Positions 1-64,000 of a stretch of 64,000 bases of DNA are shown in pieces (within the stretch, counting starts at the first letter, position 1; each line of letters starts with the position of its first letter). The translations under genes and the position numbers were made by a program. Origin of the DNA: Gammaproteobacteria bacterium. Its GTDB lineage: Bacteria > Pseudomonadota > Gammaproteobacteria > Steroidobacterales > Steroidobacteraceae. The stretch spans positions 26,818 to 90,817 of the forward strand of contig JAQGOG010000037.1 in the NCBI GenBank assembly GCA_028293765.1. Direction: 5' to 3'. The notes beneath the pieces were generated by a model, which made no database searches, had not been told where the DNA came from, and saw only the letters and a program-made list of their open reading frames with translations.

Positions 1-294
1 GGCGCTCCAACTGCCAATCCCCGTGGTGTCCGGGGTAATATTGGGCGTGACGAACGTTCCGAAGGGAGTTGGGATGGCGTATCCGCCGGCAAAGGGTGCT
101 CCGCCGCGAGCCGTGTGGCATCCCCTGCAATCGCCCAGCGTCACGAGTTGACGCCCGCGCTCAATGGAATCGGCCGAAGGTGGGTATGCGGGTGGGGGCG
201 CCTCTCCGATCTCGCGATCCGCGGGAGTGAGCCGCCACAGGGTAAGCAGCGTCACCAGGAGAATTGCCGCGACCGCAAGCAGAAGCGTTCTCAT
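1..294 (-). CDS. Membrane-anchored cytochrome c, alcohol/gluconate dehydrogenase cytochrome-subunit type (3' end outside window)
   Basis: The 98 residues present begin at ATG 294 and run off the window edge. Residues 3-20 form a hydrophobic N-terminal signal or anchor. A haem c site CRGCH lies at residues 56-60, followed by GGYAIPTPFGTF and NITPDTTGIGSW. That pattern is typical of the first haem domain of the multi-haem cytochrome subunit of membrane dehydrogenases (AdhB/gluconate dehydrogenase cytochrome family), which passes electrons from a periplasmic dehydrogenase to quinone. The start overlaps the stop of the upstream cytochrome gene in an ATGA junction, so the two are probably co-translated. 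The number of further haem sites cannot be seen. Confidence 0.85.
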   Translation of the reverse strand, partial: MRTLLLAVAAILLVTLLTLWRLTPADREIGEAPPPAYPPSADSIERGRQLVTLGDCRGCHTARGGAPFAGGYAIPTPFGTFVTPNITPDTTGIGSWSA

Positions 295-1010
295 GGAGCT
301 TGACCAGCGTGAGGGATGCTGCCGCAATTGAGTGCTGGCGGATGCTCAAAAGTCTGTTCCGGCCCTGTCTCGTCGGGAACCGCTTGCCCGGCAAGCCATG
401 CGGTTGCTGCGTTCACATCGTCAGGGCGCATCCGCTGAACGATCTCGGCCATGCAGTCGGGTGCCAGGGCCGCGCGAGTACCGATGCGCCACGCGCCGAG
501 TTGCGCGATCAGGTAATCCTGTGAGACTCCGAGCAATCCGGGCACCGCGGGCGTCACGCCCAGCAGTCGCGTGCCATGGCAAGAGCGACATGGCGGAACG
601 TGAAGGGCTACGTCTCCTTCCGTAACCAGCAGACGCCCGCGTTCGAGGACGGCCGAGCTGACCTTGAGAGCCTGCGGCGGGGGATACGGCACACGTTGAG
701 TACCGAAGTATTCGGCTAGCTCGCGGAGATAGTTGTCGTTCTGCAGGTCCGCGAAATAGGTCATCAGCGGATACTGGCGACGGCCGTCGCGAAAATTGAG
801 CAGTTGGTTGAAGAGGTAGCCTGCCGGCTTACCGGCGATGCGTGGATAGTAGCCCTCGCGTGTTGCGCGTCCCTCCTTTCCGTGACAGGCGATGCACGGC
901 TGCACGCGTTGATCGATTGAGTCGAGCGGAGGCAGGGACGTATCGGCGGCGTGGGCGCACCCGAACGCGAACATCGCCGTTGAGATACATGCCAGCAAGG
1001 ATTTCGACAC
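291..1010 (-). CDS. Di-haem cytochrome c (cytochrome c4-like)
   Basis: A 239-residue periplasmic protein with a signal peptide ending near HAA at residues 20-22. Two haem c sites are visible, CIACH at 39-43 and CRSCH at 141-145, one in each half. The segment GYYPRIAGKPAGYLFNQLLNFRDGRR is the conserved stretch of the c4/c553 family. Such proteins carry electrons between membrane complexes and periplasmic oxidoreductases. The gene directly precedes, with an ATGA overlap, the membrane cytochrome at 294, so the pair likely serves one electron chain. Its 5' partner enzyme, if any, is not upstream, where a DUF885 gene lies. Confidence 0.88.
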   Translation of the reverse strand: MSKSLLACISTAMFAFGCAHAADTSLPPLDSIDQRVQPCIACHGKEGRATREGYYPRIAGKPAGYLFNQLLNFRDGRRQYPLMTYFADLQNDNYLRELAEYFGTQRVPYPPPQALKVSSAVLERGRLLVTEGDVALHVPPCRSCHGTRLLGVTPAVPGLLGVSQDYLIAQLGAWRIGTRAALAPDCMAEIVQRMRPDDVNAATAWLAGQAVPDETGPEQTFEHPPALNCGSIPHAGQAP

Positions 1011-1125
1011 GGGAGGTCTCCCGGCGGGATGACAGGATGAGCGCTCGGCTTAGGGCACGAGGCTCCATTCTATTCCGGCGCGGATCGTTGCGGTTGATTG
1101 TCTATCCCCTAGGGGGCAGAGCGCC

Positions 1126-1142
1126 ACCCTTGCCGCAAGGGT
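1126..1142. terminator. Inverted repeat after the DUF885 gene
   Basis: A perfect 7-bp dyad, ACCCTTG-CCG-CAAGGGT, lies just beyond the stop codon of the minus-strand gene ending at 1151. There is no T-run on either strand, so a classical intrinsic terminator is not proven. A second palindrome, CCCCTAGGGG, lies at 1106-1115. Confidence 0.4.
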
Positions 1143-1150
1143 CGCCCGCG

Positions 1151-2944
1151 TCAGTAGTTCGCCGCCGCGCGCACTTCGCTCGCGGGCTTGCCGAGATCGG
1201 CTAGCAGCTCGGCGGCGACGATCGCAAAGGGTGTCGTGCCGTACGAGAGCAGCCGGTCATGAAAATCGTGCAGCGAGGCGCGGTCGCCCATTTTCAACAG
1301 ATATTCCGCCAGCAGGTTCTCGAGTTGCAGGCGTCCGACCGTGTAGGCAATCACATAGCCGGGGTTGGCCGCCATCATGGCGACCGCCGCTTGCGCTGCT
1401 TCCCGCGTAAAGCCGGTTTGCGTGGTGAAGAAGTCCACCGCCTGAGCATAGGTCCATGTGCCGCTCGACAGGTTGGCGTCGACAATGGCCCGGGCGCCGC
1501 GCACCCGTTCCCAGCGAGCCGTGAAGAGGCGGCCGTCGAGATTGGCGCCGTACATCCCCAGCCGGACGAACATCTCCTCGCCATAGAACGCCCACCCTTC
1601 GGCAAAAGCGCTGCTGGACTGAATCTTGCGGATGAAGTCCGGATGGCGTTTCGCGATGGACAGCTGCAGGAAATGTCCCGGCAGCGCCTCGTGCGCCGCC
1701 GTCGACAGGATTCGATCATGATCGAAGTCCTCGTTCATATCCAACCGTGCGGCCGCATCCTCGAGCGACTTCGGGGGGGTGATGTAGTAATAACCGGTCG
1801 TCGAAGCGGCAAACAGGCGCGGCGGATTCATCGACGCGCCGGGGGAGACGGGTTGCAGGAAAGACGGTGTCTGCGTCACCTGCATCGTGCCGAGCCAGCT
1901 CGGGATGGTCACGACGTCGTGGTCCGTCATGAATTTGCGCAGCTCCGCAATGCGGTCGCGATAAAAGCCGATCAGGGCCGGGCCACCAGGGGCCATGCCG
2001 CCGCCGCTCGCCGCTCCGAAAGGCAGCGAAGCGCGCTTGGAGAGGGAGGTCAACCAGGCTTCTTCCGCCCAACCATGCGCGAGCTCGTCACGGCCCATCC
2101 GCTCAACGTCGCTTGCATTGAAAGGCAGCAGTTGCTCATCCCGCAGCATGCGGTCATAGGCCTCGCGGCCCATCACGTAGTTCTCGGGCCAGGAAGTCAC
2201 GTGCGCGTCGATGTAGCTCTTCGACTCCTGGATCGTCGCTACCACGGCGTCGCGCGCCTTCAGAAACCGCGCGAGCGCTTCGTCATCGGCGCTTAGTTGG
2301 CTCTTCGCGGCGTCCGTCAGCGCGCCCGCCAGAAAGTCGGGAGCGCCGGCGAGCTCTTTGCTGCCGGTGATGCCGTATAGATGACACGGCGTCGTGACGA
2401 GGCGCTGCGCCGCTACGATGTAGGCGGGCGCCTTGGAAAGGCGGCCGATGATATCGGCCCAGGCTTTGCTCAGGTCGGACGGCGTCGCGCCGTCCTGGCC
2501 GACGGTCGGGAGGTTCTGAAACTGCACGAATACGGCGCCGACGATGCTGTTGGCCGGCGCGCTGTAGTCCTTGCGATCGATCCGGTACACGAGGAGGGCA
2601 TTGCGTTGCGCGGTGAGCTGCGCGGCCAGCAGCTGCACGTCGTCGCGGTCCACGAGCGACGTGCCGGAGCCGAATCCAGCCGTGATCGCTCGAAGTTTCT
2701 TCTGCCACTGTTTGAGCTGCGCGATGTACGCGGCGCGATACGCCTCACTGGGTGTTTCGAGCTCGCCATCGTGCCCCGCAATGCCTGCTGCCGTAGCCTG
2801 CATGGGATACAGGCGCGCCGACTCGTAGGTCATCTCCCGGGCCAGGGTCACGAGGGTCTCGTGCGGTGAAGTCTCAGCGTGGCTCCTGTGGGGTATCAGG
2901 GCCAGAACTACCGCACCGATCAAGGAAATAGCCGAACCGCGCAT
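1151..2944 (-). CDS. DUF885 family periplasmic protein (putative metallopeptidase-like)
   Basis: A 597-residue protein with a clear signal peptide (cleavage likely after SHA, residues 21-23). The body matches the DUF885 family, including its diagnostic HEALPGH motif near residue 415, which resembles a zinc-peptidase helix. The nearby LDMNEDFDHDRIL and SSAFAEGWAFYGEEM segments are also family hallmarks. The exact reaction of DUF885 proteins is not established. It is probably secreted to the periplasm. It stands alone between a channel gene and a cytochrome pair, all on the minus strand. Length is normal for the family. Confidence 0.85.
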   Translation of the reverse strand: MRGSAISLIGAVVLALIPHRSHAETSPHETLVTLAREMTYESARLYPMQATAAGIAGHDGELETPSEAYRAAYIAQLKQWQKKLRAITAGFGSGTSLVDRDDVQLLAAQLTAQRNALLVYRIDRKDYSAPANSIVGAVFVQFQNLPTVGQDGATPSDLSKAWADIIGRLSKAPAYIVAAQRLVTTPCHLYGITGSKELAGAPDFLAGALTDAAKSQLSADDEALARFLKARDAVVATIQESKSYIDAHVTSWPENYVMGREAYDRMLRDEQLLPFNASDVERMGRDELAHGWAEEAWLTSLSKRASLPFGAASGGGMAPGGPALIGFYRDRIAELRKFMTDHDVVTIPSWLGTMQVTQTPSFLQPVSPGASMNPPRLFAASTTGYYYITPPKSLEDAAARLDMNEDFDHDRILSTAAHEALPGHFLQLSIAKRHPDFIRKIQSSSAFAEGWAFYGEEMFVRLGMYGANLDGRLFTARWERVRGARAIVDANLSSGTWTYAQAVDFFTTQTGFTREAAQAAVAMMAANPGYVIAYTVGRLQLENLLAEYLLKMGDRASLHDFHDRLLSYGTTPFAIVAAELLADLGKPASEVRAAANY

Positions 2945-3034
2945 GTAATACCCTCAGCAGCTGGACTCAGCTCGAGTCCCAGCCGCCAAGCCTAACGCAA
3001 ATCGCGTCTCGCGGGTTTCTCCGCTTAGCTCCCG

Positions 3035-3730
3035 CTACTGTGTGCCCGCCCGCAGTTGCAGGGTCACGATTCTGGCGAGCAGCGTTGCCGGAAACAGCTG
3101 CCCGATGACAGCTTCCAGATTCGACAGGCTGCGCGCCAGCGGATGTGTGGGCAAGAGGTCGCCATACCCGGTGGACGTGAGGGTCGTGAGACTGTAGTAG
3201 ACGAGACCTCGCCCCAGGACGAGGTAGTGTCCCGTGGCGTCAACACCCGAGATCGAGCCGGGAATCAGCGCCAGCACAATCTCGTAGAGCGCGGCGAACC
3301 ACAAGGCGATACACAGATAAAGCACGACCGCGCCCTGTATTCGGTGGTGTGTTACGTGGCCAGGTCCGAACACCGCGTTCCAGACGATCCAACCCAACGC
3401 CGCCATGAATACCAGCAGCGACCCGGATCCGAGACAGATCGTCAGGCTCGACGGAGCACCGATTCGCACAATGTTGGCGCTCACGGCGAGCGCGGACGAG
3501 AGGACAATAGCCGTAATCGCCACCCAATGTCGGGAAGCGATCAGGACGGCCGAGATCACGAGGAGAAACCAGACGACTATCAGCGTCGGAGCCTCGGGAA
3601 CACTTGACCGGGCGAGAGGCTCCCCGACGAAAACTTCCAAAGCAAGCAGCACGAGCAGCGCGGTCAGGATCGGATCGCGCCACCGTTCCTGCCAGCGCTC
3701 GTCAGGCAGTAACGCATCTTTGTACCGCAT
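3035..3730 (-). CDS. Two-pore-helix type potassium-like ion channel
   Basis: A 231-residue membrane protein with about five hydrophobic segments. The last two flank a pore loop with the selectivity-filter-like motif STGYGD around residues 190-195, typical of the Ion_trans_2 family (usual filter TVGYGD). No cytoplasmic RCK/TrkA domain follows, so gating is probably simple. The start is ATG at 3730. It sits 43 bp after the small secreted-protein gene on the same strand and may share its transcript. The call as a cation channel is firm at family level; potassium selectivity is inferred from the filter. Confidence 0.85.
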   Translation of the reverse strand: MRYKDALLPDERWQERWRDPILTALLVLLALEVFVGEPLARSSVPEAPTLIVVWFLLVISAVLIASRHWVAITAIVLSSALAVSANIVRIGAPSSLTICLGSGSLLVFMAALGWIVWNAVFGPGHVTHHRIQGAVVLYLCIALWFAALYEIVLALIPGSISGVDATGHYLVLGRGLVYYSLTTLTSTGYGDLLPTHPLARSLSNLEAVIGQLFPATLLARIVTLQLRAGTQ

Positions 3731-3772
3731 GCGGCCCCCCGCGGTCGCGTCTGCGGGCGAGTTCGCAATTCG

Positions 3773-4228
3773 TCACGGGCAAGCGGCTCGTGCGGCGGGC
3801 GCGCTTGGGACGACGGTACACTTTGCGTTGATGGCCACATACGCTTCGAACTCATCGCCCCGCTGGACAGGAAGCAACACTCTCCACGCCTGCGCAGGGT
3901 GGCGGGCGGCCCAATAAAGCGAGCCGATTCCGGCACGTGATATGTAGGTGCTCCACCTCTCTTCCGGCAGCGACGACCCGATCACGATGGCAATAGCTTG
4001 CGGCTCGTCCGAATCTTGCGGGCCCGTAGCCGGAGGCAAGTCCGTCCACTGCACGTTCTTCGGCTCGGGGGGGCCAAGATCGAGCGCCGCACGGCCGGGG
4101 ACGGGCGCGTCGAGCGCCGAAATCGCAGCAATCGTCATCGTACCGTGAGGCGCGTCGGCCGAATATGCCACGCCGACGGTCAGCAAGCAGACAGGGATCA
4201 GCAACAGCGTCGGAACGAATTTGCTCAC
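3773..4228 (-). CDS. Small secreted protein of unknown function
   Basis: About 151 residues, beginning at GTG 4228, chosen because AGGAGG lies just upstream; an in-frame GTG at 4243 is the alternative. The protein has a signal peptide (SKFVPTLLLIPVCLLTVGVAYSA) and a proline-rich linker. A soluble domain with WSTYISRAGIGSLYWAARHP follows, and a single cysteine lies near the C-terminus. I do not recognise the family. A copy of the window's repeated two-block element (4347-4381) lies about 140 bp upstream of the start, inside the dead 3' end of the neighbouring PQQ remnant. Confidence 0.72.
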   Translation of the reverse strand: MSKFVPTLLLIPVCLLTVGVAYSADAPHGTMTIAAISALDAPVPGRAALDLGPPEPKNVQWTDLPPATGPQDSDEPQAIAIVIGSSLPEERWSTYISRAGIGSLYWAARHPAQAWRVLLPVQRGDEFEAYVAINAKCTVVPSAPAARAACP

Positions 4229-4282
4229 GAGACCTCCTGGCACACGTGGACGAACACAACACGTTCCCCCACGTCGCTTCGA

Positions 4283-5392
4283 TCATTTAGGACTTCGCCT
4301 GGCACCAGGCACTGTCGGAAGTCTGACCACCGTCCGTAACAGCCGTGTTTCGTCTGTGAGCGAGCCGCATTTCAATCGAAATAGTCGCGTGGTGTCAGTT
4401 CGCTCTCGCACGCTCATGAGGTCAGGATTTACTCCGACGCCGCGCGCGTCTCCTTGCGCAGGCTTGGCGGCCCACAACGGCGGCACCGGAGACGGGCACG
4501 TCTGAGGATTTCCGCCACGGGCGGTCCTCCCGATCAGGGGCGACGCACCGCGGTTGAGCGCCAGGCGCTGCACCACCTGCCCGGTGGCGCGATCCAGCAC
4601 CAGGAAATCTCCCGCCCTGTCCCCGATCGCCACCAGAGGGCGTGTCTGTCCGTCCACCTGGCCCTCGAACAGGACGGGAATCATCGCCGGATCGTCGTCG
4701 TGAGAGTCGTTCTGCAGGATCTTGTAGTACCACTTGATCCTGGGTTGCGGGCCCGAGATGTCCAAGGCGACGACCGAGTCGGTATAAAGATTCTCGCCCT
4801 CTCTGCCCTTGAGGACCATGTCGGGACCGGGATTGCCGGGGGCCACGAACAAGCTGTCGCTGCCCTGGTCGACGGCCAATCCGCTCCAGACGGCCCCGCC
4901 GCCGTGCTGCCAGGAATTGCCGGGCCAGGTTTCGTGTCCGGGCTGCCCGGGGCCGGGAATAGCCTGCCAGTCCCACAGGCGTCGGCCGTCCTTGATGCTG
5001 AAGGCGCTGACGAGCCCGAGGGTGCCGTTATCGCCGCCTCCGGTGCCGAGGATGAGCTGGTTTTTGTAGACGTAAGCAGCCATCGAGTAAAAGCTGATAC
5101 TGGTTCTCCAGGCCATGCCCAGCGCAGTGATATTGGTCTTGTCGATCTGCGTCAGTTGTGTGTATCGGTTTCCGGAATAGGTCTTCGCCGGCAGGACCCA
5201 ATTGGCATCATCGTGCACAGCCTCGAGCAAAGTTTCCGCGGCCGGGAAGCTTGCCGCGCGCGCGGCGATTTGCTCCGTCGATGCAGTTACGGGCATAAAC
5301 AATGCCGATAGCGTGACGACGATGAGGATCAGTAGCGCGAGTACCCCGAAGGTCTGGGGACGCCGCAGGGCCACGCGGATGAACGACAACAT
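4283..5392 (-). pseudogene. Decayed PQQ-dependent dehydrogenase with an RND-like N-terminus
   Basis: The open frame from ATG 5392 encodes about 369 residues. The first 35 (MLSFIRVALRRPQTFGVLAL and following) resemble the start of an RND pump, such as the one encoded at 9774. After that comes a PQQ beta-propeller: WVLPAKTYSGNRYTQLTQI, then NSWQHGGGAVWSG, NPGPDM and GENLYTDSVVALD. Compared with the intact paralogue at 54766-56856, roughly 100 residues with the vicinal cysteines are missing near residue 80. The HDVWDYD active-site motif is replaced by SHDDDPAM, and homology stops near WAAKPAQGD with the last blades absent. The final 45 residues are unrelated. Most likely non-functional. Confidence 0.75.
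4347..4381 (-). promoter_or_regulatory. Two-block operator-like element, copy G
   Basis: On the minus strand it reads TTTCG-AT-TGAAAT, 18 nt, then GAAAC. It points toward the secreted-protein gene starting at 4228. It lies in the non-homologous tail of the PQQ-dehydrogenase remnant, suggesting that this stretch is really the promoter region of the next gene. The function is inferred from recurrence in the window. Confidence 0.5.
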
Positions 5393-5437
5393 GGGGGCAG
5401 ATCTCCTGCAGCGCACTGGACGGGTTGACGATCGCTT

Positions 5438-5677
5438 CTAACCCAGCGCTATGACGGCGGTGGTTATTCCAAAAAAGAACGCCATCCCGATGGCGATGAT
5501 CCAGAGCGGATTGCGGAGGTCGTTGGGAGCCGCGGCTAAGTCGTCATTTGCGGCCGCGTGAGCCGCTGCAGTCGCCGGTACGGCAACTGTCGTCGCCCGT
5601 GCGGCAGAGCCGGTTGGCGGGGCAGTGGAGGAACCCTGTAAGGTGGACGGCCGGTGGTCGGCAGGTAATGAACTCAT
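5438..5677 (-). CDS. Small single-span membrane protein
   Basis: A 79-residue protein from ATG 5677, with a GAGG-type ribosome site next to it. The first 50 residues are Ala/Pro/Thr-rich and low in complexity. Residues 57-78 (LWIIAIGMAFFFGITTAVIALG) form one membrane span at the very C-terminus, a tail-anchored layout. It lies 45 bp before the PQQ remnant on the same strand, so it was probably its operon partner. A copy of the two-block element (5759-5792) lies about 103 bp upstream. Function unknown. Confidence 0.6.
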   Translation of the reverse strand: MSSLPADHRPSTLQGSSTAPPTGSAARATTVAVPATAAAHAAANDDLAAAPNDLRNPLWIIAIGMAFFFGITTAVIALG

Positions 5678-5750
5678 CGCCTCGCTCCCCGTTCGCGTCC
5701 GGCGAGCGCAATTGCCGCCGGTGTCAGGAGTAGCGTGGTGGGGAAGGGTT

Positions 5751-5770
5751 GCGCCGCGATTTCGCGGCGC
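5751..5770. terminator. Perfect hairpin after the signalling operon
   Basis: GCGCCGCG-ATTT-CGCGGCGC is an 8-bp perfect stem with a 4-nt loop, 47 bp beyond the stop of the OmpR-type regulator gene. No T-run follows. The loop and the edge of the stem also contain the second block (GAAAT) of two-block element copy F, so the same DNA may act as both hairpin and operator. Confidence 0.5.
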
Positions 5771-5792
5771 CCGGCGAGTGTTTCAGCTGCAA
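5759..5792 (-). promoter_or_regulatory. Two-block operator-like element, copy F
   Basis: On the minus strand: TTGCA-GC-TGAAAC, 17 nt, GAAATCG. It is about 103 bp upstream of the start of the 79-residue membrane-protein gene. Spacing and orientation match the other copies. Confidence 0.55.
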
Positions 5793-5816
5793 TTCACCGG
5801 CAACGCGGCCGCGTTT

Positions 5817-6548
5817 TCAATACAGGATTTCGACGGGAGATTTGAAGAGGTAGCCCACACCGCGTTCAGTGACGATGTACTGGGGCTGCGAGGCATCCGG
5901 TTCGATCTTGCGCCGCAGCCGGAGCACCTGCACGTCGATCGCGCGGTCGTAAACCTCGTTGTCGTAGACGCGGCTCGCCTCGAGGAGCTGGTCCCGGGTG
6001 AGGATTCTCTCCGGGGCAGCGAGCAGCGCGGCGAGCAAGTTGAACTCGCGGGTCGTCAATTCGATGTTCTCTCCGTCGCGGCGCTTGAGGCGCCGCGTTC
6101 GCAGATTCAGCTCGAATTCGGCGAACCGGTAGGCGCGAATTTCCCGCTGTCGCGCCTGCGCCAGAGCCGTGCTCTTCGTTCGTCGCAGCACTGTCCGGAT
6201 ACGCGCCAGCAGCTCGCGCGGACTGAAAGGCTTGGTCAGATAATCGTCGGCGCCGAGCTCGAGTCCCATCACGCGGTCGGCCTCGTCGCGCACGCCGGTG
6301 AGCATGACAATGGGTATCGCCGAGCTGTTGCGCAGCGTCCGGGCGATCGCCATGCCGTCCTCGCCGGCAAGACGCAAGTCGAGGACGACGAGATCGATCG
6401 CCTCGTCCGCGAGAATCTGCGACATCTGCGTGCCGCTCGATGCCACGCTGACGCGCAGCGCGTTCTCCGTGAGGTATTCCTCTAACAATTCACGGATCTG
6501 CGGGTCGTCGTCCACGACCAGGATGTGGGGCTGAACTATCTCCGGCAT
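5817..6548 (-). CDS. OmpR-family response regulator
   Basis: 243 residues from ATG 6548. A GTG at 6593 is in frame but would overlap the kinase stop and add a non-conserved tail. The receiver domain spans residues 7-120, with acidic residues DDD at 13-15, phospho-acceptor Asp57 in VVLDLRL and the conserved Lys in TKPFSPREL. A winged-helix domain of OmpR/PhoB type follows, with IDVQVLRLRRKIE and ending in ERGVGYLFKSP. It is the last gene of a three-gene operon after a hybrid kinase and a receiver protein, and is the likely output regulator. The DNA-binding half closely resembles that of the orphan regulator at 43401-44150. Confidence 0.92.
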   Translation of the reverse strand: MPEIVQPHILVVDDDPQIRELLEEYLTENALRVSVASSGTQMSQILADEAIDLVVLDLRLAGEDGMAIARTLRNSSAIPIVMLTGVRDEADRVMGLELGADDYLTKPFSPRELLARIRTVLRRTKSTALAQARQREIRAYRFAEFELNLRTRRLKRRDGENIELTTREFNLLAALLAAPERILTRDQLLEASRVYDNEVYDRAIDVQVLRLRRKIEPDASQPQYIVTERGVGYLFKSPVEILY

Positions 6549-6586
6549 GCCTGCTTGCCTCGATCGCCGCGCGCTCGTAAGGTAAT

Positions 6587-9130
6587 TTAGCACGGAATCG
6601 AGTGAACCGGTGCCGTCAGCACTCGCGCGAGCGCCTCGGCGAGGTCGCGGCGCTGAAGTGGCTTGCGCAACACCTCATTTACGCCGATAGCCGCCGCTCG
6701 CTTCGCGAGCTGCGGGCCACCGTGGCCGCTCATGAGGATGATCGGGACGTCGGGCCGAATCCTCCGGATGTCGCTCGCGAGCTCCGTGCCGATGAGATCC
6801 GGCATCGCTTCATCGGTGAGGATGAGATCGAAGCGCTCCGGCTCGGCTCGCAACGCCTGTAGGGCCGCGCTACTCGATTCGAAGCCCACGGGCTCGTAGC
6901 CGAGCTCTGCGAGCGTTTCCTCGGCGAGCGCCACGAGCGAGCTCTCGTCATCGACGATCATCACCGTTTCGCCACCGCCGCGGGGCAGCTCGCGCGCCGC
7001 TGCGACGAAAGGTCTTCCTGTTTCGCCCGCGACCGGCAGCCAGATCTCGAACGTCGTCCCTTCTCCCGGCTGCGTCGTAACGTCTATCGCACCCCCAAGC
7101 TCGGTCACGATGCCGTGCACGAGCGACAAGCCGAGTCCGGTGCCTGCGCCGACACCCTTGGTGGTGAAGAATGGATCGAACATGCGCTCCAACACCGCAG
7201 GCGGGATGCCGGTGCCGGTATCGATCACGGCGAGTCGCACATATGACCCCGGGGTCACAGAGCCCCGCGAAAATGTTTTGCCTTCGCTCAACTCGACGCA
7301 TTCGAGAACTACACTGAGTACGCCACCGTGCGCCATTGCGTGCAGGGCGTTGGTACCCAGATTCATCATAACCTGGTGCAGGTGCGTCGCGTCCCCGATC
7401 ACCGCCGCATTGCCTGCTTCGAGTGTTCTCTCCAGGCGTATTCCCGGGGGCAGCGAGGCTGCGAGCAGCTCGAGCGTTTCCTCGATGACGGACTGGACGT
7501 TCATTGGGACTCGCTCACCGAGCCCACTGCGGCTGAAACCGAGAATGCGGTCGACGAGCGCCTTGGCGCGCTCGGCCGCGTGCATGACATTGTCCAGGTA
7601 GCGCCGCAAGGTGCTGCCTGGCGCGGATTGCTGGTGCGCAAGCTCGCCGTACCCGAGGATCGCCCCGAGGATGTTGTTGAAGTCATGGGCGATGCCGCCT
7701 GCGAGCGTCCCGATCGCCTCCATCTTCTGCGACTGCCGCAGCTGCGCCTCGAGGTGGTCCTTGTCGATCTGGGCCTGCTTTTGCGCGGTGATTTCGATTG
7801 CCGAGCCGACGAATCGATACGGCTTACCGGTCGAGTCGCGTAGAAAACGCCCGCGTGCGAGCAGCCAACCCCAGGTGCCGCCAGGCTGGCGTACACGGTA
7901 TTCGCACTCATAGCGCGGCGTATGTCCCTCGAAATGCTCTCTAACTGCCGCTTCGCGGCGCGGCACGTCGTCGGGATGGATGACGATCGCCGCCATCCAC
8001 GCCGTGCGTGTGGTGATCGCACTGTCCTGGGTGATGCCTGTCAGTATTTTCATCTTCGGCGAGAGGAACAGGCGATCCGTCGCGACGTCCCAGTCCCAAT
8101 GCCCCTCGTTTGCGCCTTCCATTGCGAGCGCATAGCGTTCCTCGCTTTCACGCAGGGCACGCTCGCCCGCCTCGACACGTCGTAATTGGCGCAACAGAGC
8201 CACTATAGTCAACGCTCCCAGCAGGGTGATGATCAGCGTTCGCAGGCCGAGGCGGATTGCTTCGTCGCGCCACGGCCGCAACGCGACGGCCTCCTCGCGA
8301 GTGACCGCCAGCGCCAGGTTAGTATCCCTGACGCGTGCAACGGCGATGAAGTGGCGCTTCCCGTCGATTGGACTCTCGAGCGGAGTTTCCGGTGCATTCG
8401 ATTGGGCAGCGAGCTCGGGGAATCTCTGCCCCACCGCCGCGGGGGTCGGCGGGTTACGTACGAGCAGGGTCCCATCCGCGCGCAGCAGGTGGATCGCGCT
8501 CCCTCGACCGAGGTTGACGGCTCCATAGAACTGTTTGAGATCCTCCAGGTCGACGATTGCAGTGATAACGCCCGCGAATTCGCCTTTATCGTCGTCGAGC
8601 CGGCGCGAGAGGATTACCCCGGCGCGATTTTCGGAGCGAGTGATCAGCGGCTCGCTCATAAACAGCCCAGTCGCGGTGCGGTCCCGCTGAGCGATGAAAT
8701 ATGACCGGTCGGAGACGTCGAGATTGGGCGGTGACGATCCGCGCGACCGGTGGCGCTGAATCCCCTGCGCGTCGACGATCGTGATCAAGCGTACCTGCCG
8801 CACTCCCGCCGTGCGGCTAGCAAGAACGTCGTCGAGACGCTCCGGGGCGATCTTGTGGCTGTCGTTTACATACCAGCGCGCCGTATCGCGAAGCAGAAGG
8901 TCGACGGCTTGCCACGTCCATGCAGTTTGCTCGGCGAGCGCTTTTGCCACGTTGCCAGTCTCGCGATTGGTCGCAGCGATCGCAGTGTGATACGCGCGCC
9001 AGGCGTCGTAAACCGACGAGCCCGCAAACGCGAGGATGGCGAAAACGCCGAGCACGACTACTCCAAGTGCCAGACGCTTGAACCGGACGCAACCGGTCTG
9101 GGGTAATGCAGGCTCGTTCGCGGACGACAT
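6587..9130 (-). CDS. Hybrid sensor histidine kinase (Cache, PAS, HisKA, HATPase, receiver)
   Basis: 847 residues from ATG 9130; an in-frame extension to 9454 lacks conserved sequence. An N-terminal transmembrane helix and a second one near residue 315 flank a periplasmic double-Cache sensor with the DRSYF motif typical of ligand-binding Cache domains. A PAS domain follows (YALAMEGANEGHWDWDV). The histidine box GGIAHDFNNILGAILGYGEL, an ATPase domain with DTGTGIPPAVLERMFDPFFTTK and GTGLGLSLVHGI, and a C-terminal receiver (LILTDEAMPDLIG) complete it. The ligand is unknown. It sits between a receiver-only gene and an OmpR-type regulator, forming a probable phosphorelay. Confidence 0.92.
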   Translation of the reverse strand: MSSANEPALPQTGCVRFKRLALGVVVLGVFAILAFAGSSVYDAWRAYHTAIAATNRETGNVAKALAEQTAWTWQAVDLLLRDTARWYVNDSHKIAPERLDDVLASRTAGVRQVRLITIVDAQGIQRHRSRGSSPPNLDVSDRSYFIAQRDRTATGLFMSEPLITRSENRAGVILSRRLDDDKGEFAGVITAIVDLEDLKQFYGAVNLGRGSAIHLLRADGTLLVRNPPTPAAVGQRFPELAAQSNAPETPLESPIDGKRHFIAVARVRDTNLALAVTREEAVALRPWRDEAIRLGLRTLIITLLGALTIVALLRQLRRVEAGERALRESEERYALAMEGANEGHWDWDVATDRLFLSPKMKILTGITQDSAITTRTAWMAAIVIHPDDVPRREAAVREHFEGHTPRYECEYRVRQPGGTWGWLLARGRFLRDSTGKPYRFVGSAIEITAQKQAQIDKDHLEAQLRQSQKMEAIGTLAGGIAHDFNNILGAILGYGELAHQQSAPGSTLRRYLDNVMHAAERAKALVDRILGFSRSGLGERVPMNVQSVIEETLELLAASLPPGIRLERTLEAGNAAVIGDATHLHQVMMNLGTNALHAMAHGGVLSVVLECVELSEGKTFSRGSVTPGSYVRLAVIDTGTGIPPAVLERMFDPFFTTKGVGAGTGLGLSLVHGIVTELGGAIDVTTQPGEGTTFEIWLPVAGETGRPFVAAARELPRGGGETVMIVDDESSLVALAEETLAELGYEPVGFESSSAALQALRAEPERFDLILTDEAMPDLIGTELASDIRRIRPDVPIILMSGHGGPQLAKRAAAIGVNEVLRKPLQRRDLAEALARVLTAPVHSIPC

Positions 9131-9147
9131 TCGTTGCCCCCGTGGGA

Positions 9148-9510
9148 TCAGGTCGATGCGGCAATCATACCGCGCACCGTCTCGAGCAGATCGACTCGGG
9201 CTAGCGGCTTCGCAATGACCTGCTGTACGCCGAGCATCTGTGCGGTTGCGCCATTGCCCGACAGACCGGAACGAAACTGACCCGAGATCGCGATGATCGG
9301 CGTGCCCGGATGCGCTGCCTGGATGGCGCGCACCAGCCGCGGGCCCGCATGTTTGGGCATGTACACACTGACGATCACGAGATCCGCTCTGCCTCCCGGA
9401 TGCACCGGGTTCAGCGCGGCCGCCTGGACCCGATAACCTGCTTCGCTCAGCCACTCGATGAGGAGGGCACGCATCAGGTCATTTTCCTCGTATATCACAA
9501 TTTCCGACAT
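9148..9510 (-). CDS. Stand-alone receiver-like protein lacking the phospho-acceptor aspartate
   Basis: 120 residues from ATG 9510. The fold pattern of a response-regulator receiver is intact: acidic EEN at 8-10, the predicted third strand ADLVIVSVYMP, and the Lys-Pro of VIAKPLARVDLLE. However, Ser48 occupies the position of the phosphorylated aspartate. It therefore probably cannot be phosphorylated conventionally and may act as a pseudo-receiver that binds the kinase encoded 17 bp downstream. It is the first gene of the operon, and copy C of the two-block element lies about 115 bp upstream. It has no output domain. Confidence 0.8.
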   Translation of the reverse strand: MSEIVIYEENDLMRALLIEWLSEAGYRVQAAALNPVHPGGRADLVIVSVYMPKHAGPRLVRAIQAAHPGTPIIAISGQFRSGLSGNGATAQMLGVQQVIAKPLARVDLLETVRGMIAAST

Positions 9511-9603
9511 TCTTCCGGTCCACAAAGCCCTGAGGGGCCCGAAAGCGGCTGTGTGCCGCTCGAGCGCGTAAACCAAGCCTGCCGGACAGATTCGTCGTTT
9601 GCG

Positions 9604-9637
9604 ATTGCGAGCCGCCCGCCGCTCGTTTCAATTGTAA
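9604..9637 (-). promoter_or_regulatory. Two-block operator-like element, copy C
   Basis: On the minus strand: TTACA-AT-TGAAAC, 17 nt, GCAATCG. It points toward the signalling operon (start 9510, about 115 bp away). It lies only 36 bp from copy B, which faces the RND pump, so this divergent region would control both operons. Confidence 0.6.
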
Positions 9638-9673
9638 TGCGGCGCCGCTGCCGTTGCGCCGCACCAACACCGG

Positions 9674-9708
9674 TTTCAAGTGAAATGGCGGGGCGCGCCC
9701 TCTGAAAT
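9674..9708 (+). promoter_or_regulatory. Two-block operator-like element, copy B
   Basis: TTTCA-AG-TGAAAT, 18 nt, GAAAT on the plus strand, 88 bp before the RND pump start. The first block is a perfect dyad. Confidence 0.6.
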
Positions 9709-9773
9709 GGGCACGACACCTCGCGATCCCAGCATAGCGTTCCAAGACCATACTCAAAGCTCAGGAGAGACCC

Positions 9774-12700
9774 ATGCGGATCGTACGGATCGCGCTCGAG
9801 CGACCCTATACCTTCATCGTGCTGGCGCTGCTGATCCTGCTGCTGGGCGTCTTCACGATGTTGCGGATACCGATCGACATCTTTCCCAATATCAACATTC
9901 CGGTGGTCGCGGCTATCTGGAGCTACAGTGGGTTGTCGCCGGACGATATGGCGAAGCGCATCATTCTGCTGACCGAGAAGAGCGCGCAGACCGACATCTC
10001 CAACGTCGAGCACACCGAGTCGCAGTCGCTCAACGGCATTGGGGTGGCCAAGTATTTCTTTCAGCCCAACGTGAACGAGGACCTGTCGTACGCGCAGATC
10101 ACCGGCGTATCGCAGACTCTGCTGAAAAGTGTACCGCCAGGCACCGAACCGCCATCGATCCTCGCTTACAACGCGTCCACGGTGCCGGTCATCCAGCTGG
10201 CGCTTTCCAGCTCGACGCTGTCCGAGACACAGATCTTCGACCTTGGCTCGAACGTCGTTCGTACCACGCTCGCGACCGTGGCCGGTGCAGCCATACCGTT
10301 TCCATTCGGCGGCAAGCTCCGCCAGATCCAGGTGGATCTGGATCCGCAGGCTCTGCGCGCCAACGGCCTCTCCGGTACCGACGTGACCTCGGCCATCGCC
10401 GCGCAAAACCTGATTCTGCCGGCCGGTACGCAGAAGGTCGGGACACTCGAGTACTTCGTCAAGCTCAATGCGAGCCCGACCCAGGTTGCGCAATTGAACG
10501 ACCTGCCCGTCGCCACCCACAACGGAACCGTGATTTACGTTCGGGACGTCGCGCACGTTCGCGACGGCTCGCCGCCGCAGACGAACATCGTGCGGCAGGA
10601 GGGCCACCGCGCTGCTTTGATGAGCATTCTGAAGACCGGTACGAGTTCGACGCTCGACGTTATCAACGGAATCAAGCAGAAGCTGCCGCAGATGCAGGCC
10701 CTCCTGCCTCCCGGGCTCAAGATCCAGGTGCTGGGAGACCAGTCGATCTTCGTCCGTTCGGCCCTCTCGGGCGTGGTTCGGGAGGCCACCACGGCGGCGG
10801 TGCTCACGGGATTGATGGTCCTGCTCTTTCTGGGGAGCTGGCGCAGCACCGTCATTATCTTCGTCTCCATCCCGCTGTCGATCCTCGCCTCTATCGTGTG
10901 CCTGTCGGCGTTGGGTCAGACCATCAACATCATGACCCTTGGGGGGCTTGCGCTGGCGGTCGGCATTCTGGTGGATGACGCGACGGTGACCATCGAGAGC
11001 ATCAACACGCACCTGGAGCAGGGCAAGGCGGTCGAACCCGCGATTATCGACGGCGCGCAGCAGATCGCCCTCCCCAAGCTCGTGTCCACCATTGCCATCT
11101 GCATCGTGTTCGTTCCCATGTTCATGCTCGCCGGTATCGCCGGATACCTCTTCGTGCCATTCGCCGAAGCCGTCGTGTTCGCCATGCTGGCGTCTTACCT
11201 TTTGTCGGTGACGCTCGTGCTGACTCTCGCCAAGTTCTGGCTCAAACCGCACGCGGCGCACGGCGCGGGGCGCGGAATCCTGGCGCGCTTCGAGTCTGTC
11301 TTCGACCGGCTGCGGGGCCGGTATCACACCCTGCTGGAAGCCGCTTTGCGCAGCGGTCCGCGTTTCGCCGGCGTCTTTCTGCTTGCGATGGCGGCCACGG
11401 CTATCCTCGCGTTCCCGCTCGGAACGTATCTTCCGGGTCTCGGGCAGGATTTCTTTCCCACCGTCGACTCCGGCCAGATATTGCTGCATCTGCGCGCCAG
11501 AACGGGCCTGCGCATCGAGGAAACGGCCGCGCTCTGTGATGCGGTGGAGACGACGATTCGCCAGAGCATCCCATCCTCCGAACTCGCCAACGTGGTGGAT
11601 AACATCGGCGTTCCCTATAGCGGCATCAATCTCGCTTACAGCACCTCGTCCCCGATCGGACCGGGCGACGCCGACATTTACATCACTCTCGGCTCGAACC
11701 ATCACCCCACGGCGAATTACGTGAGCCTGCTTCGCCAGAAGCTCAACGCAATCTATCCCTCCACGACCTTCGCGTTCCTGCCGGCGGATATCAATAGTCA
11801 GATCCTGAATTTCGGTCTGCCGAGCCCGCTCGACATTCAAATCTCCGGGCCCAACGTGGACGCGAACCGTCTATACGCGAATGCCTTGCTGCAGAAGGTA
11901 CGTGCGATCCCCGGAGCCGTGGACATGCGCATTCAGCAGGCTTTCGACTACCCCCAGCTCAACGTGGACGTCGACCGCAGCAAAGCCCGGCTTGTGGGCC
12001 TGACTCAGAACGACGTGGCGTCGAACCTGCTGGTGTCGTTGTCGGGCAGCTTTCAGACGTCGCCCTCGTTCTGGATGGATCCCAACACAGGTACTCAGTA
12101 CAGCGTCGCCACGCAGACGCCGCAGTATCGCCTGAACACACTCAACGATCTGGCGGCGACACCGCTGCGACCGACTGGCGGCGCCGCTTCGCAGATGCTT
12201 TCCAATGTGGCGCTCTTCCACCGAAGCTCCGCTCCCGGGGTCGTGAGCCACTACAACGCCATGCCGGTGATCGACATCTACGGCTCCGTGGAGGGAACCG
12301 ATCTCGGTTTTATGTCGGCGCAGGTAAACAAGATCATTGCAGCCTCACAACACTATCTGCCGCGGGGCACCCAGGTCTTTGTACGCGGACAGGTGCAGAC
12401 CATGAATGCTTCATTCTCGGGGCTGCTCGTTGGACTGCTGGGTGCGATCGTGCTCGTGTATCTGTTGATGGTGGTCAATTTCCAGTCCTGGCTCGACCCT
12501 TTCATCATCATCACGGCGCTACCCGCGGCGCTCGCCGGCATCGTCTGGATGCTATTTCTGACACATACGACGGTCAGCGTGCCTGCGCTCACCGGCGCGA
12601 TCATGTGCATGGGGGTAGCCACCGCGAATAGCGTGCTGATCGTCAGCTTCGCCCGCGAACGCATGACGGCCGGTGACAACGCCTTCTCTGCGGCCTCCCA

Positions 12701-12929
12701 AGCAGGCTTCGCGCGCTTCCGCCCGGTATTGATGACGGCACTGGCGATGATCATCGGCATGGTGCCGATGGCGCTCGGGTTGGGAGAGGGGGGCGAGCAG
12801 AATGCCCCGCTCGGCCGCGCCGTTATCGGCGGTCTCGTCTTTGCTACCGTGGCGACGCTGCTGTTCGTACCAACTGTGTTCCGCCTGATTCATGGCCGAG
12901 GGCACCCGCCGCCGGCGCAGGCCGCGTAA
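9774..12929 (+). CDS. RND efflux pump, inner-membrane permease
   Basis: A 1051-residue proton-driven efflux transporter of the HAE1/AcrB-MdtB superfamily, full length. It begins with the classical N-terminal span (IVRIALERPYTFIVLALLIL). Two large periplasmic loops lie between spans 1-2 and 7-8. Span 4 carries the Asp pair of proton translocation in GILVDDATVTIES, which marks a drug/hydrophobe-type rather than heavy-metal-type pump. Start ATG 9774 has AGGAGA upstream. It heads a three-gene operon with adaptor and outer-membrane factor. The substrate is not predictable. Its promoter region holds copies B and C of the repeated element. Confidence 0.95.
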   Translation: MRIVRIALERPYTFIVLALLILLLGVFTMLRIPIDIFPNINIPVVAAIWSYSGLSPDDMAKRIILLTEKSAQTDISNVEHTESQSLNGIGVAKYFFQPNVNEDLSYAQITGVSQTLLKSVPPGTEPPSILAYNASTVPVIQLALSSSTLSETQIFDLGSNVVRTTLATVAGAAIPFPFGGKLRQIQVDLDPQALRANGLSGTDVTSAIAAQNLILPAGTQKVGTLEYFVKLNASPTQVAQLNDLPVATHNGTVIYVRDVAHVRDGSPPQTNIVRQEGHRAALMSILKTGTSSTLDVINGIKQKLPQMQALLPPGLKIQVLGDQSIFVRSALSGVVREATTAAVLTGLMVLLFLGSWRSTVIIFVSIPLSILASIVCLSALGQTINIMTLGGLALAVGILVDDATVTIESINTHLEQGKAVEPAIIDGAQQIALPKLVSTIAICIVFVPMFMLAGIAGYLFVPFAEAVVFAMLASYLLSVTLVLTLAKFWLKPHAAHGAGRGILARFESVFDRLRGRYHTLLEAALRSGPRFAGVFLLAMAATAILAFPLGTYLPGLGQDFFPTVDSGQILLHLRARTGLRIEETAALCDAVETTIRQSIPSSELANVVDNIGVPYSGINLAYSTSSPIGPGDADIYITLGSNHHPTANYVSLLRQKLNAIYPSTTFAFLPADINSQILNFGLPSPLDIQISGPNVDANRLYANALLQKVRAIPGAVDMRIQQAFDYPQLNVDVDRSKARLVGLTQNDVASNLLVSLSGSFQTSPSFWMDPNTGTQYSVATQTPQYRLNTLNDLAATPLRPTGGAASQMLSNVALFHRSSAPGVVSHYNAMPVIDIYGSVEGTDLGFMSAQVNKIIAASQHYLPRGTQVFVRGQVQTMNASFSGLLVGLLGAIVLVYLLMVVNFQSWLDPFIIITALPAALAGIVWMLFLTHTTVSVPALTGAIMCMGVATANSVLIVSFARERMTAGDNAFSAASQAGFARFRPVLMTALAMIIGMVPMALGLGEGGEQNAPLGRAVIGGLVFATVATLLFVPTVFRLIHGRGHPPPAQAA

Positions 12930-12946
12930 TGTCCCAGGAGACTTTC

Positions 12947-14161
12947 ATGTTCGTTCCTTCAGTTTCCAGTGCTAGAGACGTAGGCTCGCCGCGCGCGCGA
13001 CGCTACGCGCTTGCGGCTCTCGCCATTGCGTTGGGTCTCGCCGTTTGGGGGATCCTCAGCCGAGTGTCTGCGCGGGCCACGCTCGCCACCGACACCGCCA
13101 CGCTTGCGATTCCCGCCGTCAGTACGATCAAACCCGCGCAGGGGCAGGCCGCGGAGGCGTTGGTGCTACCGGGCAGCGTACAGGCGTATAACGAGGCGCT
13201 GATCCATGCGCGCACGAACGGCTATCTCCTGAACTGGTATACGGACATCGGTACGCGGGTGAAGAAGGGCCAGCTGTTGGCCGACATCGATACGCCGGAG
13301 GTGGACGAGCAGCTGCGACAGGCGCGGGCGGACTTAGCCACGGCGCAGGCAAATTTTGATCTTGCGCTGAGTACCAACCAGCGTTGGCAGGGATTGTTGT
13401 CCACGAAGTCCGTGTCCCAGCAGGCCGCGGATGCCGCTGCAGGGGACTCGGCCGCGAAGAAGGCGACGTTGGCGTCTGCCGCGGCCAATGTCGCCCGGCT
13501 GAGCGACCTCGAGTCTTTCAAACGCGTGTTGGCGCCGTTCGACGGGGTGGTCACGAGTCGCACCACAGACATCGGCGCCTTGATCAATGCGGGGCAGGGA
13601 ACAGCGCTGTTCAGCGTTGCTGACGTTCGCAGGCTGCGGGTGTATGTACAGGTGCCGCAGCTCTATGCGTCGAGCACGACGCCCGGTCTCGATGCCGATC
13701 TGACTTTCGCCGAGCGGCCAGGGAAAACATACCCGGCGCGGGTAGTGAGCACGGCAGACGCCCTCGATCCCAATTCGCGCACGTTGCAGGTGGAGTTGCT
13801 GGTCGACAATGCAGCGGGGGAGCTGTTTCCTGGCGCATACTCCGAGGTGCACTTCAAACTTCCGTCCGGGCCCGACAGCCTGCGCCTGCCCGCAAACGCC
13901 GTGCTCTTCCGCTCGACGGACTTGCAGGTCGCCGTGGTGGGGAAGGACCACCGTGTCACTCTGAAGAACATCACGACAGGCCGCGATTTCGGCACCTCGA
14001 TGGAAGTGCTCTCCGGCCTGAGTCCGGGCGATGATGTCGTCGTCAATCCGCCGGATTCGATTACAACCGGCGCGCTCGTGCGCCTGGCCCCACCACCAGC
14101 GCCAGCGCAATCTCCGCAGTCTGCCCCGAGTTCGGCGCCAACGGGAGGACGCCACTCGTGA
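12947..14161 (+). CDS. RND efflux periplasmic adaptor (membrane fusion protein)
   Basis: About 404 residues. ATG 12947 is preferred because CAGGAG lies 6 nt upstream; ATG 12929, overlapping the pump stop as TAATG, is the alternative. One N-terminal span is followed by an HlyD-like layout. This comprises a first half of the biotinyl-lipoyl domain (ARTNGYLLNWYTDIGTRVKKGQLLADIDTPEVDEQL), an alpha hairpin over roughly 125-190, the second lipoyl half (VLAPFDGVVTSRTTDIGALI), a beta-barrel and a membrane-proximal domain. It links the permease to the outer-membrane factor. The Pro/Ser-rich C-terminus is a flexible tail. Confidence 0.95.
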   Translation: MFVPSVSSARDVGSPRARRYALAALAIALGLAVWGILSRVSARATLATDTATLAIPAVSTIKPAQGQAAEALVLPGSVQAYNEALIHARTNGYLLNWYTDIGTRVKKGQLLADIDTPEVDEQLRQARADLATAQANFDLALSTNQRWQGLLSTKSVSQQAADAAAGDSAAKKATLASAAANVARLSDLESFKRVLAPFDGVVTSRTTDIGALINAGQGTALFSVADVRRLRVYVQVPQLYASSTTPGLDADLTFAERPGKTYPARVVSTADALDPNSRTLQVELLVDNAAGELFPGAYSEVHFKLPSGPDSLRLPANAVLFRSTDLQVAVVGKDHRVTLKNITTGRDFGTSMEVLSGLSPGDDVVVNPPDSITTGALVRLAPPPAPAQSPQSAPSSAPTGGRHS

Positions 14162-15600
14162 AGCCGCAACTTCTCGTTGCTCTGGGTGTCGCCGCCTCGC
14201 TGGCGGCCTGCTCGCTCGCGCCAGTGTACAAGACGCCGGCGACTGCACCGCCGGCAGCCGCCTATAAAGAGGCCGGTGACTGGCAGCCGGCACAGCCAGC
14301 AGATGCGCAGCCCCGGGGTTCCTGGTGGAGCACCTATCGGGACAGTCAGCTGGATGCGCTCGAGGGGCAAGTCACGGCTTCGAACCAGAACCTCAAGGCG
14401 GCGTTCGCGCGTCTCGAACAGGCACGTGCGCAAATGCGGCTCATGCGGGCCAACTACTTTCCAACCGTCACCGGGGCGGTTAGCGGAACTCGCACTAAAA
14501 GCTCGCTCAATTCGCCCGTTCACAGCGCAGTCAAGCCGAGGACCCAGAATGACCTGGTGCTCGAGAGTGATCTGTCTTATGAGATCGACGTGTTCGGTCG
14601 GGTCCGCAATTCGGTTGCAGCGGCGCGCGCGAGCGCGCAGGCCAGCGCAGCCGATCTCGCTGTCATCGACCTGAGCATGCATTCGGAAGTTGCGATGGAT
14701 TACTTCACCTTGCGCAGTGAAGATGCGCAGCAGGTGCTGCTGGATCAGACCGTCTCGGAATACGGCCAGGCGCTGGAGCTGGCTCAGAACCTGTACAACG
14801 GCGGAGCCGCTCCACTGGCCGATGTGGCGCAGGCGCAGGCGCAGTTGGAGACGGCTCGCACTCAGGCGGAGGATGTTCGCCTGCGACGGGCGCAAACGGA
14901 GCACGCCATCGCCGTGCTGGTGGACCAGCCGGCCTCGAAGTTTCGCTTGGAACCCAAGCCGCTGCCCCTGGACGCGGCCCCGCCGTCGATCGATGCGGGG
15001 CTGCCGTCAGTTCTGTTGGAGCGGCGGCCTGATGTTGCCGGCGCCGAACGGCGTGTTGCCGCGTCCAACGCGAGTATCGGCGTGGCGCGGGCGGCCTATT
15101 TTCCAGTATTCAGCCTTTCGGCCGCGTTGGGTTTCGAAAGCACGCACGGCTTCAGCTTGATCGACGCCCCGAGCTCCCTCTGGGCGCTGGGCTCTGGCGC
15201 GGTGATGACCCTGTTCGACGGCGGCCGACGGCGGGCGACAACGGATCAGGCTCGTGCCGCTTACGATGAGCAGGTAGCCAACTACCGGAACACCGTCACC
15301 ACCGCCTACAGTGAAGTTGAAGACTGGCTCGCAGCGCTGCGGCAGCTCGAACGGGAAAGTGTCAGCGAAGCCGCCGCAGTGGCCGCCACGACCACCGAGC
15401 TCGAGCAGGCCAACTACCGCTACAAGGCGGGCGCGGCTACGTACCTTGAAGTGGTGATAGCGGAGAACGCTTCGCTGGCGGCACAGTTATCGGCGGCTGA
15501 CATTCAAGTGCGACGCATGAATGCCAGCGTGCTGCTGGTCAAGGCGCTCGGTGGCGGCTGGGACGACCGCGTGCCCGCGGACAAGGTTGCGCGCCGGTGA
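14158..15600 (+). CDS. RND efflux outer-membrane factor (NodT/OprM family lipoprotein)
   Basis: 480 residues from GTG 14158, which overlaps the adaptor stop as GTGA and has GGGAGG upstream. A lipobox LAACS at residues 17-21 predicts a lipidated N-terminus. Two TolC-like repeats follow; the family signature is visible in LSYEIDVFGRVRNSVAAARA and in the second repeat around ASNASIGVARAAYFPVFSLSAALGFES. It forms the outer-membrane exit duct of the pump. Full length, no defects seen. Confidence 0.95.
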   Translation: MKPQLLVALGVAASLAACSLAPVYKTPATAPPAAAYKEAGDWQPAQPADAQPRGSWWSTYRDSQLDALEGQVTASNQNLKAAFARLEQARAQMRLMRANYFPTVTGAVSGTRTKSSLNSPVHSAVKPRTQNDLVLESDLSYEIDVFGRVRNSVAAARASAQASAADLAVIDLSMHSEVAMDYFTLRSEDAQQVLLDQTVSEYGQALELAQNLYNGGAAPLADVAQAQAQLETARTQAEDVRLRRAQTEHAIAVLVDQPASKFRLEPKPLPLDAAPPSIDAGLPSVLLERRPDVAGAERRVAASNASIGVARAAYFPVFSLSAALGFESTHGFSLIDAPSSLWALGSGAVMTLFDGGRRRATTDQARAAYDEQVANYRNTVTTAYSEVEDWLAALRQLERESVSEAAAVAATTTELEQANYRYKAGAATYLEVVIAENASLAAQLSAADIQVRRMNASVLLVKALGGGWDDRVPADKVARR

Positions 15601-15665
15601 CAATGGTCGGCCGCGCGTGCCAGCGTGGGACGGCAATGAATTCCAGCACGATGACGTGTTTCAGA

Positions 15666-15794
15666 TCATGACACGCCTGCGGCAACTGGCGCCTGATCCT
15701 GTGGGTTCCCGACTTTCTCCTCACTGAGGAACCGCGCCAGCAAGACGGTGATCAGCACCGCAGCAATGAGAGTGATCAAGCGATACGTTTTCAT
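15666..15794 (-). CDS. 42-residue single-span membrane or secreted peptide
   Basis: Starts at ATG 15794 with GAGG 6 nt upstream. The sequence is one hydrophobic helix (YRLITLIAAVLITVLLARFL) followed by a short hydrophilic tail. Family unknown. A well-conserved copy of the two-block element lies 93 bp upstream, which argues that the reading frame is real. It is convergent with the efflux operon, 65 bp from its end. Confidence 0.5.
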   Translation of the reverse strand: MKTYRLITLIAAVLITVLLARFLSEEKVGNPQDQAPVAAGVS

Positions 15795-15865
15795 GGGTCG
15801 CCTCTTTGCCACGACATTGCGCGGCTCTTCACGGGCGCAGTGTGGAGCGAAAATATTGGCCTCGC

Positions 15866-15899
15866 ATTTCTGTACCCACCGACGCGGTTTCACCTGAAA
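15866..15899 (-). promoter_or_regulatory. Two-block operator-like element, copy D
   Basis: On the minus strand: TTTCA-GG-TGAAAC, 17 nt, GAAATGC, 93 bp before the 42-codon gene. A TATTTT -10-like hexamer follows about 32 nt after the first block. The flanks (CGTA before, CG after) are shared with copy E. The rest of the gap, 15900-16177, shows nothing recognisable. Confidence 0.6.
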
Positions 15900-16177
15900 T
15901 ACGCTGCGCCCACACCTGTTGAGACGCCCTTAGCGTCACCGCGTTCTGCGCATTCGCCCCACCGCCCCGCGACCGTCCAGCTCGCGGAAAAGTTCAACGA
16001 GAATCCGATTCCGTGAGGCCATTGCGAGGTGTACCCTTCTGTCCGCTCAGACGACTTGCAGGCTTGGGTCGACCGCATCTGCAAGGATGCGCGGGCCGCT
16101 GAGGCTGGGCGGTGGCATTCGAGAGCCAGGCAAGGGCGCGCTTCACGAAAGTAACACCGGGCGCGAGGGGAAGGGTG

Positions 16178-16390
16178 ATGTCGTCTGAATACTTCGACGG
16201 CGAGAAGCTTCTGACGAAAGGCGAAGTCGCTCGGCTGTGCCGCGTCGATATACGCACCGTCGATCGATGGCTGACAACTGGCAAGCTAGGCGGCCACCGC
16301 ACGCCCAGCGGTCGGGTGTTGTTCCGGAAGCACGACGTGCTCACGGACGTTTCTCGAGCGCAGATACCGCATCGTAGAGGCGATCGCTGA
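16178..16390 (+). CDS. Small BldC/excisionase-like helix-turn-helix regulator
   Basis: 70 residues from ATG 16178, preceded by GGGGAAGGG. The core LLTKGEVARLCRVDIRTVDRWLTTGKLGGHRTPSGRVLFRKHDV is a MerR-like winged HTH of the excisionase/BldC family, with the GHRTPSGRVLF wing. Such small proteins bind short direct repeats, often cooperatively. No integrase is nearby, so a regulatory role is more likely than excision. It precedes a di-haem cytochrome gene by 188 bp. Confidence 0.82.
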   Translation: MSSEYFDGEKLLTKGEVARLCRVDIRTVDRWLTTGKLGGHRTPSGRVLFRKHDVLTDVSRAQIPHRRGDR

Positions 16391-16578
16391 TCGGGCAAAT
16401 TGCCCACGACATTGCCGGACATCTTTGGACATTTCGCGGCAGTGCGCGCGTCCGCGATTGCGTGCGCCAGATCTGACGCCTATCGTCCGCCTCGGCGGGG
16501 TATTTCATTGCGAGTCAATCGAAAGCCGCAAGCTCAAGCGCCGAATCGCGTTCCAACCATAAGATCAGGAGGCCGGTC

Positions 16579-18402
16579 ATGCGCACGCGCGTAATCATCA
16601 CCGTGTCGGGCACCTTAGCCATCGTTCTGGGAGCCACGATCCTTTCTCATGCGGTATCGGCACAGACGAGCAGTCCAGCACAGACGAGCAGTCCAGATGG
16701 GGTTGCTAAGCCGCCGGTCTACGATCCGTACCCACCCGGGATTCTGCCCTCCGATTTGAATTCGGAGCTCGCCAGGGTAGTGCGGGAGGTGGATTTCATC
16801 GAGGGGCGGGCGCTCGCCCAATGGAAGGCGTTAACCCCGCCGGTCCTGACCGGTCAGCCGCCAACACTCCAGGGCACGGGTACCGCGGCTATCGAGGCGC
16901 TCGGCGAGCTCATGAATTACGATCGCAACATCTCGCCTTTCAGGGACATCGCCTGCGCATCCTGCCACATGCCGTACGTCGCCTTCAGCGGACCGATCCC
17001 GTCGGTGAATCTGACGATGGTCGCGTACCCTGGAACTGTTCACTTCCGGGCCGGCAAACGCACGGCGCAGCGCTACCCCTACGCACCGTTCTTCCCCGTA
17101 CTACAGTACAACCAAGTGCAGGGCGCCTTCTTTGGCGGCAACTTCTGGGATTCACGCGCGACCGGGTATCTGCTGCGTAATCCCGACGGGGAGCAGGCAC
17201 AGCATCCGCCGGTCGATACGCAGGAGATGGGCAACCCCGATACGGCTTGCATCGCGTTCAAGCTTCAGAAGGCCTCATACCGGTCGCTCATCGAGGAAAT
17301 ATGGGGGAGGGGCACCCTCGACATCGACTTCCCGGCGGTGACCGAGAAGATTTGCGCGCTGCCCGGAGGGGCATTCGGCACAAACAACACTCCGGTGCCG
17401 CTGGGTCCGGAGGAGCGGACCCGCGCCAACCAAGTGTACGACCATTGGGCGCAGGCACTGGACGCCTACGAGCAGTCGGTGCAGGTCAGCGCGTTCTCGT
17501 CGAAATTCGACGCGTTCCTGGAAGGCGCATACACGCTGACAGCACAGGAGAAGGCCGGCTACGACCTGTTCCGTGGCAAGGCGAATTGCAATTCATGTCA
17601 TCTCGACGGCAGGTCGACCGCCCCTACGCCACCGCCGCCGGAAGGGACCGCGCCGAACAGCCAGGACACCGGAGCCGCAGCCGCCACGGAGCCTCTGTTT
17701 ACCTGCTTTGGCTCCGCCAATCTGGGCGTGCCCCTGAATCCCAGGGATGCCTTCTATTATCAGAACAAGCCGGATTTCTTCGGGTTCACCGCCAATCCTT
17801 ACGGCTTCGGCTACCGGGATCTGGGATTGGGCACTTTCCTCAGAAGCGGATTCGGCGCCGCCCCCAGCCCGAATGCGACGTGGACACAATTTGCACCCGT
17901 CAGCGATGGGCAGATGCAGACCTCTTCGGCGCGCAATGTGGCGATGGCACCGAAACAGTGTCCCACCACCGAGGCGCCCGGGCCTTATTTCCAGAAGGAG
18001 TTCTTCCACAACGGCTACATCAAGAGCCTGAAGCAACTCGTTCACTTCTACAACACGCGGGACGTGTACAAGTTCAACGTGACTTCCGGACACTGTCCGC
18101 CCGGGAAGACGGAGAAGGTGGACTGTTGGCCTATGCCGGAAGTCGAGAACAATCTGGACAAGACCGTTGGCAATCTCCAGTTGACGGACCAGGAGGAGGA
18201 CCAGATCGTCGTCTTCCTGCAAACGCTCACGGATGGTTTTACCCGGCCTTACAGCAACAGCGATACCTTTACGGGTGCGTGCATGCAGGGCGGCTCGGCC
18301 AAGACGCAGGGTAACGAGTTTCTCATCCCGACTCCGCCGCTTCCGCCGTGTACCTCAGCAGTCTGCGGTGTCCCGCCGTTACCGACGATGCCCATTCCAT
18401 AG
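16579..18402 (+). CDS. Di-haem cytochrome c peroxidase-like periplasmic protein
   Basis: 607 residues from ATG 16579 with a strong AGGAGG upstream. A signal peptide ends near SAQ (residue 30). Two haem c sites are visible, CASCH at 126-130 and CNSCH at 337-341. The two-domain order and the motif after the first haem (MPYVAFSGPIPSVN) fit the CCP/MauG superfamily but not its best-known members; the protein is longer than typical CCPs (about 330-450). A duplicated AQTSSP stretch follows the signal peptide. Two other CCP-like genes (20977, 38869) and a partial one (63526) are in the window. Substrate unknown. Confidence 0.75.
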   Translation: MRTRVIITVSGTLAIVLGATILSHAVSAQTSSPAQTSSPDGVAKPPVYDPYPPGILPSDLNSELARVVREVDFIEGRALAQWKALTPPVLTGQPPTLQGTGTAAIEALGELMNYDRNISPFRDIACASCHMPYVAFSGPIPSVNLTMVAYPGTVHFRAGKRTAQRYPYAPFFPVLQYNQVQGAFFGGNFWDSRATGYLLRNPDGEQAQHPPVDTQEMGNPDTACIAFKLQKASYRSLIEEIWGRGTLDIDFPAVTEKICALPGGAFGTNNTPVPLGPEERTRANQVYDHWAQALDAYEQSVQVSAFSSKFDAFLEGAYTLTAQEKAGYDLFRGKANCNSCHLDGRSTAPTPPPPEGTAPNSQDTGAAAATEPLFTCFGSANLGVPLNPRDAFYYQNKPDFFGFTANPYGFGYRDLGLGTFLRSGFGAAPSPNATWTQFAPVSDGQMQTSSARNVAMAPKQCPTTEAPGPYFQKEFFHNGYIKSLKQLVHFYNTRDVYKFNVTSGHCPPGKTEKVDCWPMPEVENNLDKTVGNLQLTDQEEDQIVVFLQTLTDGFTRPYSNSDTFTGACMQGGSAKTQGNEFLIPTPPLPPCTSAVCGVPPLPTMPIP

Positions 18403-18445
18403 CGCGTATTTCATGAAGTAAGAGCAGGGGTATTGGAGGCTTCCG

Positions 18446-18937
18446 ATGAGTGCACTACACACGAAACCGGCGATTGCTGCGGCTGTGCTCGCCAGCCTAC
18501 TCTTCTCGAGCTCAGGCGCGGCTCAGCAGGTGAATGCGTATGCTGCGAAAGCCAAGGTGGAACCCCCTGCCGAGAAGGCCCCGCGCGTGCAAATCGCGCG
18601 GGGCCCGGAGCTCGAATCGGCCGACGAGAATTCGGCCACCATCAGGTGGACGAGCAACAATCCCGGCGGCTCGGACGAGCACTTCGGGGTCGTGCACTAC
18701 GGTACGAGTCCCAATGAGCTCAACCAGACGGCGAAATCGCACATCCGGTTGAATCAGAATCACCCGGATACGACGTTTCGCGTGAGCGTGGAGCGTCTCG
18801 CGCCGCGGACGACTTACTACTACACGGTTGATTCGATGCAAGCCAGCGGCGCAAGTGACAAAGTCAAGAGCGCGGTCGGGAAGTTCACGACTCCGGGCCC
18901 AGGCGAGCGCGTAATGAACTTTCCCCAACCGAAGTGA
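18446..18937 (+). CDS. Secreted fibronectin type III domain protein
   Basis: 163 residues from ATG 18446, with GGAGG 6 nt upstream. A signal peptide (to about SGAAQQ) precedes a single FN3-like domain over residues 50-150. The pattern ATIRWTSNN, VHYGTSPNELNQ and LAPRTTYYYTVDS resembles the N-terminal domain of purple acid phosphatases, but no catalytic domain follows. It lies 43 bp after the cytochrome gene and probably shares its transcript. It is likely a periplasmic binding or structural partner; role unknown. Confidence 0.75.
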   Translation: MSALHTKPAIAAAVLASLLFSSSGAAQQVNAYAAKAKVEPPAEKAPRVQIARGPELESADENSATIRWTSNNPGGSDEHFGVVHYGTSPNELNQTAKSHIRLNQNHPDTTFRVSVERLAPRTTYYYTVDSMQASGASDKVKSAVGKFTTPGPGERVMNFPQPK

Positions 18938-18951
18938 AGCGCGTCCTTTGA

Positions 18952-19881
18952 GTGCCGGCCGGCGGCCTGCAAGGTGCCCGCGTCGAGCCTGACAGGGCGG
19001 TGGCGTGGCTGCATCGTAGCGTGGCGCTGAGCATCGCCGCTTTATTTGGACCTGATCCCAGGCACGAAGCGCCGTTCGAGCAGGGCATGGGGCTCATCAA
19101 CCTGCCGTACGGCATTCCCAACCTGCGCATCGAGAATCCGGAAGCCGCCGCGCATACTCGCATCGGCTGGTTCCGGTCGGTGTCCAACATTCCCCACGCA
19201 TTCGCCGTGCAGTCGTTCGTGGCCGAATTGGCGGGGGCGGCCGGACGCGACCACCGCGACTATCTGTTGGAGCTGGTCGGAGCGCCGCGTCTCATCGATC
19301 CGACTACCCTCAAGGACGGCTGGAACTACACTGAATCGCCGCAGCTGTATCCGGTTGACATGGGACGACTGCGCCGAGTGATCGAGACCGTTACGCGCGA
19401 AGCTGGCTGGGGTCGCAAGCTACCTAAGGGCCGTGGACTGGGCTTGGCCGCCCACTACAGCTTTGTCAGCTACACCGCCGCGGTAGTCGAAGTTACGGTC
19501 AGCGAGCAGGGCGAGCTGACGATCCCGCGTGTCGACATCGCCTTTGACTGCGGCCCGCAGGTGAATCCGGAGCGCATCCGGTCGCAGCTGGAAGGCGCTG
19601 TCGTCATGGGGGTGAGTCTGGCGACACTCGGCGAGATCACGTTCAAGAAGGGACGCGTCGAGCAGGACAACTTCCATCAGTATCAGGTGACGCGCATCGA
19701 CGCGGCGCCGCGCGAGATCAGGGTGCACTTGCTACCGACGTCAGACTGGTCGGTGCCGTTGGGCGGCGTGGGCGAGCCGGGCGTTCCACCGATCGCACCG
19801 GCGCTATGTAACGCCATCTTCGCCGCCACCGGCAAGCGCATCCGCCAGCTCCCGATCCGCAATCAGTTGGCGGGCACCTGA
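18952..19881 (+). pseudogene. 5'-truncated molybdopterin subunit of a xanthine dehydrogenase-family enzyme
   Basis: From about residue 30 (DPRHEAPFEQGMGLINLPYG) to the end, the frame matches the C-terminal third of aldehyde/isoquinoline oxidoreductase large subunits, including the catalytic glutamate motif [10 protein letters not shown] and the terminal [19 protein letters not shown]. Intact proteins of this group exceed 700 residues; only about 290 remain. The upstream cofactor-binding domains and the small [2Fe-2S] subunit are missing. The first codons (GTG 18952) are unrelated sequence directly after the FN3 gene. I read it as a deletion remnant. Confidence 0.8.
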
Positions 19882-19893
19882 GGTAATGCAAAC

Positions 19894-20787
19894 CTACGCG
19901 ATCGCGCTTTGAGCGTCGCCTGCATCTTGTGCCGCGAGGCCGCCGATGGCGGCCCAATCGAGGCTGTCGCCGCCCTGGGCGAGCAGCCGCAGAAACCGAT
20001 CGTGCAGCAGGCTGCCGAGCGGCAGCGGCACGCGCAGACTTTCGGCCGCCGCCAGCGCTAGCCGGATGTCCTTGTACCCGAGGGGCGCGGCGAAGGCCGC
20101 CGGCTGAAACTTGTTGCCGGCAATCAGGGCGCCGTAGGTCTTGTAAACCGGTGCGGGGAAAATCGTGGCAGTGAGCAGATCCACGTAGGCGCCGCGATCG
20201 ATGCCGGCCTTGCCGACGAGCGCAATGGCCTCGCCCAATGCCTCGATAACGGTGGCCAGCAGGAAGTTGCCGCTGAGCTTGACGAGATTCGCGGCTTGAG
20301 GCTCTGCGCCGATCGGTATCGTCTTCTGTCCCAACGCAGTGAAGAGCGGCTTGCACGCTTCGACCGCGGCAGCCTCGCCTGCGGAAACGATGAAGAGCTT
20401 TGCAGCCGCCGCTGCATCCGGACGGCCGAATACCGGCGCGGCGACGAAGCGTTGTCCGGCGTCGGCGTGCGCCTGCGCCAGGCTTTTCGAGAGCTCGACG
20501 CTGATTGTGCTCATCGAAATATGGATCGCGCCTCGGGGGAGATTGCCGATGACGCCGTCTTTTGCCAGCGCGACGCGTGAGACCGCGGTGTCGTCGGCAA
20601 GCATGGTGATAACCGCCTCACCGCGGCAAGCACCGGCAATAGAGGTTGCTTCGCGCGCACCCAACTCGACGAGCGCGCGACGCTTCTCGGGGCTACGGTT
20701 GAATACAGTGACATCGTGCCCGGCCTTCACGAGGTTTGCCGCCATCGCCGAGCCCATGCGGCCCAGCCCGATGAATCCAATCTTCAT
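19894..20787 (-). CDS. 3-hydroxyisobutyrate dehydrogenase-like NAD(P)-dependent reductase
   Basis: 297 residues from ATG 20787, with GGAG 8 nt upstream. The Rossmann fingerprint KIGFIGLGRMGSAMAANLVKAGH is at the N-terminus. A substrate-loop equivalent is visible, and the catalytic Lys of the beta-hydroxyacid dehydrogenase family is in ANLVKLSGNFLLA. The family reduces or oxidises small beta-hydroxy acids or succinic semialdehyde; the exact substrate is not predictable. It converges on the dehydrogenase remnant with 12 bp between stops. Two-block element copy E lies about 103 bp upstream. Confidence 0.9.
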   Translation of the reverse strand: MKIGFIGLGRMGSAMAANLVKAGHDVTVFNRSPEKRRALVELGAREATSIAGACRGEAVITMLADDTAVSRVALAKDGVIGNLPRGAIHISMSTISVELSKSLAQAHADAGQRFVAAPVFGRPDAAAAAKLFIVSAGEAAAVEACKPLFTALGQKTIPIGAEPQAANLVKLSGNFLLATVIEALGEAIALVGKAGIDRGAYVDLLTATIFPAPVYKTYGALIAGNKFQPAAFAAPLGYKDIRLALAAAESLRVPLPLGSLLHDRFLRLLAQGGDSLDWAAIGGLAAQDAGDAQSAIA

Positions 20788-20868
20788 GTGGTCGTCTCCG
20801 TAATTTAGGAAGCAGCGGGCTTGTGCCAAGCGAATGTCTGAAGGCTGTGCGCGGTCCATTTCCCAGCC

Positions 20869-20902
20869 ATTGCAGTCGCGGTGTCCTCGGTTACAGGTGA
20901 AA
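20869..20902 (-). promoter_or_regulatory. Two-block operator-like element, copy E
   Basis: On the minus strand: TTTCA-CC-TGTAAC, 17 nt, GCAATGG, about 103 bp before the HIBADH-like gene. It also lies 75 bp before the divergent di-haem peroxidase gene (20977), so it could serve both. A CATAAT -10-like hexamer is at 20937-20942 on the plus strand. Confidence 0.6.
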
Positions 20903-20976
20903 TACGCATCCCGACCGCTTCGTCGGATTCCGCATGCATAATGCTGACTGCTGGTGGATTCAGCGAGGGTCCCGTC

Positions 20977-22314
20977 ATGCCATCTATCCGCGCCACCGGT
21001 GCACGGTCCGAGGTCTTGAGCACGCGCTTCACGAGGGGCCTCAAGCCATACGCCCTTATGTTGGTGGCGTTGTGCAGCTCCACGGCGATCCGTGCCGGCG
21101 ACGTCGCGAGCACGCCGGGAGGCTCTCTTGCTCAGCCCAAGTCCACACGGCAGGTTGGCTTTCCAGCGGCAGCAACCGAGGCCGCGATTCCGACCGACAA
21201 TCCCCAGACGCCCGAGAAGGTCGCGCTCGGCCAACGGTTGTTTTTCGACGCGCGCCTGTCGGCCGATGGCACGATAACCTGCAGCACCTGCCATGATCCG
21301 GCACGTGCTTTCACTGACGGCAAGCCAGTCTCGGCCGGCATCGGCGGCCGCCTCGGCCAGCGCAATTCGCCCACCATTCTGAACGCGCTTTACAACGCGA
21401 CGCAGTTCTGGGACGGCCGGGTTGAGACGCTCGAGCAGCAGGCGGCGCTGCCGATCGTCAATTCCGTCGAGATGGGCCAGGCGAACCTCGAGGCCGCCGT
21501 GGCAAGCATCGCAGCGATTCCGGAGTACCGGCAGGGTTTCCGGAGCGCCTTCAACTCAACGCCCAATGGACGCGATCTGGTGCGCGCGATCGCTGCCTAC
21601 GAACGAACGCAAGTCGCCTTCGATTCGCCGTTCGATCGCTACATCGCGGGCGAGCGCAATGCCATCGATCCGGCCGCGCGGCACGGCTGGGAGTTGTTCA
21701 ATGGCCAGGCCCGATGCAACAAATGCCACGCGTTGAGCGAGGACAAGCGCGATACCACCAACTTTAACGACAACGACTTCCACAATATCGGTATCGGGAT
21801 CATCCGCCACAATGTAGTGGCACTCGCAAAGCAAGCACGGCAGCTCGTTGCCTCGGGCGACACTGCGGCAATCGATCGCGCCGCGATCCAGACCGACATG
21901 TCTGCCCTTGGGCGTTTTCTGGTGACCAAGAAGGAGTCCGACATCGCGTCATTCAAGACCCCGAATCTGCGCAATCTTCTGCTGACGCCACCGTACTTCC
22001 ATGACGGCTCGCAGGCAACGCTGTGGGACGTCATCGACCACTACAACAAAGGCGCGGGGCTCAAGAATCCCTATCTGGATGGAGACATCGTGCCGCTCGC
22101 TTTGAGCGAGCCTGATATCGACGATCTCGTCGCGTTTCTGGCGTCCCTTACGAGCCCATCCTACGAGGCAGCGGCAGCCCTCGAGCTCGCGCGCCAGCGT
22201 GAGCTGTCAAAAACGACGCGGCCTCAGCGAGACACGGCTCGCGCGTTCGGACCAAGGCCGACACGACCGAAGCCGCCGACCGATACGGGCGTGACCGGGC
22301 CTTCCGGCAGGTAA
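20977..22314 (+). CDS. Di-haem cytochrome c peroxidase (CCP/MauG family)
   Basis: 445 residues from ATG 20977 (GAGGG upstream). After an N-terminal hydrophobic stretch the mature protein carries haem c sites CSTCH at 102-106 (in CSTCHDPARAF) and CNKCH at 247-251. The conserved ALGQRLFFDARLSADGTITCS, QFWDGRVETLEQQA and TPNLRNLLLTPPYFHDGS segments define the family. It probably reduces peroxide with electrons from small cytochromes, or acts in a MauG-like oxidation. A close paralogue is at 38869-40167. The C-terminal 45 residues are rich in Arg/Pro/Thr. Confidence 0.9.
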   Translation: MPSIRATGARSEVLSTRFTRGLKPYALMLVALCSSTAIRAGDVASTPGGSLAQPKSTRQVGFPAAATEAAIPTDNPQTPEKVALGQRLFFDARLSADGTITCSTCHDPARAFTDGKPVSAGIGGRLGQRNSPTILNALYNATQFWDGRVETLEQQAALPIVNSVEMGQANLEAAVASIAAIPEYRQGFRSAFNSTPNGRDLVRAIAAYERTQVAFDSPFDRYIAGERNAIDPAARHGWELFNGQARCNKCHALSEDKRDTTNFNDNDFHNIGIGIIRHNVVALAKQARQLVASGDTAAIDRAAIQTDMSALGRFLVTKKESDIASFKTPNLRNLLLTPPYFHDGSQATLWDVIDHYNKGAGLKNPYLDGDIVPLALSEPDIDDLVAFLASLTSPSYEAAAALELARQRELSKTTRPQRDTARAFGPRPTRPKPPTDTGVTGPSGR

Positions 22315-22345
22315 TGCGCCTCCGTATGCCTCGAGGCGGAGGCGC
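22314..22345 (+). terminator. Hairpin after the di-haem peroxidase gene
   Basis: TGCGCCTCCG and its exact complement CGGAGGCGCA are separated by 12 nt and begin at the last base of the stop codon. No T-run follows. It is placed as a terminator for the gene ending at 22314. Confidence 0.55.
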
Positions 22346-22430
22346 AGCCCAGGTCACCCAAACCGGCTGAAATGAGGGCCGGGCGTACTAATCACTGGGA
22401 TCGTTGAGGGCAGCCGCGTAGAGTTACGCT

Positions 22431-24062
22431 ATGCAGCAGCAAGCAAGCGACCTTCCAGCGGATCTGCGCAGCCCCGTCGACGGACCCGAAACGGGGGCTG
22501 CGGATCTTTCGACACGAGAATTCGACGATAGCTTCGTCCGCGCGCTGCCGGGCGATGCGCAAGAGCGCAATTTCGTTCGGCAGGTGCCTGGCGCCAGCTA
22601 TTCGCGTGTTGCGCCTACGCCCGTCGCGGCACCACGGCTGCTCGCTTGGTCGGACGCGTGCGCTGAGCTTCTTAATGTCGCTCGGCCGCGAAACGACACT
22701 GATCCGGTAGTAGAGATCCTCTCGGGCAATCGCGTGCTGCCCACGATGCAGCCCTATGCGGCGCGTTATGGCGGCCATCAATTCGGCAACTGGGCTGGAC
22801 AGCTCGGCGATGGGCGCGCGATTACACTTGGCGAGTTGTGCTCGCAGGGCGAGTCCTGGGAACTGCAGCTGAAAGGCGCAGGCCGTACGCCGTACTCACG
22901 TACCGCGGATGGACGTGCCGTGCTGCGCTCCTCGGTGCGCGAATTTCTCTGCAGCGAAGCGATGTACTTCCTCGGCGTTCCCACGACGCGGGCGCTGAGC
23001 CTGGTCGGTACGGGCGATGTGGTCGTGCGAGACATGTTCTATGACGGCGATCCACGGCCGGAGGCCGGTGCGATCGTTTGTCGTGTCGCGCCGTCATTCG
23101 TCCGCTTTGGGAACTTTGAGATTCACGCCAGCCGCGGCGAGCACGCCGCCCTGCAGCGTCTCGCAGACTATGTCATCGGAAAACATTTCCCCGCGCTCGG
23201 CACGCCGTCGCCTGAAGTGTATGGGCGCTGGTTCGAGGAGATCTGTAGGCGCACTGCCGTCATGATTGCGCATTGGATGCGGGTGGGATTCGTTCACGGC
23301 GTGATGAACACCGACAACATGTCGATTCTGGGCCTGACCATCGATTACGGCCCGTATGGCTGGCTCGAGGGGTACGATCCAAGCTGGACGCCGAATACCA
23401 CCGATCTGCCTGGACGGCGCTACGCCTACGGGCAACAGCCTCAGGTCGCGGCATGGAATCTTGCACGCCTCGCCAACGCGTTGAGTGCGTTGATCCAGGA
23501 TGTTGGTGTGCTGGAGCACGGCCTCGAAGTTTACGCCGAGACGTTCACCTCGAGCTGGCGTCGCATGCTTGCGGAAAAGCTCGGCCTCGCGAGCCTCGAC
23601 CGGGCGGGCGACGATGCACTGGTGGGCGATCTGTTTGAGGTCCTGCAGCAGACGGAAACCGACATGACGCTGTTCTTTCGGCGGCTCGCCCTGGCTTCCG
23701 CGGAGAATGTCGAACCGTTGCGGCAGGCATTTTATGCTGGTGATGCGCTGAATGAAGCGCATCGGTCGCAGCTCGTCGCGTGGCTGGCACGCTACGCGGC
23801 TCGCGCGCAGCAGGACGGACTCACCGTAGCGCAACGCACGGCCAGCATGAACCGCGCCAATCCAAAGTACGTACTGCGCAACTACCTGGCGCAGCAGGCG
23901 ATCGATGCGGCTAACGCAGGCGATTCATCCTTGATAGAACGGCTGCTGCGCGTTCTGAAGACTCCTTATGACGAGCAGACTGAGCACTCGGATCTGGCGC
24001 AGCGCAGACCCGAGTGGGCGCGCAACAAAGCAGGGTGCTCGGCGCTGTCGTGCAGCTCCTAG
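22431..24062 (+). CDS. selO: Protein adenylyltransferase SelO (YdiU family)
   Basis: 543 residues. SelO is a pseudokinase-fold enzyme that transfers AMP to Ser/Thr/Tyr of target proteins and is linked to redox homeostasis. Visible family features are YGGHQFGNWAGQLGDGRAITLGE, LQLKGAGRTPYSR, RSSVREFLCSEAM and the metal/nucleotide-binding MNTDNMSILGLTIDYGPYGWL. The protein ends in SCSS, the conserved bacterial C-terminus where eukaryotic SELENOO has selenocysteine. The N-terminal 40 residues before FVRALPGD are extra. No strong ribosome site precedes ATG 22431. The next gene starts 22 bp after its stop. Confidence 0.93.
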   Translation: MQQQASDLPADLRSPVDGPETGAADLSTREFDDSFVRALPGDAQERNFVRQVPGASYSRVAPTPVAAPRLLAWSDACAELLNVARPRNDTDPVVEILSGNRVLPTMQPYAARYGGHQFGNWAGQLGDGRAITLGELCSQGESWELQLKGAGRTPYSRTADGRAVLRSSVREFLCSEAMYFLGVPTTRALSLVGTGDVVVRDMFYDGDPRPEAGAIVCRVAPSFVRFGNFEIHASRGEHAALQRLADYVIGKHFPALGTPSPEVYGRWFEEICRRTAVMIAHWMRVGFVHGVMNTDNMSILGLTIDYGPYGWLEGYDPSWTPNTTDLPGRRYAYGQQPQVAAWNLARLANALSALIQDVGVLEHGLEVYAETFTSSWRRMLAEKLGLASLDRAGDDALVGDLFEVLQQTETDMTLFFRRLALASAENVEPLRQAFYAGDALNEAHRSQLVAWLARYAARAQQDGLTVAQRTASMNRANPKYVLRNYLAQQAIDAANAGDSSLIERLLRVLKTPYDEQTEHSDLAQRRPEWARNKAGCSALSCSS

Positions 24063-24084
24063 ACGGAATCGGAGCCGACCTCAA

Positions 24085-25047
24085 ATGCTCGTGCTATCGC
24101 ATTCCGATCTGGTTGGCCTGCTCCCGCCGCTCGCGTTGGTGGCAGCCGTCGAACAGGCCGCCCGCGACCTGTACAGCGGGCGAGCGATCGTCCCGAAGCG
24201 AGGCCACCTGGATTGGGCGGGCAACACTCTGTTGACCATGCCCGCGGTCTCCGCGAGTGGTTTCGGGGTGAAGATGGTAGCTGTCGTGCCGGGGAATGCT
24301 TCCAGAGGCCTGCCCCTTACGAGCGGCCTCATGATCCTCAATGACGGTGAGACCGGTGCGCCTGTGGCGATCCTGGATGCGGGGTCACTGACCGCCCAAC
24401 GTACGGGTGCGGTCGGTGGTCTGGGTGTGAAGTTCATGACTCCGATGAATATCTCTTCGATGGGTATCATCGGCTGCGGAGTGCAGGGCGCGTGGCAGGT
24501 GATCGTCGCGTGCGCGCTGCGGCCCATTCGAGAGGTCTTCTGCGTCTATCGATCGCGAGAGAGCTTCGCGAAGTTCTCCGAAACTGTCGGTCGTTACGCC
24601 CCCGAAGTTGCGCTCGTGCCGTGTGCGGACGCGCGTGACCTGCTAACCCGAACGGATCTCGTGATCACCGCGACGACGGCGGCGACCCCCGTGTTGCCGG
24701 ACGAGCCCGCGTTATTGAAGGGAAAGCACTTCATCAGCGTCGGATCGTTCAAGCCCTCCATGCAGGAATTGCCTGACTCGGTTTACAGCCTTGCCGGACA
24801 GCTGGCTGTGGATTCTGAGCACGCTCGCCACGAGGTAGGCGATGTCATCAATCCGTGCAAGCAGGGTTTGTTGCGGGATGAAGATGTCTTTTCTATCGGT
24901 GAATGTGTAGTGGGCAGTCGCTCGGTGGATACGACTCTCACGACGGCGTACAAGTCAGTAGGGATGGCGATCTACGACTTATGCGTGGCGCAGGCGCTGC
25001 ATCGCGCGGCGCTCGCACGGGGAAGCGGACGCGAGCTCTCTCTTTGA
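24085..25047 (+). CDS. Ornithine cyclodeaminase / mu-crystallin family oxidoreductase
   Basis: 320 residues from ATG 24085, with GGAG about 9 nt upstream. The Rossmann motif MGIIGCGVQGAWQVI and the preceding GSLTAQRTGAVGGLG belong to the OCD/mu-crystallin family. Its members act as ornithine cyclodeaminase, alanine dehydrogenase, ketimine reductase or tauropine-type dehydrogenases, so the reaction is open. It follows selO by 22 bp and is probably co-transcribed with it. Confidence 0.88.
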   Translation: MLVLSHSDLVGLLPPLALVAAVEQAARDLYSGRAIVPKRGHLDWAGNTLLTMPAVSASGFGVKMVAVVPGNASRGLPLTSGLMILNDGETGAPVAILDAGSLTAQRTGAVGGLGVKFMTPMNISSMGIIGCGVQGAWQVIVACALRPIREVFCVYRSRESFAKFSETVGRYAPEVALVPCADARDLLTRTDLVITATTAATPVLPDEPALLKGKHFISVGSFKPSMQELPDSVYSLAGQLAVDSEHARHEVGDVINPCKQGLLRDEDVFSIGECVVGSRSVDTTLTTAYKSVGMAIYDLCVAQALHRAALARGSGRELSL

Positions 25048-25056
25048 CGACGGCCA

Positions 25057-25091
25057 GGCCCCGCGCCCGTACGCGTGTGCGGACGGGGGCC
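25057..25091. terminator. Imperfect GC-rich dyad between convergent genes
   Basis: GGCCCC and GGGGGCC arms enclose a CG-rich imperfect stem between the cyclodeaminase-like gene and the convergent GlcG/HbpS-like gene. It may terminate either transcript. There is no clear T-run. Confidence 0.3.
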
Positions 25092-25133
25092 CAGACCACC
25101 TTTCGGTCAATAAGGAGCACTCGTTTGCGGCCC

Positions 25134-25949
25134 TCAAGGGCGTGTGGCGGGAAGTCCAGCCGCAATGGTCTTCGCGCTCGCGCTGCATAGCGGATGTCCC
25201 CAGCCGCTCGCGCTGACGCCCTCTTGCAGGCCAGGTGCTGGAGTAATGTCATACACAATATTGTCGGGGCGGTGCGCATCGCCACTCACGCCGGCAGGCA
25301 CGTGATCGAGACCGAGGCTGCTGCGGGTTCGCCACGCAATGTTGTGGTCTGCGCACGAGCTATCGCCGCTTACCCCAACGGCCCCGAGCAGAGTGTGCGT
25401 ACTGTTATATAGAGCGAGTCCACCTCCGAAAACGTTCACACCTCCAATGCGATGCCCGACCATGGGGTCGTTGGGCTGCCCGAAGTCCGTGGCGGGCCCG
25501 CGATACGCCGTCTCCGTGTCCACCGGATTGCTGTGTTGAAGTCCGAAGAGCGAGCCGCCGGGCTGAACGGCGGAGTAGAGGTTGGCTGTCGACAGAACCA
25601 GGGCGGGCAGGCTGAACGAGTTGGCCGTGTTGGCTTTCTGCGCCGAGATCACGCGGCTGCCGGGCCACTGCGAGCCGCGATCCGACCCGGTGAAGGCGAC
25701 CGCGCATACCACGCCGTCGCGATTTACCACCGTTGCCCACATGTCCAGATTGAATCCGCCATTCATCTGGTTGCGGGCCGCCAGCAGCGCGCTCCGTAAC
25801 GCAGTGTGAGTGGGAAGCCCGGAGCAGCGGCTGGCTATGGGCCCATCGCTCCAATCATCCTCCTGCGGCGCGGCGGCCGCGTTGGCGGCGAAGAATGTCA
25901 GTGATGCGGTGATTGCGATTGGAACAATTCGGAACTTCGTAAGGATCAT
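25134..25949 (-). CDS. Exported GlcG/HbpS-like haem-binding family protein
   Basis: 271 residues with a signal peptide cleaved near AAA (residues 24-27). The segments ARNQMNGGFNLDMWATVVNRDG, SRVISAQKANTANSF and GGVNVFGGGLALYNSTHTLLGAVGVSGDSSCADHNIAWRTR are typical of GlcG/HbpS (DUF336) proteins, some of which bind haem or cobalamin. An insertion of about 40 residues (LYSAVQPGGSLFGLQHSNPV) is larger than in minimal members. Periplasmic location suits the haem-rich context. It converges with the cyclodeaminase-like gene. Confidence 0.83.
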   Translation of the reverse strand: MILTKFRIVPIAITASLTFFAANAAAAPQEDDWSDGPIASRCSGLPTHTALRSALLAARNQMNGGFNLDMWATVVNRDGVVCAVAFTGSDRGSQWPGSRVISAQKANTANSFSLPALVLSTANLYSAVQPGGSLFGLQHSNPVDTETAYRGPATDFGQPNDPMVGHRIGGVNVFGGGLALYNSTHTLLGAVGVSGDSSCADHNIAWRTRSSLGLDHVPAGVSGDAHRPDNIVYDITPAPGLQEGVSASGWGHPLCSASAKTIAAGLPATRP

Positions 25950-26200
25950 GGTGGCGGTCCTCCTGGTCGAATTGGTTTTTTACGCAGGTCAGATCGGCAA
26001 CGGCGCGCCGCAACGGACCCAAGCCTTCTCGTTATTCGCGTGCCATCGACGATGGCCGTGGTTACGCCGAAGCTCGCGGCTACCGGGCGCTCCCCTGGCT
26101 GCTTTGGATCATGACAAATTGTTTACCTGACTCGTAGGCATTTCCGTGAAATATTTCCCACTGAGCGTCGCAGCGCGACCGTCAAAAGAACCATCGCGGC

Positions 26201-27964
26201 GTGCTCGGCGCAACGGCTCGGCGTAATCCGGTTAAGATCACGGTCGACCCGTACGATTCAGGCGCAAATCCGCAAATGATCGCTCTGCTGGAAGCCCGCC
26301 GGGCGGGGCTCTTTTCGCGTAACCAGTGGCTGCAGAACATAGTCGCCGGCCTGATCGTCGGCGTCGTGGCGCTGCCGCTGGCGATGGCGTTTGCGATTGC
26401 ATCGGGCGCCCGTCCGGAGCAGGGCCTGTACACCGCCATCATCGGTGGCGCCTGCGTCTCGATATTCGGCGGAAGTCGCGTTCAGATCGCGGGCCCGACA
26501 GGCGCATTCGTGGCCATCCTCGCCGGCGTCACCGCCAGGTACGGCATTTCCGGCCTCGAAGTAGCGACGTTCATGGCGGGCGTCATCCTGGTGCTGATGG
26601 GCGCCGCGAAGATGGGTGCGGTCATCCGTTTTATCCCCGCACCGGTGATCGTCGGGTTCACAGCCGGTATCGGTGTGATCATTTTCGTCGGACAGTGGCG
26701 CGACTTCCTGGGTCTGCCACCCGTGAGCGGCGAGCATTTTCACGAACGGCTATGGCACCTTCTCGAGGCCCTGCCGCATCTGAACTGGCCCACCGCCGCG
26801 CTGGCGACCTCGAGTCTGCTGCTCATCCTGTACGTGCCGCGCATCAAAGTCATGGCGCGCCTGCCGGGGCCGCTGCTGGCCATGGTCGTTGCGACCTCCA
26901 TCCAGGCTATTTTCCATCTGCCTGGCGTCGCGACCCTGGGGACCACGTTTGGCGGGATTTCACGGGGCCTGCCTTCCTTCAGCCTCCCCGATCTCTCGTT
27001 GTCGCACGTGATCGCCCTCATTGCGCCGGCGTTCACCATCGCGCTGCTCGGCTCCATCGAATCCCTGCTGTCGGCGGTGGTGGCCGACGGCATGGCAGGC
27101 ACCCGGCACGATTCGAACCAGGAATTGATCGGGCAGGGTATCGCCAACATCGTATCCCCGCTGTTCGCAGGATTTGCTGCCACGGGTGCCATTGCACGTA
27201 CTGCAACCAACATTCGTAACGGCGGCACGAGCCCACTAGCCGGCATCACTCACGCGCTCACGCTGGTAGCCGTACTGCTGTTCCTTGCGCCGCTGGCCTC
27301 CAGCATCCCGCTCGCGGCGTTAGCGGCGATTCTGTTCGTGGTCGCGTGGAACATGAGCGAGTTGCATCGATTCGCGGACATGCTGCGAAAAGCGCCCCGG
27401 GCGGATCGCGTCATTCTGCTGATCACGTTCCTGCTCACCGTGTTTGCGGACCTCGTCATTGCAGTCAACGTGGGCGTGATTCTTGCGGTGCTGCAGTTCC
27501 TGCGGCGCATGGCAGAGACTGTCGAAGCCCAGCCGGTGGAGGCCCGCGCGCTCAAAGCGGAGCTCTCCGAGCTGGGAGTGACGCAGCTGCCGTCACAGAT
27601 CATGGTGTATGAAATCGCCGGCCCGATGTTTTTCGCGGCGGTCGAGAACTTCCGGCGCCCCTTGCTCGAGACCCGGCCGTACCCCGAGACGCTGATCATC
27701 CGGCTCGATCGGGTGCCGTTCATGGATATCACCGGCATCCAGACACTCCACGAGGTGATTGGCACGCTGCGCAAGCGCGGCGTTTCCGTTCTGCTCTGCG
27801 AGGCCAACGCGCGCGTTTACGCCAAGCTTCAAGCCGCGGGTGTGTTGTCTGGGGGCGCGGACGACGGATATTTCGAATCGTTGCGGGATGCACTGCTGCG
27901 TGCGGGTGTCAGGGGTGGCGCCCGAAACTCGAATTTGAACCAATATAACTCTGTAACACCTTGA
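26201..27964 (+). CDS. SulP (SLC26) family anion transporter with STAS domain
   Basis: 587 residues. About 12 membrane spans (residues 45-440) begin with the family motif GLIVGVVALPLAMAFAIASGARPEQGLYTAI and include GGSRVQIAGPTGAFVAI. A C-terminal cytoplasmic STAS domain (about 460-570) follows, with RLDRVPFMDITGIQTLHEV. The family carries sulfate, bicarbonate or other anions. Start GTG 26201 is taken, but ATG 26276 (MIALLEARR) is equally possible; neither has a strong ribosome site. The 250-bp upstream gap holds the dyad ATTTC-CGT-GAAAT at 26140-26152 and otherwise nothing recognisable. Confidence 0.92.
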   Translation: MLGATARRNPVKITVDPYDSGANPQMIALLEARRAGLFSRNQWLQNIVAGLIVGVVALPLAMAFAIASGARPEQGLYTAIIGGACVSIFGGSRVQIAGPTGAFVAILAGVTARYGISGLEVATFMAGVILVLMGAAKMGAVIRFIPAPVIVGFTAGIGVIIFVGQWRDFLGLPPVSGEHFHERLWHLLEALPHLNWPTAALATSSLLLILYVPRIKVMARLPGPLLAMVVATSIQAIFHLPGVATLGTTFGGISRGLPSFSLPDLSLSHVIALIAPAFTIALLGSIESLLSAVVADGMAGTRHDSNQELIGQGIANIVSPLFAGFAATGAIARTATNIRNGGTSPLAGITHALTLVAVLLFLAPLASSIPLAALAAILFVVAWNMSELHRFADMLRKAPRADRVILLITFLLTVFADLVIAVNVGVILAVLQFLRRMAETVEAQPVEARALKAELSELGVTQLPSQIMVYEIAGPMFFAAVENFRRPLLETRPYPETLIIRLDRVPFMDITGIQTLHEVIGTLRKRGVSVLLCEANARVYAKLQAAGVLSGGADDGYFESLRDALLRAGVRGGARNSNLNQYNSVTP

Positions 27965-27986
27965 AATAATTAATTTTTATATGGAA

Positions 27987-28001
27987 GTCGGTGCAACCGA
28001 C
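27987..28001. repeat. Short perfect dyad after the SulP gene
   Basis: GTCGGT-GCA-ACCGAC lies 22 bp after the SulP stop, within an otherwise AT-rich spacer. It could be part of a terminator or an operator for msrB. Confidence 0.35.
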
Positions 28002-28097
28002 AACGGCCTGAATGGCTTGCAAATGTGCGCGCCAGCCCCCAACAATTCACGGCCAAAGACCCCCCCGACATCCCGCAAACGGGTAGGAGCCGCCGCC

Positions 28098-28571
28098 ATG
28101 ACCTCTTTCGACCTGAGCCCGCCCACCGAAGCGCAGCGCCGCGAGATCACCGCCGGACTCGATAGCAGCGAGCGTCGCGTCCTGCTGGAGCATGGCACCG
28201 AAGCGGCATTCTGCGGGGTCTTCCTCGACAACAAGAAGGATGGCATCTATACCTGCCGGTTCTGCGGATTGCCGCTGTTCCGCTCGAGCGCAAAGTTCGA
28301 CTCGGGCACCGGCTGGCCGAGCTTTTTCAAGCCGTACGATGACGCCCATATCAAGCGCATCCGCGACATCAGCTATGGAATGGTCCGTGTGGAAGAGGTA
28401 TGCGCGCGCTGTGGCAGCCACCTTGGGCACGTTTTCCCTGACGGCCCCGCCCCGACCGGAGAGCGGCACTGTCTGAATTCCGTCTCGCTCTCCTTCACCG
28501 ACGAGGGCGCGGCGCTACCCGACGTGCTGAAACGTGGCGCACCGGAAGGCGCGCCCGATTCCGCGCATTGA
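28098..28571 (+). CDS. msrB: Peptide-methionine (R)-S-oxide reductase
   Basis: 157 residues from ATG 28098, with AGGAG 8 nt upstream. MsrB reduces the R form of methionine sulfoxide in proteins. Zinc ligands Cys53/Cys56 and Cys102/Cys105 are in place, and the catalytic Cys125 sits in RHCLNS. The substrate-contact motif GTGWPSF is at 70-76. There is no signal peptide, so it is cytoplasmic. The partner enzyme MsrA is encoded separately at 59260-59775. Its 3' end converges with the MHS transporter gene, with 85 bp between. Confidence 0.97.
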   Translation: MTSFDLSPPTEAQRREITAGLDSSERRVLLEHGTEAAFCGVFLDNKKDGIYTCRFCGLPLFRSSAKFDSGTGWPSFFKPYDDAHIKRIRDISYGMVRVEEVCARCGSHLGHVFPDGPAPTGERHCLNSVSLSFTDEGAALPDVLKRGAPEGAPDSAH

Positions 28572-28656
28572 TGCAGTCGTGTTGGGGTGTGCGCCTCCTG
28601 CCGCTCAAAATTTGAATGTCGTGCGCGTACGCAGATCCTGATCGTGGCGGTACGCG

Positions 28657-30000
28657 TCAGTTGCGGATCTCCATCGGGCGATTCAAGCGCAGTGCCGCCA
28701 GCGTGCACGCTGCACCCGAAAGCAGATAGACGCTCACGTACGCAAGCCCGAAATGCGCGGACAGGCCCAGTGCAACCAGCGGCGCGAAGGCGGCCCCAAT
28801 GAGCCAGGCGAGGTCGGACGTTAGCGCGGCAGCTGTGTAGCGGTACTTCGCTTCGAAGTTGGAATTGACTGCGCCAGCCGCCTGGCCGTAGGAAAGGCCG
28901 AGCAAGGTGAAGCCGAGGAGGATGAAAACGTCCTGTCCGAGCCGGCCGCCGCCCAGCAGTGTCGGCGCGAAGCCGCTGAATACCGCGATGAGAACCGCGA
29001 GGGTGCCGAGTGTGCGGCGTCGGCCGATACGGTCCGCGATTCGTCCCGAAGCGACGATCCCGACGGCAGCGATCCCCGCACCGATCATCTGGACGACCAG
29101 GAACTCGCTGATGGACTGCGTCGAGTAGAGCCTGATCCACGACAACGGGAACACCGTCACGAGGTGGAACAGGGCATAACTCGCCAGCGCGGCAAAGGCA
29201 CCCACTACGAGGTTGCGCCCCTGCGACCGGACCATCTCGACGACATCGGTAGGCTCGAGCTCGCGCTCATCGAGCAGCAGTGCGTATTCGTTTGTGGCCA
29301 CCAACCGCAGGCGCGCGAACAGCGCGACCACGTTGATGGCGAAGGCCACGTAGAACGGATAACGCCAGCCCCAGTCGAGGAAATCCTCCGCTGACAGGCT
29401 GGACCATAGGAACGCGAACAGCCCGCTCGCCACGATGAAGCCTACCGGCGCGCCCAGCTGCCCGAGCATCGCGTACCATCCGCGCCGATTCGGCGGCGCG
29501 TTAAGGGCCAACAGCGATGGGAGTCCGTCCCAGGACCCGCCGAGTGCGACGCCCTGGCCGACGCGGAAAATCGACAGCAGTACGATCGAGGTCATGCCCA
29601 GGCTGGCGTACCCCGGCAGGAAGGCGATGCCTGCCGTCGAGATGCCGAGCAGGAAGAGGGCGGTCGTCAGCTTGGCTTCGCGTCCGAAGCGGCGCTGGAT
29701 GCCCATGAATGCGATCGAGCCGACGGGCCGGGCGATGAACGCGAACGAGAACACGACAAACGCGTACAGTGTTCCCTCGAGGCCTTTCTCGAATGGGAAA
29801 AACACGGCGGGAAATACCAACACCGACGCAATGCCGTAGACGAAGAAATCGAAGTATTCCGAGGCGCGGCCGATGATTACGCCGATGGCGATCTCGCCGG
29901 GCGCTATCTTGGAATGATGGGCGCTCACCCGGCGGGTGTCGCTCTCGAACGCGTGGCGTGCAGATTCCATGGGCTCGTGATCGGTACTGGACATAACCAT
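28657..30000 (-). CDS. MFS transporter of the metabolite:H+ symporter (MHS) family
   Basis: About 447 residues from ATG 30000; ATG 29994 and GTG 30045 are alternatives, none with a strong ribosome site. Twelve membrane spans. The family motif around span 2-3 (RPVGSIAFMGIQRRFGREAK) and GRASEYFDFFVYGIAS at the first span are MHS hallmarks. Relatives import dicarboxylates, shikimate, betaine or aromatic acids; the substrate here is unknown. It is transcribed away from the cyo operon; the 149-bp divergent spacer shows no copy of the repeated element. Confidence 0.9.
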   Translation of the reverse strand: MVMSSTDHEPMESARHAFESDTRRVSAHHSKIAPGEIAIGVIIGRASEYFDFFVYGIASVLVFPAVFFPFEKGLEGTLYAFVVFSFAFIARPVGSIAFMGIQRRFGREAKLTTALFLLGISTAGIAFLPGYASLGMTSIVLLSIFRVGQGVALGGSWDGLPSLLALNAPPNRRGWYAMLGQLGAPVGFIVASGLFAFLWSSLSAEDFLDWGWRYPFYVAFAINVVALFARLRLVATNEYALLLDERELEPTDVVEMVRSQGRNLVVGAFAALASYALFHLVTVFPLSWIRLYSTQSISEFLVVQMIGAGIAAVGIVASGRIADRIGRRRTLGTLAVLIAVFSGFAPTLLGGGRLGQDVFILLGFTLLGLSYGQAAGAVNSNFEAKYRYTAAALTSDLAWLIGAAFAPLVALGLSAHFGLAYVSVYLLSGAACTLAALRLNRPMEIRN

Positions 30001-30149
30001 CGCAGAGGGTCGACTCGTTATGCCGACGATATGCGAGAGTCTCACCTGACCGAGGCTCGTGGCGATAGGACAAAACGTCCAATCCCTGGCAGCCTCGAAT
30101 GGACCTAGATTAGGTTCATCCGAGGTAACGTCGGCCCAAGATTCCGCCC

Positions 30150-31064
30150 ATGCCCTCCCTAAAGAACTTTCGCGGACTGCTGCTGCTTCCGGCTGCGCTG
30201 CTGACGGGCTGCGACCTGGTCCTGCTCAACCCGTCGGGCGCCGTCGCGGCACAGCAGGGGCACCTCATTGTCGTGGCCACGGTGCTGATGCTGTTGATCG
30301 TCGTGCCGGTAATGGGCCTGATCGTATTGTTCGCCTGGCGTTATCGAAATTCAAACAGCCGGGCGACCTATGCGCCGGATTGGGATCACTCCACGCAACT
30401 GGAGCTCCTCATCTGGGCGGCTCCGCTGCTGATCATTATCGCCCTGGGCGCGGTGACCTGGATCAGCACCCATACGCTCGATCCCTACCGGCCGTTGCAG
30501 CGGCTGGATGCCAGGCGGCCCGTTGCCGCGGGCACTCAACCCTTGACCGTAGAAGTCGTGGCGCTCGATTGGAAATGGCTGTTCATTTACCCCGAACAAG
30601 GCATTGCGGTCGTGAACGATCTGGCCGCCCCCGTGGATGTGCCGATCACATTCAAGATCACGGCGTCCTCGGTGATGAATTCATTCTTCATCCCCACACT
30701 GGCGGGCCAGATCTACGCCATGCCGGGCATGCAAACCGAGTTGCACGCGGTCATGAACCATCCGGGCGATTACGACGGCTTCTCGGCGAACTACAGCGGC
30801 GCGGGCTTTTCGGGCATGCGGTTCAAGTTTCACGGCATGAGCGCCGGCGATTTCGCCGGTTGGGTGCAGAAGGCCAAGGCCGACGGCAAGGTGCTCGGCC
30901 GCGCAGACTACCTGCAGCTCCAACAGCCCAGCGAACGCGAGCCGGTGCGCCGCTACGCCACCGTAGCGACGGGCCTGTACGACGCAATCCTCAACCGCTG
31001 CGCGACCGGGAATGAGCTCACACCTGGAATCCGAGACCACCAATGCTCGACCACCCCGAATTGA
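30150..31064 (+). CDS. cyoA: Cytochrome bo-type ubiquinol oxidase subunit II
   Basis: 304 residues. A lipobox LLTGC at residues 18-22 marks a lipoprotein signal, then two membrane spans and a periplasmic cupredoxin domain. The CuA-binding cysteines of cytochrome c oxidases are absent, which identifies a quinol oxidase. The conserved [21 protein letters not shown] and [12 protein letters not shown] segments are CyoA-specific. It is the first gene of a cyoABCD cluster; its stop lies inside the start of cyoB (overlap 31043-31064). Confidence 0.95.
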
Positions 31065-33046
31065 AGCGCCTCGTGTTGGGCCGGCTCACGTGGGATGCGA
31101 TTCCGTTTCACGAGCCGATCCTGCTTTGGACTTTCGTAGCAGTCGCACTCGGCGCGGCGGGCGTAGTCGCCGCAGTGACCTATTACCGCCTCTGGGGCGT
31201 GCTGTGGCGAGACTGGATTACCAGCATCGATCACAAAAAGATCGGCATCATGTACGTCATCCTCGGACTGGTGATGCTGCTGCGGGGCTTCTCGGACGCC
31301 ATCATGATGCGGGCGCAGCAGGCGATCTCGTTCGGCCATTCGATGGGCTATCTGCCGCCGCATCACTACGACCAGATTTTCACGGCGCACGGCGTGATCA
31401 TGATCTTCTTCGTGGCGATGCCCCTGGTCACGGGACTGATGAACTTCATCGTGCCCCTGCAGATCGGCGCTCGCGACGTCGCGTTCCCGTTCCTTAACAA
31501 CTTCAGCTTCTGGATGACCACCTTCGGGGCGGCGTTGGTAATGATGTCGCTGTTCGTCGGCGAGTTCGCGCGCACCGGTTGGCTCGCATATCCGCCGCTG
31601 TCCGGCATCGCGTCCAGTCCGGACGTGGGCGTCGATTATTACATCTGGTCCCTGCAGATCGCTGGCGTGGGCACCCTGTTGTCGGGCATCAATCTCATTG
31701 CGACCATCGTGAAGATGCGTGCTCCGGGGATGACCCTGATGAAGATGCCGGTGTTCACATGGACGGCACTGTGCACGAACGTACTCATAGTGGCCGCCTT
31801 CCCCGTGCTCACAGCCGTGCTCGCGCTCCTCGCGCTGGACCGCTACGTCGGGACGAGCTTCTTCACCAACGACTTCGGCGGCAACCCGATGATGTACGTC
31901 AACCTCATCTGGATCTGGGGCCATCCGGAGGTGTACATCCTCATCCTGCCCGCCTTCGGCGTCTTCTCCGAGGTGGTGGCCACTTTTTCCGGTAAGCGTC
32001 TGTTCGGCTACGCCTCTATGGTGTACGCGACAGTCGTGATCACGATCCTGTCGTATCTCGTCTGGCTGCACCATTTCTTTACCATGGGATCGGGCGCGAG
32101 CGTCAATTCGTTCTTCGGCATCACCACGATGATCATCTCGATTCCGACGGGAGCTAAGATGTTCAACTGGCTCTTTACCATGTATCGCGGCCGCATCCGC
32201 TTCGAGCTCCCGATGATGTGGACCATCGGCTTCATGTTCACCTTCATGATCGGCGGTATGACGGGCGTCCTGCTCGCCGTGCCGCCGGCCGACTTCGCGC
32301 TCCACAACAGTCTGTTCCTCGTCGCGCACTTCCATAACGTCATCATCGGCGGCGTGCTGTTCGGCATGCTGGCGGGCATCACCTACTGGTTCCCCAAGGC
32401 GTTCGGGTACCGCCTCGATCCGTTCTGGGGCAAGTGTTCGTTCTGGTTCTGGATTACCGGGTTCTGGTTCGCCTTCATGCCGCTCTACGTGCTGGGCCTG
32501 ATGGGGGTGACGCGACGCTTGAGTCATTTCGAGGATCCCTCGCTGCAGATCTGGTTTCAGATCGCGGCCTTCGGTGCGGTGCTGATCCTGTTGGGGATCC
32601 TTTCGTTCATCGTGCAACTGGTGGTCAGCTTCCGGCGGCGCGAGTCGCTACGCGATACGACAGGCGATCCGTGGGACGGCCGAACTCTCGAATGGTCGAC
32701 GTCATCGCCGCCGCCGGCCTACAACTTCGCCTTCACGCCACGAATCCACGACACCGACACCTGGGCGGACATGAAGAGGCAACGATATATCCGGCCGCAG
32801 GACGGGTTCAACGCCATCCACATGCCGAAAAACACCGGCGCGGGCTTCGTCCTTGCCGCACTGAGTGCGGTCTGCGCCTTCGCCCTGATCTGGCAGATGT
32901 GGCTGCCGGCAGGCATCGCTTTCGTCGCGCTTCTGTCCGCGATCATCGTGCACACATTCAACTACGATCGCGACTTCCACATACCTGCGGACGAGGTCGT
33001 CCGCGTGGAGAACGCGCGCACACACCTGTTGGCCGCTCATGTCTGA
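31043..33046 (+). CDS. cyoB: Cytochrome bo-type ubiquinol oxidase subunit I
   Basis: 667 residues with about 15 spans. The haem-copper core is complete: [10 protein letters not shown] supplies a CuB His and the cross-linked Tyr, LHHFF the two other CuB His, and AHFHNVI the high-spin haem and neighbouring His. The extra N- and C-terminal spans and the length match CyoB rather than CoxA. It oxidises ubiquinol, reduces oxygen and pumps protons. It overlaps cyoA by 22 bp and cyoC by 8 bp. Confidence 0.97.
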
Positions 33047-33680
33047 AGTTACTTCGCCCGTCGCTTCCGTTGCCCCGGTCGCCGTCCGGAGCGCGCGCTT
33101 CTACGTGACCAGCGAGCATCACCCGGAAAACGGGACGCTGCTGGGGTTCTGGCTGTACCTGATGAGCGATTGTCTCGTCTTTGCATGCCTGTTCGCCATG
33201 TATGGCGTGCTGGGTCGAAGCTACGCGGCGGGCCCTTCGGGCGCCGACCTGTTTGAACTGCCGCTGGTCGCAGTCAACACTTCGCTATTGCTGCTGTCAT
33301 CGATTACCTACGGCGTCGCAATGTTGGAGATGCAGCGCAATCGGCTGCTGGCGACCCTGGCTTGGCTCGGCATCACAGGGCTGCTCGGTGCCGGTTTCGT
33401 CGGCGTAGAGCTCCATGAGTTTGCAAATCTGATCCACGCAGGCGCCGGGCCGCAGCGCAGCGCTTTCCTGTCGTCGTTCTTCACTCTGGTCGGTACTCAC
33501 GGCCTGCATGTGAGCGTCGGCGTCGTCTGGCTCGTCACGATGATGGTGCAGTTGACGCAAAAGGGTCTCATCCCTGAAAACCGGCGACGGCTGCTGTGCC
33601 TATCCATGTTCTGGCATTTCCTGGACGTGGTGTGGATCGGTGTTTTCACCTTCGTCTATCTGATGGGAGCCTTGCCATGA
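33039..33680 (+). CDS. cyoC: Cytochrome bo-type ubiquinol oxidase subunit III
   Basis: 213 residues with five predicted membrane spans. Family segments include [21 protein letters not shown] and the ending [20 protein letters not shown]. It is a structural subunit of the quinol oxidase. The start overlaps cyoB, and its stop overlaps cyoD in an ATGA. Confidence 0.95.
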
Positions 33681-34078
33681 CCCCCCCGTACACCGGGACC
33701 CCAGTCCACACCGGGGGCGATGCTGAGCACGGGCCTGAAGCCGGGGCCGCTCACAGCAGCCTCAAAGGATATGTGACCGGTTTCGTCCTGTCCGTGGTCC
33801 TGACGGCAGTTCCATTCTGGCTCGTCATGAGCAAGGCGTTCGACAAGTCCAGCACCACAGCCGTCGTCATCCTGGGATTCGCCGCCGTGCAGATCGTCGT
33901 CCACATGATTTACTTCCTGCACATGAACACGAAGTCGGAAGGGGGCTGGTCGCTCCTGGCGCTGATCTTCACTGTCATGATCGTTGTGATTGCGCTCAGC
34001 GGCTCTCTTTGGGTGATGTACCACCTCAACCACAACATGATGCCTGCGTCGATGCACGACATGCGCAATATGCCGTGA
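33677..34078 (+). CDS. cyoD: Cytochrome bo-type ubiquinol oxidase subunit IV
   Basis: 133 residues from ATG 33677 (ATGA overlap with cyoC). Three spans follow a His-containing N-terminal tail. LKGYVTGFVLSVVLTAVPFW and QIVVHMIYFLHMN are CyoD signatures. It supports assembly and CuB binding. No cyoE (haem O synthase) follows; SURF1 comes next instead, so haem O or A is made from a gene elsewhere. Confidence 0.95.
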   Translation: MTPPYTGTPVHTGGDAEHGPEAGAAHSSLKGYVTGFVLSVVLTAVPFWLVMSKAFDKSSTTAVVILGFAAVQIVVHMIYFLHMNTKSEGGWSLLALIFTVMIVVIALSGSLWVMYHLNHNMMPASMHDMRNMP

Positions 34079-34929
34079 CTCCGTTAGTCCGAAACGCCGT
34101 CGCAGAAGGGCGCTCATCAGGTTCAGCGCGCGGGGCTCTCGGAGCGGTGGCTCGTGGTCGGCACTCTACGGGCACTGTGCTGGTGGCGGCATTCGGCGCA
34201 TTTCTGCTCTTCGCCGGCTTCGTCGCACTCGGTACCTGGCAGCTGGAGCGCCGCATTTGGAAGCTCGATCTCATCTTCCGGGTCGAGCAGCGTGTGCACG
34301 CACCAGCCGTGATGGCGCCCACAGCGTCTCAATGGGCGCGGTTGACCGCCGCCAACAGTGAATACCGCCACTTACGAGCGATCGGCACCTTCCTCAACGG
34401 CTCTGCGACCCTGGTACAGGCCACGACCGAACTCGGAGCGGGTTTTTGGGTGCTGACGCCGCTTCGGCAGGCGGACGGCAGCGTAATCCTGGTCAATCGC
34501 GGCTTCGTCCCCCTGGCTGGCCGGCCCCCGGAATGGCGCGATCGCGCCGCTCTCGGCGCCGATGAGCCGACGGGCACAGCCACTGTGACTGGGCTCTTAC
34601 GGATGACAGAGCCCGGGGGCGCCTTCCTGCGCCAGAACAATGCGGCCGCGAACCGCTGGTATTCACGAGACGTGCAGGCTATTGCTACGGCGCGCGGACT
34701 CAGCCGCGTTGCGCCTTATTTCATTGACGCGGCCGCCGTACCGGGTGCGGCAAGCGGCTCCCCCCGGACGCCGGACAGTGGCCCTGTGGGCGGCTTGACG
34801 GTGATCGCCTTCCACAACAACCATCTCGTCTACGCGATCACCTGGTATACGCTTGCGCTGATGGTCGCCGGCGGCGCTTGGCTTGCGGTTCGTGAAGAGC
34901 GCCGAGCGCGGCCGTTGAATGGGCCCTGA
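34075..34929 (+). CDS. SURF1-family oxidase assembly protein
   Basis: 284 residues from GTG 34075, overlapping the cyoD stop as GTGA. Two membrane spans, near residues 22-45 and 252-272, flank a periplasmic domain. FAGFVALGTWQLERRIWKLDLI, ILVNRGFVPL and the terminal NNHLVYAITWYTLALM are SURF1 hallmarks. SURF1 assists haem insertion into haem-copper oxidases. The location inside the operon implies dedication to this quinol oxidase. Confidence 0.93.
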   Translation: MTPLVRNAVAEGRSSGSARGALGAVARGRHSTGTVLVAAFGAFLLFAGFVALGTWQLERRIWKLDLIFRVEQRVHAPAVMAPTASQWARLTAANSEYRHLRAIGTFLNGSATLVQATTELGAGFWVLTPLRQADGSVILVNRGFVPLAGRPPEWRDRAALGADEPTGTATVTGLLRMTEPGGAFLRQNNAAANRWYSRDVQAIATARGLSRVAPYFIDAAAVPGAASGSPRTPDSGPVGGLTVIAFHNNHLVYAITWYTLALMVAGGAWLAVREERRARPLNGP

Positions 34930-34959
34930 TCCCGGCCTGCATTGACTCAGGAGACGAGA

Positions 34960-36321
34960 GTGGCGCGCAATACTGAATACGCCGCCACGCTGGGCTTGCC
35001 GGCGGGCGGCGTGCGTGAGACGGAGCCCGGTGTCGCGATCTTCGACGACTCAACCGGCCTCGAGAATATGCGGCAGCTGATCCAGCTGCGCTGGATCGCG
35101 GTCATGGGGCAGATCGTCACCATCGCCGTGGTGCACTTTGGCTTTGACATTCGACTGCCACTGCACGACATGTCGGTCGTGCTGCTCTGCCTCATGGCGT
35201 TCAACGTCGCAAGCCTGCTGCTCTGGCGCGGCCACCACGAAGTCACCAATGGCGTGCTGTTTTTCGCGCTGTTGGTCGACGTCACCACGCTGACCGCGCA
35301 GCTGTACCTGAGCGGCGGCGCCACCAACCCATTCGGCTTTCTCTACCTCCTGCAGGTCATCCTCGGAGCCGTGCTGCTCAGAGCCTGGTCCGTCTGGACG
35401 ATGGTCGCCATCACCAGTGCCTGTTTCACTGGGTTGACGCTGTTCTACCGGCCCCTTGCGCTTCCGCCGGATGGCTATGGCGGACTCCCTGCGCCATACA
35501 TACAGGGCACACTGATCTGCTTCGCGCTCAACGCCGCACTGCTGGTGATTTTCATCGCGCGCATCAACCGAAACCTACGCGCTCGCGATGCGCGCCTGGC
35601 CGATCTGCGCCAACGCGCGGTCGAGGAAGAGCACATCGTCCGCATGGGTCTGCTCGCTTCGGGCGCCGCACACGAGCTCGGTACGCCGCTGTCGACGCTC
35701 TCAGTGATCCTCGGTGACTGGCGGCGCATGCCCACATTCACCGCCGATTCCGAGCTTCTACAGGAGATCGACGAGATGCAGGTTCAGGTGAAGCGCTGCA
35801 AGAGCATCGTCAGCGGCATCCTGCTATCGGCCGGTGAGGCGCGCGGCGAATCACCGGTGGCGACGACCCTCCGCACATTTCTGAACGACCTGGTCGCCGA
35901 GTGGCGCGCCACGCGCCCTGTCATTAAGCTCACCTACGAAAGCCGCTTCGGCGCAGACCTTCCTATCGTCTCCGATTCCGCGCTCAAGCAGATGATCTGC
36001 AATGTGCTAGATAATGCGTTGGAGGCTTCTCCCGACTGGGTCGGCTTCGACGCCACACGCGACGGTGATGTGCTGAGGCTGACCGTCACGGACTCGGGAC
36101 CCGGTTTTGCGCCCGAGATGCTTGCGCAACTGGGCAAACCGTACCAGTCGAGCAAATGGACACCGGGCGCTGGCCTGGGCTTGTTCCTGGTCGCGAACGT
36201 GGCCCGCACGCTTCGAGGTAACGTCACGGCACGCAATCGTGCCGAAGGCGGAGCGATCGTCACGCTGACATTGCCTCTGGCGGCGATCACCTTGGAGGAG
36301 GGCATGACTTATGGAAGCTGA
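34960..36321 (+). CDS. regB: RegB/PrrB-type redox sensor histidine kinase
   Basis: 453 residues from GTG 34960, chosen for CAGGAG 6 nt upstream; a TTG at 34942 is in frame. Six membrane spans (about 45-205) contain the quinone-binding motif GGATNPF at 119-125. The histidine box ASGAAHELGTPLSTL places the phospho-His at 238. The redox-active cysteine of RegB corresponds to Cys280 in VQVKRCKSIVSGIL. The ATPase domain has DNALEAS and GAGLGLFLVANVA. All three RegB hallmarks are present, so it should sense quinone-pool redox state. Its position after the quinol oxidase operon fits control of respiration. Confidence 0.93.
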   Translation: MARNTEYAATLGLPAGGVRETEPGVAIFDDSTGLENMRQLIQLRWIAVMGQIVTIAVVHFGFDIRLPLHDMSVVLLCLMAFNVASLLLWRGHHEVTNGVLFFALLVDVTTLTAQLYLSGGATNPFGFLYLLQVILGAVLLRAWSVWTMVAITSACFTGLTLFYRPLALPPDGYGGLPAPYIQGTLICFALNAALLVIFIARINRNLRARDARLADLRQRAVEEEHIVRMGLLASGAAHELGTPLSTLSVILGDWRRMPTFTADSELLQEIDEMQVQVKRCKSIVSGILLSAGEARGESPVATTLRTFLNDLVAEWRATRPVIKLTYESRFGADLPIVSDSALKQMICNVLDNALEASPDWVGFDATRDGDVLRLTVTDSGPGFAPEMLAQLGKPYQSSKWTPGAGLGLFLVANVARTLRGNVTARNRAEGGAIVTLTLPLAAITLEEGMTYGS

Positions 36322-36847
36322 GCGCCTGCTCCTCATTGTCGAGGATGACGCGGCATTCGCCCGGACGCTCAGCCGCTCGTTCGAACGCCGGGGCTATGCG
36401 GTACTCCTTGCCGCGAGCCTGGAAGAGGTCGTGGCAGTCCTGAAGACGAATAAGCCTGAGTACGCGGTCGTTGACCTCAAACTGGCCAGCGGCACGTCCG
36501 GATTAGCCTGTGTGCAGACACTGCATGCGCTCGACGCAGGCATGCTGATCGTGGTGCTCACCGGGTACGCCAGCATCGCCACGGCCGTCGAGGCGATCAA
36601 ACTCGGCGCTTGTCATTACCTCGCTAAGCCGTCCAACACCGACGACATCGAGGCGGCCTTCGGCCGTGCCGCCGGCGATGCCGACGTCGGCCTCACGGAA
36701 CGCCCCACATCGATCAAGACTCTCGAATGGGAGCGCATCCACGAGACGCTCGCGGCAACCGGCTTCAACATTTCAGAGACAGCCAGGCGGCTGGGAATGC
36801 ATCGTCGGACGCTCGCGCGCAAGCTCGTGAAGCAGCGGGTAAAGTAG
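36311..36847 (+). CDS. regA: RegA/PrrA-type response regulator
   Basis: 178 residues, overlapping regB by 11 bp. The receiver has EDD at 11-13, phospho-acceptor Asp55 in VVDLKLASGTSGL, and the Lys in YLAKPSNTDDIEAAF. A Fis-type helix-turn-helix at the C-terminus (FNISETARRLGMHRRTLARKL) is the conserved RegA DNA-binding unit. It is partner of the adjacent RegB and probably regulates oxidase, cytochrome and other redox genes. Confidence 0.94.
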   Translation: MEAERLLLIVEDDAAFARTLSRSFERRGYAVLLAASLEEVVAVLKTNKPEYAVVDLKLASGTSGLACVQTLHALDAGMLIVVLTGYASIATAVEAIKLGACHYLAKPSNTDDIEAAFGRAAGDADVGLTERPTSIKTLEWERIHETLAATGFNISETARRLGMHRRTLARKLVKQRVK

Positions 36848-36849
36848 AC

Positions 36850-37120
36850 CCGGTTCGCCGGCGGCAACGTGATCGGAATGCGGTAATGCGAGGTCAACGC
36901 GAGAAGCAGTCGGGCGTGCCGCTTCTCCTCAAATCCCGGCAGCGCGATCGCCTCGCGCAGCCGCGGATCGGATTCGAGCTGCACCGCCGCAGTCACGGTA
37001 TTCGAGGTTACGTTCTCGGTGGACACGGCTTCCTGCCAGAACGGCAAGCCCGTGAGTCGCTCACGATCCGCCGCGTTCAATGCGGGCCATTGAATCGCCT
37101 GGTTCGCTACGGACTCGAGC
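36850..37120 (-). pseudogene. Remnant of a ferritin-like diiron protein
   Basis: On the minus strand, a stretch of about 85 residues (LESVANQAIQWPALNAADRE..., PFWQEAVSTENVTSNTV, LREAIALPGFEEKRHARLL) carries the paired E...E and EExRH spacing of a ferritin-like diiron domain. The frame runs straight into antisense of regA, so the second helical pair is missing. No good start exists, and the 5' part overlaps the tail of the AraC gene. It is probably the deleted N-terminal half of a gene cut off when regA came next to it. Confidence 0.6.
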
Positions 37121-37444
37121 CCGAAAGGCACTCGGCGTGCTGCCGGACCAGCGCAGGAATGCCGTCGAGAAGTGGCTGTGGCTGGCAAAGCCGAGATCCA
37201 GCGCCAGCGTCGCCAGATCCACGGATGTGCTCAGCAGGGCGGCTGCGCTCCTCAGCCGCAGGCGTAATGCGTATTGGTAGAAGGAAATTTTTTCCACGCT
37301 TCGGAAGGCAGGCGCGAGAATCGCGGGCGAGACACCGAGCACGCGCGCGACATCGGCGAGCCTGACTCGGGCATTTGTGTTGCGCGCCACATATTCCTTC
37401 GCCTGCGCGACCAACTCGTTCGTATTGCGCGTTCGCACTCGCAT
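37061..37444 (-). CDS. Short AraC-family transcriptional regulator
   Basis: 127 residues from ATG 37444, consisting almost only of the AraC double helix-turn-helix domain (VRLADVARVLGVSPAILAPAFRSV and LATLALDLGFASHSHFSTAFLRWSGSTPSAFR). There is no effector-binding domain, so it is either a natural stand-alone HTH protein or a truncated gene. Its last 12-15 residues overlap the ferritin-like remnant in another frame, suggesting that the stop was acquired at the deletion junction. It follows the marR gene on the same strand by 22 bp. Confidence 0.8.
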   Translation of the reverse strand: MRVRTRNTNELVAQAKEYVARNTNARVRLADVARVLGVSPAILAPAFRSVEKISFYQYALRLRLRSAAALLSTSVDLATLALDLGFASHSHFSTAFLRWSGSTPSAFRARVRSEPGDSMARIERGGS

Positions 37445-37466
37445 GATTGCGCGGGAGGACTTCAGC

Positions 37467-37889
37467 TCAAGGCTTCACGCGAGTCGCCAGATTGAACGCC
37501 GCCGCCGTCAGGCTCCTGGTGTCCGCCAATCCCATCTGCCTTTCAACGTCTCTTTGAACTGCGTTCCAGCGCGGCAATGCGCGCCGCCTCCGAGCCCGAC
37601 CGTGCGCAGTCAGCGCCCAGCGGGATTCACGCCGATCGTCACCAGCGGCTCGGGAAATAAGCCCAGCGTCCTCCATGGCTTTCAAGGTCCGCGACAGCGT
37701 CGTCTGGTCCATCGCCAATGCCTCGACGAGATCGTTGCTCCGCGCTAGCGGTTGCTCCTCAAGTGCCGTCAGAAGCGTGAACTGCGTGATCGTCAGGTGC
37801 AGGTCGCGCAACGCCGCGTCGTATTTCTGTGAGATGACGCGCGCAGCTCGCCGCAGGGTAGCGCAGTAGCAGGGCAGTAGTGCAGCCAT
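37467..37889 (-). CDS. MarR-family transcriptional regulator
   Basis: 140 residues from ATG 37889. The winged helix is typical of MarR: LHLTITQFTLLTALEEQPLARSNDLVEALAMDQTTLSRTLKAMEDAGLISRAAGDDRRESRWALTAHG region, residues 35-100. The C-terminus is Arg-rich. A near-consensus promoter lies so close that the mRNA would begin at or next to the ATG, predicting a leaderless transcript. A TACATGTA palindrome in the promoter spacer is a plausible auto-regulatory site. Confidence 0.88.
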   Translation of the reverse strand: MAALLPCYCATLRRAARVISQKYDAALRDLHLTITQFTLLTALEEQPLARSNDLVEALAMDQTTLSRTLKAMEDAGLISRAAGDDRRESRWALTAHGRARRRRALPRWNAVQRDVERQMGLADTRSLTAAAFNLATRVKP

Positions 37890-37895
37890 GCACGC

Positions 37896-37924
37896 ATTAT
37901 AGATGCAGATACATGTACTGTAAA
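37896..37924 (-). promoter_or_regulatory. Sigma-70-type promoter with internal palindrome, marR
   Basis: On the minus strand TTTACA (37924-37919), a 17-bp spacer and TATAAT (37901-37896) make a near-perfect housekeeping promoter. The palindrome TACATGTA (37910-37917) sits in the spacer, where a bound repressor would block RNA polymerase. Only 6 nt separate the -10 box from the ATG. Confidence 0.75.
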
Positions 37925-38044
37925 GGCGCGATAAAGATGTATAGGCATATAACACAAAGGTCGCAAATTCATTCGGATTTTGAAAGCCGGCGGGCGCCGC
38001 CGGCGCGCATCATCGCGGCGCCTGACACTCATCGAGGATCAATC

Positions 38045-38323
38045 ATGAAAGCTACTAAACTGTTCGTACTCTCCGTGGCGTCGAGCCTCCTCCTGGGCGC
38101 TGTCGCGCAGGCGCAGGACGCCGCGCCACCCGGCCAGGTGACCGTTGCAAAAGTCGTATATGAGGGCACGGATGCTCAGGGGCGGGTCGTGCGGTTGACG
38201 ATTCCAAACGTCAGCGTCGCGACGTTCGTGCGGGTCTCTCAGGATCCCAATCGCCCTCGCTATCCCGGGCTGCATTGGACTTCGCAAATCGGCACCGGCT
38301 CGGCCGCATCGCTCGAGCGTTGA
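38045..38323 (+). CDS. Small secreted protein of unknown function
   Basis: 92 residues from ATG 38045, with GAGG 7 nt upstream. A clear signal peptide (KATKLFVLSVASSLLLGAVAQAQ) precedes a beta-rich 68-residue mature part containing TVAKVVYEGTDAQGRVVRLTIPNVS. No cysteines. It is divergent from marR, with 155 bp between, so may be its target. Family not recognised. Confidence 0.72.
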   Translation: MKATKLFVLSVASSLLLGAVAQAQDAAPPGQVTVAKVVYEGTDAQGRVVRLTIPNVSVATFVRVSQDPNRPRYPGLHWTSQIGTGSAASLER

Positions 38324-38340
38324 GTGCTCGATGTCCCCGA

Positions 38341-38362
38341 GGTCGCGCCGGGATGCGCGACC
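38341..38362 (+). terminator. Hairpin after the small secreted-protein gene
   Basis: GGTCGCGC-CGGGAT-GCGCGACC, an 8-bp perfect stem 18 bp after the stop at 38323. No T-run. Confidence 0.5.
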
Positions 38363-38868
38363 GGTGCTCCTCGGCCAGTCGCCTGATGGACAGCGGTGAC
38401 TGGTCGCGGGTAGGTGGCGATAGCACGTGATCCATTTCACGGCGCGCGAGAACGACGACACCCCTAACCTTTACAACTACAAAGCGCCCTGCTGCTCGAC
38501 GCAGTTGGACCGCGCCGGTACGACATGGGCATGACCTAGGCAGTACCAACACGCCAGTGTGCCGTCTGGGGCGGGTTGCTCGCGGCGCAGCAAGGCAAAA
38601 CGCGTGCGCTCGCGCCCAAAAAGTTGCATTATGGAGGCGGTCGGGCGCAATCAATCGGTGCCGTCGGCAGGGCTCTAAGGCCAACACGACAGCGTGAGAC
38701 CATCGGCCTACTGGCGGATTCCCGAAACTGGAAGAGGGGAGATCACTCCCGGGGCACGCATCAGACGTGGACAGCACTCGAAAGTCGGCTTCCAGAAGCG
38801 GGCGGCTCCTGCCTCGCGTCCGCTCCCATGTTGTCTGCAGAGTCCGTCGGCCCAACGGGCGGCAGTCG
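38363..38868. other. About 500 bp without a recognised gene
   Basis: Open frames on both strands here look random (Arg-rich, no conserved motifs, no ribosome sites). TTACAACTACAA at 38482-38493 resembles the first block of the repeated element with two mismatches and lacks the second block. Nothing else supportable is seen. Confidence 0.5.
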
Positions 38869-40167
38869 ATGAATTCCGTTCTGCGATCCAGACAGACGGC
38901 GTACCTTGCGCTGCTGTTACTAGGCACTGCAGCGCTGATTGGCGGCTGCGGTGGTGGGAGTTACCCTTCGCCGCGAGTTGCGGGACAACAGACGACCCGC
39001 TATCCGCCGCAGCCCGTTCCCGGCACCGGCCCCTTCGCCCGTCCGAGGTCGCTTCAACAGATTGGCCTTCCGGCCGAGGCGACTCGCGCGGCGATACCCC
39101 GTGACAATCCACAGACCGCGGAGAAAATCGACCTGGGTCAGAAACTGTTCTTCGATGGACGCTTGTCGGTCGACGACACGGTGGCATGCAGTACGTGCCA
39201 TGACCCCGCGCGGGCGTTCACGGACGGAAATGCGGTCTCGGTCGGCATCAAGGGCCGCACCGGCCAGCGCAACGCACCGACGATTCTGAATGCTCTCTAC
39301 AACAAGACGCAGTTTTGGGACGGGCGGGCGCAGACGCTCGAGGACCAGGCGGTGCTGCCGATCGTCAACCCGTCCGAAATGGGGCAGCCCAGCCTCGATG
39401 CCGCCGTGGCCCGCATCGCATCTGTCAAAGAATACCGCAAGGCCTTCGGGCGAGTGTTCGGCCGACAGCCCAACGGCCTCGACCTGGTGAGCGCCATCGC
39501 GTCCTACGAACGAACGCAGGTGTCGTACGATTCTCCGTTCGACCACTTCGTAGCCGGCGACCAGGGGGCCATCGATACTGCGGCAAGGCGGGGGTGGGCA
39601 CTCTTCAACAGTCGCGGCCGCTGCAATAAATGCCATGCGCTGAGCCAGGACAGGCTGGATGTCACCAATTTCACGGACCACGGGTTTCACAACATCGGCG
39701 TCATGGTCGTCCCGCGTAACGTCGTCGCGATGGCGCACCTGGCGGAGCAGTCCGTCAAGGCGGGCGACATGGTCGCCGTCGATCGGGCCGCCATTCAGAC
39801 GGATATGTCGGTGCTGGGTCGCTTTCTCGTGACGCGCAGGGATTCCGATATCGGTGCCTTCAAGACGCCGAACCTGCGCAACCTGTTGCTGACGGCACCT
39901 TATTTTCACGACGGCTCGCACGAGACCCTCTGGGATGTGCTCGATCATTACAACAAGGGCGGCCGCCGGGGCGATCCCAATCTCGACCGTGACATGCAGC
40001 CGCTCGGGCTGACCGAACGGGATATCGACGACGTGATCGCCTACCTGGCGTCCCTCACGAGTCCGGACTACCGAAAGCCCGCGCTAAGGGAGCTTGCGCG
40101 CCAGCGCAAGCTGTCCCAGACGACGCGGCCCTATCGCGATAACGTAAAGGCTTTCGCCTCGAAGTAG
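38869..40167 (+). CDS. Di-haem cytochrome c peroxidase family lipoprotein
   Basis: 432 residues from ATG 38869. The N-terminus LLLGTAALIGGCGGG is a lipoprotein signal, so unlike its paralogue at 20977 it is probably membrane-anchored. Haem c sites are CSTCH at 107-111 and CNKCH at 252-256. The two paralogues share long conserved stretches (IDLGQKLFFDGRLS, NAPTILNALYNKTQFWDGR, TPNLRNLLLTAPYFHDGS). The final 37 bp overlap the convergent regulator gene ending at 40131. Role: peroxide reduction or MauG-like oxidation; the physiological substrate is unknown. Confidence 0.9.
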   Translation: MNSVLRSRQTAYLALLLLGTAALIGGCGGGSYPSPRVAGQQTTRYPPQPVPGTGPFARPRSLQQIGLPAEATRAAIPRDNPQTAEKIDLGQKLFFDGRLSVDDTVACSTCHDPARAFTDGNAVSVGIKGRTGQRNAPTILNALYNKTQFWDGRAQTLEDQAVLPIVNPSEMGQPSLDAAVARIASVKEYRKAFGRVFGRQPNGLDLVSAIASYERTQVSYDSPFDHFVAGDQGAIDTAARRGWALFNSRGRCNKCHALSQDRLDVTNFTDHGFHNIGVMVVPRNVVAMAHLAEQSVKAGDMVAVDRAAIQTDMSVLGRFLVTRRDSDIGAFKTPNLRNLLLTAPYFHDGSHETLWDVLDHYNKGGRRGDPNLDRDMQPLGLTERDIDDVIAYLASLTSPDYRKPALRELARQRKLSQTTRPYRDNVKAFASK

Positions 40168-43001
40168 CGGGGACCTGCATCGCGGCGCAGCGCACGCCTG
40201 TTGACAGCCATTGCGTCGAGGAGAGCCTTGGCTTTGCGCAGATCGGCAGTCTCGAAGCCCTCCTTAAATCGGGAGTGCACCGACAACAGCAACTCGCGCG
40301 CCTCAGGAGCGCGGCCCTGCACATTCCGGAGCCGTGCGAGACTCGTCGCCGTTCGCAACTCCCACGATAGAGCACCCTGCTCGCGAGCTATTTCCAGTGC
40401 CTGCTGGAAGAGCCCTTCTGCATCGGCCCTTTTCGCGCCAGGGCTCGTCAAAAGAGCCTCCGCCCTGACGCGCAGCAACTCGGCTGCGCACCAACCCGTC
40501 AACCCGTTCTCCGCTCGCGCAATAGCCCGGTCAGTTAGCAGCCCTTCGTTCAAGGTGCCCAGCGTCTCCTGATGCATCGGGCTGCACGACGGGTCCGACA
40601 GCAGAGGATGGCCGCACCTTGTCCTGGCGTCACGCGAGGTCAGAGCGAATTCGAGACAGCGTCCCCAGAACTGCCAGAAGAACAGCGAATCCCGGGTCGA
40701 ATGATCGAGCAGCATCCCCACGAGGCGCCTTGCCTCCGCCACGTTGCCCGTCCACATCTGCACGCTGCAGATGTTTGTCAGCGCACAACAGAGCGATAAC
40801 GAATGACCGGTTGACTGTGCGCACTCGAGGCTCTCCCGGGCGGTGCGCAGGGCTTGATCGGGAAAACCCTGAATCCAAAGAATGCGTGCGAGCACCGCCC
40901 GTGTTGCGACGCGATGTTCAAACTGAAAGGCCCGGTCGCTCGAGGCGGCGATCGATTTGGACGACTGCCGCAGTGCGCGCTCCGCGTGACGGCGCGCGAT
41001 GAGCTGATTGCCCGAGAAATGATGAGCAAGCGCCATCATTGTGTCGCTGGTTACCGCGGCGTGCGAATCGCCGGAGCCTTCGATGAACAGGCGGAATGCT
41101 TCGGCGAACCCGACCGCCGACTGGTAGTCGGAGGCGCCTATGCGCCCCAACCACAGACCCCAGAGTGCCCGCCTGTGATGGATGGTAGTGCCCAGCTGTT
41201 CCGCAAGCTGCAGCGTCCTGTTGAAAGCTGCGGTGACGCCGGGGCCCGAGCCCGTCGTGTGCAGGATCGCATCGCCGAGCGCGGCGTTGAGGTGCAATTC
41301 GAGCGCTGGATCGGAGGTAGGCGTGACGCCCAGGGTCTGCAACGCGCGTTCCAGACGCCCGCGATACTCGCACAGGAAAGAGCTCTGGAACCAGATTGGA
41401 GCGGAGGCGGCGGTGAGGCTCACACCCAGAGCAGTGTCCCCATCCGGCGCAAAGCACCAGTCGAGTGCCGCGCGTACATCATCGATCCTTTGGCTGTTTT
41501 CGGTCGCCCTTTCCCGCAGATCCTGCGGCTCCCAATCCAGGTCCGGTTGTCCCCAGGTGCAACACAGCTGCGCATGCCGGCGTTTGATTGCGGCGCTTTC
41601 ATGAGTGCCCTCGAGCTTCTCGAGAGCATAAGCCCGCGACGTGTCGAGAAGTCGATAGAGCACCTGGTCATCCGCCGCGTGCACCCCGAGCAGCGATTTG
41701 GCGGCAAGGTTCGTGAGGATATCGAGCACGTCGCTCGAAGCAATCTCATCACCAACAGCCACTGCCTTGGCGGATGACATGTCGAATGTCCCGGCGAACA
41801 CGGCTAACCTGCGCAGGACGGTCTGCTCGCAGTGCGAGAGAATTTCGTAGCTCCAGTCCAGCGTCGCCCGCAACGTCTGATGCCGTGGCACGGCCGTGCG
41901 CCGACCTCTCGTCAACAGTCCGAGACGATCATCGAGGCGAGCCGCCAGGCCTCGGATTCCGAAGAGATCGACGCGTGCGGCCGCTAGTTCGATCGCCAGC
42001 GGCAGGCCATCGAGTCTGCGACAGATGTCGGCCACCATCGCCACGTCGGCATCCTTCAGCTCGAAAGTGTCCGAGCTTGCCATGGCGCGCTCGGCAAACA
42101 GTTGCATGGCCGAGAAGGCGAGGGCTTGGTCTGTAGTGAGCGCGACGACCGGCGGAGGCACTTCCAATGGCGGGAGACGCAGTACCGACTCGCTCTTGGC
42201 ACGCAGAGGCTCCCGGCTGGTGGCTATAACATGCACACTCGGTGCGCCGCTGAGCAGCTGTTCCACGAGGACCGCGGCGGCTTCAACGACATGCTCGCAA
42301 CTATCCAGCACGACCAGCATCCGCCTGTGCCTCAGCAGTTCGAGGACCTTCGACAGCGGATCCTGCGAGACAGTGGCGAGCCCGAGGGCGCAAGCCACTG
42401 TGCCGGGAACCAGCTCCGGATCCATGATGGATGCGAGATCGACGAAGCACACGCCGTGCGGATAAGAAGTGTGCAAATGATCGGCGGTAGCCGCCGCAAC
42501 CGTACTCTTGCCGATACCTCCCGGGCCCACGATCGTCACGAAACGCCCGTCCGCCAGGCGATCCGTCAGCGTCGCGACGACGGACGCTCGCCCTATCATT
42601 CGCGTCAGGGGGAAAGGCCCGTTGTCGCGAGTCTGTGTGACGGAGGAGGGCGGTGTCGCATCGACGCGCGTCACGGGCGCAATGAAGCGATAGCCATGAC
42701 CGGTCACATTCTCGACGTACCGCATGCCGGCCCGGCCGTCTCCCAGGGCCTTGCGAAGGGCCGCAATATGCACTCTGAGAGTGCCTTCTTCAACGCAGGT
42801 GTTGGGCCAGACGCGGGCGATCAATTCAGCCTTTGCGACGATCTCGCCTGCGCTCTCAACCAGGATGATGAGAATCTCGCGCGCCCGGCTGCCCAGCTTC
42901 AGAGGGGTATCGGCGCGCAGCAGGACCCGTTGCTCCGGATAGAGGCGAAAGGGTCCGAAGGCGAGTTCCTGCTGGCTCCAGATCTGCAAATCGTGTGTCA
43001 T
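40131..43001 (-). CDS. Winged-helix regulator fused to a STAND-type ATPase and TPR-like domain
   Basis: 956 residues from ATG 43001 (GTG 43025 is in frame). An OmpR-type winged helix (about 15-100; LRVHIAALRKALGDGRAGMRYVENVTGHGYRFIAPV) is followed by an NB-ARC-like ATPase. Walker A is GPGGIGKST near residue 155, the Walker B-like strand is MLVVLDSC, and GLPLAIELAAARVD is the downstream motif. The C-terminal 450 residues are helical and TPR-like. This layout is an ATP-switchable transcription factor that oligomerises on ligand binding; the ligand is unknown. No phospho-receiver. Two-block element copy K lies 82 bp upstream. Confidence 0.87.
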   Translation of the reverse strand: MTHDLQIWSQQELAFGPFRLYPEQRVLLRADTPLKLGSRAREILIILVESAGEIVAKAELIARVWPNTCVEEGTLRVHIAALRKALGDGRAGMRYVENVTGHGYRFIAPVTRVDATPPSSVTQTRDNGPFPLTRMIGRASVVATLTDRLADGRFVTIVGPGGIGKSTVAAATADHLHTSYPHGVCFVDLASIMDPELVPGTVACALGLATVSQDPLSKVLELLRHRRMLVVLDSCEHVVEAAAVLVEQLLSGAPSVHVIATSREPLRAKSESVLRLPPLEVPPPVVALTTDQALAFSAMQLFAERAMASSDTFELKDADVAMVADICRRLDGLPLAIELAAARVDLFGIRGLAARLDDRLGLLTRGRRTAVPRHQTLRATLDWSYEILSHCEQTVLRRLAVFAGTFDMSSAKAVAVGDEIASSDVLDILTNLAAKSLLGVHAADDQVLYRLLDTSRAYALEKLEGTHESAAIKRRHAQLCCTWGQPDLDWEPQDLRERATENSQRIDDVRAALDWCFAPDGDTALGVSLTAASAPIWFQSSFLCEYRGRLERALQTLGVTPTSDPALELHLNAALGDAILHTTGSGPGVTAAFNRTLQLAEQLGTTIHHRRALWGLWLGRIGASDYQSAVGFAEAFRLFIEGSGDSHAAVTSDTMMALAHHFSGNQLIARRHAERALRQSSKSIAASSDRAFQFEHRVATRAVLARILWIQGFPDQALRTARESLECAQSTGHSLSLCCALTNICSVQMWTGNVAEARRLVGMLLDHSTRDSLFFWQFWGRCLEFALTSRDARTRCGHPLLSDPSCSPMHQETLGTLNEGLLTDRAIARAENGLTGWCAAELLRVRAEALLTSPGAKRADAEGLFQQALEIAREQGALSWELRTATSLARLRNVQGRAPEARELLLSVHSRFKEGFETADLRKAKALLDAMAVNRRALRRDAGPRYFEAKAFTLSR

Positions 43002-43061
43002 GGTCGTTGCAAGGCCTCCGTTCACTCAGGCCGGATTATGCCCGCGTCGCGCTACACGGAG

Positions 43062-43094
43062 ATTTCACCGCGCAGAGAAATGTTACGGCAGTAA
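43062..43094 (-). promoter_or_regulatory. Two-block operator-like element, copy K
   Basis: On the minus strand: TTACT-GC-CGTAAC, 16 nt, GAAATC, 82 bp before the ATPase-regulator gene. The first block is the most diverged of the set; the second is exact. Confidence 0.45.
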
Positions 43095-43344
43095 TACATA
43101 ACTTCAGGATGTTACGAGGCGGCTGCCTGTGGCTGCGCCGCGAAGAGGGCATGACCGGCCAGGATGCTGCCCACCTCTCGCGAAGGACGGCTGTAGGGTG
43201 GAGTGTCGGGCCGGCCACGCGGAGATGAAAGCACCCTAAGAAACACGGGGCCCATTGACGAGTTGGCAACGGCCGTTAAAGCGGTGAAAAAATCATCGGC
43301 CACTATGGCACGCCCGCCGCTACGGCCTGATTTCAGAGAACGGT

Positions 43345-43370
43345 GCCCGTGTTACAGGCGTAACACGGGC
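43345..43370. repeat. Perfect 11-bp dyad with 4-nt loop
   Basis: GCCCGTGTTAC-AGGC-GTAACACGGGC lies 31 bp after the stop of the OmpR-type regulator. Strong hairpin, but no T-run on either side. It may end the regulator transcript or be a protein-binding dyad. The rest of 43095-43344 shows nothing recognisable. Confidence 0.55.
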
Positions 43371-43400
43371 GCGGCGGACGCTCGATTTGCGTGCGCCGTG

Positions 43401-44150
43401 CTAATAGCGTTCTACGGGTACCGCAAAGACATAGCCCACGCCACGCTCCGTCCGGATGATGCGCGGTGTGCTCGCGTCGGTCTCCAACTTGCGCCGCAGT
43501 CGCAGGACCTGAACGTCGATACTTCGGTCGAAGATATCTCCCTGTACCCGGGTAGCCTGGAGTAATTGCTCGCGGCCGAGCGGCCTTTGAGGAGCGTCCA
43601 GAAAAGCGACCAGCAAAGCGTGTTCGCTCTTCGTCAGAGTCACGGAAGCGCCGTCCGGGCTCACCAGGCGGCGACTGAGGGAGTCGAGCCGCCAGCCTGA
43701 GAATTTGTAGCCACCTCGCTGTGGCTCACGCATACGTGTGAGCCCGTTCAGCTCCTGCCGCCGCAGCACAGCCCGAACCCGCGCCAGCAATTCCCTGAGT
43801 CCGAACGGCTTCGTCACGTAGTCGTCCGCACCGAGCTCGAGGCCCACCACGCGGTCGATCTCCTCTAGCCGGTGGCCCGTGGTGATGATCACGGGAACAT
43901 CCGAACTGGATCGAATCTCTCGGAGCAGATCGAGGCCGTCTTCCCGCCCCAGCCGCAGGTCAAGGATGATCAGGCTCGGCAGGCTCTCGGCGAGATGGCG
44001 ATTCAACTCCAGCCGGCCGGTGGCTGCGGTGACGGACACGTCGTGCTCCGCAAAGTAGCTGGTCACCATTCGCCGCATGGCGGGATCATCATCGACGACG
44101 AGTACGTGATACGTCTTTCTGCTGTTGTCGGAGTTTAGGGCGCCATCCAT
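43401..44150 (-). CDS. OmpR-family response regulator without adjacent kinase
   Basis: 249 residues from ATG 44150 (GTG or ATG codons further upstream add unconserved sequence). Receiver with DDD at 20-22, phospho-acceptor Asp64 in IILDLRLGRE and Lys in VTKPFGLREL. The OmpR-type winged helix ends in ERGVGYVFAVPVERY. The recognition region IDVQVLRLRRKLE is almost the same as in the regulator at 5817-6548, so the two could bind related sites. No histidine kinase is next to it; the hybrid kinase at 46092 or that at 6587 are possible partners. Confidence 0.9.
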   Translation of the reverse strand: MDGALNSDNSRKTYHVLVVDDDPAMRRMVTSYFAEHDVSVTAATGRLELNRHLAESLPSLIILDLRLGREDGLDLLREIRSSSDVPVIITTGHRLEEIDRVVGLELGADDYVTKPFGLRELLARVRAVLRRQELNGLTRMREPQRGGYKFSGWRLDSLSRRLVSPDGASVTLTKSEHALLVAFLDAPQRPLGREQLLQATRVQGDIFDRSIDVQVLRLRRKLETDASTPRIIRTERGVGYVFAVPVERY

Positions 44151-44282
44151 TTCAGAAAAGCCCGCAAGTAGCGCACGATGGCGCGCAGTATAGCCGGCTC
44201 GCATCCGCGCGGGGCGCTGTTGATGGCGACGGGAACGCTCGTCAAGTCATACCTCAACAGCCCTCCGCTTGCGCAAGACCGA

Positions 44283-44507
44283 TTACCAGCGGCGAACAGG
44301 CCGCGGCGCCGCTCGAGTGCCACGACCATTCGCGAGCGTCCCGCGGGCTGAAGCGTCGTTCCTGCGCAACGGCTCCCATTTCCGGGAAGTTGCGGAAACG
44401 TACAGCGGGCCGCTACGTGCGTTGTGCCAACGATTGTACATCACGGCGATGAAGTGTCCGAGCAACAGTACCACGGTCGCGCTGATTTGAATTTCTATCA
44501 ATTCCAC
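44283..44507 (-). CDS. Small membrane protein with basic tail
   Basis: 74 residues from GTG 44507, supported by a very good AGGAG 6 nt upstream. Residues 4-26 (IEIQISATVVLLLGHFIAVMYN) form a membrane span; the remaining 45 residues are basic and rich in Arg/Ala. Family not recognised. It lies 132 bp upstream of the orphan regulator gene on the same strand and may be co-transcribed. Confidence 0.5.
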   Translation of the reverse strand: MELIEIQISATVVLLLGHFIAVMYNRWHNARSGPLYVSATSRKWEPLRRNDASARGTLANGRGTRAAPRPVRRW

Positions 44508-44655
44508 AATGTTCTCCTCGAGTCCTCCACGGGACTGCAACGGTGTTGATATGCGGTGGCGGCCAGGCTCGTGTGCTGACCGTCGCCATATCATGCGTTG
44601 GGAGTCGGCTCGATGGTGTTAAGAGATGAAATGACTGTTGCGGCTCTGGGCTTCA

Positions 44656-44689
44656 TTACAACTGAAACAAAACGCAGGCCCGGTGACAT
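44656..44689 (+). promoter_or_regulatory. Two-block operator-like element, copy H (no obvious target gene)
   Basis: TTACA-AC-TGAAAC, 17 nt, GACATCG on the plus strand. No annotated plus-strand gene follows. At the usual distance (84 bp) an ATG at 44752 opens a 24-codon frame ending at 44826. Alternatively the element serves the membrane-protein gene at 44507 from the other side. The 371-bp gap 44508-44878 holds nothing else supportable. Confidence 0.5.
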
Positions 44690-44878
44690 CGAGCGGTGAC
44701 GTGGAACTGTCACGAGCTTGACGAGCGCGGTGGCGCGCTCGATGACGCCTCATGGGTTATAACTCGCGGGAACGGGGCGGCATCGATGGAGCGAGCGGCG
44801 CTTTCAACAGCGAGGCGGCATTCTAGTGGGAGACGTGGAGAGTCGGACTCCGCTCACGAGTACCGCAGCGAGCGTCGC

Positions 44879-45556
44879 TCAGGTACGGCCGCCGATCTCG
44901 TCGATATGCCGCAGGAGATCCGCAGGGTCCTCGTAGACCCGGATTGCGCCCGAGCGCTCGAGCTCGTCCTGCCCGTACCCGCCGGACAATACGCCAACTC
45001 CCAGGCCACGCGCGCGACGCGCAGCGAGCATGTCCCAGATGCTGTCGCCAACTATCACCGCCGCCGCGATGTCCGTCTTGAGTCGGGCCGCTGCGGCGAG
45101 AAACAGATCGGGGTCGGGCTTGGCTCGGCGCACTTCGTCGCGAGTGATCACCGCTGCTTGCGCGGGATCAACCCCTAGCAGCTCGAGGTTATACTTCGCC
45201 GTCGCCATCCTGCCGCTGGTCGCGATCGCCCAGGGGATTTGGGCGCGCGTGAGGTACTCAAGCAGAGACGCCGCCCCCGGCAGCGGGCGCACCCATTTCA
45301 CCAGGCGGCCGTATGCCTCCGCGTGTTGCTTCTGCAGAGTTTCGAGCAAGGTAGGTGTGATCTCGACGGCGACCTCCCGCAGCAGCATCTCCGTGAACAG
45401 GCCGCCGCTCATGCCGATGCGGCGATGAATGCGCCACACGGAGAGCTCGATATCAGCAGCATGCAGCGCCTCCTGCCACGCGAGCACATGTTGATAGACG
45501 CTGTCCACGAGCGTTCCGTCCAGATCGAATAGAAAGCTGACGTCGTTGTGCGCCAT
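44879..45556 (-). CDS. HAD-superfamily phosphatase (phosphoglycolate/beta-phosphoglucomutase-like)
   Basis: 225 residues from ATG 45556, with GAGAGG upstream. Motif I FLFDLDGTLVDS carries the nucleophile Asp, motif II is AIATSGR, motif III AKPDPDLFLAAA supplies the Lys and motif IV VGDSIWDMLAARRA the metal-binding Asp. An alpha-helical cap lies between motifs I and II. Substrate: small phosphorylated metabolites; not further predictable. It is divergent from the 45759 gene. Confidence 0.9.
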   Translation of the reverse strand: MAHNDVSFLFDLDGTLVDSVYQHVLAWQEALHAADIELSVWRIHRRIGMSGGLFTEMLLREVAVEITPTLLETLQKQHAEAYGRLVKWVRPLPGAASLLEYLTRAQIPWAIATSGRMATAKYNLELLGVDPAQAAVITRDEVRRAKPDPDLFLAAAARLKTDIAAAVIVGDSIWDMLAARRARGLGVGVLSGGYGQDELERSGAIRVYEDPADLLRHIDEIGGRT

Positions 45557-45758
45557 TGGGACCTCTCTTGCCGCAGTATGCGCGCACGCCGGCTGCAGCA
45601 TCAATTGCGGATCGGGCAGGAGCCGTGCGTAACCCAGATCGCTTTGGAGCTCGGTCAGTCAAGTGCGGCGCGCGCCGTGCCAGCAACCTGGGACGTTGGC
45701 GAGAGCACCGTGTTCGTGACACTCTCCACCACGAAGTTAATGCGATTGGAGCGAAACC

Positions 45759-46088
45759 ATGCCAGTTCCCTGGGTTCATATCGTTCGACTCATGCCATCG
45801 ATCCTGGAAGTTTCGCGCGAGCTTCTGAAGCGCTCGCGCCGTCCACCTCCAGCCGAGCCTCCCGCCCCTGTTGAGAGCGTCCCTGCGACCGCGGCGTTCG
45901 AAGGGCGCATCAGCACGCTCGAGGAGAACGAACGTCGGCAAGCTGAGCTTGTTACGAGCATGGCGGAGCAGCTCGCGCAGCTCACCACTGCCGTGACCGC
46001 GCTTCACGAGCGGACGCGTCGCCTCCTCCTCGGTCAGGTCGCTACCGCCGTAGTCGCTGTAGTCGCACTGGTGCTCGTGCTGCGATGA
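45759..46088 (+). CDS. Coiled-coil protein with C-terminal membrane anchor
   Basis: 109 residues from ATG 45759 (GGAG about 8 nt upstream). A Pro-rich linker follows residue 28. Residues 48-88 are a predicted coiled coil (ISTLEENERRQAELVTSMAEQLAQLTTAVTALHERTRR). The last 20 residues (GQVATAVVAVVALVLVLR) are a tail anchor. Similar small proteins are found as hypotheticals; function unknown. Its stop is 3 bp from that of the convergent hybrid kinase. Confidence 0.68.
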   Translation: MPVPWVHIVRLMPSILEVSRELLKRSRRPPPAEPPAPVESVPATAAFEGRISTLEENERRQAELVTSMAEQLAQLTTAVTALHERTRRLLLGQVATAVVAVVALVLVLR

Positions 46089-46091
46089 GAA

Positions 46092-48068
46092 TCACCGACC
46101 GTCTGTCCCATATCTGTCGAGTACCGCGGCGATCTCGTTGAGGTCCATCGGCTTGACCAGGTGCATATTCATGCCGACCTCACGACTCCGGCGCCGGTCG
46201 TTTTGCTGTCCCCATCCCGTTAGCGCCACGATGAGCATGGACTTGCCCCAGGGCTGCGCGCGTATTTGTCGGGTGGCTTCGAGGCCATCCAGCAGCGGCA
46301 TACCCACGTCCATGAAGATGATGTCCGGCCGATAGGTCGCGGCCAGCTCAACGGCCTGGTGTCCGTTGGCCGCAATACGCGTTTCGTGGCCCTGGAGCTC
46401 CAGAATCGACGCTAGCGATGCCGCGGCATCGGCGTTGTCATCCGCAATGAGAACGCGGCGCGTGCGCTGTGCCCTGGACTCGAGTGTGTCCGGCTGTGGC
46501 GGATTCGGTTTCGCCTCGGCGGGCGTCTGCAAGAGGGGCAGACGAATTGTGAACGTACTGCCTTTTCCCGGGCCGTCGCTCTGAGCGTCCACACTACCGC
46601 GGTGCATCTCCACCAGGCTGCGAACTAGTGCAAGACCGATTCCTAAACCGCCCCTGGCATGCTGCTTGTGAGCCTGCACCTGCGAAAACATGTCGAAGAC
46701 AATATCGAGGGACTCACGCGGAATACCAATGCCCGTATCGCACACCGTCATTACGGCCTCGGCGCCGCTCTTGCGAACCGTGACCTCGATGCGGCCGCCG
46801 GGCTCGGTGTATTTGGCGCTATTCGAAAGCAGGTTCGCGAACACTTGAGCGAGGCGCGCGAAGTCCCCCTGCACCATCAGTGGCTCGGTTGGAATGTCTA
46901 CCGAAATAGTATGTTCGCGCGCCTCTATGAAGCTCTGACAGCCTTCCACCGCAGTTTCCACCGCGAGTGCGACCGCTACCGGCGCGCGCCGCAGTTCGAA
47001 ACGCCCGCGTGAAATGCGGCTTACGTCCAGCAGGTCATCGACCAGCCGCTCGAGCTGTGTGAGCTGGCGCTCCATCATGTTGCGCAGTCGTTGCAGCGCC
47101 GGGTCGGCAGCTGATGCAGGGCGGAGAAGCTCCAGCGCGTTGACGAGCGGTGCGAGCGGATTGCGCAGTTCATGGGCTAACAACGCCAGGAACTCGTCCT
47201 TGCGGCGATCCGCTTCGCGCAAGGCTTCCTGGCTGCGCTGGATCGCCGCTTCGGCCTGCTTGGCGTCGGTGATGTCGCGTGCGACTTTGGCGATGCCGAC
47301 GATCCGCCCGGTGTCATCTCGCATGCGCGCCGCGCTCAGGGAAACATCCAGCTGTCGGCCGTCCTTCGTGAACCGCACCGTCTCGTATCGGCAGACGTTT
47401 TCGCCGCTGTTGATCCTGTTGAGGATCTGGTGCTCCTCTTCGGGCGGGTCGAGGCGAAGGGTAGTGCGGCCGATCATTTCATCCGCGGTGTATCCGAACA
47501 GCCGTGTAGCCCCGGCATTCCACGACGTAACGTGCCCGGTGAGCGTCATGCTGATGATCGCATCGTCTGTCGACTCGACAATCGCGGCCAGCAGATCGCG
47601 AGCTTCAGCCACGCGCTTACGATCTGTGACATCCGTGACCGCGACGACGTAGCCGACGACGCGGCCGTCGACGCTGCGCGCGGGATTCAGAGCACAGTGC
47701 ATGCGCTGCGGGTTCCCTGGAACTGGCTCGACGTCTACTTCGTACTCGAGGGTTTCGCCGGTGAGCACGCGCTCGCGATAAGGCTTGATCTCTGCCCAGA
47801 CCTTCTCGCCTAGTATGTCGGCGACCGGTTGGCCCAGCACTTCGTCGGCCTTGCCACCATAGCGCAACGAATAGGCGGAATTGACGAAGCGGTAGCGGTG
47901 GTCGGCATCGAGATAGGCAAGAAGAACCGGAGCGTTTTCTATGATTAGCTTGAGCCGCTCGCACTCGGCACGTAGCGTGCTGACGGTCTCACGACAACGC
48001 GCGAGCTCCACACTCAGCGTCACCTGCTTTTCGTCGACTGTTCGAGTGGTTACCGATGGGTCGTGCAT
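46092..48068 (-). CDS. Soluble PAS-PAS hybrid histidine kinase with receiver
   Basis: 658 residues from ATG 48068. After a short coiled-coil start come two PAS domains (about 40-155 and 165-285). A HisKA domain follows with the H-box FLALLAHELRNPLAPL, then an ATPase domain (NLLSNSAKYTEPGG, DTGIGIPRESLDIVFDMF, GGLGIGLALVRSLVEMH) and a C-terminal receiver (DIIFMDVGMPLLDGLEA, Lys in HLVKPMDLNEI). No membrane span, so the signal is cytoplasmic. No output regulator is adjacent; the orphan OmpR-type protein at 43401 is 2 kb away on the same strand. Confidence 0.93.
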   Translation of the reverse strand: MHDPSVTTRTVDEKQVTLSVELARCRETVSTLRAECERLKLIIENAPVLLAYLDADHRYRFVNSAYSLRYGGKADEVLGQPVADILGEKVWAEIKPYRERVLTGETLEYEVDVEPVPGNPQRMHCALNPARSVDGRVVGYVVAVTDVTDRKRVAEARDLLAAIVESTDDAIISMTLTGHVTSWNAGATRLFGYTADEMIGRTTLRLDPPEEEHQILNRINSGENVCRYETVRFTKDGRQLDVSLSAARMRDDTGRIVGIAKVARDITDAKQAEAAIQRSQEALREADRRKDEFLALLAHELRNPLAPLVNALELLRPASAADPALQRLRNMMERQLTQLERLVDDLLDVSRISRGRFELRRAPVAVALAVETAVEGCQSFIEAREHTISVDIPTEPLMVQGDFARLAQVFANLLSNSAKYTEPGGRIEVTVRKSGAEAVMTVCDTGIGIPRESLDIVFDMFSQVQAHKQHARGGLGIGLALVRSLVEMHRGSVDAQSDGPGKGSTFTIRLPLLQTPAEAKPNPPQPDTLESRAQRTRRVLIADDNADAAASLASILELQGHETRIAANGHQAVELAATYRPDIIFMDVGMPLLDGLEATRQIRAQPWGKSMLIVALTGWGQQNDRRRSREVGMNMHLVKPMDLNEIAAVLDRYGTDGR

Positions 48069-48218
48069 GGGTTCCAAAGCTTTGGCGGCGTCCTTGCGGT
48101 TCGGCTGCAGTCACTGTCCAGCATCTTGGACCTCTGCAAAGGTGAGTGGCAAGCCAGCGGCGGACCGCAGCCTCGGGCGAAGCGGACTCATCCCGCGGCG
48201 CGATCCAGGACAACACCC

Positions 48219-48794
48219 ATGCGTGCGGAAAGCGCCGCCGTCCTAGGTCTGAGCATCCTCAGTGTATTGGGGGCCACTCAGGCCGGTGCGGACACGCCCG
48301 CGCTCGCGTGCGGAAAAGTGGCATCGCAAATTGACGCAGTCCTGTCCCAGCAGCCTCCTGGAGCTGTGACGACGCTGCGGCCGAAGTTACTCGAGTGTAT
48401 CCGGTCGCACAGAATCTGTGGTGTCGTCTATGATCAAACTGAACAGTTTGCACATGTCTTTTCAGGCGAGCGATCGTCCGACGTAGCGACGCTCGAGTAC
48501 TTTGCGAATGGCGCCTCCTACGCATTCATGGCCTCTCGATCATTGCCCCGGTCTCCCAAGTCGGGTCTCGAGTATTGTCTCGCGCTGACACCTGGCGGAG
48601 GCAGTGACCACGGTGAATTCGACTGGTACGGATGGCAAATATCCGCCACTGGAGAGGTGCGCATGTTGGACCTTGCAGGGGAAGCCTCATTCGGGATCCG
48701 GACCAACCCGCGATCGCTGGCCATCGCGATCTGGAATTTCTACACAAAAAACTACGTGCCCGCCGGGCGAAATGGCACGGAGTCGGCCGAGTGA
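48219..48794 (+). CDS. Secreted protein of unknown function
   Basis: 191 residues from ATG 48219 with AGGA upstream. Signal peptide to about GATQAGA. The mature part has four cysteines (LACGK, LLECIRSHRICGV, LEYCLAL), likely forming disulfides, and a C-terminal WNFYTKNYVP. Not assigned to a family. It is divergent from the hybrid kinase with 150 bp between starts. Confidence 0.7.
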   Translation: MRAESAAVLGLSILSVLGATQAGADTPALACGKVASQIDAVLSQQPPGAVTTLRPKLLECIRSHRICGVVYDQTEQFAHVFSGERSSDVATLEYFANGASYAFMASRSLPRSPKSGLEYCLALTPGGGSDHGEFDWYGWQISATGEVRMLDLAGEASFGIRTNPRSLAIAIWNFYTKNYVPAGRNGTESAE

Positions 48795-48927
48795 CGGGCG
48801 GGCGGCGCACGCACTAGCAGGTCGCCGACGTTGCTCACGGCACACGGTATCATGAGCCCGTAAATCCACGAATGGGGCGCTCGAGAGCCCGGCACACACT
48901 CGAGAGCCAGATTCAATCGAGGTAAAG

Positions 48928-49203
48928 ATGTGCAGGAACATCAGGACACTCTTCAATTTCGAGCCTCCCGCCACCGAAGCGGAGATTCGTGCCTCCGCGT
49001 TGCAGTTCGTCAGGAAGCTCAGCGGCTTTAACAGTCCGTCCAAGGCGAATGAAGCGGCATTCAATCGTGCGGTAGAGGACGTGGCAGCGGCAGCGCGGGA
49101 TCTCATTACCTCCCTGACTACTACGGCCGACCCGCGCGATCGCGAAGTAGAGGCTCAGCGGGCCCGCGCGAGGGCGGCTGAGCGATTCACACCGCAAGGG
49201 TAA
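48928..49203 (+). CDS. DUF2277 family protein
   Basis: 91 residues from ATG 48928, with GAGGT upstream. The N-terminus MCRNIRTLFNFEPPATEAEI and QFVRKLSGFNSPSKANEAAF are the invariant core of DUF2277, a small helical cytoplasmic protein of unknown role. Full length. Confidence 0.93.
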   Translation: MCRNIRTLFNFEPPATEAEIRASALQFVRKLSGFNSPSKANEAAFNRAVEDVAAAARDLITSLTTTADPRDREVEAQRARARAAERFTPQG

Positions 49204-49255
49204 GCGCAGAGTTCATGACCTTCGCAGCGCTTTGAGTTGCCTCAGGAGGTGTCAC

Positions 49256-49768
49256 TCAGCCGCCTGAATCGCAGGCCTCCTCCATGCCTTTCATATGCTC
49301 GCACTTCGTGTCTGTTGCGTCGCCAGGGAGGCCGTCGACGGGAAGAAGGGTCGTGGTCACGTCGGAGCCTCGATGCAGGGTCAGATGCACCGGGCAGCGA
49401 TCCGCCATCTCCATCAGCCGCGCCCTTTGCGTGGTGTCGAGCGGACCCTCGAGGCTTACCTCGCGCGTGAAAATATCCCGGGCCTGTAATGTATCGCGAT
49501 GGTGGGCGACTCGAGCACGGACCCGCGAAAGCGGCCAGCCCTTGCGGGTGGCGTAGAGGCGGATAGTCATTATGGTGCATGCCCCGAGAGCCGAGCTCAA
49601 AAGGTCGTACGGATTCGGCCCCGACCCGAGGCCACCGGCGGTGACCGGTTCATCGATCAGGAATGCGGACGAACCCAGCTTCGCTTCGGACTGGAATCGG
49701 CCCAAGCCGGTTTCGGCGACTAGCGTCGCTTCGCCGGCAGACGCAAGGTCGGAAGCATTTTCAGACAA
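49256..49768 (-). CDS. OsmC-family peroxiredoxin-like protein
   Basis: 170 residues from TTG 49768, chosen because GGAGG lies exactly 5 nt upstream. OsmC/Ohr proteins reduce organic hydroperoxides with two cysteines: the first is Cys64 in SSALGACTIMTIRLYA, the second is in DRCPVHLTL. Segments GGLGSGPNPYDLL and YATRKGWPLSRV are typical. The C-terminus DTKCEHMKGMEEACDSGG is an unusual Cys-rich tail. Separated by 51 bp from the upstream HiPIP gene on the same strand or its terminator region. Confidence 0.9.
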   Translation of the reverse strand: MSENASDLASAGEATLVAETGLGRFQSEAKLGSSAFLIDEPVTAGGLGSGPNPYDLLSSALGACTIMTIRLYATRKGWPLSRVRARVAHHRDTLQARDIFTREVSLEGPLDTTQRARLMEMADRCPVHLTLHRGSDVTTTLLPVDGLPGDATDTKCEHMKGMEEACDSGG

Positions 49769-49819
49769 GGTGACCTCCGAAGGCTGTGCGTCCTGCTTCG
49801 ATGCTTCCCATCGAGCGCG

Positions 49820-50158
49820 CTAGGCGCCGGGTTTTTGAGCCCACACTTTGCACCAGCCGGTCGCGGGAACGCTGTGGCCCGGGAAGATGGCGCAGCCGGC
49901 GCGCGCTTCGCCCGCCTTTCCCTGGTATTGCGCACAGTTCCCACACTTCTGCGTGGGCTTGTAGGTCGGGTTTGCCGCCGGATCGACCTTGGTGCTGTCG
50001 TTCACGAAGTTCATCGCCTTGGCAAGCGGGTCGCTCGGATCGAGAGGCGTCAGCCCTGCCGCCTGCGCGCCTCGAGTCGTCAACGCAAACACAGGTATGA
50101 CAGCGCCGGCCAGGAGGCCGGCCTTGACTATGGCTCGACGTGAAATGCTGGTTTTCAT
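49820..50158 (-). CDS. High-potential iron-sulfur protein (HiPIP)
   Basis: 112 residues from ATG 50158. SRRAIVKAG in the N-terminal region is a Tat-type export signal, as expected for a protein folded around a [4Fe-4S] cluster. The four ligand cysteines are Cys72, Cys75 (KCGNC), Cys89 and Cys103, with the family spacing and the FPG...GWC ending. HiPIPs carry electrons in the periplasm between a cytochrome bc1 complex and an acceptor. No photosynthesis genes are present, so a respiratory role is inferred. Confidence 0.95.
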   Translation of the reverse strand: MKTSISRRAIVKAGLLAGAVIPVFALTTRGAQAAGLTPLDPSDPLAKAMNFVNDSTKVDPAANPTYKPTQKCGNCAQYQGKAGEARAGCAIFPGHSVPATGWCKVWAQKPGA

Positions 50159-50422
50159 ACTGGCCTCCAGTCGGTTAGTCACGCGTGGCCAATCCTTCCG
50201 GCCGCGGCGGTTACAGCCAGTAAAGTAATCAACAACAGCCCTCGAAGCAAACTCGGCCGGTCCTGCGTAGCTCAAGCGCAGGCTCAGGCCGGGGAGTTGG
50301 CCGCGGAAAGCTGACCCGCGGCTGGTGGAATTGCCAATGGAAGGGGCGTTTACGCGGCGACGCCCTACCGCGTAATACCGGCCCTGTTCTGCTGCGACTA
50401 CCCGCCGGGTTTTCGCGGATCG

Positions 50423-52825
50423 TCAGAATGTCGTACGGCCGTAAATGCCAAAGGTCCGAGGCTGATTCGTGAGGTAACCGACGCGTGCGCTGCGGTTCCG
50501 CTCATAATCGAGTGCGAGGCGCGCCGTTTCGTCCCACAGGTTGTTGCAGTAGAGCGCCGCTTCCCATCTCAGGGTTTTCACGCCGACGCGCAGATTCCCC
50601 AGAGTGTAACTGGGCAACTCCGCGTTGAAGTTAATTACCGAGGTTGTCAGCGGTCCGCCGAAAGGGATCAATCTTGCGGCATTGGGTGAGGTGCCACCGA
50701 TGGAGCCGAAACCGTCCTTCTCGTTCTCGAACTGGGAGAAAGAGGAGCCCACATACTGCAGGGTTGCGATGGCGAAGAAATCACGCTCCGACGCCATCGG
50801 CAAGGTGTAGCCGACGCTGGCCGCGGCTTGAGTCTGTGGGGCGGTTGGTAGTCGATTACCATCCTGCAAGCCACCCACGGGGACCTTTGTGCCATCCGGG
50901 AGGGTGGACACCACTGACGACCGCAGTCTGGCATTGACGTAGGTCGCCGAAAGACCAACATCCCAGTTGGGAGTGGGTCGCGCGAACAGTTCCGCTTCGA
51001 CGCCGACACTCCGTGACTTCGGCACGTTGAACACGATACGCGAGGAGCACGTGCCCGCTGTGGTCGTGGCCTGCAAGTCCTTGATGTCGTCGTAAAACGC
51101 GGCAATATTGAGCGTTAGGCGCCGCTCCAGGAAGCGCATCTTAGCCCCTAGCTCGTAGTTCCAGTTCTTCTCGTCTTTCCAGTTCTTCTGACCGCCGAAG
51201 ACGGCGATGTCCTGCGGCGAGCACAGTGGAATGTTGATCGGGTCGTTGATGCCACCCAGACGGAACCCGCGTGCGGCCTGGAGGTTGAACTGCATGTCTT
51301 CGTTGAGCCTGAAGCTTGCGATCGCGCGCGGCGACACGCCGTTCGAGCTCGTGGATCCCGGTACTCCCCCAGGCGGGGTTGGACTGGCGAACACGCCCCC
51401 CAGATTCAGTAGCCGATCTTCGCTAAACTTGTAGTAACGCAACCCGCCGGTGAACGACCACTGCTGCGTCGCCTTGAAGGTCGTTTCGCCAAATGCCGCG
51501 TACTGCTTGAGTGTATAGCTGATATCCGAAAAGTAAGGCGTATTGGGCGGCGCGTTATTCGCTGCGCTGGCGGTTCCGATGAGCTGCTGACTCACGGCGT
51601 CATAACCTGCTGTCGGCAGATCCTGGCCGTAGCGCCGATTGACATGCTGATAGAAGCCACCCACCAGCCATTGCCAGGCGTCGTCGCCTGTGGACGTCAG
51701 CCTTAGCTCTTCGCTGATTACATTGAGCTTCGTACGGTCGTACAGGGGTGAGCTGATGCGTACCTGGTCGGGACTTCCACCGAAGTCGAAGGTCACGCTG
51801 CCCGTCAACTGAGTGGCATCGCGCAGGACGGTCACCTTGCGGTTCGTGTAGGAAGTAATGGACGTCAGGGTAGCCGGCCCGAAGGCATAATCCACCTTCA
51901 GGTCCGAGAGCCCGAAGTCGTCATTGATGCCCTCGCGCTGCTGCGTGAACTGTTGTCGATCGCCAATCGTGACGGCTGGCTGAGTGGTCGTGTAGGGGTT
52001 TGCAAGAATGTTATACAGATCGACGCGGGGATAGCCATTCGTGGTCAGATTCTGGAAGACGATGCGCGGGGTGATGGACAGCGAATCGTTGGGCTGGAAG
52101 AACAGCGCAATGCGCCCGCCGCTGCGATCACCGTCATTGACCGATTTCCTGATGCTGCCCGTCGGTTGGATCGCATCGATAAATCCCGGCAGGTGATGGT
52201 AGTACCCGACGATGCGCACTGCAGCTGTCGAGCCGAGCGGCAGATTGATCGATGCCCGCACCGCGCCGCCGTCACCGCCGTGATCCACGTGATCGTAGGA
52301 CGCATCTGCCGCTCCCTCTAACTTGCCGAGTTGCGGCTGACGAGTAATGTACCGAACGGTGCCCGCTTCGGAGCCCGCTCCGAACAGTGTACCTTGCGGT
52401 CCGCGTAGCACTTCGAATCGGTCGAGGTCGAACAGCTCGAGGTCGGGAGTGAAGAGGGCCACCGAGATCGGCGATTCATCCAGATAGACTCCGACCTGCT
52501 CCTTGACGCCCGGTTGATCACGTATGACCTGGCCGGCGCTGATCCCGCGGATCGCCATCTGGCTTTGTCCCGGCCCAAGATCGGCGACTGAAAAACCGGC
52601 GATGTTGCGCGCGAGTTCGACGATGTTGTCGGATCCGGTGTTGCGAATCTGGTTCTCCGATGTCGCGGCCACCGAGAACGGCACATCTTGAAGGTTGGTA
52701 GTGCGTTTCTGCGCCGTGACGATGACCTCATGCATACCCTGGTCATCGGCTTGCTGAGCACTTGCGAACAGGGGTAGCGCCCCCGCGCACAGAAATAACG
52801 GTATCGAGCGAGTGACGATTGACAT
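50423..52825 (-). CDS. TonB-dependent outer-membrane receptor
   Basis: About 800 residues from ATG 52825 with a G-rich ribosome site; upstream in-frame codons lie outside the signal peptide. Signal peptide to about ASAQQ, then a plug domain (EVIVTAQKRTTNLQDVPFSVAA, DRFEVLRGPQGTLFGAGSEAGTVRYIT) and a 22-strand barrel ending in an aromatic residue (TFGIYGRTTF). The plug belongs to the group common in sphingomonads and Steroidobacter relatives, taking up varied organic or siderophore ligands. It is divergent from an MFS transporter gene, which may import what this receptor brings in. Confidence 0.95.
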   Translation of the reverse strand: MSIVTRSIPLFLCAGALPLFASAQQADDQGMHEVIVTAQKRTTNLQDVPFSVAATSENQIRNTGSDNIVELARNIAGFSVADLGPGQSQMAIRGISAGQVIRDQPGVKEQVGVYLDESPISVALFTPDLELFDLDRFEVLRGPQGTLFGAGSEAGTVRYITRQPQLGKLEGAADASYDHVDHGGDGGAVRASINLPLGSTAAVRIVGYYHHLPGFIDAIQPTGSIRKSVNDGDRSGGRIALFFQPNDSLSITPRIVFQNLTTNGYPRVDLYNILANPYTTTQPAVTIGDRQQFTQQREGINDDFGLSDLKVDYAFGPATLTSITSYTNRKVTVLRDATQLTGSVTFDFGGSPDQVRISSPLYDRTKLNVISEELRLTSTGDDAWQWLVGGFYQHVNRRYGQDLPTAGYDAVSQQLIGTASAANNAPPNTPYFSDISYTLKQYAAFGETTFKATQQWSFTGGLRYYKFSEDRLLNLGGVFASPTPPGGVPGSTSSNGVSPRAIASFRLNEDMQFNLQAARGFRLGGINDPINIPLCSPQDIAVFGGQKNWKDEKNWNYELGAKMRFLERRLTLNIAAFYDDIKDLQATTTAGTCSSRIVFNVPKSRSVGVEAELFARPTPNWDVGLSATYVNARLRSSVVSTLPDGTKVPVGGLQDGNRLPTAPQTQAAASVGYTLPMASERDFFAIATLQYVGSSFSQFENEKDGFGSIGGTSPNAARLIPFGGPLTTSVINFNAELPSYTLGNLRVGVKTLRWEAALYCNNLWDETARLALDYERNRSARVGYLTNQPRTFGIYGRTTF

Positions 52826-53247
52826 GTATCCCCCCATCTTCGTTCGCAAGCAGCACCCTTGAACGCTGAAGAAGATCAACTAACCGTCGCCTCACCAGCG
52901 ATCTATGTCACTGCTCAAGTCCTTGCCGCGACTTGTTTCTGTTGGCGACGGTTGGCAACCTGCGAGCGCACCCGAGTCGCCTCGCCTTGGCGTGAAATCA
53001 TGATACCTTCTGTAACACAATGCAACGAACAACATGACGATTGAGCCGGGGATGCATCCTCAGGCTGTCTCGGGTTGGCCGGCGGTAGCCAGCCAGCCGC
53101 CGACGACCCCCATCCGTTCGAACCGGGGGCAACCGTTGGGCGCTGAGTTCGTACGCGCCAGGTGTGTCTGGCGAGGAGAGAATTCTGTCACGCGTTCGAC
53201 ACACCTGTAAGGAATTGGACACGGGCGTTACAGCCGGCGATACGCGA
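52826..53247. other. 422-bp divergent spacer between the TonB receptor and MFS genes
   Basis: No gene is supported. Visible elements are the AT-rich stretch around 52999-53040 with the palindrome ATCATGAT at 53005-53012, likely promoter DNA. No complete copy of the two-block element was found. Confidence 0.45.
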
Positions 53248-54567
53248 ATGAGCCCGAATGAGCCCGTCGCGCCAAGGGACCGCTGGTATGTACTCGGCGT
53301 TCTGACGATCGTCTATGCGCTCAACATTGCGGACCGGTTCTCGATCTCCACTCTGATCGAGCCGATTCGTCTCGAGCTGCGGCTGTCGGATGGCGGCATA
53401 GCGTTCCTCACCGGCGTGGCTCTCGCTCTGTTCTACGTGACGGTCGGAATTCCCATTGCCAGCCTGGCCGACCGGGCGAATCGCCGGAACATTCTCGCCT
53501 TCGCGCTGGCGGCGTGGTCGGGCATGACGGCGCTGTGCGGACTTTCCCAGAACTACTGGCAGTTGCTGCTGGCTCGCTTTGGCGTGGGCATCGGAGAAGC
53601 GGGTGGTACACCACCCTCGACATCGATTCTGGCGGACAAATTCCCGGCTGCCCGCCGCCCGATGGCGCTCACGATCTTTGCGCTCGGCGCCTGCCTGGGC
53701 GCCTGGCTGGGATCCTCGATCGCGGGCGCCGTGGCGCAGAACCACGGCTGGCGAGCGGCATTCCTGGTCCTCGGAGTGCCAGGGTTGGCGTGCGCGTTGG
53801 TTGTATGGCTCACCGTGGAAGAGCCGCGGCGAGGTGGGCTCGACGGCGGGGCAGGCGGTCAGCAAACGGTTTCGCTGCTTACGGCTCTGCGGTTCATCTC
53901 GAGGCAACGCTCGGCGGTGCAGCTGCTCGTCGGCGGCTCCGTGGCGACTTTCTGGAGTTGGGGTCTCATGTGGTGGACACCGACTTTTCTCGTGCGCTCC
54001 CATCACATGACAGTGGGGGAGGCGGGCGAACTCCTGGGCCCGATGCACCTCATCGCCGGCACCGCGGGAACGTTGCTCGCAGCATGGCTCATGGGTAGAC
54101 CGGCTGCGCGCGATCCGCGATACGTCGCCCGCTTGCTGGCATGGGTCACGGCGTTGACGACGATTCCATCGATATTCCTCTACTGGGTGACCTCGCAGAG
54201 CGCCGCGACCGCGCTTCTGTGGATCTTTGTGCCGTCGGTATACTTCTATATCGGTCCTGTCCTTGGCCTCCTGCAGAACGTCGTGCCGGCGCCAATGCGC
54301 GCCACGACTTGCGCGCTTCTGTTGTTTACGGCAAATGTGGCTAACCTCGTGGTCGCGCCGCAGCTCATCGGCTGGCTGAGCGACTGGTTTGCGGCGTCCT
54401 TCGGAGCCGGCCAGGAGTCACTGCGCTGGGCCCTGCTACTGATCGCGCCCACGGGCCTCTGGGCAGCCTGCCACTTGTGGACGAGTGGCAGGACGATTCG
54501 GGAAGACGAAGCACAGATCGAGAACGGGCAGTGGTCAGAATCTGAGCGAATTGCCCTGCGTCAGTAG
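53248..54567 (+). CDS. MFS transporter (spinster-like family)
   Basis: 439 residues from ATG 53248 (earlier in-frame codons give an unconserved tail). Twelve spans. The first span YVLGVLTIVYALNIADRFSISTLIEPIRLEL and the motif LADRANRRNILAFALAAWSGMTALCG are typical of the spinster-like subgroup found beside TonB receptors in degraders of organic compounds. It lies 200 bp before the PQQ alcohol dehydrogenase. Substrate unknown. Confidence 0.9.
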   Translation: MSPNEPVAPRDRWYVLGVLTIVYALNIADRFSISTLIEPIRLELRLSDGGIAFLTGVALALFYVTVGIPIASLADRANRRNILAFALAAWSGMTALCGLSQNYWQLLLARFGVGIGEAGGTPPSTSILADKFPAARRPMALTIFALGACLGAWLGSSIAGAVAQNHGWRAAFLVLGVPGLACALVVWLTVEEPRRGGLDGGAGGQQTVSLLTALRFISRQRSAVQLLVGGSVATFWSWGLMWWTPTFLVRSHHMTVGEAGELLGPMHLIAGTAGTLLAAWLMGRPAARDPRYVARLLAWVTALTTIPSIFLYWVTSQSAATALLWIFVPSVYFYIGPVLGLLQNVVPAPMRATTCALLLFTANVANLVVAPQLIGWLSDWFAASFGAGQESLRWALLLIAPTGLWAACHLWTSGRTIREDEAQIENGQWSESERIALRQ

Positions 54568-54652
54568 CTTCGAACTCCCAGCGGCGGCACACCTCTGCCT
54601 TGACGCGCTGCTGCGCGGCACCGCCCCAACCCACCCGCCAGCCGCGCTCACC

Positions 54653-54687
54653 ATTACAGTTGAAACCGAGCGAGGGCGATCTGAAAT
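54653..54687 (+). promoter_or_regulatory. Two-block operator-like element, copy A
   Basis: ATTACA-GT-TGAAAC, 17 nt, GAAATCG, 100 bp before the PQQ alcohol dehydrogenase start. A TATCAG hexamer follows at 54695. It is the best plus-strand match to the consensus. Confidence 0.62.
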
Positions 54688-54765
54688 CGAAGCGTATCAG
54701 GCAGGGGCGAAGTTGTTGCCAACTTCGCGGCGCACTGCGCGCCAGATGACAACGGGAGACACATC

Positions 54766-56856
54766 GTGATGGGTTCTGCCGGAACGACAAAACGGGCCAC
54801 TGTTGCCATGCGAAACGTGTTAATTGCGTTGTCCATCGTTGCAGTGAGTCCCGCGGGTGCCCAGGCGAAGTCGGGCGGAGGTTACACGAGTGCGCAAGCC
54901 TCGCGTGGAGCAGCCGTCTACACGCAGGATTGCGTGAATTGCCACGGCACGAATCTCCAGGGAGAATCCGGGCCCCCACTCAGTGGTGCGACGTTGCGGG
55001 CGGCATATGGCACAGGAACCGCTGCGCAGCTGTACGACTTCATCAGCCGCCAGATGCCTCAGGACAAGCCTGGGAGCTTGAGCCAGCAGCAGTACCTCGA
55101 TGTGACCGCCTATGTTCTGTCGCGAAACGGCTTTCCCGCTGGCAATTCGCCGCTGGGAGTCGGATCGCTCAGTAAGGTACACATGTCGCAGCAGTCCACG
55201 AGCGCGACCGCGACCGGACCCAATACCGACGAAATCGTGCGCGCCGCACCTCCGGTCCGCAACGTTTACGCACAGCTTCCAGCGGGCGCGAACGTGAATG
55301 TCACCGACTCGATGCTGCTCAATGCGGATCCCGACCAGAACAATTGGCTGTTGCACGGCCGTACGTACGACAACCAGCGATATTCACCTCTCAAGCAGAT
55401 TACGGCCGACAACGCGAAGTCTCTCAACCTGGTGGCGCTCGTTCAGACGGGGATGACGGCGAGCTTTGAGACCACCCCGGTCGTCGTCAACGGAGTGATG
55501 TACATCACGACGCCGGTCGTCAACAAAAAGATGATGATCATCGCGATCGACGCAGCGACGGGCGAGCGGCTCTGGGACGTCACCTACAATCTCGGGCCAT
55601 TTCAGGTTTGTTGCGGTCCGGTCAATCGCGGCGTCGCGGTCGGCTACGGCAGAGTCTACGTCGCGACGCTCGACGATCAGCTGCTGGCACTCGACGCCGC
55701 CGACGGCCACACCGTCTGGCAGACACCGATCGTCAGCTCGCAAAACGGCTACTCGGAGACGCTCGCGCCGCAGATCTACGACGGAATGGTCATCGTCGGC
55801 AGCGCCGGGGGCGAATGGGCGTTGCGCGGCTTCGTGGCGGCATACGATGCGAACAGCGGAAAGCAGCGCTGGCGTTGGATGGCGACTGATCCGAAGACAT
55901 ACTCGGGAAATTCGTGGCAGGGCGGCGGTGCGATGGTATGGACAACACCCGCGATCGATCCCAAGCTGGGGCTCGTTATTTTCAGCACCGGCAATCCGAA
56001 CCCGGACCTCGATGGGGCGAACCGTCGCGGGGACAACCTTTACAGCGACAGCATCGTCGCCCTCGATGTACACACCGGCCAGCTCAAGTGGTACTACCAG
56101 GAGGTCAAGCACGACGTGTGGGATTACGACGCGGTGAGCAATGTCGTGCTCTTCGATGTCCATCAGAATGGCGAAACGATTCCCGCGGCCGCCGAGGCGG
56201 GCAAGGTCGGCTGGGTGTTCATCGTCGATCGGCGCACGGGCAAGCTGATCCGCAAATCCGATCCTTACGTCATGATGTCGAAGAACATGCTTTCCACACC
56301 CACGCAGGCCGGTGTCGACATGCTCCCCGGTGCGAACGGGGGCGCGGAATGGTCGCCGCCCGCGTATTCTCCGCAGACGCACTATCTTTACATCCTGGCG
56401 ATGGACCAGTTGATGCACTTCACGACGAAGCCCGCCCCGAGTGCTCCGGGTCTCATTCGTCTGGGTAGCGCATTCACGAATGTCGCGCCAGGCGGGATTC
56501 AGGACGGTCCGTTCGTCGCGCTGGACGTCGAGACAGGGAAGATCGCCTGGCAATACAAGGCGCCGCAGCCGTTGATCGGCGGCGCCCTCGCAACGGCCGG
56601 AAACCTGGTATTCATGGGTGAAGGCAACGGCTGGTTCGACGCGTTCAACGCGAAGACTGGGGAGCGCGTCTGGCGCTACAACCTGGGGGCCGGCGTCAAC
56701 GCTCCGCCCATCAGCTACCGTGTCAACGGGGAGCAGTACGTCGCGGTCGCCGCGGGGGGTAATTTCCAAATGACGTATCCCTACGGCGATACCGTCGCCA
56801 TCTTCAAGCTGCCGTCGACGGCAAATGCGGAATCGAATGGGCATGCGGCCCGATGA
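54766..56856 (+). CDS. PQQ-dependent alcohol dehydrogenase with N-terminal cytochrome c domain
   Basis: 696 residues from GTG 54766 (GGGAG upstream; ATG 54769 is equally possible). After a signal peptide, an N-terminal cytochrome c domain carries CVNCH at 56-60. From about residue 185 an eight-bladed PQQ propeller begins (NNWLLHGRTYDNQRYSPLKQI). The vicinal disulfide Cys282-Cys283 over the PQQ and the catalytic HDVWDYD motif at 449-455 are present, and GNPNPDLDGANRRGDNLYSDS is a cofactor/Ca region. Classical quinohaemoprotein dehydrogenases carry the haem domain at the C-terminus, so the order here is reversed. Oxidises alcohols in the periplasm; substrate unknown. Confidence 0.93.
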   Translation: MMGSAGTTKRATVAMRNVLIALSIVAVSPAGAQAKSGGGYTSAQASRGAAVYTQDCVNCHGTNLQGESGPPLSGATLRAAYGTGTAAQLYDFISRQMPQDKPGSLSQQQYLDVTAYVLSRNGFPAGNSPLGVGSLSKVHMSQQSTSATATGPNTDEIVRAAPPVRNVYAQLPAGANVNVTDSMLLNADPDQNNWLLHGRTYDNQRYSPLKQITADNAKSLNLVALVQTGMTASFETTPVVVNGVMYITTPVVNKKMMIIAIDAATGERLWDVTYNLGPFQVCCGPVNRGVAVGYGRVYVATLDDQLLALDAADGHTVWQTPIVSSQNGYSETLAPQIYDGMVIVGSAGGEWALRGFVAAYDANSGKQRWRWMATDPKTYSGNSWQGGGAMVWTTPAIDPKLGLVIFSTGNPNPDLDGANRRGDNLYSDSIVALDVHTGQLKWYYQEVKHDVWDYDAVSNVVLFDVHQNGETIPAAAEAGKVGWVFIVDRRTGKLIRKSDPYVMMSKNMLSTPTQAGVDMLPGANGGAEWSPPAYSPQTHYLYILAMDQLMHFTTKPAPSAPGLIRLGSAFTNVAPGGIQDGPFVALDVETGKIAWQYKAPQPLIGGALATAGNLVFMGEGNGWFDAFNAKTGERVWRYNLGAGVNAPPISYRVNGEQYVAVAAGGNFQMTYPYGDTVAIFKLPSTANAESNGHAAR

Positions 56857-56883
56857 GACGTCGGCCAAGCCCGAGAAATAGCA

Positions 56884-56927
56884 TGCATAAAGTTGCATAA
56901 CGTATTGATTCTAAAAGCATCGAATCA
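56884..56927. repeat. AT-rich direct and inverted repeats before the DUF2946 gene
   Basis: TGCATAA occurs twice (56884-56890, 56894-56900), followed by the dyad TGATTC...GAATCA (56906-56911, 56922-56927). It is probably promoter/operator DNA for the metal-type module starting at 57113. The rest of the 256-bp gap shows nothing else. Confidence 0.4.
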
Positions 56928-57112
56928 GCCTCAGTTTGTCGGGTGAGCGCAACGCCGCCGTCATCCAGGCGCGGGTAGATCAATATGTGGATCGGGACGA
57001 TCCAGGTCGCAGGGATTCGGCACCGAGTTCTTCGCGCGCACCGTCGGTCGTGGGCCACGTGTACAGGGATGCCCCACTTGATCCCGTCGTGGCCTTCGGG
57101 CACCTTGCTGCA

Positions 57113-57523
57113 ATGAGACGAAGAACGAGTCGGTTGCGGACCGGTGGCGCACGCCACTGGGTGGCGCCATTCGTTCTCGCGATGCTCTGCCTGCGCGCGC
57201 TGGTTCCCGCAGGGTTCATGCTGGCGCCGATTGATGGGCGACTGGCTGTGGTGTTGTGCGACTCGGATGCACGGGGCGCCATGCGACGCCACGCTGGCCA
57301 TGATCACGTCGGCCACGATCATGCGGGCCATCATCATACGCAGACTGACCCCACTTGCCCCTATGCGCAGAGTGCAGGCCCCGCGCCGTTGCCCGCGCTT
57401 CCGGTACTCGCCGGGGCGCCGCTCGAAACTGTGCCGGTGTTACCGACACACTTTGCGCAAACTTACGCTCAGTTCGGACCCTCCCGTCAGCAATCGCCCC
57501 GCGGCCCGCCGCACTTCGCCTGA
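57113..57523 (+). CDS. DUF2946-like His-rich periplasmic protein
   Basis: 136 residues from ATG 57113. The pattern is that of DUF2946: an N-terminal span ending LRALVPAGFMLAP, a short strand with a Cys (VVLCDSD), a His-rich loop (GHDHVGHDHAGHHH), CPYAQ and a C-terminal RGPPHFA. The His cluster suggests metal binding. It is followed 92 bp later by an outer-membrane barrel gene and a TlpA-like gene. The family is commonly found beside metal or TonB uptake genes; its role is unknown. Confidence 0.75.
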   Translation: MRRRTSRLRTGGARHWVAPFVLAMLCLRALVPAGFMLAPIDGRLAVVLCDSDARGAMRRHAGHDHVGHDHAGHHHTQTDPTCPYAQSAGPAPLPALPVLAGAPLETVPVLPTHFAQTYAQFGPSRQQSPRGPPHFA

Positions 57524-57615
57524 TTCGATCTAACGCTCGCCACAGGTAGTCCCGGCAACGCAAGACCGGTCGCGAGCGCATGCCCGTGTCTGTCCGTCAG
57601 TACTCAGGTGAGGCA

Positions 57616-58662
57616 ATGATAACTTCAGCTACCCTTCGGCGTGAGTCGACCACGCCGCCCGTCTTTCGCTTGGGTGTGCGATTCGCATCGCGCGCCGTGT
57701 CCGCACTCCTCATGGTTCCAATAGCTACTTTGACACCGCACAGCGCGGAGGCCTGTGCGAGCTGCGGCTGCACGTTGAGCTCGGATGCCGCCGTGGGCTA
57801 CTCAGCTACTTCCGGATGGCGATTGAACGTTGAATATGACTACATCCATCAGGACGAATTGCGAAGTGGCACCCGGTCGGTTGCCGGCGTGCCCGATGGA
57901 AATGAGCTCGAGCGCGAGACCCTCAACCGGTACATCACGACAGGGCTGAGCTACAGTCCCAATTCTGCGTGGAACATCAGCCTGTTCGTGCCCTACGTGG
58001 TACGGACTCACTCGACCTATGGCCCGTTTGATTCAACCCAGCCTCTGCCGGAACTCAGCAGCTCGCGCAGCTCCAGCCTCGGGGATGTCCGGATCGTTGG
58101 CAGTTACCAGGGGCTGTTGCCGACAAACAACCTGGGCGTCCAGTTGGGCGTCAAGCTGCCCACCGGCCATTACGGTACTGCGATCGACTTCAATGGCGGA
58201 CCCAACGCGGGAACGCCACTCGATGCCAGCTTACAACCGGGCACCGGAAGTACGGATGTCATCGTAGGCGCCTACTACTATCAGGCCATCAGCCAGGATT
58301 TCGATTTCTTCGCCAACGGTCAGTTCCAAAGCGCCGTCAAGCATCATATGGATCAGCCAGGCAACGACTACCGACCGGGCAATTCAACGACGGTGAGCTT
58401 TGGACTGCGGTACGTCGAGAGTCCACAATGGGTTCCACAACTGCAGGTGAACCTGTTGCATAAGTCCCGCGACCAGGGTGCGCTGGCCGACATCCAGAGC
58501 ACGGCCGGGAATGTCGCTTACATCAGCCCGGGGCTGACGGCCAAGGTGTTTGCTAAATTGCAGGTCTTCGGGTTCGTACAGGTACCGGTTTACAGCAATC
58601 TCTACGGCTACCAGCTTTTTCCGCGTTACACCGTCAGCGTCGGTGCAAGTTATGCCCTCTGA
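57616..58662 (+). CDS. Outer-membrane beta-barrel protein with CxxCxC motif
   Basis: 348 residues from ATG 57616 (AGGTGAGG upstream). A signal peptide ends at SAEA, immediately followed by CASCGCTLSSD, a possible metal- or disulfide-forming site at the mature N-terminus. The rest is a transmembrane barrel of alternating strands (WRLNVEYDYIHQDELRSGT, GVQLGVKLPTG) ending FPRYTVSVGASYAL. Comparable proteins are annotated only as putative transporters or MetA-pathway-like barrels. The stop overlaps the next gene by 11 bp, indicating an operon. Confidence 0.8.
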   Translation: MITSATLRRESTTPPVFRLGVRFASRAVSALLMVPIATLTPHSAEACASCGCTLSSDAAVGYSATSGWRLNVEYDYIHQDELRSGTRSVAGVPDGNELERETLNRYITTGLSYSPNSAWNISLFVPYVVRTHSTYGPFDSTQPLPELSSSRSSSLGDVRIVGSYQGLLPTNNLGVQLGVKLPTGHYGTAIDFNGGPNAGTPLDASLQPGTGSTDVIVGAYYYQAISQDFDFFANGQFQSAVKHHMDQPGNDYRPGNSTTVSFGLRYVESPQWVPQLQVNLLHKSRDQGALADIQSTAGNVAYISPGLTAKVFAKLQVFGFVQVPVYSNLYGYQLFPRYTVSVGASYAL

Positions 58663-59221
58663 GCGCGATTCGTCAGGGGCGTTCCGGTCGCGTCGCGCGT
58701 TGCTGAAAGGCTGCGCGGCGACGCTGGTCACTTGGGAGGGCCTGCGCGGAGCGTCCGCACAGGCCAACGAGCTGCGCGTCGGCGCGACTGCCCCGACAGC
58801 CACCCTTGTGACGCTGGATGGCCAGAGAATTGCCACACCGGATCTGGTAGGCAAGGTGGTCGTTCTGACCTTTTGGGCAACGTGGTGCCCGCCTTGCCGC
58901 GACGAGCTTCCTTTGCTATCGCGCTATGCCGTGCAGCATGCCGAGGCGGGACTATCCGTACTCGGCTTCAGTTTGGACAGCCCCGATAAGTTGGCCGACG
59001 TCCGACAGGTCGCACAGGGTCTGCGATTCCCGGTTGGTCTGCTGGCTCATTCCAGTGCGCCGGGGTACGGCCGCATCTGGCGGCTCCCCGTGAACTTCAC
59101 GATCGATCGAGAGGGACGGCTCGTCGACAATGGTTGGAAGGATAAGCAGCCCAGCTGGACGCCCGAACGATTGGAGCAGGTCGTCACGCCACTTCTCACG
59201 TCGCCGCTAACGCGCAGGTAG
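58652..59221 (+). CDS. TlpA/ResA-like periplasmic thioredoxin
   Basis: 189 residues from ATG 58652, overlapping the barrel gene. A twin-arginine-like signal (SRRALLKGCAATLV) is followed by a thioredoxin-fold domain with the active site WCPPC (Cys79, Cys82) and a later cis-Pro loop LPVNFTIDREGRL. TlpA-like proteins reduce disulfides in apocytochromes c or copper-site proteins. Coupling to a Cys-motif barrel suggests a maturation role for it (inference). Confidence 0.92.
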   Translation: MPSERDSSGAFRSRRALLKGCAATLVTWEGLRGASAQANELRVGATAPTATLVTLDGQRIATPDLVGKVVVLTFWATWCPPCRDELPLLSRYAVQHAEAGLSVLGFSLDSPDKLADVRQVAQGLRFPVGLLAHSSAPGYGRIWRLPVNFTIDREGRLVDNGWKDKQPSWTPERLEQVVTPLLTSPLTRR

Positions 59222-59259
59222 CGCGAATCAGGTTAGCTCGCCGGCCACCGCAAGCTCTG

Positions 59260-59775
59260 TCACCCGCCCGTCTCGCGCTTCGGAAGCACCCAGTCCGGGC
59301 GAACAAAATGACAGGTGTAGCCGTCTGGATAGCGTTCCAGGTAGTCCTGATGCTCAGGCTCCGCTGCCCAGAACGGACCTGCTGGCTGCACGACAGTGGT
59401 CACCTTCGCCGGCCAAAGACCCGAGGCGTCGACGTCGGCGATCGTGTCGTACGCGGTCTTCTTCTGTGCTTCATTCGTATAGAAAATCGCCGAGCGGTAG
59501 CTGGCCCCAACATCGTTTCCCTGCCGGTTAAAGGTCGTGGGATCGTGTATCTGGAAGAAAAATTCCAGCAAGCGGCGATAGCTCATCTTTTCCGGGTCAA
59601 AGACGATCTCAATGGCCTCCGCGTGGGTGCCGTGATTGCGATAAGTCGCATTCGGCACGTCCCCACCCGTATATCCGACGCTTGTGGCTAGCACGCCAGG
59701 ATAGCGGCGCAGAAGATCCTGCATACCCCAAAAACAGCCGCCTGCCAAAACGGCGCGCTCGCTCGAACTTGTCAT
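59260..59775 (-). CDS. msrA: Peptide-methionine (S)-S-oxide reductase
   Basis: 171 residues from ATG 59775 with a strong AGGAG 6 nt upstream. The active site GGCFWG places catalytic Cys14; family segments [24 protein letters not shown] and [18 protein letters not shown] are intact. It has no signal peptide, so is cytoplasmic. It reduces S-methionine sulfoxide; the complementary MsrB is at 28098. Converges with the TlpA-like gene 38 bp away. Confidence 0.97.
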
Positions 59776-60128
59776 AGTGTGCTCCTCGCCGAAACGGTGG
59801 CGGCCCAGGGATTTCTCTACCAAGAGCCTGACGGCGTGGCACCTCGACCTGTGCCGCCGGCAGCTATGGAAAGAACTTCTCCGGCTTGGTCGCGGCGACC
59901 CGCACCGCATCCTGACTATAGCGGTCGATGTTACCGGTCTGGTCGTACAGATAATACTCCTGCGAGGAGATTGCGGACCGGGGTACGCTCCGAGTGCGTA
60001 TTCGAGCCTGTCCGGCGGCGGTGCTCTGCAGTGCGGCTTCGGGCCGGGTAACCTCCGCCGCCGTGCCTCCAATTCGAGCGACGGGATTCTTGCCAGTGAT
60101 GAGCGATGCTTGCGTGATTGTTCTGCGT
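59776..60128. other. 353-bp spacer without a clear gene
   Basis: A minus-strand frame down to 59864 ends in a protein-like stretch ([35 protein letters not shown]), but no start codon with a ribosome site was found outside the neighbouring gene. It may be a remnant. No two-block element. Confidence 0.4.
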
Positions 60129-61133
60129 TCAGGCAGCGCGGTCGAGCCGCGCGTGCTGAGCAGCGAGATTGATGACCTCGGGGGCTGCGACAAGCGATGG
60201 GCGCGAGGGCGACGCCACTCGCTGGAGCCGTTCCTGTGCGAGGCGCTGCAGGGTGACAGCAACGCGCTCTGGCGTGCTGAGGTCATTCCAGCCGCAAGCA
60301 GGCGCGATGATTACGCGTAGCTCGGATTCCGCGCCGTGCGCGACCTCACTTGAGAAATCGATGGACGGCAGGCACTCATATAGCTCCCGCAGCGCGACGG
60401 CTCGTCTGCCGAGGCGAGTGTCGTACGCGACCACGGTTTCCATCTGCGTGACGACATTCGGCAGGCGCGCACGAAACAAGCCGAGCAGGGCAGGGCCGCA
60501 CGCGGCCAATATGAAGCTGTTCCACAGCGCGCCGTTCAGGAAGAGCTGCTGTGCGAGCTTCGAGTCCGGCCTTTCGGCGAAGCGGTCGATGCTACGCGTG
60601 CCGTCCGCCAGCTTGCGGCCCGGCACGATGTAGCCGAGGCCGGGATCGGCCTTCTCCGGCTCGATGCCGAGGATCGCGAGCCCGTCGGGATTGCGCGTCA
60701 GGAGTATGGCCGCCTCACGCAAACTGCTGGCGAGCGTGCTCTCATCGTATACATAATGAGCGGCGGGCAGGAATACGATCCGCGCCCAGGGATCGCGTTC
60801 GAGAATCGTGAGCACGGAGAGAAGAATTCCGTTCGCCGTACCGCAGTTGTGCGGTTGCACGATGACGTTGCTGGAGGGAAGTGTCCGCAGCGAGCTCTCC
60901 CAGTAGTGCCGGTGTTGATCGGCGACGATCACGCACAGGCGCTCTCGCGGCACGATGCGGCCCGCGCGGTGAATCGCCGCATGCAGCAGTGATCCGCCAC
61001 CGCTCAGGGAGCAGAATTGCTTAGGTACCAACCGCCCATTCGCATCAGTGGTGAGTGCCCTGAGGCGCGTGCCGTCGCCGGCGGCAAGCACGAGCGCCCA
61101 GGTCCGTTGCCGCGTTCTCAACGACCGATCCAC
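60129..61133 (-). CDS. Mannose-1-phosphate guanylyltransferase-like nucleotidyltransferase
   Basis: 334 residues from GTG 61133. The N-terminal Rossmann-like motif [16 protein letters not shown] is the nucleotide-binding signature of the nucleotidyltransferase family, and [15 protein letters not shown] resembles the ManC/GMP region. LGYIVPG and [10 protein letters not shown] complete the core. The C-terminal mannose isomerase domain of bifunctional ManC is absent. Expected product: GDP-mannose or another NDP-sugar for polysaccharide. It has no ribosome site of its own and overlaps a small upstream frame by 16 bp, suggesting translational coupling. Confidence 0.83.
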
Positions 61134-61327
61134 TTAGTGATCATTCGGTGGTCCGCGTACCAGGAGAGACCGCGGGAGCCGCGCGTCTGCCAGCGCGCGG
61201 CATCGAGCGTGTGCACAGATTGCTCCGTGATCGGCGGCCAAGTACGGCGACGCGGTGCGTTCGGGATTGCGGCCAGCGCAAGCCGCGGTTCGAGGCTCAG
61301 TCGTGGATCGAAGGAGGGAGAGTTCAT
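61118..61327 (-). CDS. Possible small gene coupled to the nucleotidyltransferase
   Basis: 69 residues from ATG 61327 (GTG 61351 also in frame): hydrophilic, with [33 protein letters not shown] at the C-terminus. Not recognised. Support is contextual: the stop overlaps the start of the next gene, which lacks a ribosome site, and element copy I lies 84 bp upstream at the typical distance. It could instead be leader sequence. Confidence 0.4.
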   Translation of the reverse strand: MNSPSFDPRLSLEPRLALAAIPNAPRRRTWPPITEQSVHTLDAARWQTRGSRGLSWYADHRMITKWIGR

Positions 61328-61388
61328 CTCTGCTTTGAACCGGGTGCTCACGATGTGCGCCAGTGTCCGGGTTGGCCGTTTCTCGCTG

Positions 61389-61422
61389 GTTTCACCATGC
61401 GCGTCGTGAATTACGAGTGAAA
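61389..61422 (-). promoter_or_regulatory. Two-block operator-like element, copy I
   Basis: On the minus strand: TTTCA-CT-CGTAAT, 17 nt, GAAACC, 84 bp before the small frame at 61327. One mismatch in block 1 and a final C in block 2, as in copy G. Confidence 0.5.
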
Positions 61423-61587
61423 CATAGGACTGTCACGTTTCGCTCGCCCTCGGAGGAGCGGCTCATCCAGTCACGGTCTGCGTCGCGGGAGCCAGACGAG
61501 CGCGGTCAGCACGATAGACAGGATGGCTGTGTTGATCTGCAAGTCACACATGTGGCACGTCGGTCCACCTGGCTTTTGGGCCCGGCG

Positions 61588-62715
61588 CTAGCTTGGCGTG
61601 GGCGCGTTTTGCTCTATCAGCTTCTGCCTCTTCAGCTCGCCCCAGAACTCAGGGGGAATCGTCGCTTGCATCGAGGTTATGTTGGCGAGGACCTGCTCTT
61701 CGCTCCGCGCACCGACGATCAAAGCTGCAGCGACATCCGGGGCTGCGGAGAAGCGTTGCGCTGCGGTTCGAAGGTCTGCACCGTACTGGGCGGCGACCGC
61801 ACGGAGCCTCGCTCGCTTTTCGATGTATTTGGGCGGGATGTCCCAGGAAGTCTTGCCGTAGTTATAACGCGGACTTCCGGAGATGAACCCGGCGTTCAGG
61901 GACGAGCCGATCACGAATTTGACATTACGCTGTCGCGCTACGGGAAAGACGTTGTTGAGCGCGTTGGCATGTTCGATCAGCGAGTACTGGGATGCCAGCA
62001 GGCACACGTCCGGGTCCGCCTCCTGCATGACTCTGAGGATGGGTTCGGGCGTGTTCACACCGATGCCCCAGCCCTTGATGATTCCTTCCTCCTTCATACG
62101 GGCGAGGGCCGGGAACGCACCCTTTAGCGCGATCGCAAACTGTTGCTGCCAAGGCGTCGGCAACAGTTTGTTGTCGGCTGAGATGTCGTGCACGAACACG
62201 ATATCGAGATTGCTTACGCCGAGGCGCTGCAGACTGTCTTCGACGGAGCGGCGGACGCCGTCAGCCGTGTAGTCGAACACGACGTTGTTTGGAGACGGTG
62301 AGAAGGGAAACTTCGATTTTGCGTCGTTCTGCCTGGAAGCCTTGAGCAGCTTGCCGACTTTTGACGATAGGATGTACTCGTCCCGATTCTTGTTGTGCAG
62401 GAAGTACCCGAAGCGTCTTTCGGCCAGTCCGAGCCCGTACCACGGCGACACGTCGTAATAGCGCACGCCGGCGCTCCAGGCCGCATCCAGCGTCTTGTAC
62501 GCCTCCTCGTCCGTGATTACTTCAAACTCGTTGCCCAGCGGCACACCGCCCAAACCAAACTTGATCGGTGGTACGTAGTGCTGGCTCCGCTCGCCGGCTC
62601 CGCTTTGCGTGCCAGTCCCAGGTGCCGCGAAACCAGGCCGACTTGCAATTACGCCGCCGGCCGCCAAAGCGGAGCCCGCTGCCGCGATGCCGAGAAAATC
62701 GCGTCTAGATGTCAT
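61588..62715 (-). CDS. Tat-exported aldo/keto reductase
   Basis: 375 residues from ATG 62715, with GGAGG 9 nt upstream. The signal TSRRDFLGIAAAGSALAAGG is a twin-arginine export signal, so the enzyme should act in the periplasm. The body is an AKR barrel of the D-threo-aldose dehydrogenase (fucose dehydrogenase) group. It shows FDTSPWYG-like YYDVSPWYGLGLAERRFG, the Lys in LSSKVGKLL, VHDIS and ALIVGARSEEQV. NAD(P) would have to be acquired before export. It is the only gene of its strand before a large spacer. Confidence 0.9.
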   Translation of the reverse strand: MTSRRDFLGIAAAGSALAAGGVIASRPGFAAPGTGTQSGAGERSQHYVPPIKFGLGGVPLGNEFEVITDEEAYKTLDAAWSAGVRYYDVSPWYGLGLAERRFGYFLHNKNRDEYILSSKVGKLLKASRQNDAKSKFPFSPSPNNVVFDYTADGVRRSVEDSLQRLGVSNLDIVFVHDISADNKLLPTPWQQQFAIALKGAFPALARMKEEGIIKGWGIGVNTPEPILRVMQEADPDVCLLASQYSLIEHANALNNVFPVARQRNVKFVIGSSLNAGFISGSPRYNYGKTSWDIPPKYIEKRARLRAVAAQYGADLRTAAQRFSAAPDVAAALIVGARSEEQVLANITSMQATIPPEFWGELKRQKLIEQNAPTPS

Positions 62716-62876
62716 GCTCGAAGTCCTCCGTTGCAACGCATTTCGCTCTGGTTCACGGCTCAGGTCTCGCCCACCCCCTGCTACTTGCGCCGGCCTTGGG
62801 CATTGCGCTTGCAGAGGCCGTGCGCGTCGACGCCGAGAGAGATCCAGCCGCGGGTGCTCAGCGCGTAGCCTTTCAC

Positions 62877-63065
62877 CTATGAGGCCTGAGCGGCCCCAGC
62901 TCTATGAATTCCATCCCATCTTCCGTTTGCTGCTTCGGCCTTATCCCGGTAGGTGACCCCGCGGCAATCCTGCCAGGACCTTCCAAATAAGAGCCCTTCG
63001 TCCGCGCAGCCTAGCCGGAGGGTGGCTGTGGGGGTCGCGTGTTCTGTCGAGGAGGGGCGGGTCAA
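62877..63065 (-). CDS. Weak candidate small gene behind element copy J
   Basis: 62 residues if read from TTG 63065, with two Cys and no recognised motif. No ribosome site. The only support is its position, 96 bp downstream of a well-conserved element copy. It could equally be leader sequence of the aldo/keto reductase gene. The remaining spacer 62716-63525 shows no other gene. Confidence 0.2.
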   Translation of the reverse strand: MTRPSSTEHATPTATLRLGCADEGLLFGRSWQDCRGVTYRDKAEAANGRWDGIHRAGAAQAS

Positions 63066-63138
63066 GCGGGTCCGTCAGGACTCTGTCAGCGATCCTCTCG
63101 ACTTGCCGGCAGTCTGGCGGCTGAGCGCTTGCAACATG

Positions 63139-63172
63139 ATTTCGCGGTGCTGGTTTCATATTTCAAATGAAA
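63139..63172 (-). promoter_or_regulatory. Two-block operator-like element, copy J
   Basis: On the minus strand: TTTCA-TT-TGAAAT, 17 nt, GAAATC. Block 1 is a perfect dyad. The next firmly supported minus-strand gene, the aldo/keto reductase, starts 446 bp away. Confidence 0.55.
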
Positions 63173-63525
63173 CATGTAGGGCCCGCGCGGGTGGGGAGAA
63201 AGTTTGGCTCACCGCGTTCGCGCGAATTGCGATCTGTCGCATTGCACCATGCCAATGAAAGATGAATCGCAGAGCAACATAGCTTTGCGGTAGAACGACT
63301 CACGCGCAGTCTGACAAGAGAGTGAGAAATATTTTCGCGGCCAACCGCACAGCGAACGGTAAGCCGCGCATTTCGAGCGTCGCACCGCGGTCCTTGAGAT
63401 GTGTGTTGTGAGTGGCCGACGCGTTGAGATTATAACTCGCGACTCATTGCAGGAGTCTGAGGCGCATTTCGCGGCATGTTGTTTGCTCCGCCTGATAGCC
63501 CTCCATCAACGCGGAGCGCTGCAAC

Positions 63526-64000
63526 ATGAGACGCTTGACAGTTCGGCTGCAGGTTACGGCAATCTTGCTTGGAATCTCACCGGTGTTGATGTGGCTGGGC
63601 TCTGCCGGCATTTCTTACGCCCAATCGATTCAACTACCTCCCTTGCCGAGCTGGTTTCCACCGGTGTGGAAGCAATCGCTCGCGGCGCCACGACCCTCTA
63701 ACACTCAACCGGGACGAACACCCGAGACCATCCCGCAGTTCAGCGAATCCAGCGACCCATCCGGTCGTGTTGCCACGTACCAGCCGAGCGGTGCCACAGC
63801 GACTGCAGGCAACGCATTTTTTACATCCCTGGGTACGAATGGCCGTACCTGCTTCACGTGCCATCAGCCGCAAAGTGGCTGGGGCATGAATCCGCAGTCT
63901 GCGAGAGCCATATTTTTTGCAACGCAAGGTAAGGATCCGCTGTTTGCCCCGGTGGACGGCGCGAATTGTCCTGATGCCGGAGCCGCTGCGCAGACCCTCG
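63526..64000 (+). CDS. Cytochrome c peroxidase-like protein (3' end outside window)
   Basis: The first 158 residues from ATG 63526 (GGAG about 9 nt upstream) have a signal peptide ending near GISYAQ, a Pro-rich linker and a haem c site CFTCH at 109-113 in NAFFTSLGTNGRTCFTCHQP. The following GWGMNPQSARAIFFATQGKDPLF pattern suggests the CCP/MauG superfamily, closer to the divergent 607-residue protein at 16579 than to the other two paralogues. The second haem domain would lie beyond the window. Confidence 0.78.
   Translation, partial: MRRLTVRLQVTAILLGISPVLMWLGSAGISYAQSIQLPPLPSWFPPVWKQSLAAPRPSNTQPGRTPETIPQFSESSDPSGRVATYQPSGATATAGNAFFTSLGTNGRTCFTCHQPQSGWGMNPQSARAIFFATQGKDPLFAPVDGANCPDAGAAAQTL

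Follow-up and report, generated by a model that had tools for sequence, protein, structure and literature searches.

A recurring vir-box promoter element beside a VirG-like regulator: a probable efflux and redox-defence regulon in a gammaproteobacterium

The best-known roles of VirG and the vir box are in plant infection and symbiosis. Among activators of the OmpR/PhoB family, the PhoB box lies near -35, and two-component systems such as AdeRS and BaeSR control an adjacent RND pump. In the VirA/VirG literature the vir box is given as RTTDCAWWTGHAAY (PMC11351099) and a half-box as TG(A/T)AA(C/T) (PMC10432156). A VirA/VirG-like system lies beside T4SS genes, with predicted half-boxes, in Xanthomonas euvesicatoria, and virG is described there as dispensable for the promoters tested (PMC10432156); another, in Xanthomonadales, lies beside T6SS genes (PMC6653060). 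Judged by title or start of the abstract, none of the literature matches listed concerns an efflux regulon controlled by VirG or a vir box.

The window, i.e. the whole 64,000-nucleotide stretch of DNA that was analysed, contains a recurring promoter-like element, for which about 40 copies are predicted in the genome. A preliminary description had reported eleven window copies of two blocks, all of which were found where it placed them. Both blocks are real; overlooked were the identity of block 1, a third block, a -10-like box and a twelfth copy (X). The order of the element is a vir box (block 1), a gap of 16-17 nt, GMAAY (block 2), 6 nt, a weaker GYAAY (third block, beginning 11 nt after block 2), and then a -10-like NANNNT at fixed spacing. 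The window copies are as follows (RR1, the VirG-like response regulator described below):

4320..4382, minus strand: element G, all four parts; precedes an ORF for a small secreted protein (3773-4243)
5732..5793, minus strand: element F, just 3' of the VirG-like gene; precedes a shortened PQQ-domain ORF (4283-5416)
9577..9638, minus strand: element C, precedes the receiver/kinase/RR1 genes
9673..9735, plus strand: element B, precedes the RND pump operon
15839..15900, minus strand: element D, precedes a small membrane-protein ORF (~48 aa)
20842..20903, minus strand: element E, precedes a HIBADH-like dehydrogenase (19894 to ~20787)
43035..43095, minus strand: element K, with a 15-nt gap and a weak vir box
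43303..43364, minus strand: element X, the twelfth copy; two-block match at 43330-43363
44655..44716, plus strand: element H
54653..54714, plus strand: element A, precedes a cytochrome c-PQQ dehydrogenase (54766-56856)
61362..61423, minus strand: element I; the next long ORF, a nucleotidyltransferase (60129-61133), starts ~290 bp on
63112..63173, minus strand: element J; the next long ORF, an aldo/keto reductase (61588-62736), lies ~440 bp on

The recurrence is not random. Block 1, as TTWCANNTGWAAY, occurs at seven places in the window (~0.03 expected) and at 31 distinct places genome-wide (30 and 31 strand matches, against 3 and 5 for the reversed control pattern). The full two-block pattern has six exact matches in the window and none in 60 simulated windows; with one mismatch allowed, five further places are found (F, G, H, I and the new copy X), where ~0.05 are expected from 20 simulations. 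With genes taken from a simple gene caller, 30 of the 31 exact block-1 places are intergenic, whereas 70% of the same DNA is called coding; the sole place inside a called gene (C208) lacks block 2. Element G, which is outside these 31 places, is located in the shortened PQQ ORF, at its 3' end.

Block 2 is present with four or five of its five letters at 28 of the 31 sites, and is absent at C208, C76 and C53:29186, the last being a long perfect palindrome. In the 28 sites, the third block has its G in 22 and its two A in 19 and 20, respectively. In the sister species G005, block 2 is perfect at 12 of 22 sites and has four of five letters at eight more; the chance of a perfect block 2 is ~2% per site, over the gaps and strands allowed. 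The -10-like letters A(+27) and T(+31) are each present in 37 of 46 sites, which were picked by block 2 and not by these letters (left out of the count were C41, C208, C76 and C53 of this genome, and C97, C144 and C234:40969 of G005). Of the eleven copies reported previously, eight have both letters at the modal position; they are one base off in C and J, and H has the A only. Element K, which lies ~270 bp downstream of element X, was missed within two mismatches of the full pattern, yet has the same -10 letters. Neither G nor K was matched at E <= 0.1 in the scan with model R1.

For 12 of 43 sites, the element precedes related genes that also have elements in G005. This holds for the genes downstream of elements G, C and A; the position of element F is kept in G005, and pumps related to that behind element B have elements in G005, G001 and G128. 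No convincing downstream gene was found for element H or for C7. The proposed distance of 80-145 bp to the next start codon applies roughly to most copies, but not to element I. Neither of the two outcomes that the preliminary description had set against its own reading, i.e. equal frequency inside genes or on shuffled sequence in a genome-wide scan and lack of conservation in orthologous promoters, was found: the element is non-random, nearly always intergenic and conserved in the sister species. A promoter element of the regulon type is supported.

By sequence match, block 1 is the Agrobacterium vir box, and the core of the operator has therefore already been described. Nine of the 31 sites fit RTTDCAWWTGHAAY exactly, and 15 with one mismatch, six with two and one with three; many of those that are not exact fit with a relaxed centre. 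The operator had been taken as undescribed, which does not hold, given the known box and the adjoining VirG-like regulator and VirA-like kinase. The pTiS4 stretch contains one vir-box place, with GAAAT 17 nt after it on the virC side and no third block 11 nt after the GAAAT; the full layout was therefore not seen on a Ti plasmid. Among the sites read in six other genomes, block 2 is perfect at L149 of G214 and, with an 18-nt gap, at L133 of G296. For block 1 alone, some small genomes (G233, G180) have counts above the control. High block-1 counts that come from TTTCACGTGAAAC matches (G296, part of G285 and G312) were set aside as parS-like, which these matches presumably are.

The regulators, the kinase and the adjoining pump are encoded as follows:

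5817..6593, minus strand: RR1, VirG-like response regulator (Response_reg and Trans_reg_C)
6587..9055, minus strand: VirA-like hybrid kinase (dCache, PAS, HisKA, HATPase, receiver); start guessed within ORF 6587-9454
9148..9510, minus strand: stand-alone receiver, encoded by the first gene behind element C, with Ser at the phospho-acceptor position
9774..15600, plus strand: operon for an RND efflux pump (permease, adaptor and outer-membrane channel), likely controlled from element B
40131..43025, minus strand: Trans_reg_C and STAND ATPase regulator, likely target of elements K and X
43401..44150, minus strand: RR2, second VirG-like response regulator

RR1 has the layout of an OmpR/PhoB response regulator (receiver plus Trans_reg_C), and OmpR-type regulators were among the candidate binders named earlier. 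Its best NCBIfam model is VirG (NF010430, equivalog) with 266.7 bits, below the cut-off of 344; RR2 scores 267.3 bits and VirG of pTiS4 493, and RR1 and RR2 are labelled only VirG-like since VirG is the best model but the score is under the cut-off. RR1 is 50% identical to VirG of pTiS4 and has the stretch VYDRxIDVxxLRLRRK in common with it. For the kinase, the best NCBIfam model of 118 families is VirA-like NF010411, with 414 bits against a cut-off of 647 that is not reached, and the alignment covers the kinase/receiver part only (residues 557-949). A VirA-like kinase is kept beside the relatives of RR1, and the stand-alone receiver is found near several of them. A paralogue of RR2, RR3, is encoded on contig C174.

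The joint distribution of RR1 and the elements suggests RR1 as their likely binding protein. Model R1 (E <= 0.1) found matches in seven of seven genomes with RR1 relatives (at least 54%), i.e. 41, 23, 8, 2, 1, 1 and 1, where the 41 of this genome include 24 sites used to train the model and the single matches found in G001, G128 and G264 have weak E values (0.009-0.086; the match of G264 differs from the site beside RR1). In genomes without an RR1 relative, one of 13 had one weak match (Fisher P ~1e-4, for a non-random set of 20 of 25 genomes in which G214 had originally been chosen for its sites). In each of the six relatives, matrix matches of at least 25 bits lie within ~5 kb of RR1. Of seven VirG-like loci in other proteobacteria, four have matches of at least 22 bits (15 matches in total) and three have none; the surroundings of other OmpR-class regulators, 1.37 Mb in all, gave two such matches.

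Judged by the genes downstream, the predicted regulon likely covers, among others, efflux pumps, quinoproteins, reductases and catalases; the receiver/kinase/OmpR operon, the RND pump and the PQQ dehydrogenase, all proposed earlier, are among the likely targets. Two VirB4-type ATPases, the only type of T4SS gene covered, are encoded on contigs C162 and C191, and neither contig carries an element.

We consider it quite probable that RR1 binds the vir-box promoter module and switches on an efflux and redox-defence regulon of ~40 promoters. Taking NANNNT as the -10 box would put the centre of the inverted repeat at about -62 and the two direct half-boxes (blocks 2 and 3) at about -38 and -27, in the region normally taken by a -35 box. 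On this model, phosphorylated RR1 would arise in response to a signal that the VirA-like kinase perceives through its dCache and PAS input. One RR1 dimer may then occupy the inverted repeat and a second the half-boxes, the latter substituting for the -35 contact in the manner of PhoB-type promoters. The receiver/kinase/RR1 operon would be self-activating via element C, and the old target was perhaps the neighbouring RND pump. The paralogues RR2 and RR3 may share the boxes in the two large-regulon genomes, given their near-identical recognition helices.

Other actors were weighed. That RR2 or RR3, and not RR1, runs most of the regulon, with RR1 acting only on the RND pump and on the operon that includes the RR1 gene, appears unlikely. 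In its favour, relatives of RR2 at 74-76% are, in 20 genomes, confined to G000 (41 elements) and G005 (23), where RR2 could be the main actor, and RR1, RR2 and RR3 are nearly identical in the recognition-helix stretch; against it, genomes with RR1 but without a close RR2 relative carry the element, often adjoining RR1, and no element of at least 17 bits was found around RR3 (16 kb) or around the RR2 relative of G005 (19 kb). This alternative is partly compatible with binding by RR1, where sharing of boxes is allowed. Much less probable is the STAND ATPase regulator as the binder, with K and X as autoregulatory sites. Its DNA-binding domain is of the right class, and it is preceded by two elements and its relative on C174 by one, but full-length relatives (37-44%) are encoded in G226, G286 and G288, which have no element at E <= 0.1, and in G285, which has one weak match, whereas G001, G214 and G238 carry elements and match only its DNA-binding domain. 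The regulator was thus retained from the preliminary description as a likely target and rejected as the actor, its distribution not tracking that of the element.

The layout of the element decided on two further readings, both rejected and each given hardly any probability. An alternative-sigma promoter, with TGAAAC as -35 and GAAAT as -10, would account for the spacing of 16-17 nt between two hexamer-like blocks, and an ECF-type gene is present on the same contig (by eye, another one comes after an element in G005); against it, block 1 is palindromic, a third block is present, and a -10-like box lies further downstream at a fixed distance from block 2. A LysR-type regulator would occupy the palindrome as recognition site and the -35 region as activation site. 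With its palindrome at about -62 and the contacts around -35, the element resembles the usual LysR layout, but the palindrome is even in length and does not follow the T-N11-A rule, the downstream blocks are direct and not inverted repeats, and no LysR domain was found in the window genes scanned (part of all window genes).

Control by RR1, i.e. of a detoxification regulon by a VirG-like regulator and vir boxes, would, if true, show a role of such circuits outside infection and symbiosis. The arrangement of vir box, half-boxes and -10 would serve as a promoter grammar for predicting VirG-type regulons elsewhere, and the growth of a regulon after regulator duplication would be testable within one genus, where species have from one to ~40 predicted copies. 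More tentatively, VirA/VirG with the vir box might be a chemical-defence circuit found widely among environmental proteobacteria, with an RND pump as its old target; duplication of VirG would have spread the four-part promoter over ~40 efflux and redox operons in this genome, and T-DNA control in Agrobacterium would be a borrowed use.

The system resembles Agrobacterium VirA/VirG in the inverted repeat of the vir box, in an OmpR-class regulator that shares ~50% identity and an almost unchanged recognition-helix stretch with VirG, and in a hybrid kinase with VirA-like as its best model. It differs in likely targets that are efflux and redox genes and not T-DNA or T4SS genes, in two extra half-boxes at fixed spacing with an apparent -10, in the dCache and PAS input of the kinase and the stand-alone receiver of the module, and in scores of RR1 and the kinase under the curated cut-offs. 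The systems of X. euvesicatoria and Xanthomonadales are likewise VirA/VirG homologues outside Agrobacterium, but are located with secretion genes. As with OmpR/PhoB activators, direct repeats 11 bp apart lie just upstream of a -10-like box (the start site being predicted); unlike there, an upstream palindrome with vir-box sequence is added. Finally, as with AdeRS and BaeSR, an OmpR-type regulator adjoins an RND operon that is its likely target, whereas the operator is a different one and ~40 promoters are predicted.

The repeated element is real: all 11 copies of the preliminary description (A to K) were located at their reported positions, and its full pattern has six exact matches in the window, compared with none in 60 first-order simulations. 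The inverted repeat (block 1) alone occurs at seven distinct sites (14 strand matches; 0.07 expected), and allowing one mismatch added five places, namely F, G, H, I and the previously unlisted X (approx. 0.05 expected from 20 simulations).

43330-43363, element X, one mismatch to the pattern of the preliminary description

The genome (G000) comprises 211 contigs (6.64 Mb in total), and the window is C113:26818-90817. Genome-wide, the ungapped block-1 pattern occurs at 31 distinct places (30/31 strand matches; reversed-pattern control, 3 and 5); contig C113 represents 1.4% of the genome, yet bears 10 of these places. Thirty of the 31 are outside genes as called with a simple codon-model caller, which assigned 70% of the same DNA as coding; hence, the equal frequency inside genes that had been named as evidence against a regulon was not seen. 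Element G, outside this set of 31, lies within the 3' end of a shortened PQQ frame. A different element, a long perfect palindrome around TTTCATTTGAAAC, is located upstream of a 361-aa gene (G000:C53:29186).

The operator had been considered undescribed, but its core is already known: judged by its letters, block 1 is the vir box. The vir-box pattern in the Beav annotation pipeline is given as RTTDCAWWTGHAAY (PMC11351099), and a half-box TG(A/T)AA(C/T) is given in a Xanthomonas paper (PMC10432156). The Beav pattern fits nine of the 31 sites exactly, 15 with one mismatch, six with two and one with three.

The flanks of all 31 sites were inspected, and the 28 with four or five of the five block-2 letters were aligned, yielding the consensus RTTWCANNTGWAAY - 16-17 nt - GMAAY (block 2) - 6 nt - GYAAY (block 3); block 3 is weaker (G, A and A in 22, 19 and 20 of the 28 sites). 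Alignment on block 2 revealed two more strong columns, an A (+27) and a T (+31), together NANNNT. The A is present in 23 of 27 own sites and 14 of 19 in the sister species G005, and the T in 22 and 15, respectively, i.e. 37/46 each when pooled; these sites were selected on block 2 and not on the A and T, with four own and three G005 sites left out. Within the window, eight of the 11 original copies show both letters at the modal position; C, J and X have them displaced by one base, and in H the A alone is present. NANNNT is the pattern of the sigma-70 -10 box. If it functions as such here, the vir box would be centred near -62, with block 2 near -38 and block 3 near -27, and the latter two would represent direct-repeat half-boxes 11 bp apart that occupy the position of the -35 box.

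The candidate binder is RR1, an OmpR-class regulator encoded in a three-gene module with a stand-alone receiver and a hybrid kinase (dCache, PAS, HisKA, HATPase and receiver domains).

5817-6593, RR1, OmpR-class regulator
9148-9510, stand-alone receiver

The best NCBIfam models were VirG for RR1 (266.7 bits; cut-off 344) and a VirA-like kinase for the hybrid kinase (414 bits; cut-off 647); because both are below the curated cut-offs, we use the labels 'VirG-like' and 'VirA-like'. RR1 is 50% identical to VirG of pTiS4 (493 bits to the VirG model; gene between virB11 and virC2), and the recognition-helix stretch, assigned on the basis of the OmpR fold, reads VYDRAIDVQVLRLRRK in RR1 and VYDRSIDVLILRLRRK in pTiS4 VirG. 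The long kinase reading frame shares DNA with the receiver gene in a different frame (9148-9454); the kinase start is probably near 9055. The phospho-acceptor Asp of the stand-alone receiver is missing in four of eight aligned sequences, including that of the window, and present in four.

At least 20 block-1 matches were found only in G000 and G005 among 296 genomes of the order (G005, 20/22; control, 1/2), and some small genomes also exceeded the control (e.g. G233, 15/12 vs 2/4; G180, 12/11 vs 3/1). Block 2 is perfect in 12 of 22 inspected G005 sites, with four of five letters in eight more. The matches to RR1 (G000, 100%) in 25 genomes searched form two groups: RR1 has relatives in G005 (86% identity), G264 (74%), G238, G128 and G001 (60% each) and G214 (54%), the remaining matches among those listed being at most 51% identical. 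With a weight matrix built from own sites, each of the six relatives was found to have matches of at least 25 bits no more than about 5 kb from RR1 (simulated background, 0.13 matches reaching even 13 bits in 64 kb). A sequence-only model (24 own sites; E <= 0.1; up to 150 first-look candidates scored per genome), searched in 20 of the 25 genomes, found 41 matches in G000 (the 24 training sites included), 23 in G005, eight in G214, two in G238 and one each in G001, G128 and G264, the last a different site from the matrix match beside RR1; the 13 genomes without RR1 yielded one weak match (G285, E 0.024). The association with RR1 is significant in this non-random sample (Fisher P ~1e-4). Matches are clustered, with seven of eight in G214 inside 82 kb and 14 of 41 in G000 on C113. 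Another regulator with elements upstream, the STAND ATPase regulator (40131-43025), served as a control and was rejected as the binder, since its distribution does not track the element: G226, G286 and G288 encode full-length relatives and have zero model matches, and G001, G214 and G238 have matches and similarity confined to the DNA-binding domain.

Most relatives of RR1 are accompanied by kinase and receiver (G005, 72% and 67% identity; G264, kinase core 63%, receiver 45%; G238, G128 and G001, kinase core 51-55%, receiver 32-34%). In the 100 kb of G214 inspected, neither a close kinase nor a close receiver was detected. In the RR1 relative of G214 (L178:9326-10030), Glu replaces the phospho-acceptor Asp of the other relatives; it is possibly an orphan, always-on form. 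Outside the order, 15 matrix matches of at least 22 bits were found in four of seven VirG-like loci (Cupriavidus, with kinase; Paraburkholderia and Variovorax sp. PDNC026, with kinase and receiver; Indioceanicola) and none at L188, L189 and L271; 78 other OmpR-class regulators, with 1.37 Mb of surrounding DNA, yielded two.

Two further VirG-like regulators are encoded in the genome:

43401-44150, minus strand, RR2 (VirG model, 267.3 bits)
G000:C174:7510-8211, RR3

RR2 and RR3 are 73-74% identical to each other, and among 20 genomes, relatives of RR2 at 74-76% were found only in G005 and on contig C174 (RR3), i.e. in the two genomes whose regulons are large. The recognition-helix stretches of RR1, RR2 and RR3 are almost letter-identical, so that the three regulators may share boxes. 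A PAS-PAS hybrid kinase near RR2 (46092-48077, minus strand) is a possible partner.

Comparison of downstream frames between 43 own sites and 26 G005 sites showed that 12 of the 43 lead to clearly related proteins in both genomes (weaker matches C113:3670 and C199:92621 left out); thus, the lack of conservation in orthologous promoters, also named beforehand as contrary evidence, was not observed. The likely targets common to both comprise the receiver/kinase genes, two RND pumps, two PQQ-domain frames (that of copy F shortened), an aldo/keto reductase, an MFS transporter, a DUF3300 protein, a 132-aa protein, an oxalate-decarboxylase-like cupin (by eye), a lipoprotein (also in G264 and G214) and the small protein after element G. 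Other likely own targets are catalases, a second aldo/keto reductase, a HIBADH-like enzyme, a molybdopterin oxidoreductase, a 2Fe-2S protein (by eye), a LuxR-type regulator, STAND regulators and an ArsB-like permease; the predicted theme is efflux and redox chemistry. Both VirB4-type ATPases of the genome are on element-free contigs. In G001 and G128, an element is flanked by RR1 and by an RND pump that shares 70% identity with that of the window, an arrangement suggesting that control of the pump is old. Three very similar operators, C199:30205, C174:30896 and C199:94984 (G000), precede a decayed STAND fragment, an intact STAND regulator and a catalase, respectively, and appear to be a duplicated promoter region. 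Elements are also located upstream of ECF-type sigma factor-like genes (by eye) in G005 (L123) and G214 (L176:8281).

On comparative evidence the regulon is real, and we infer binding, activation and signal; the operator core was already known, and what is new is the promoter layout in its extended form, the set of targets and the setting. The pTiS4 stretch contains a single vir-box place, which fits the published pattern and is followed on its virC side by GAAAT after 17 nt, with no block 3 at 11 nt farther on; the Ti plasmid was thus seen with vir box and GAAAT and not with the full layout. PhoB-type promoters carry direct repeats in place of the -35 box, and the two half-boxes of the element, as 11-bp direct repeats, would resemble these in replacing the -35 box.
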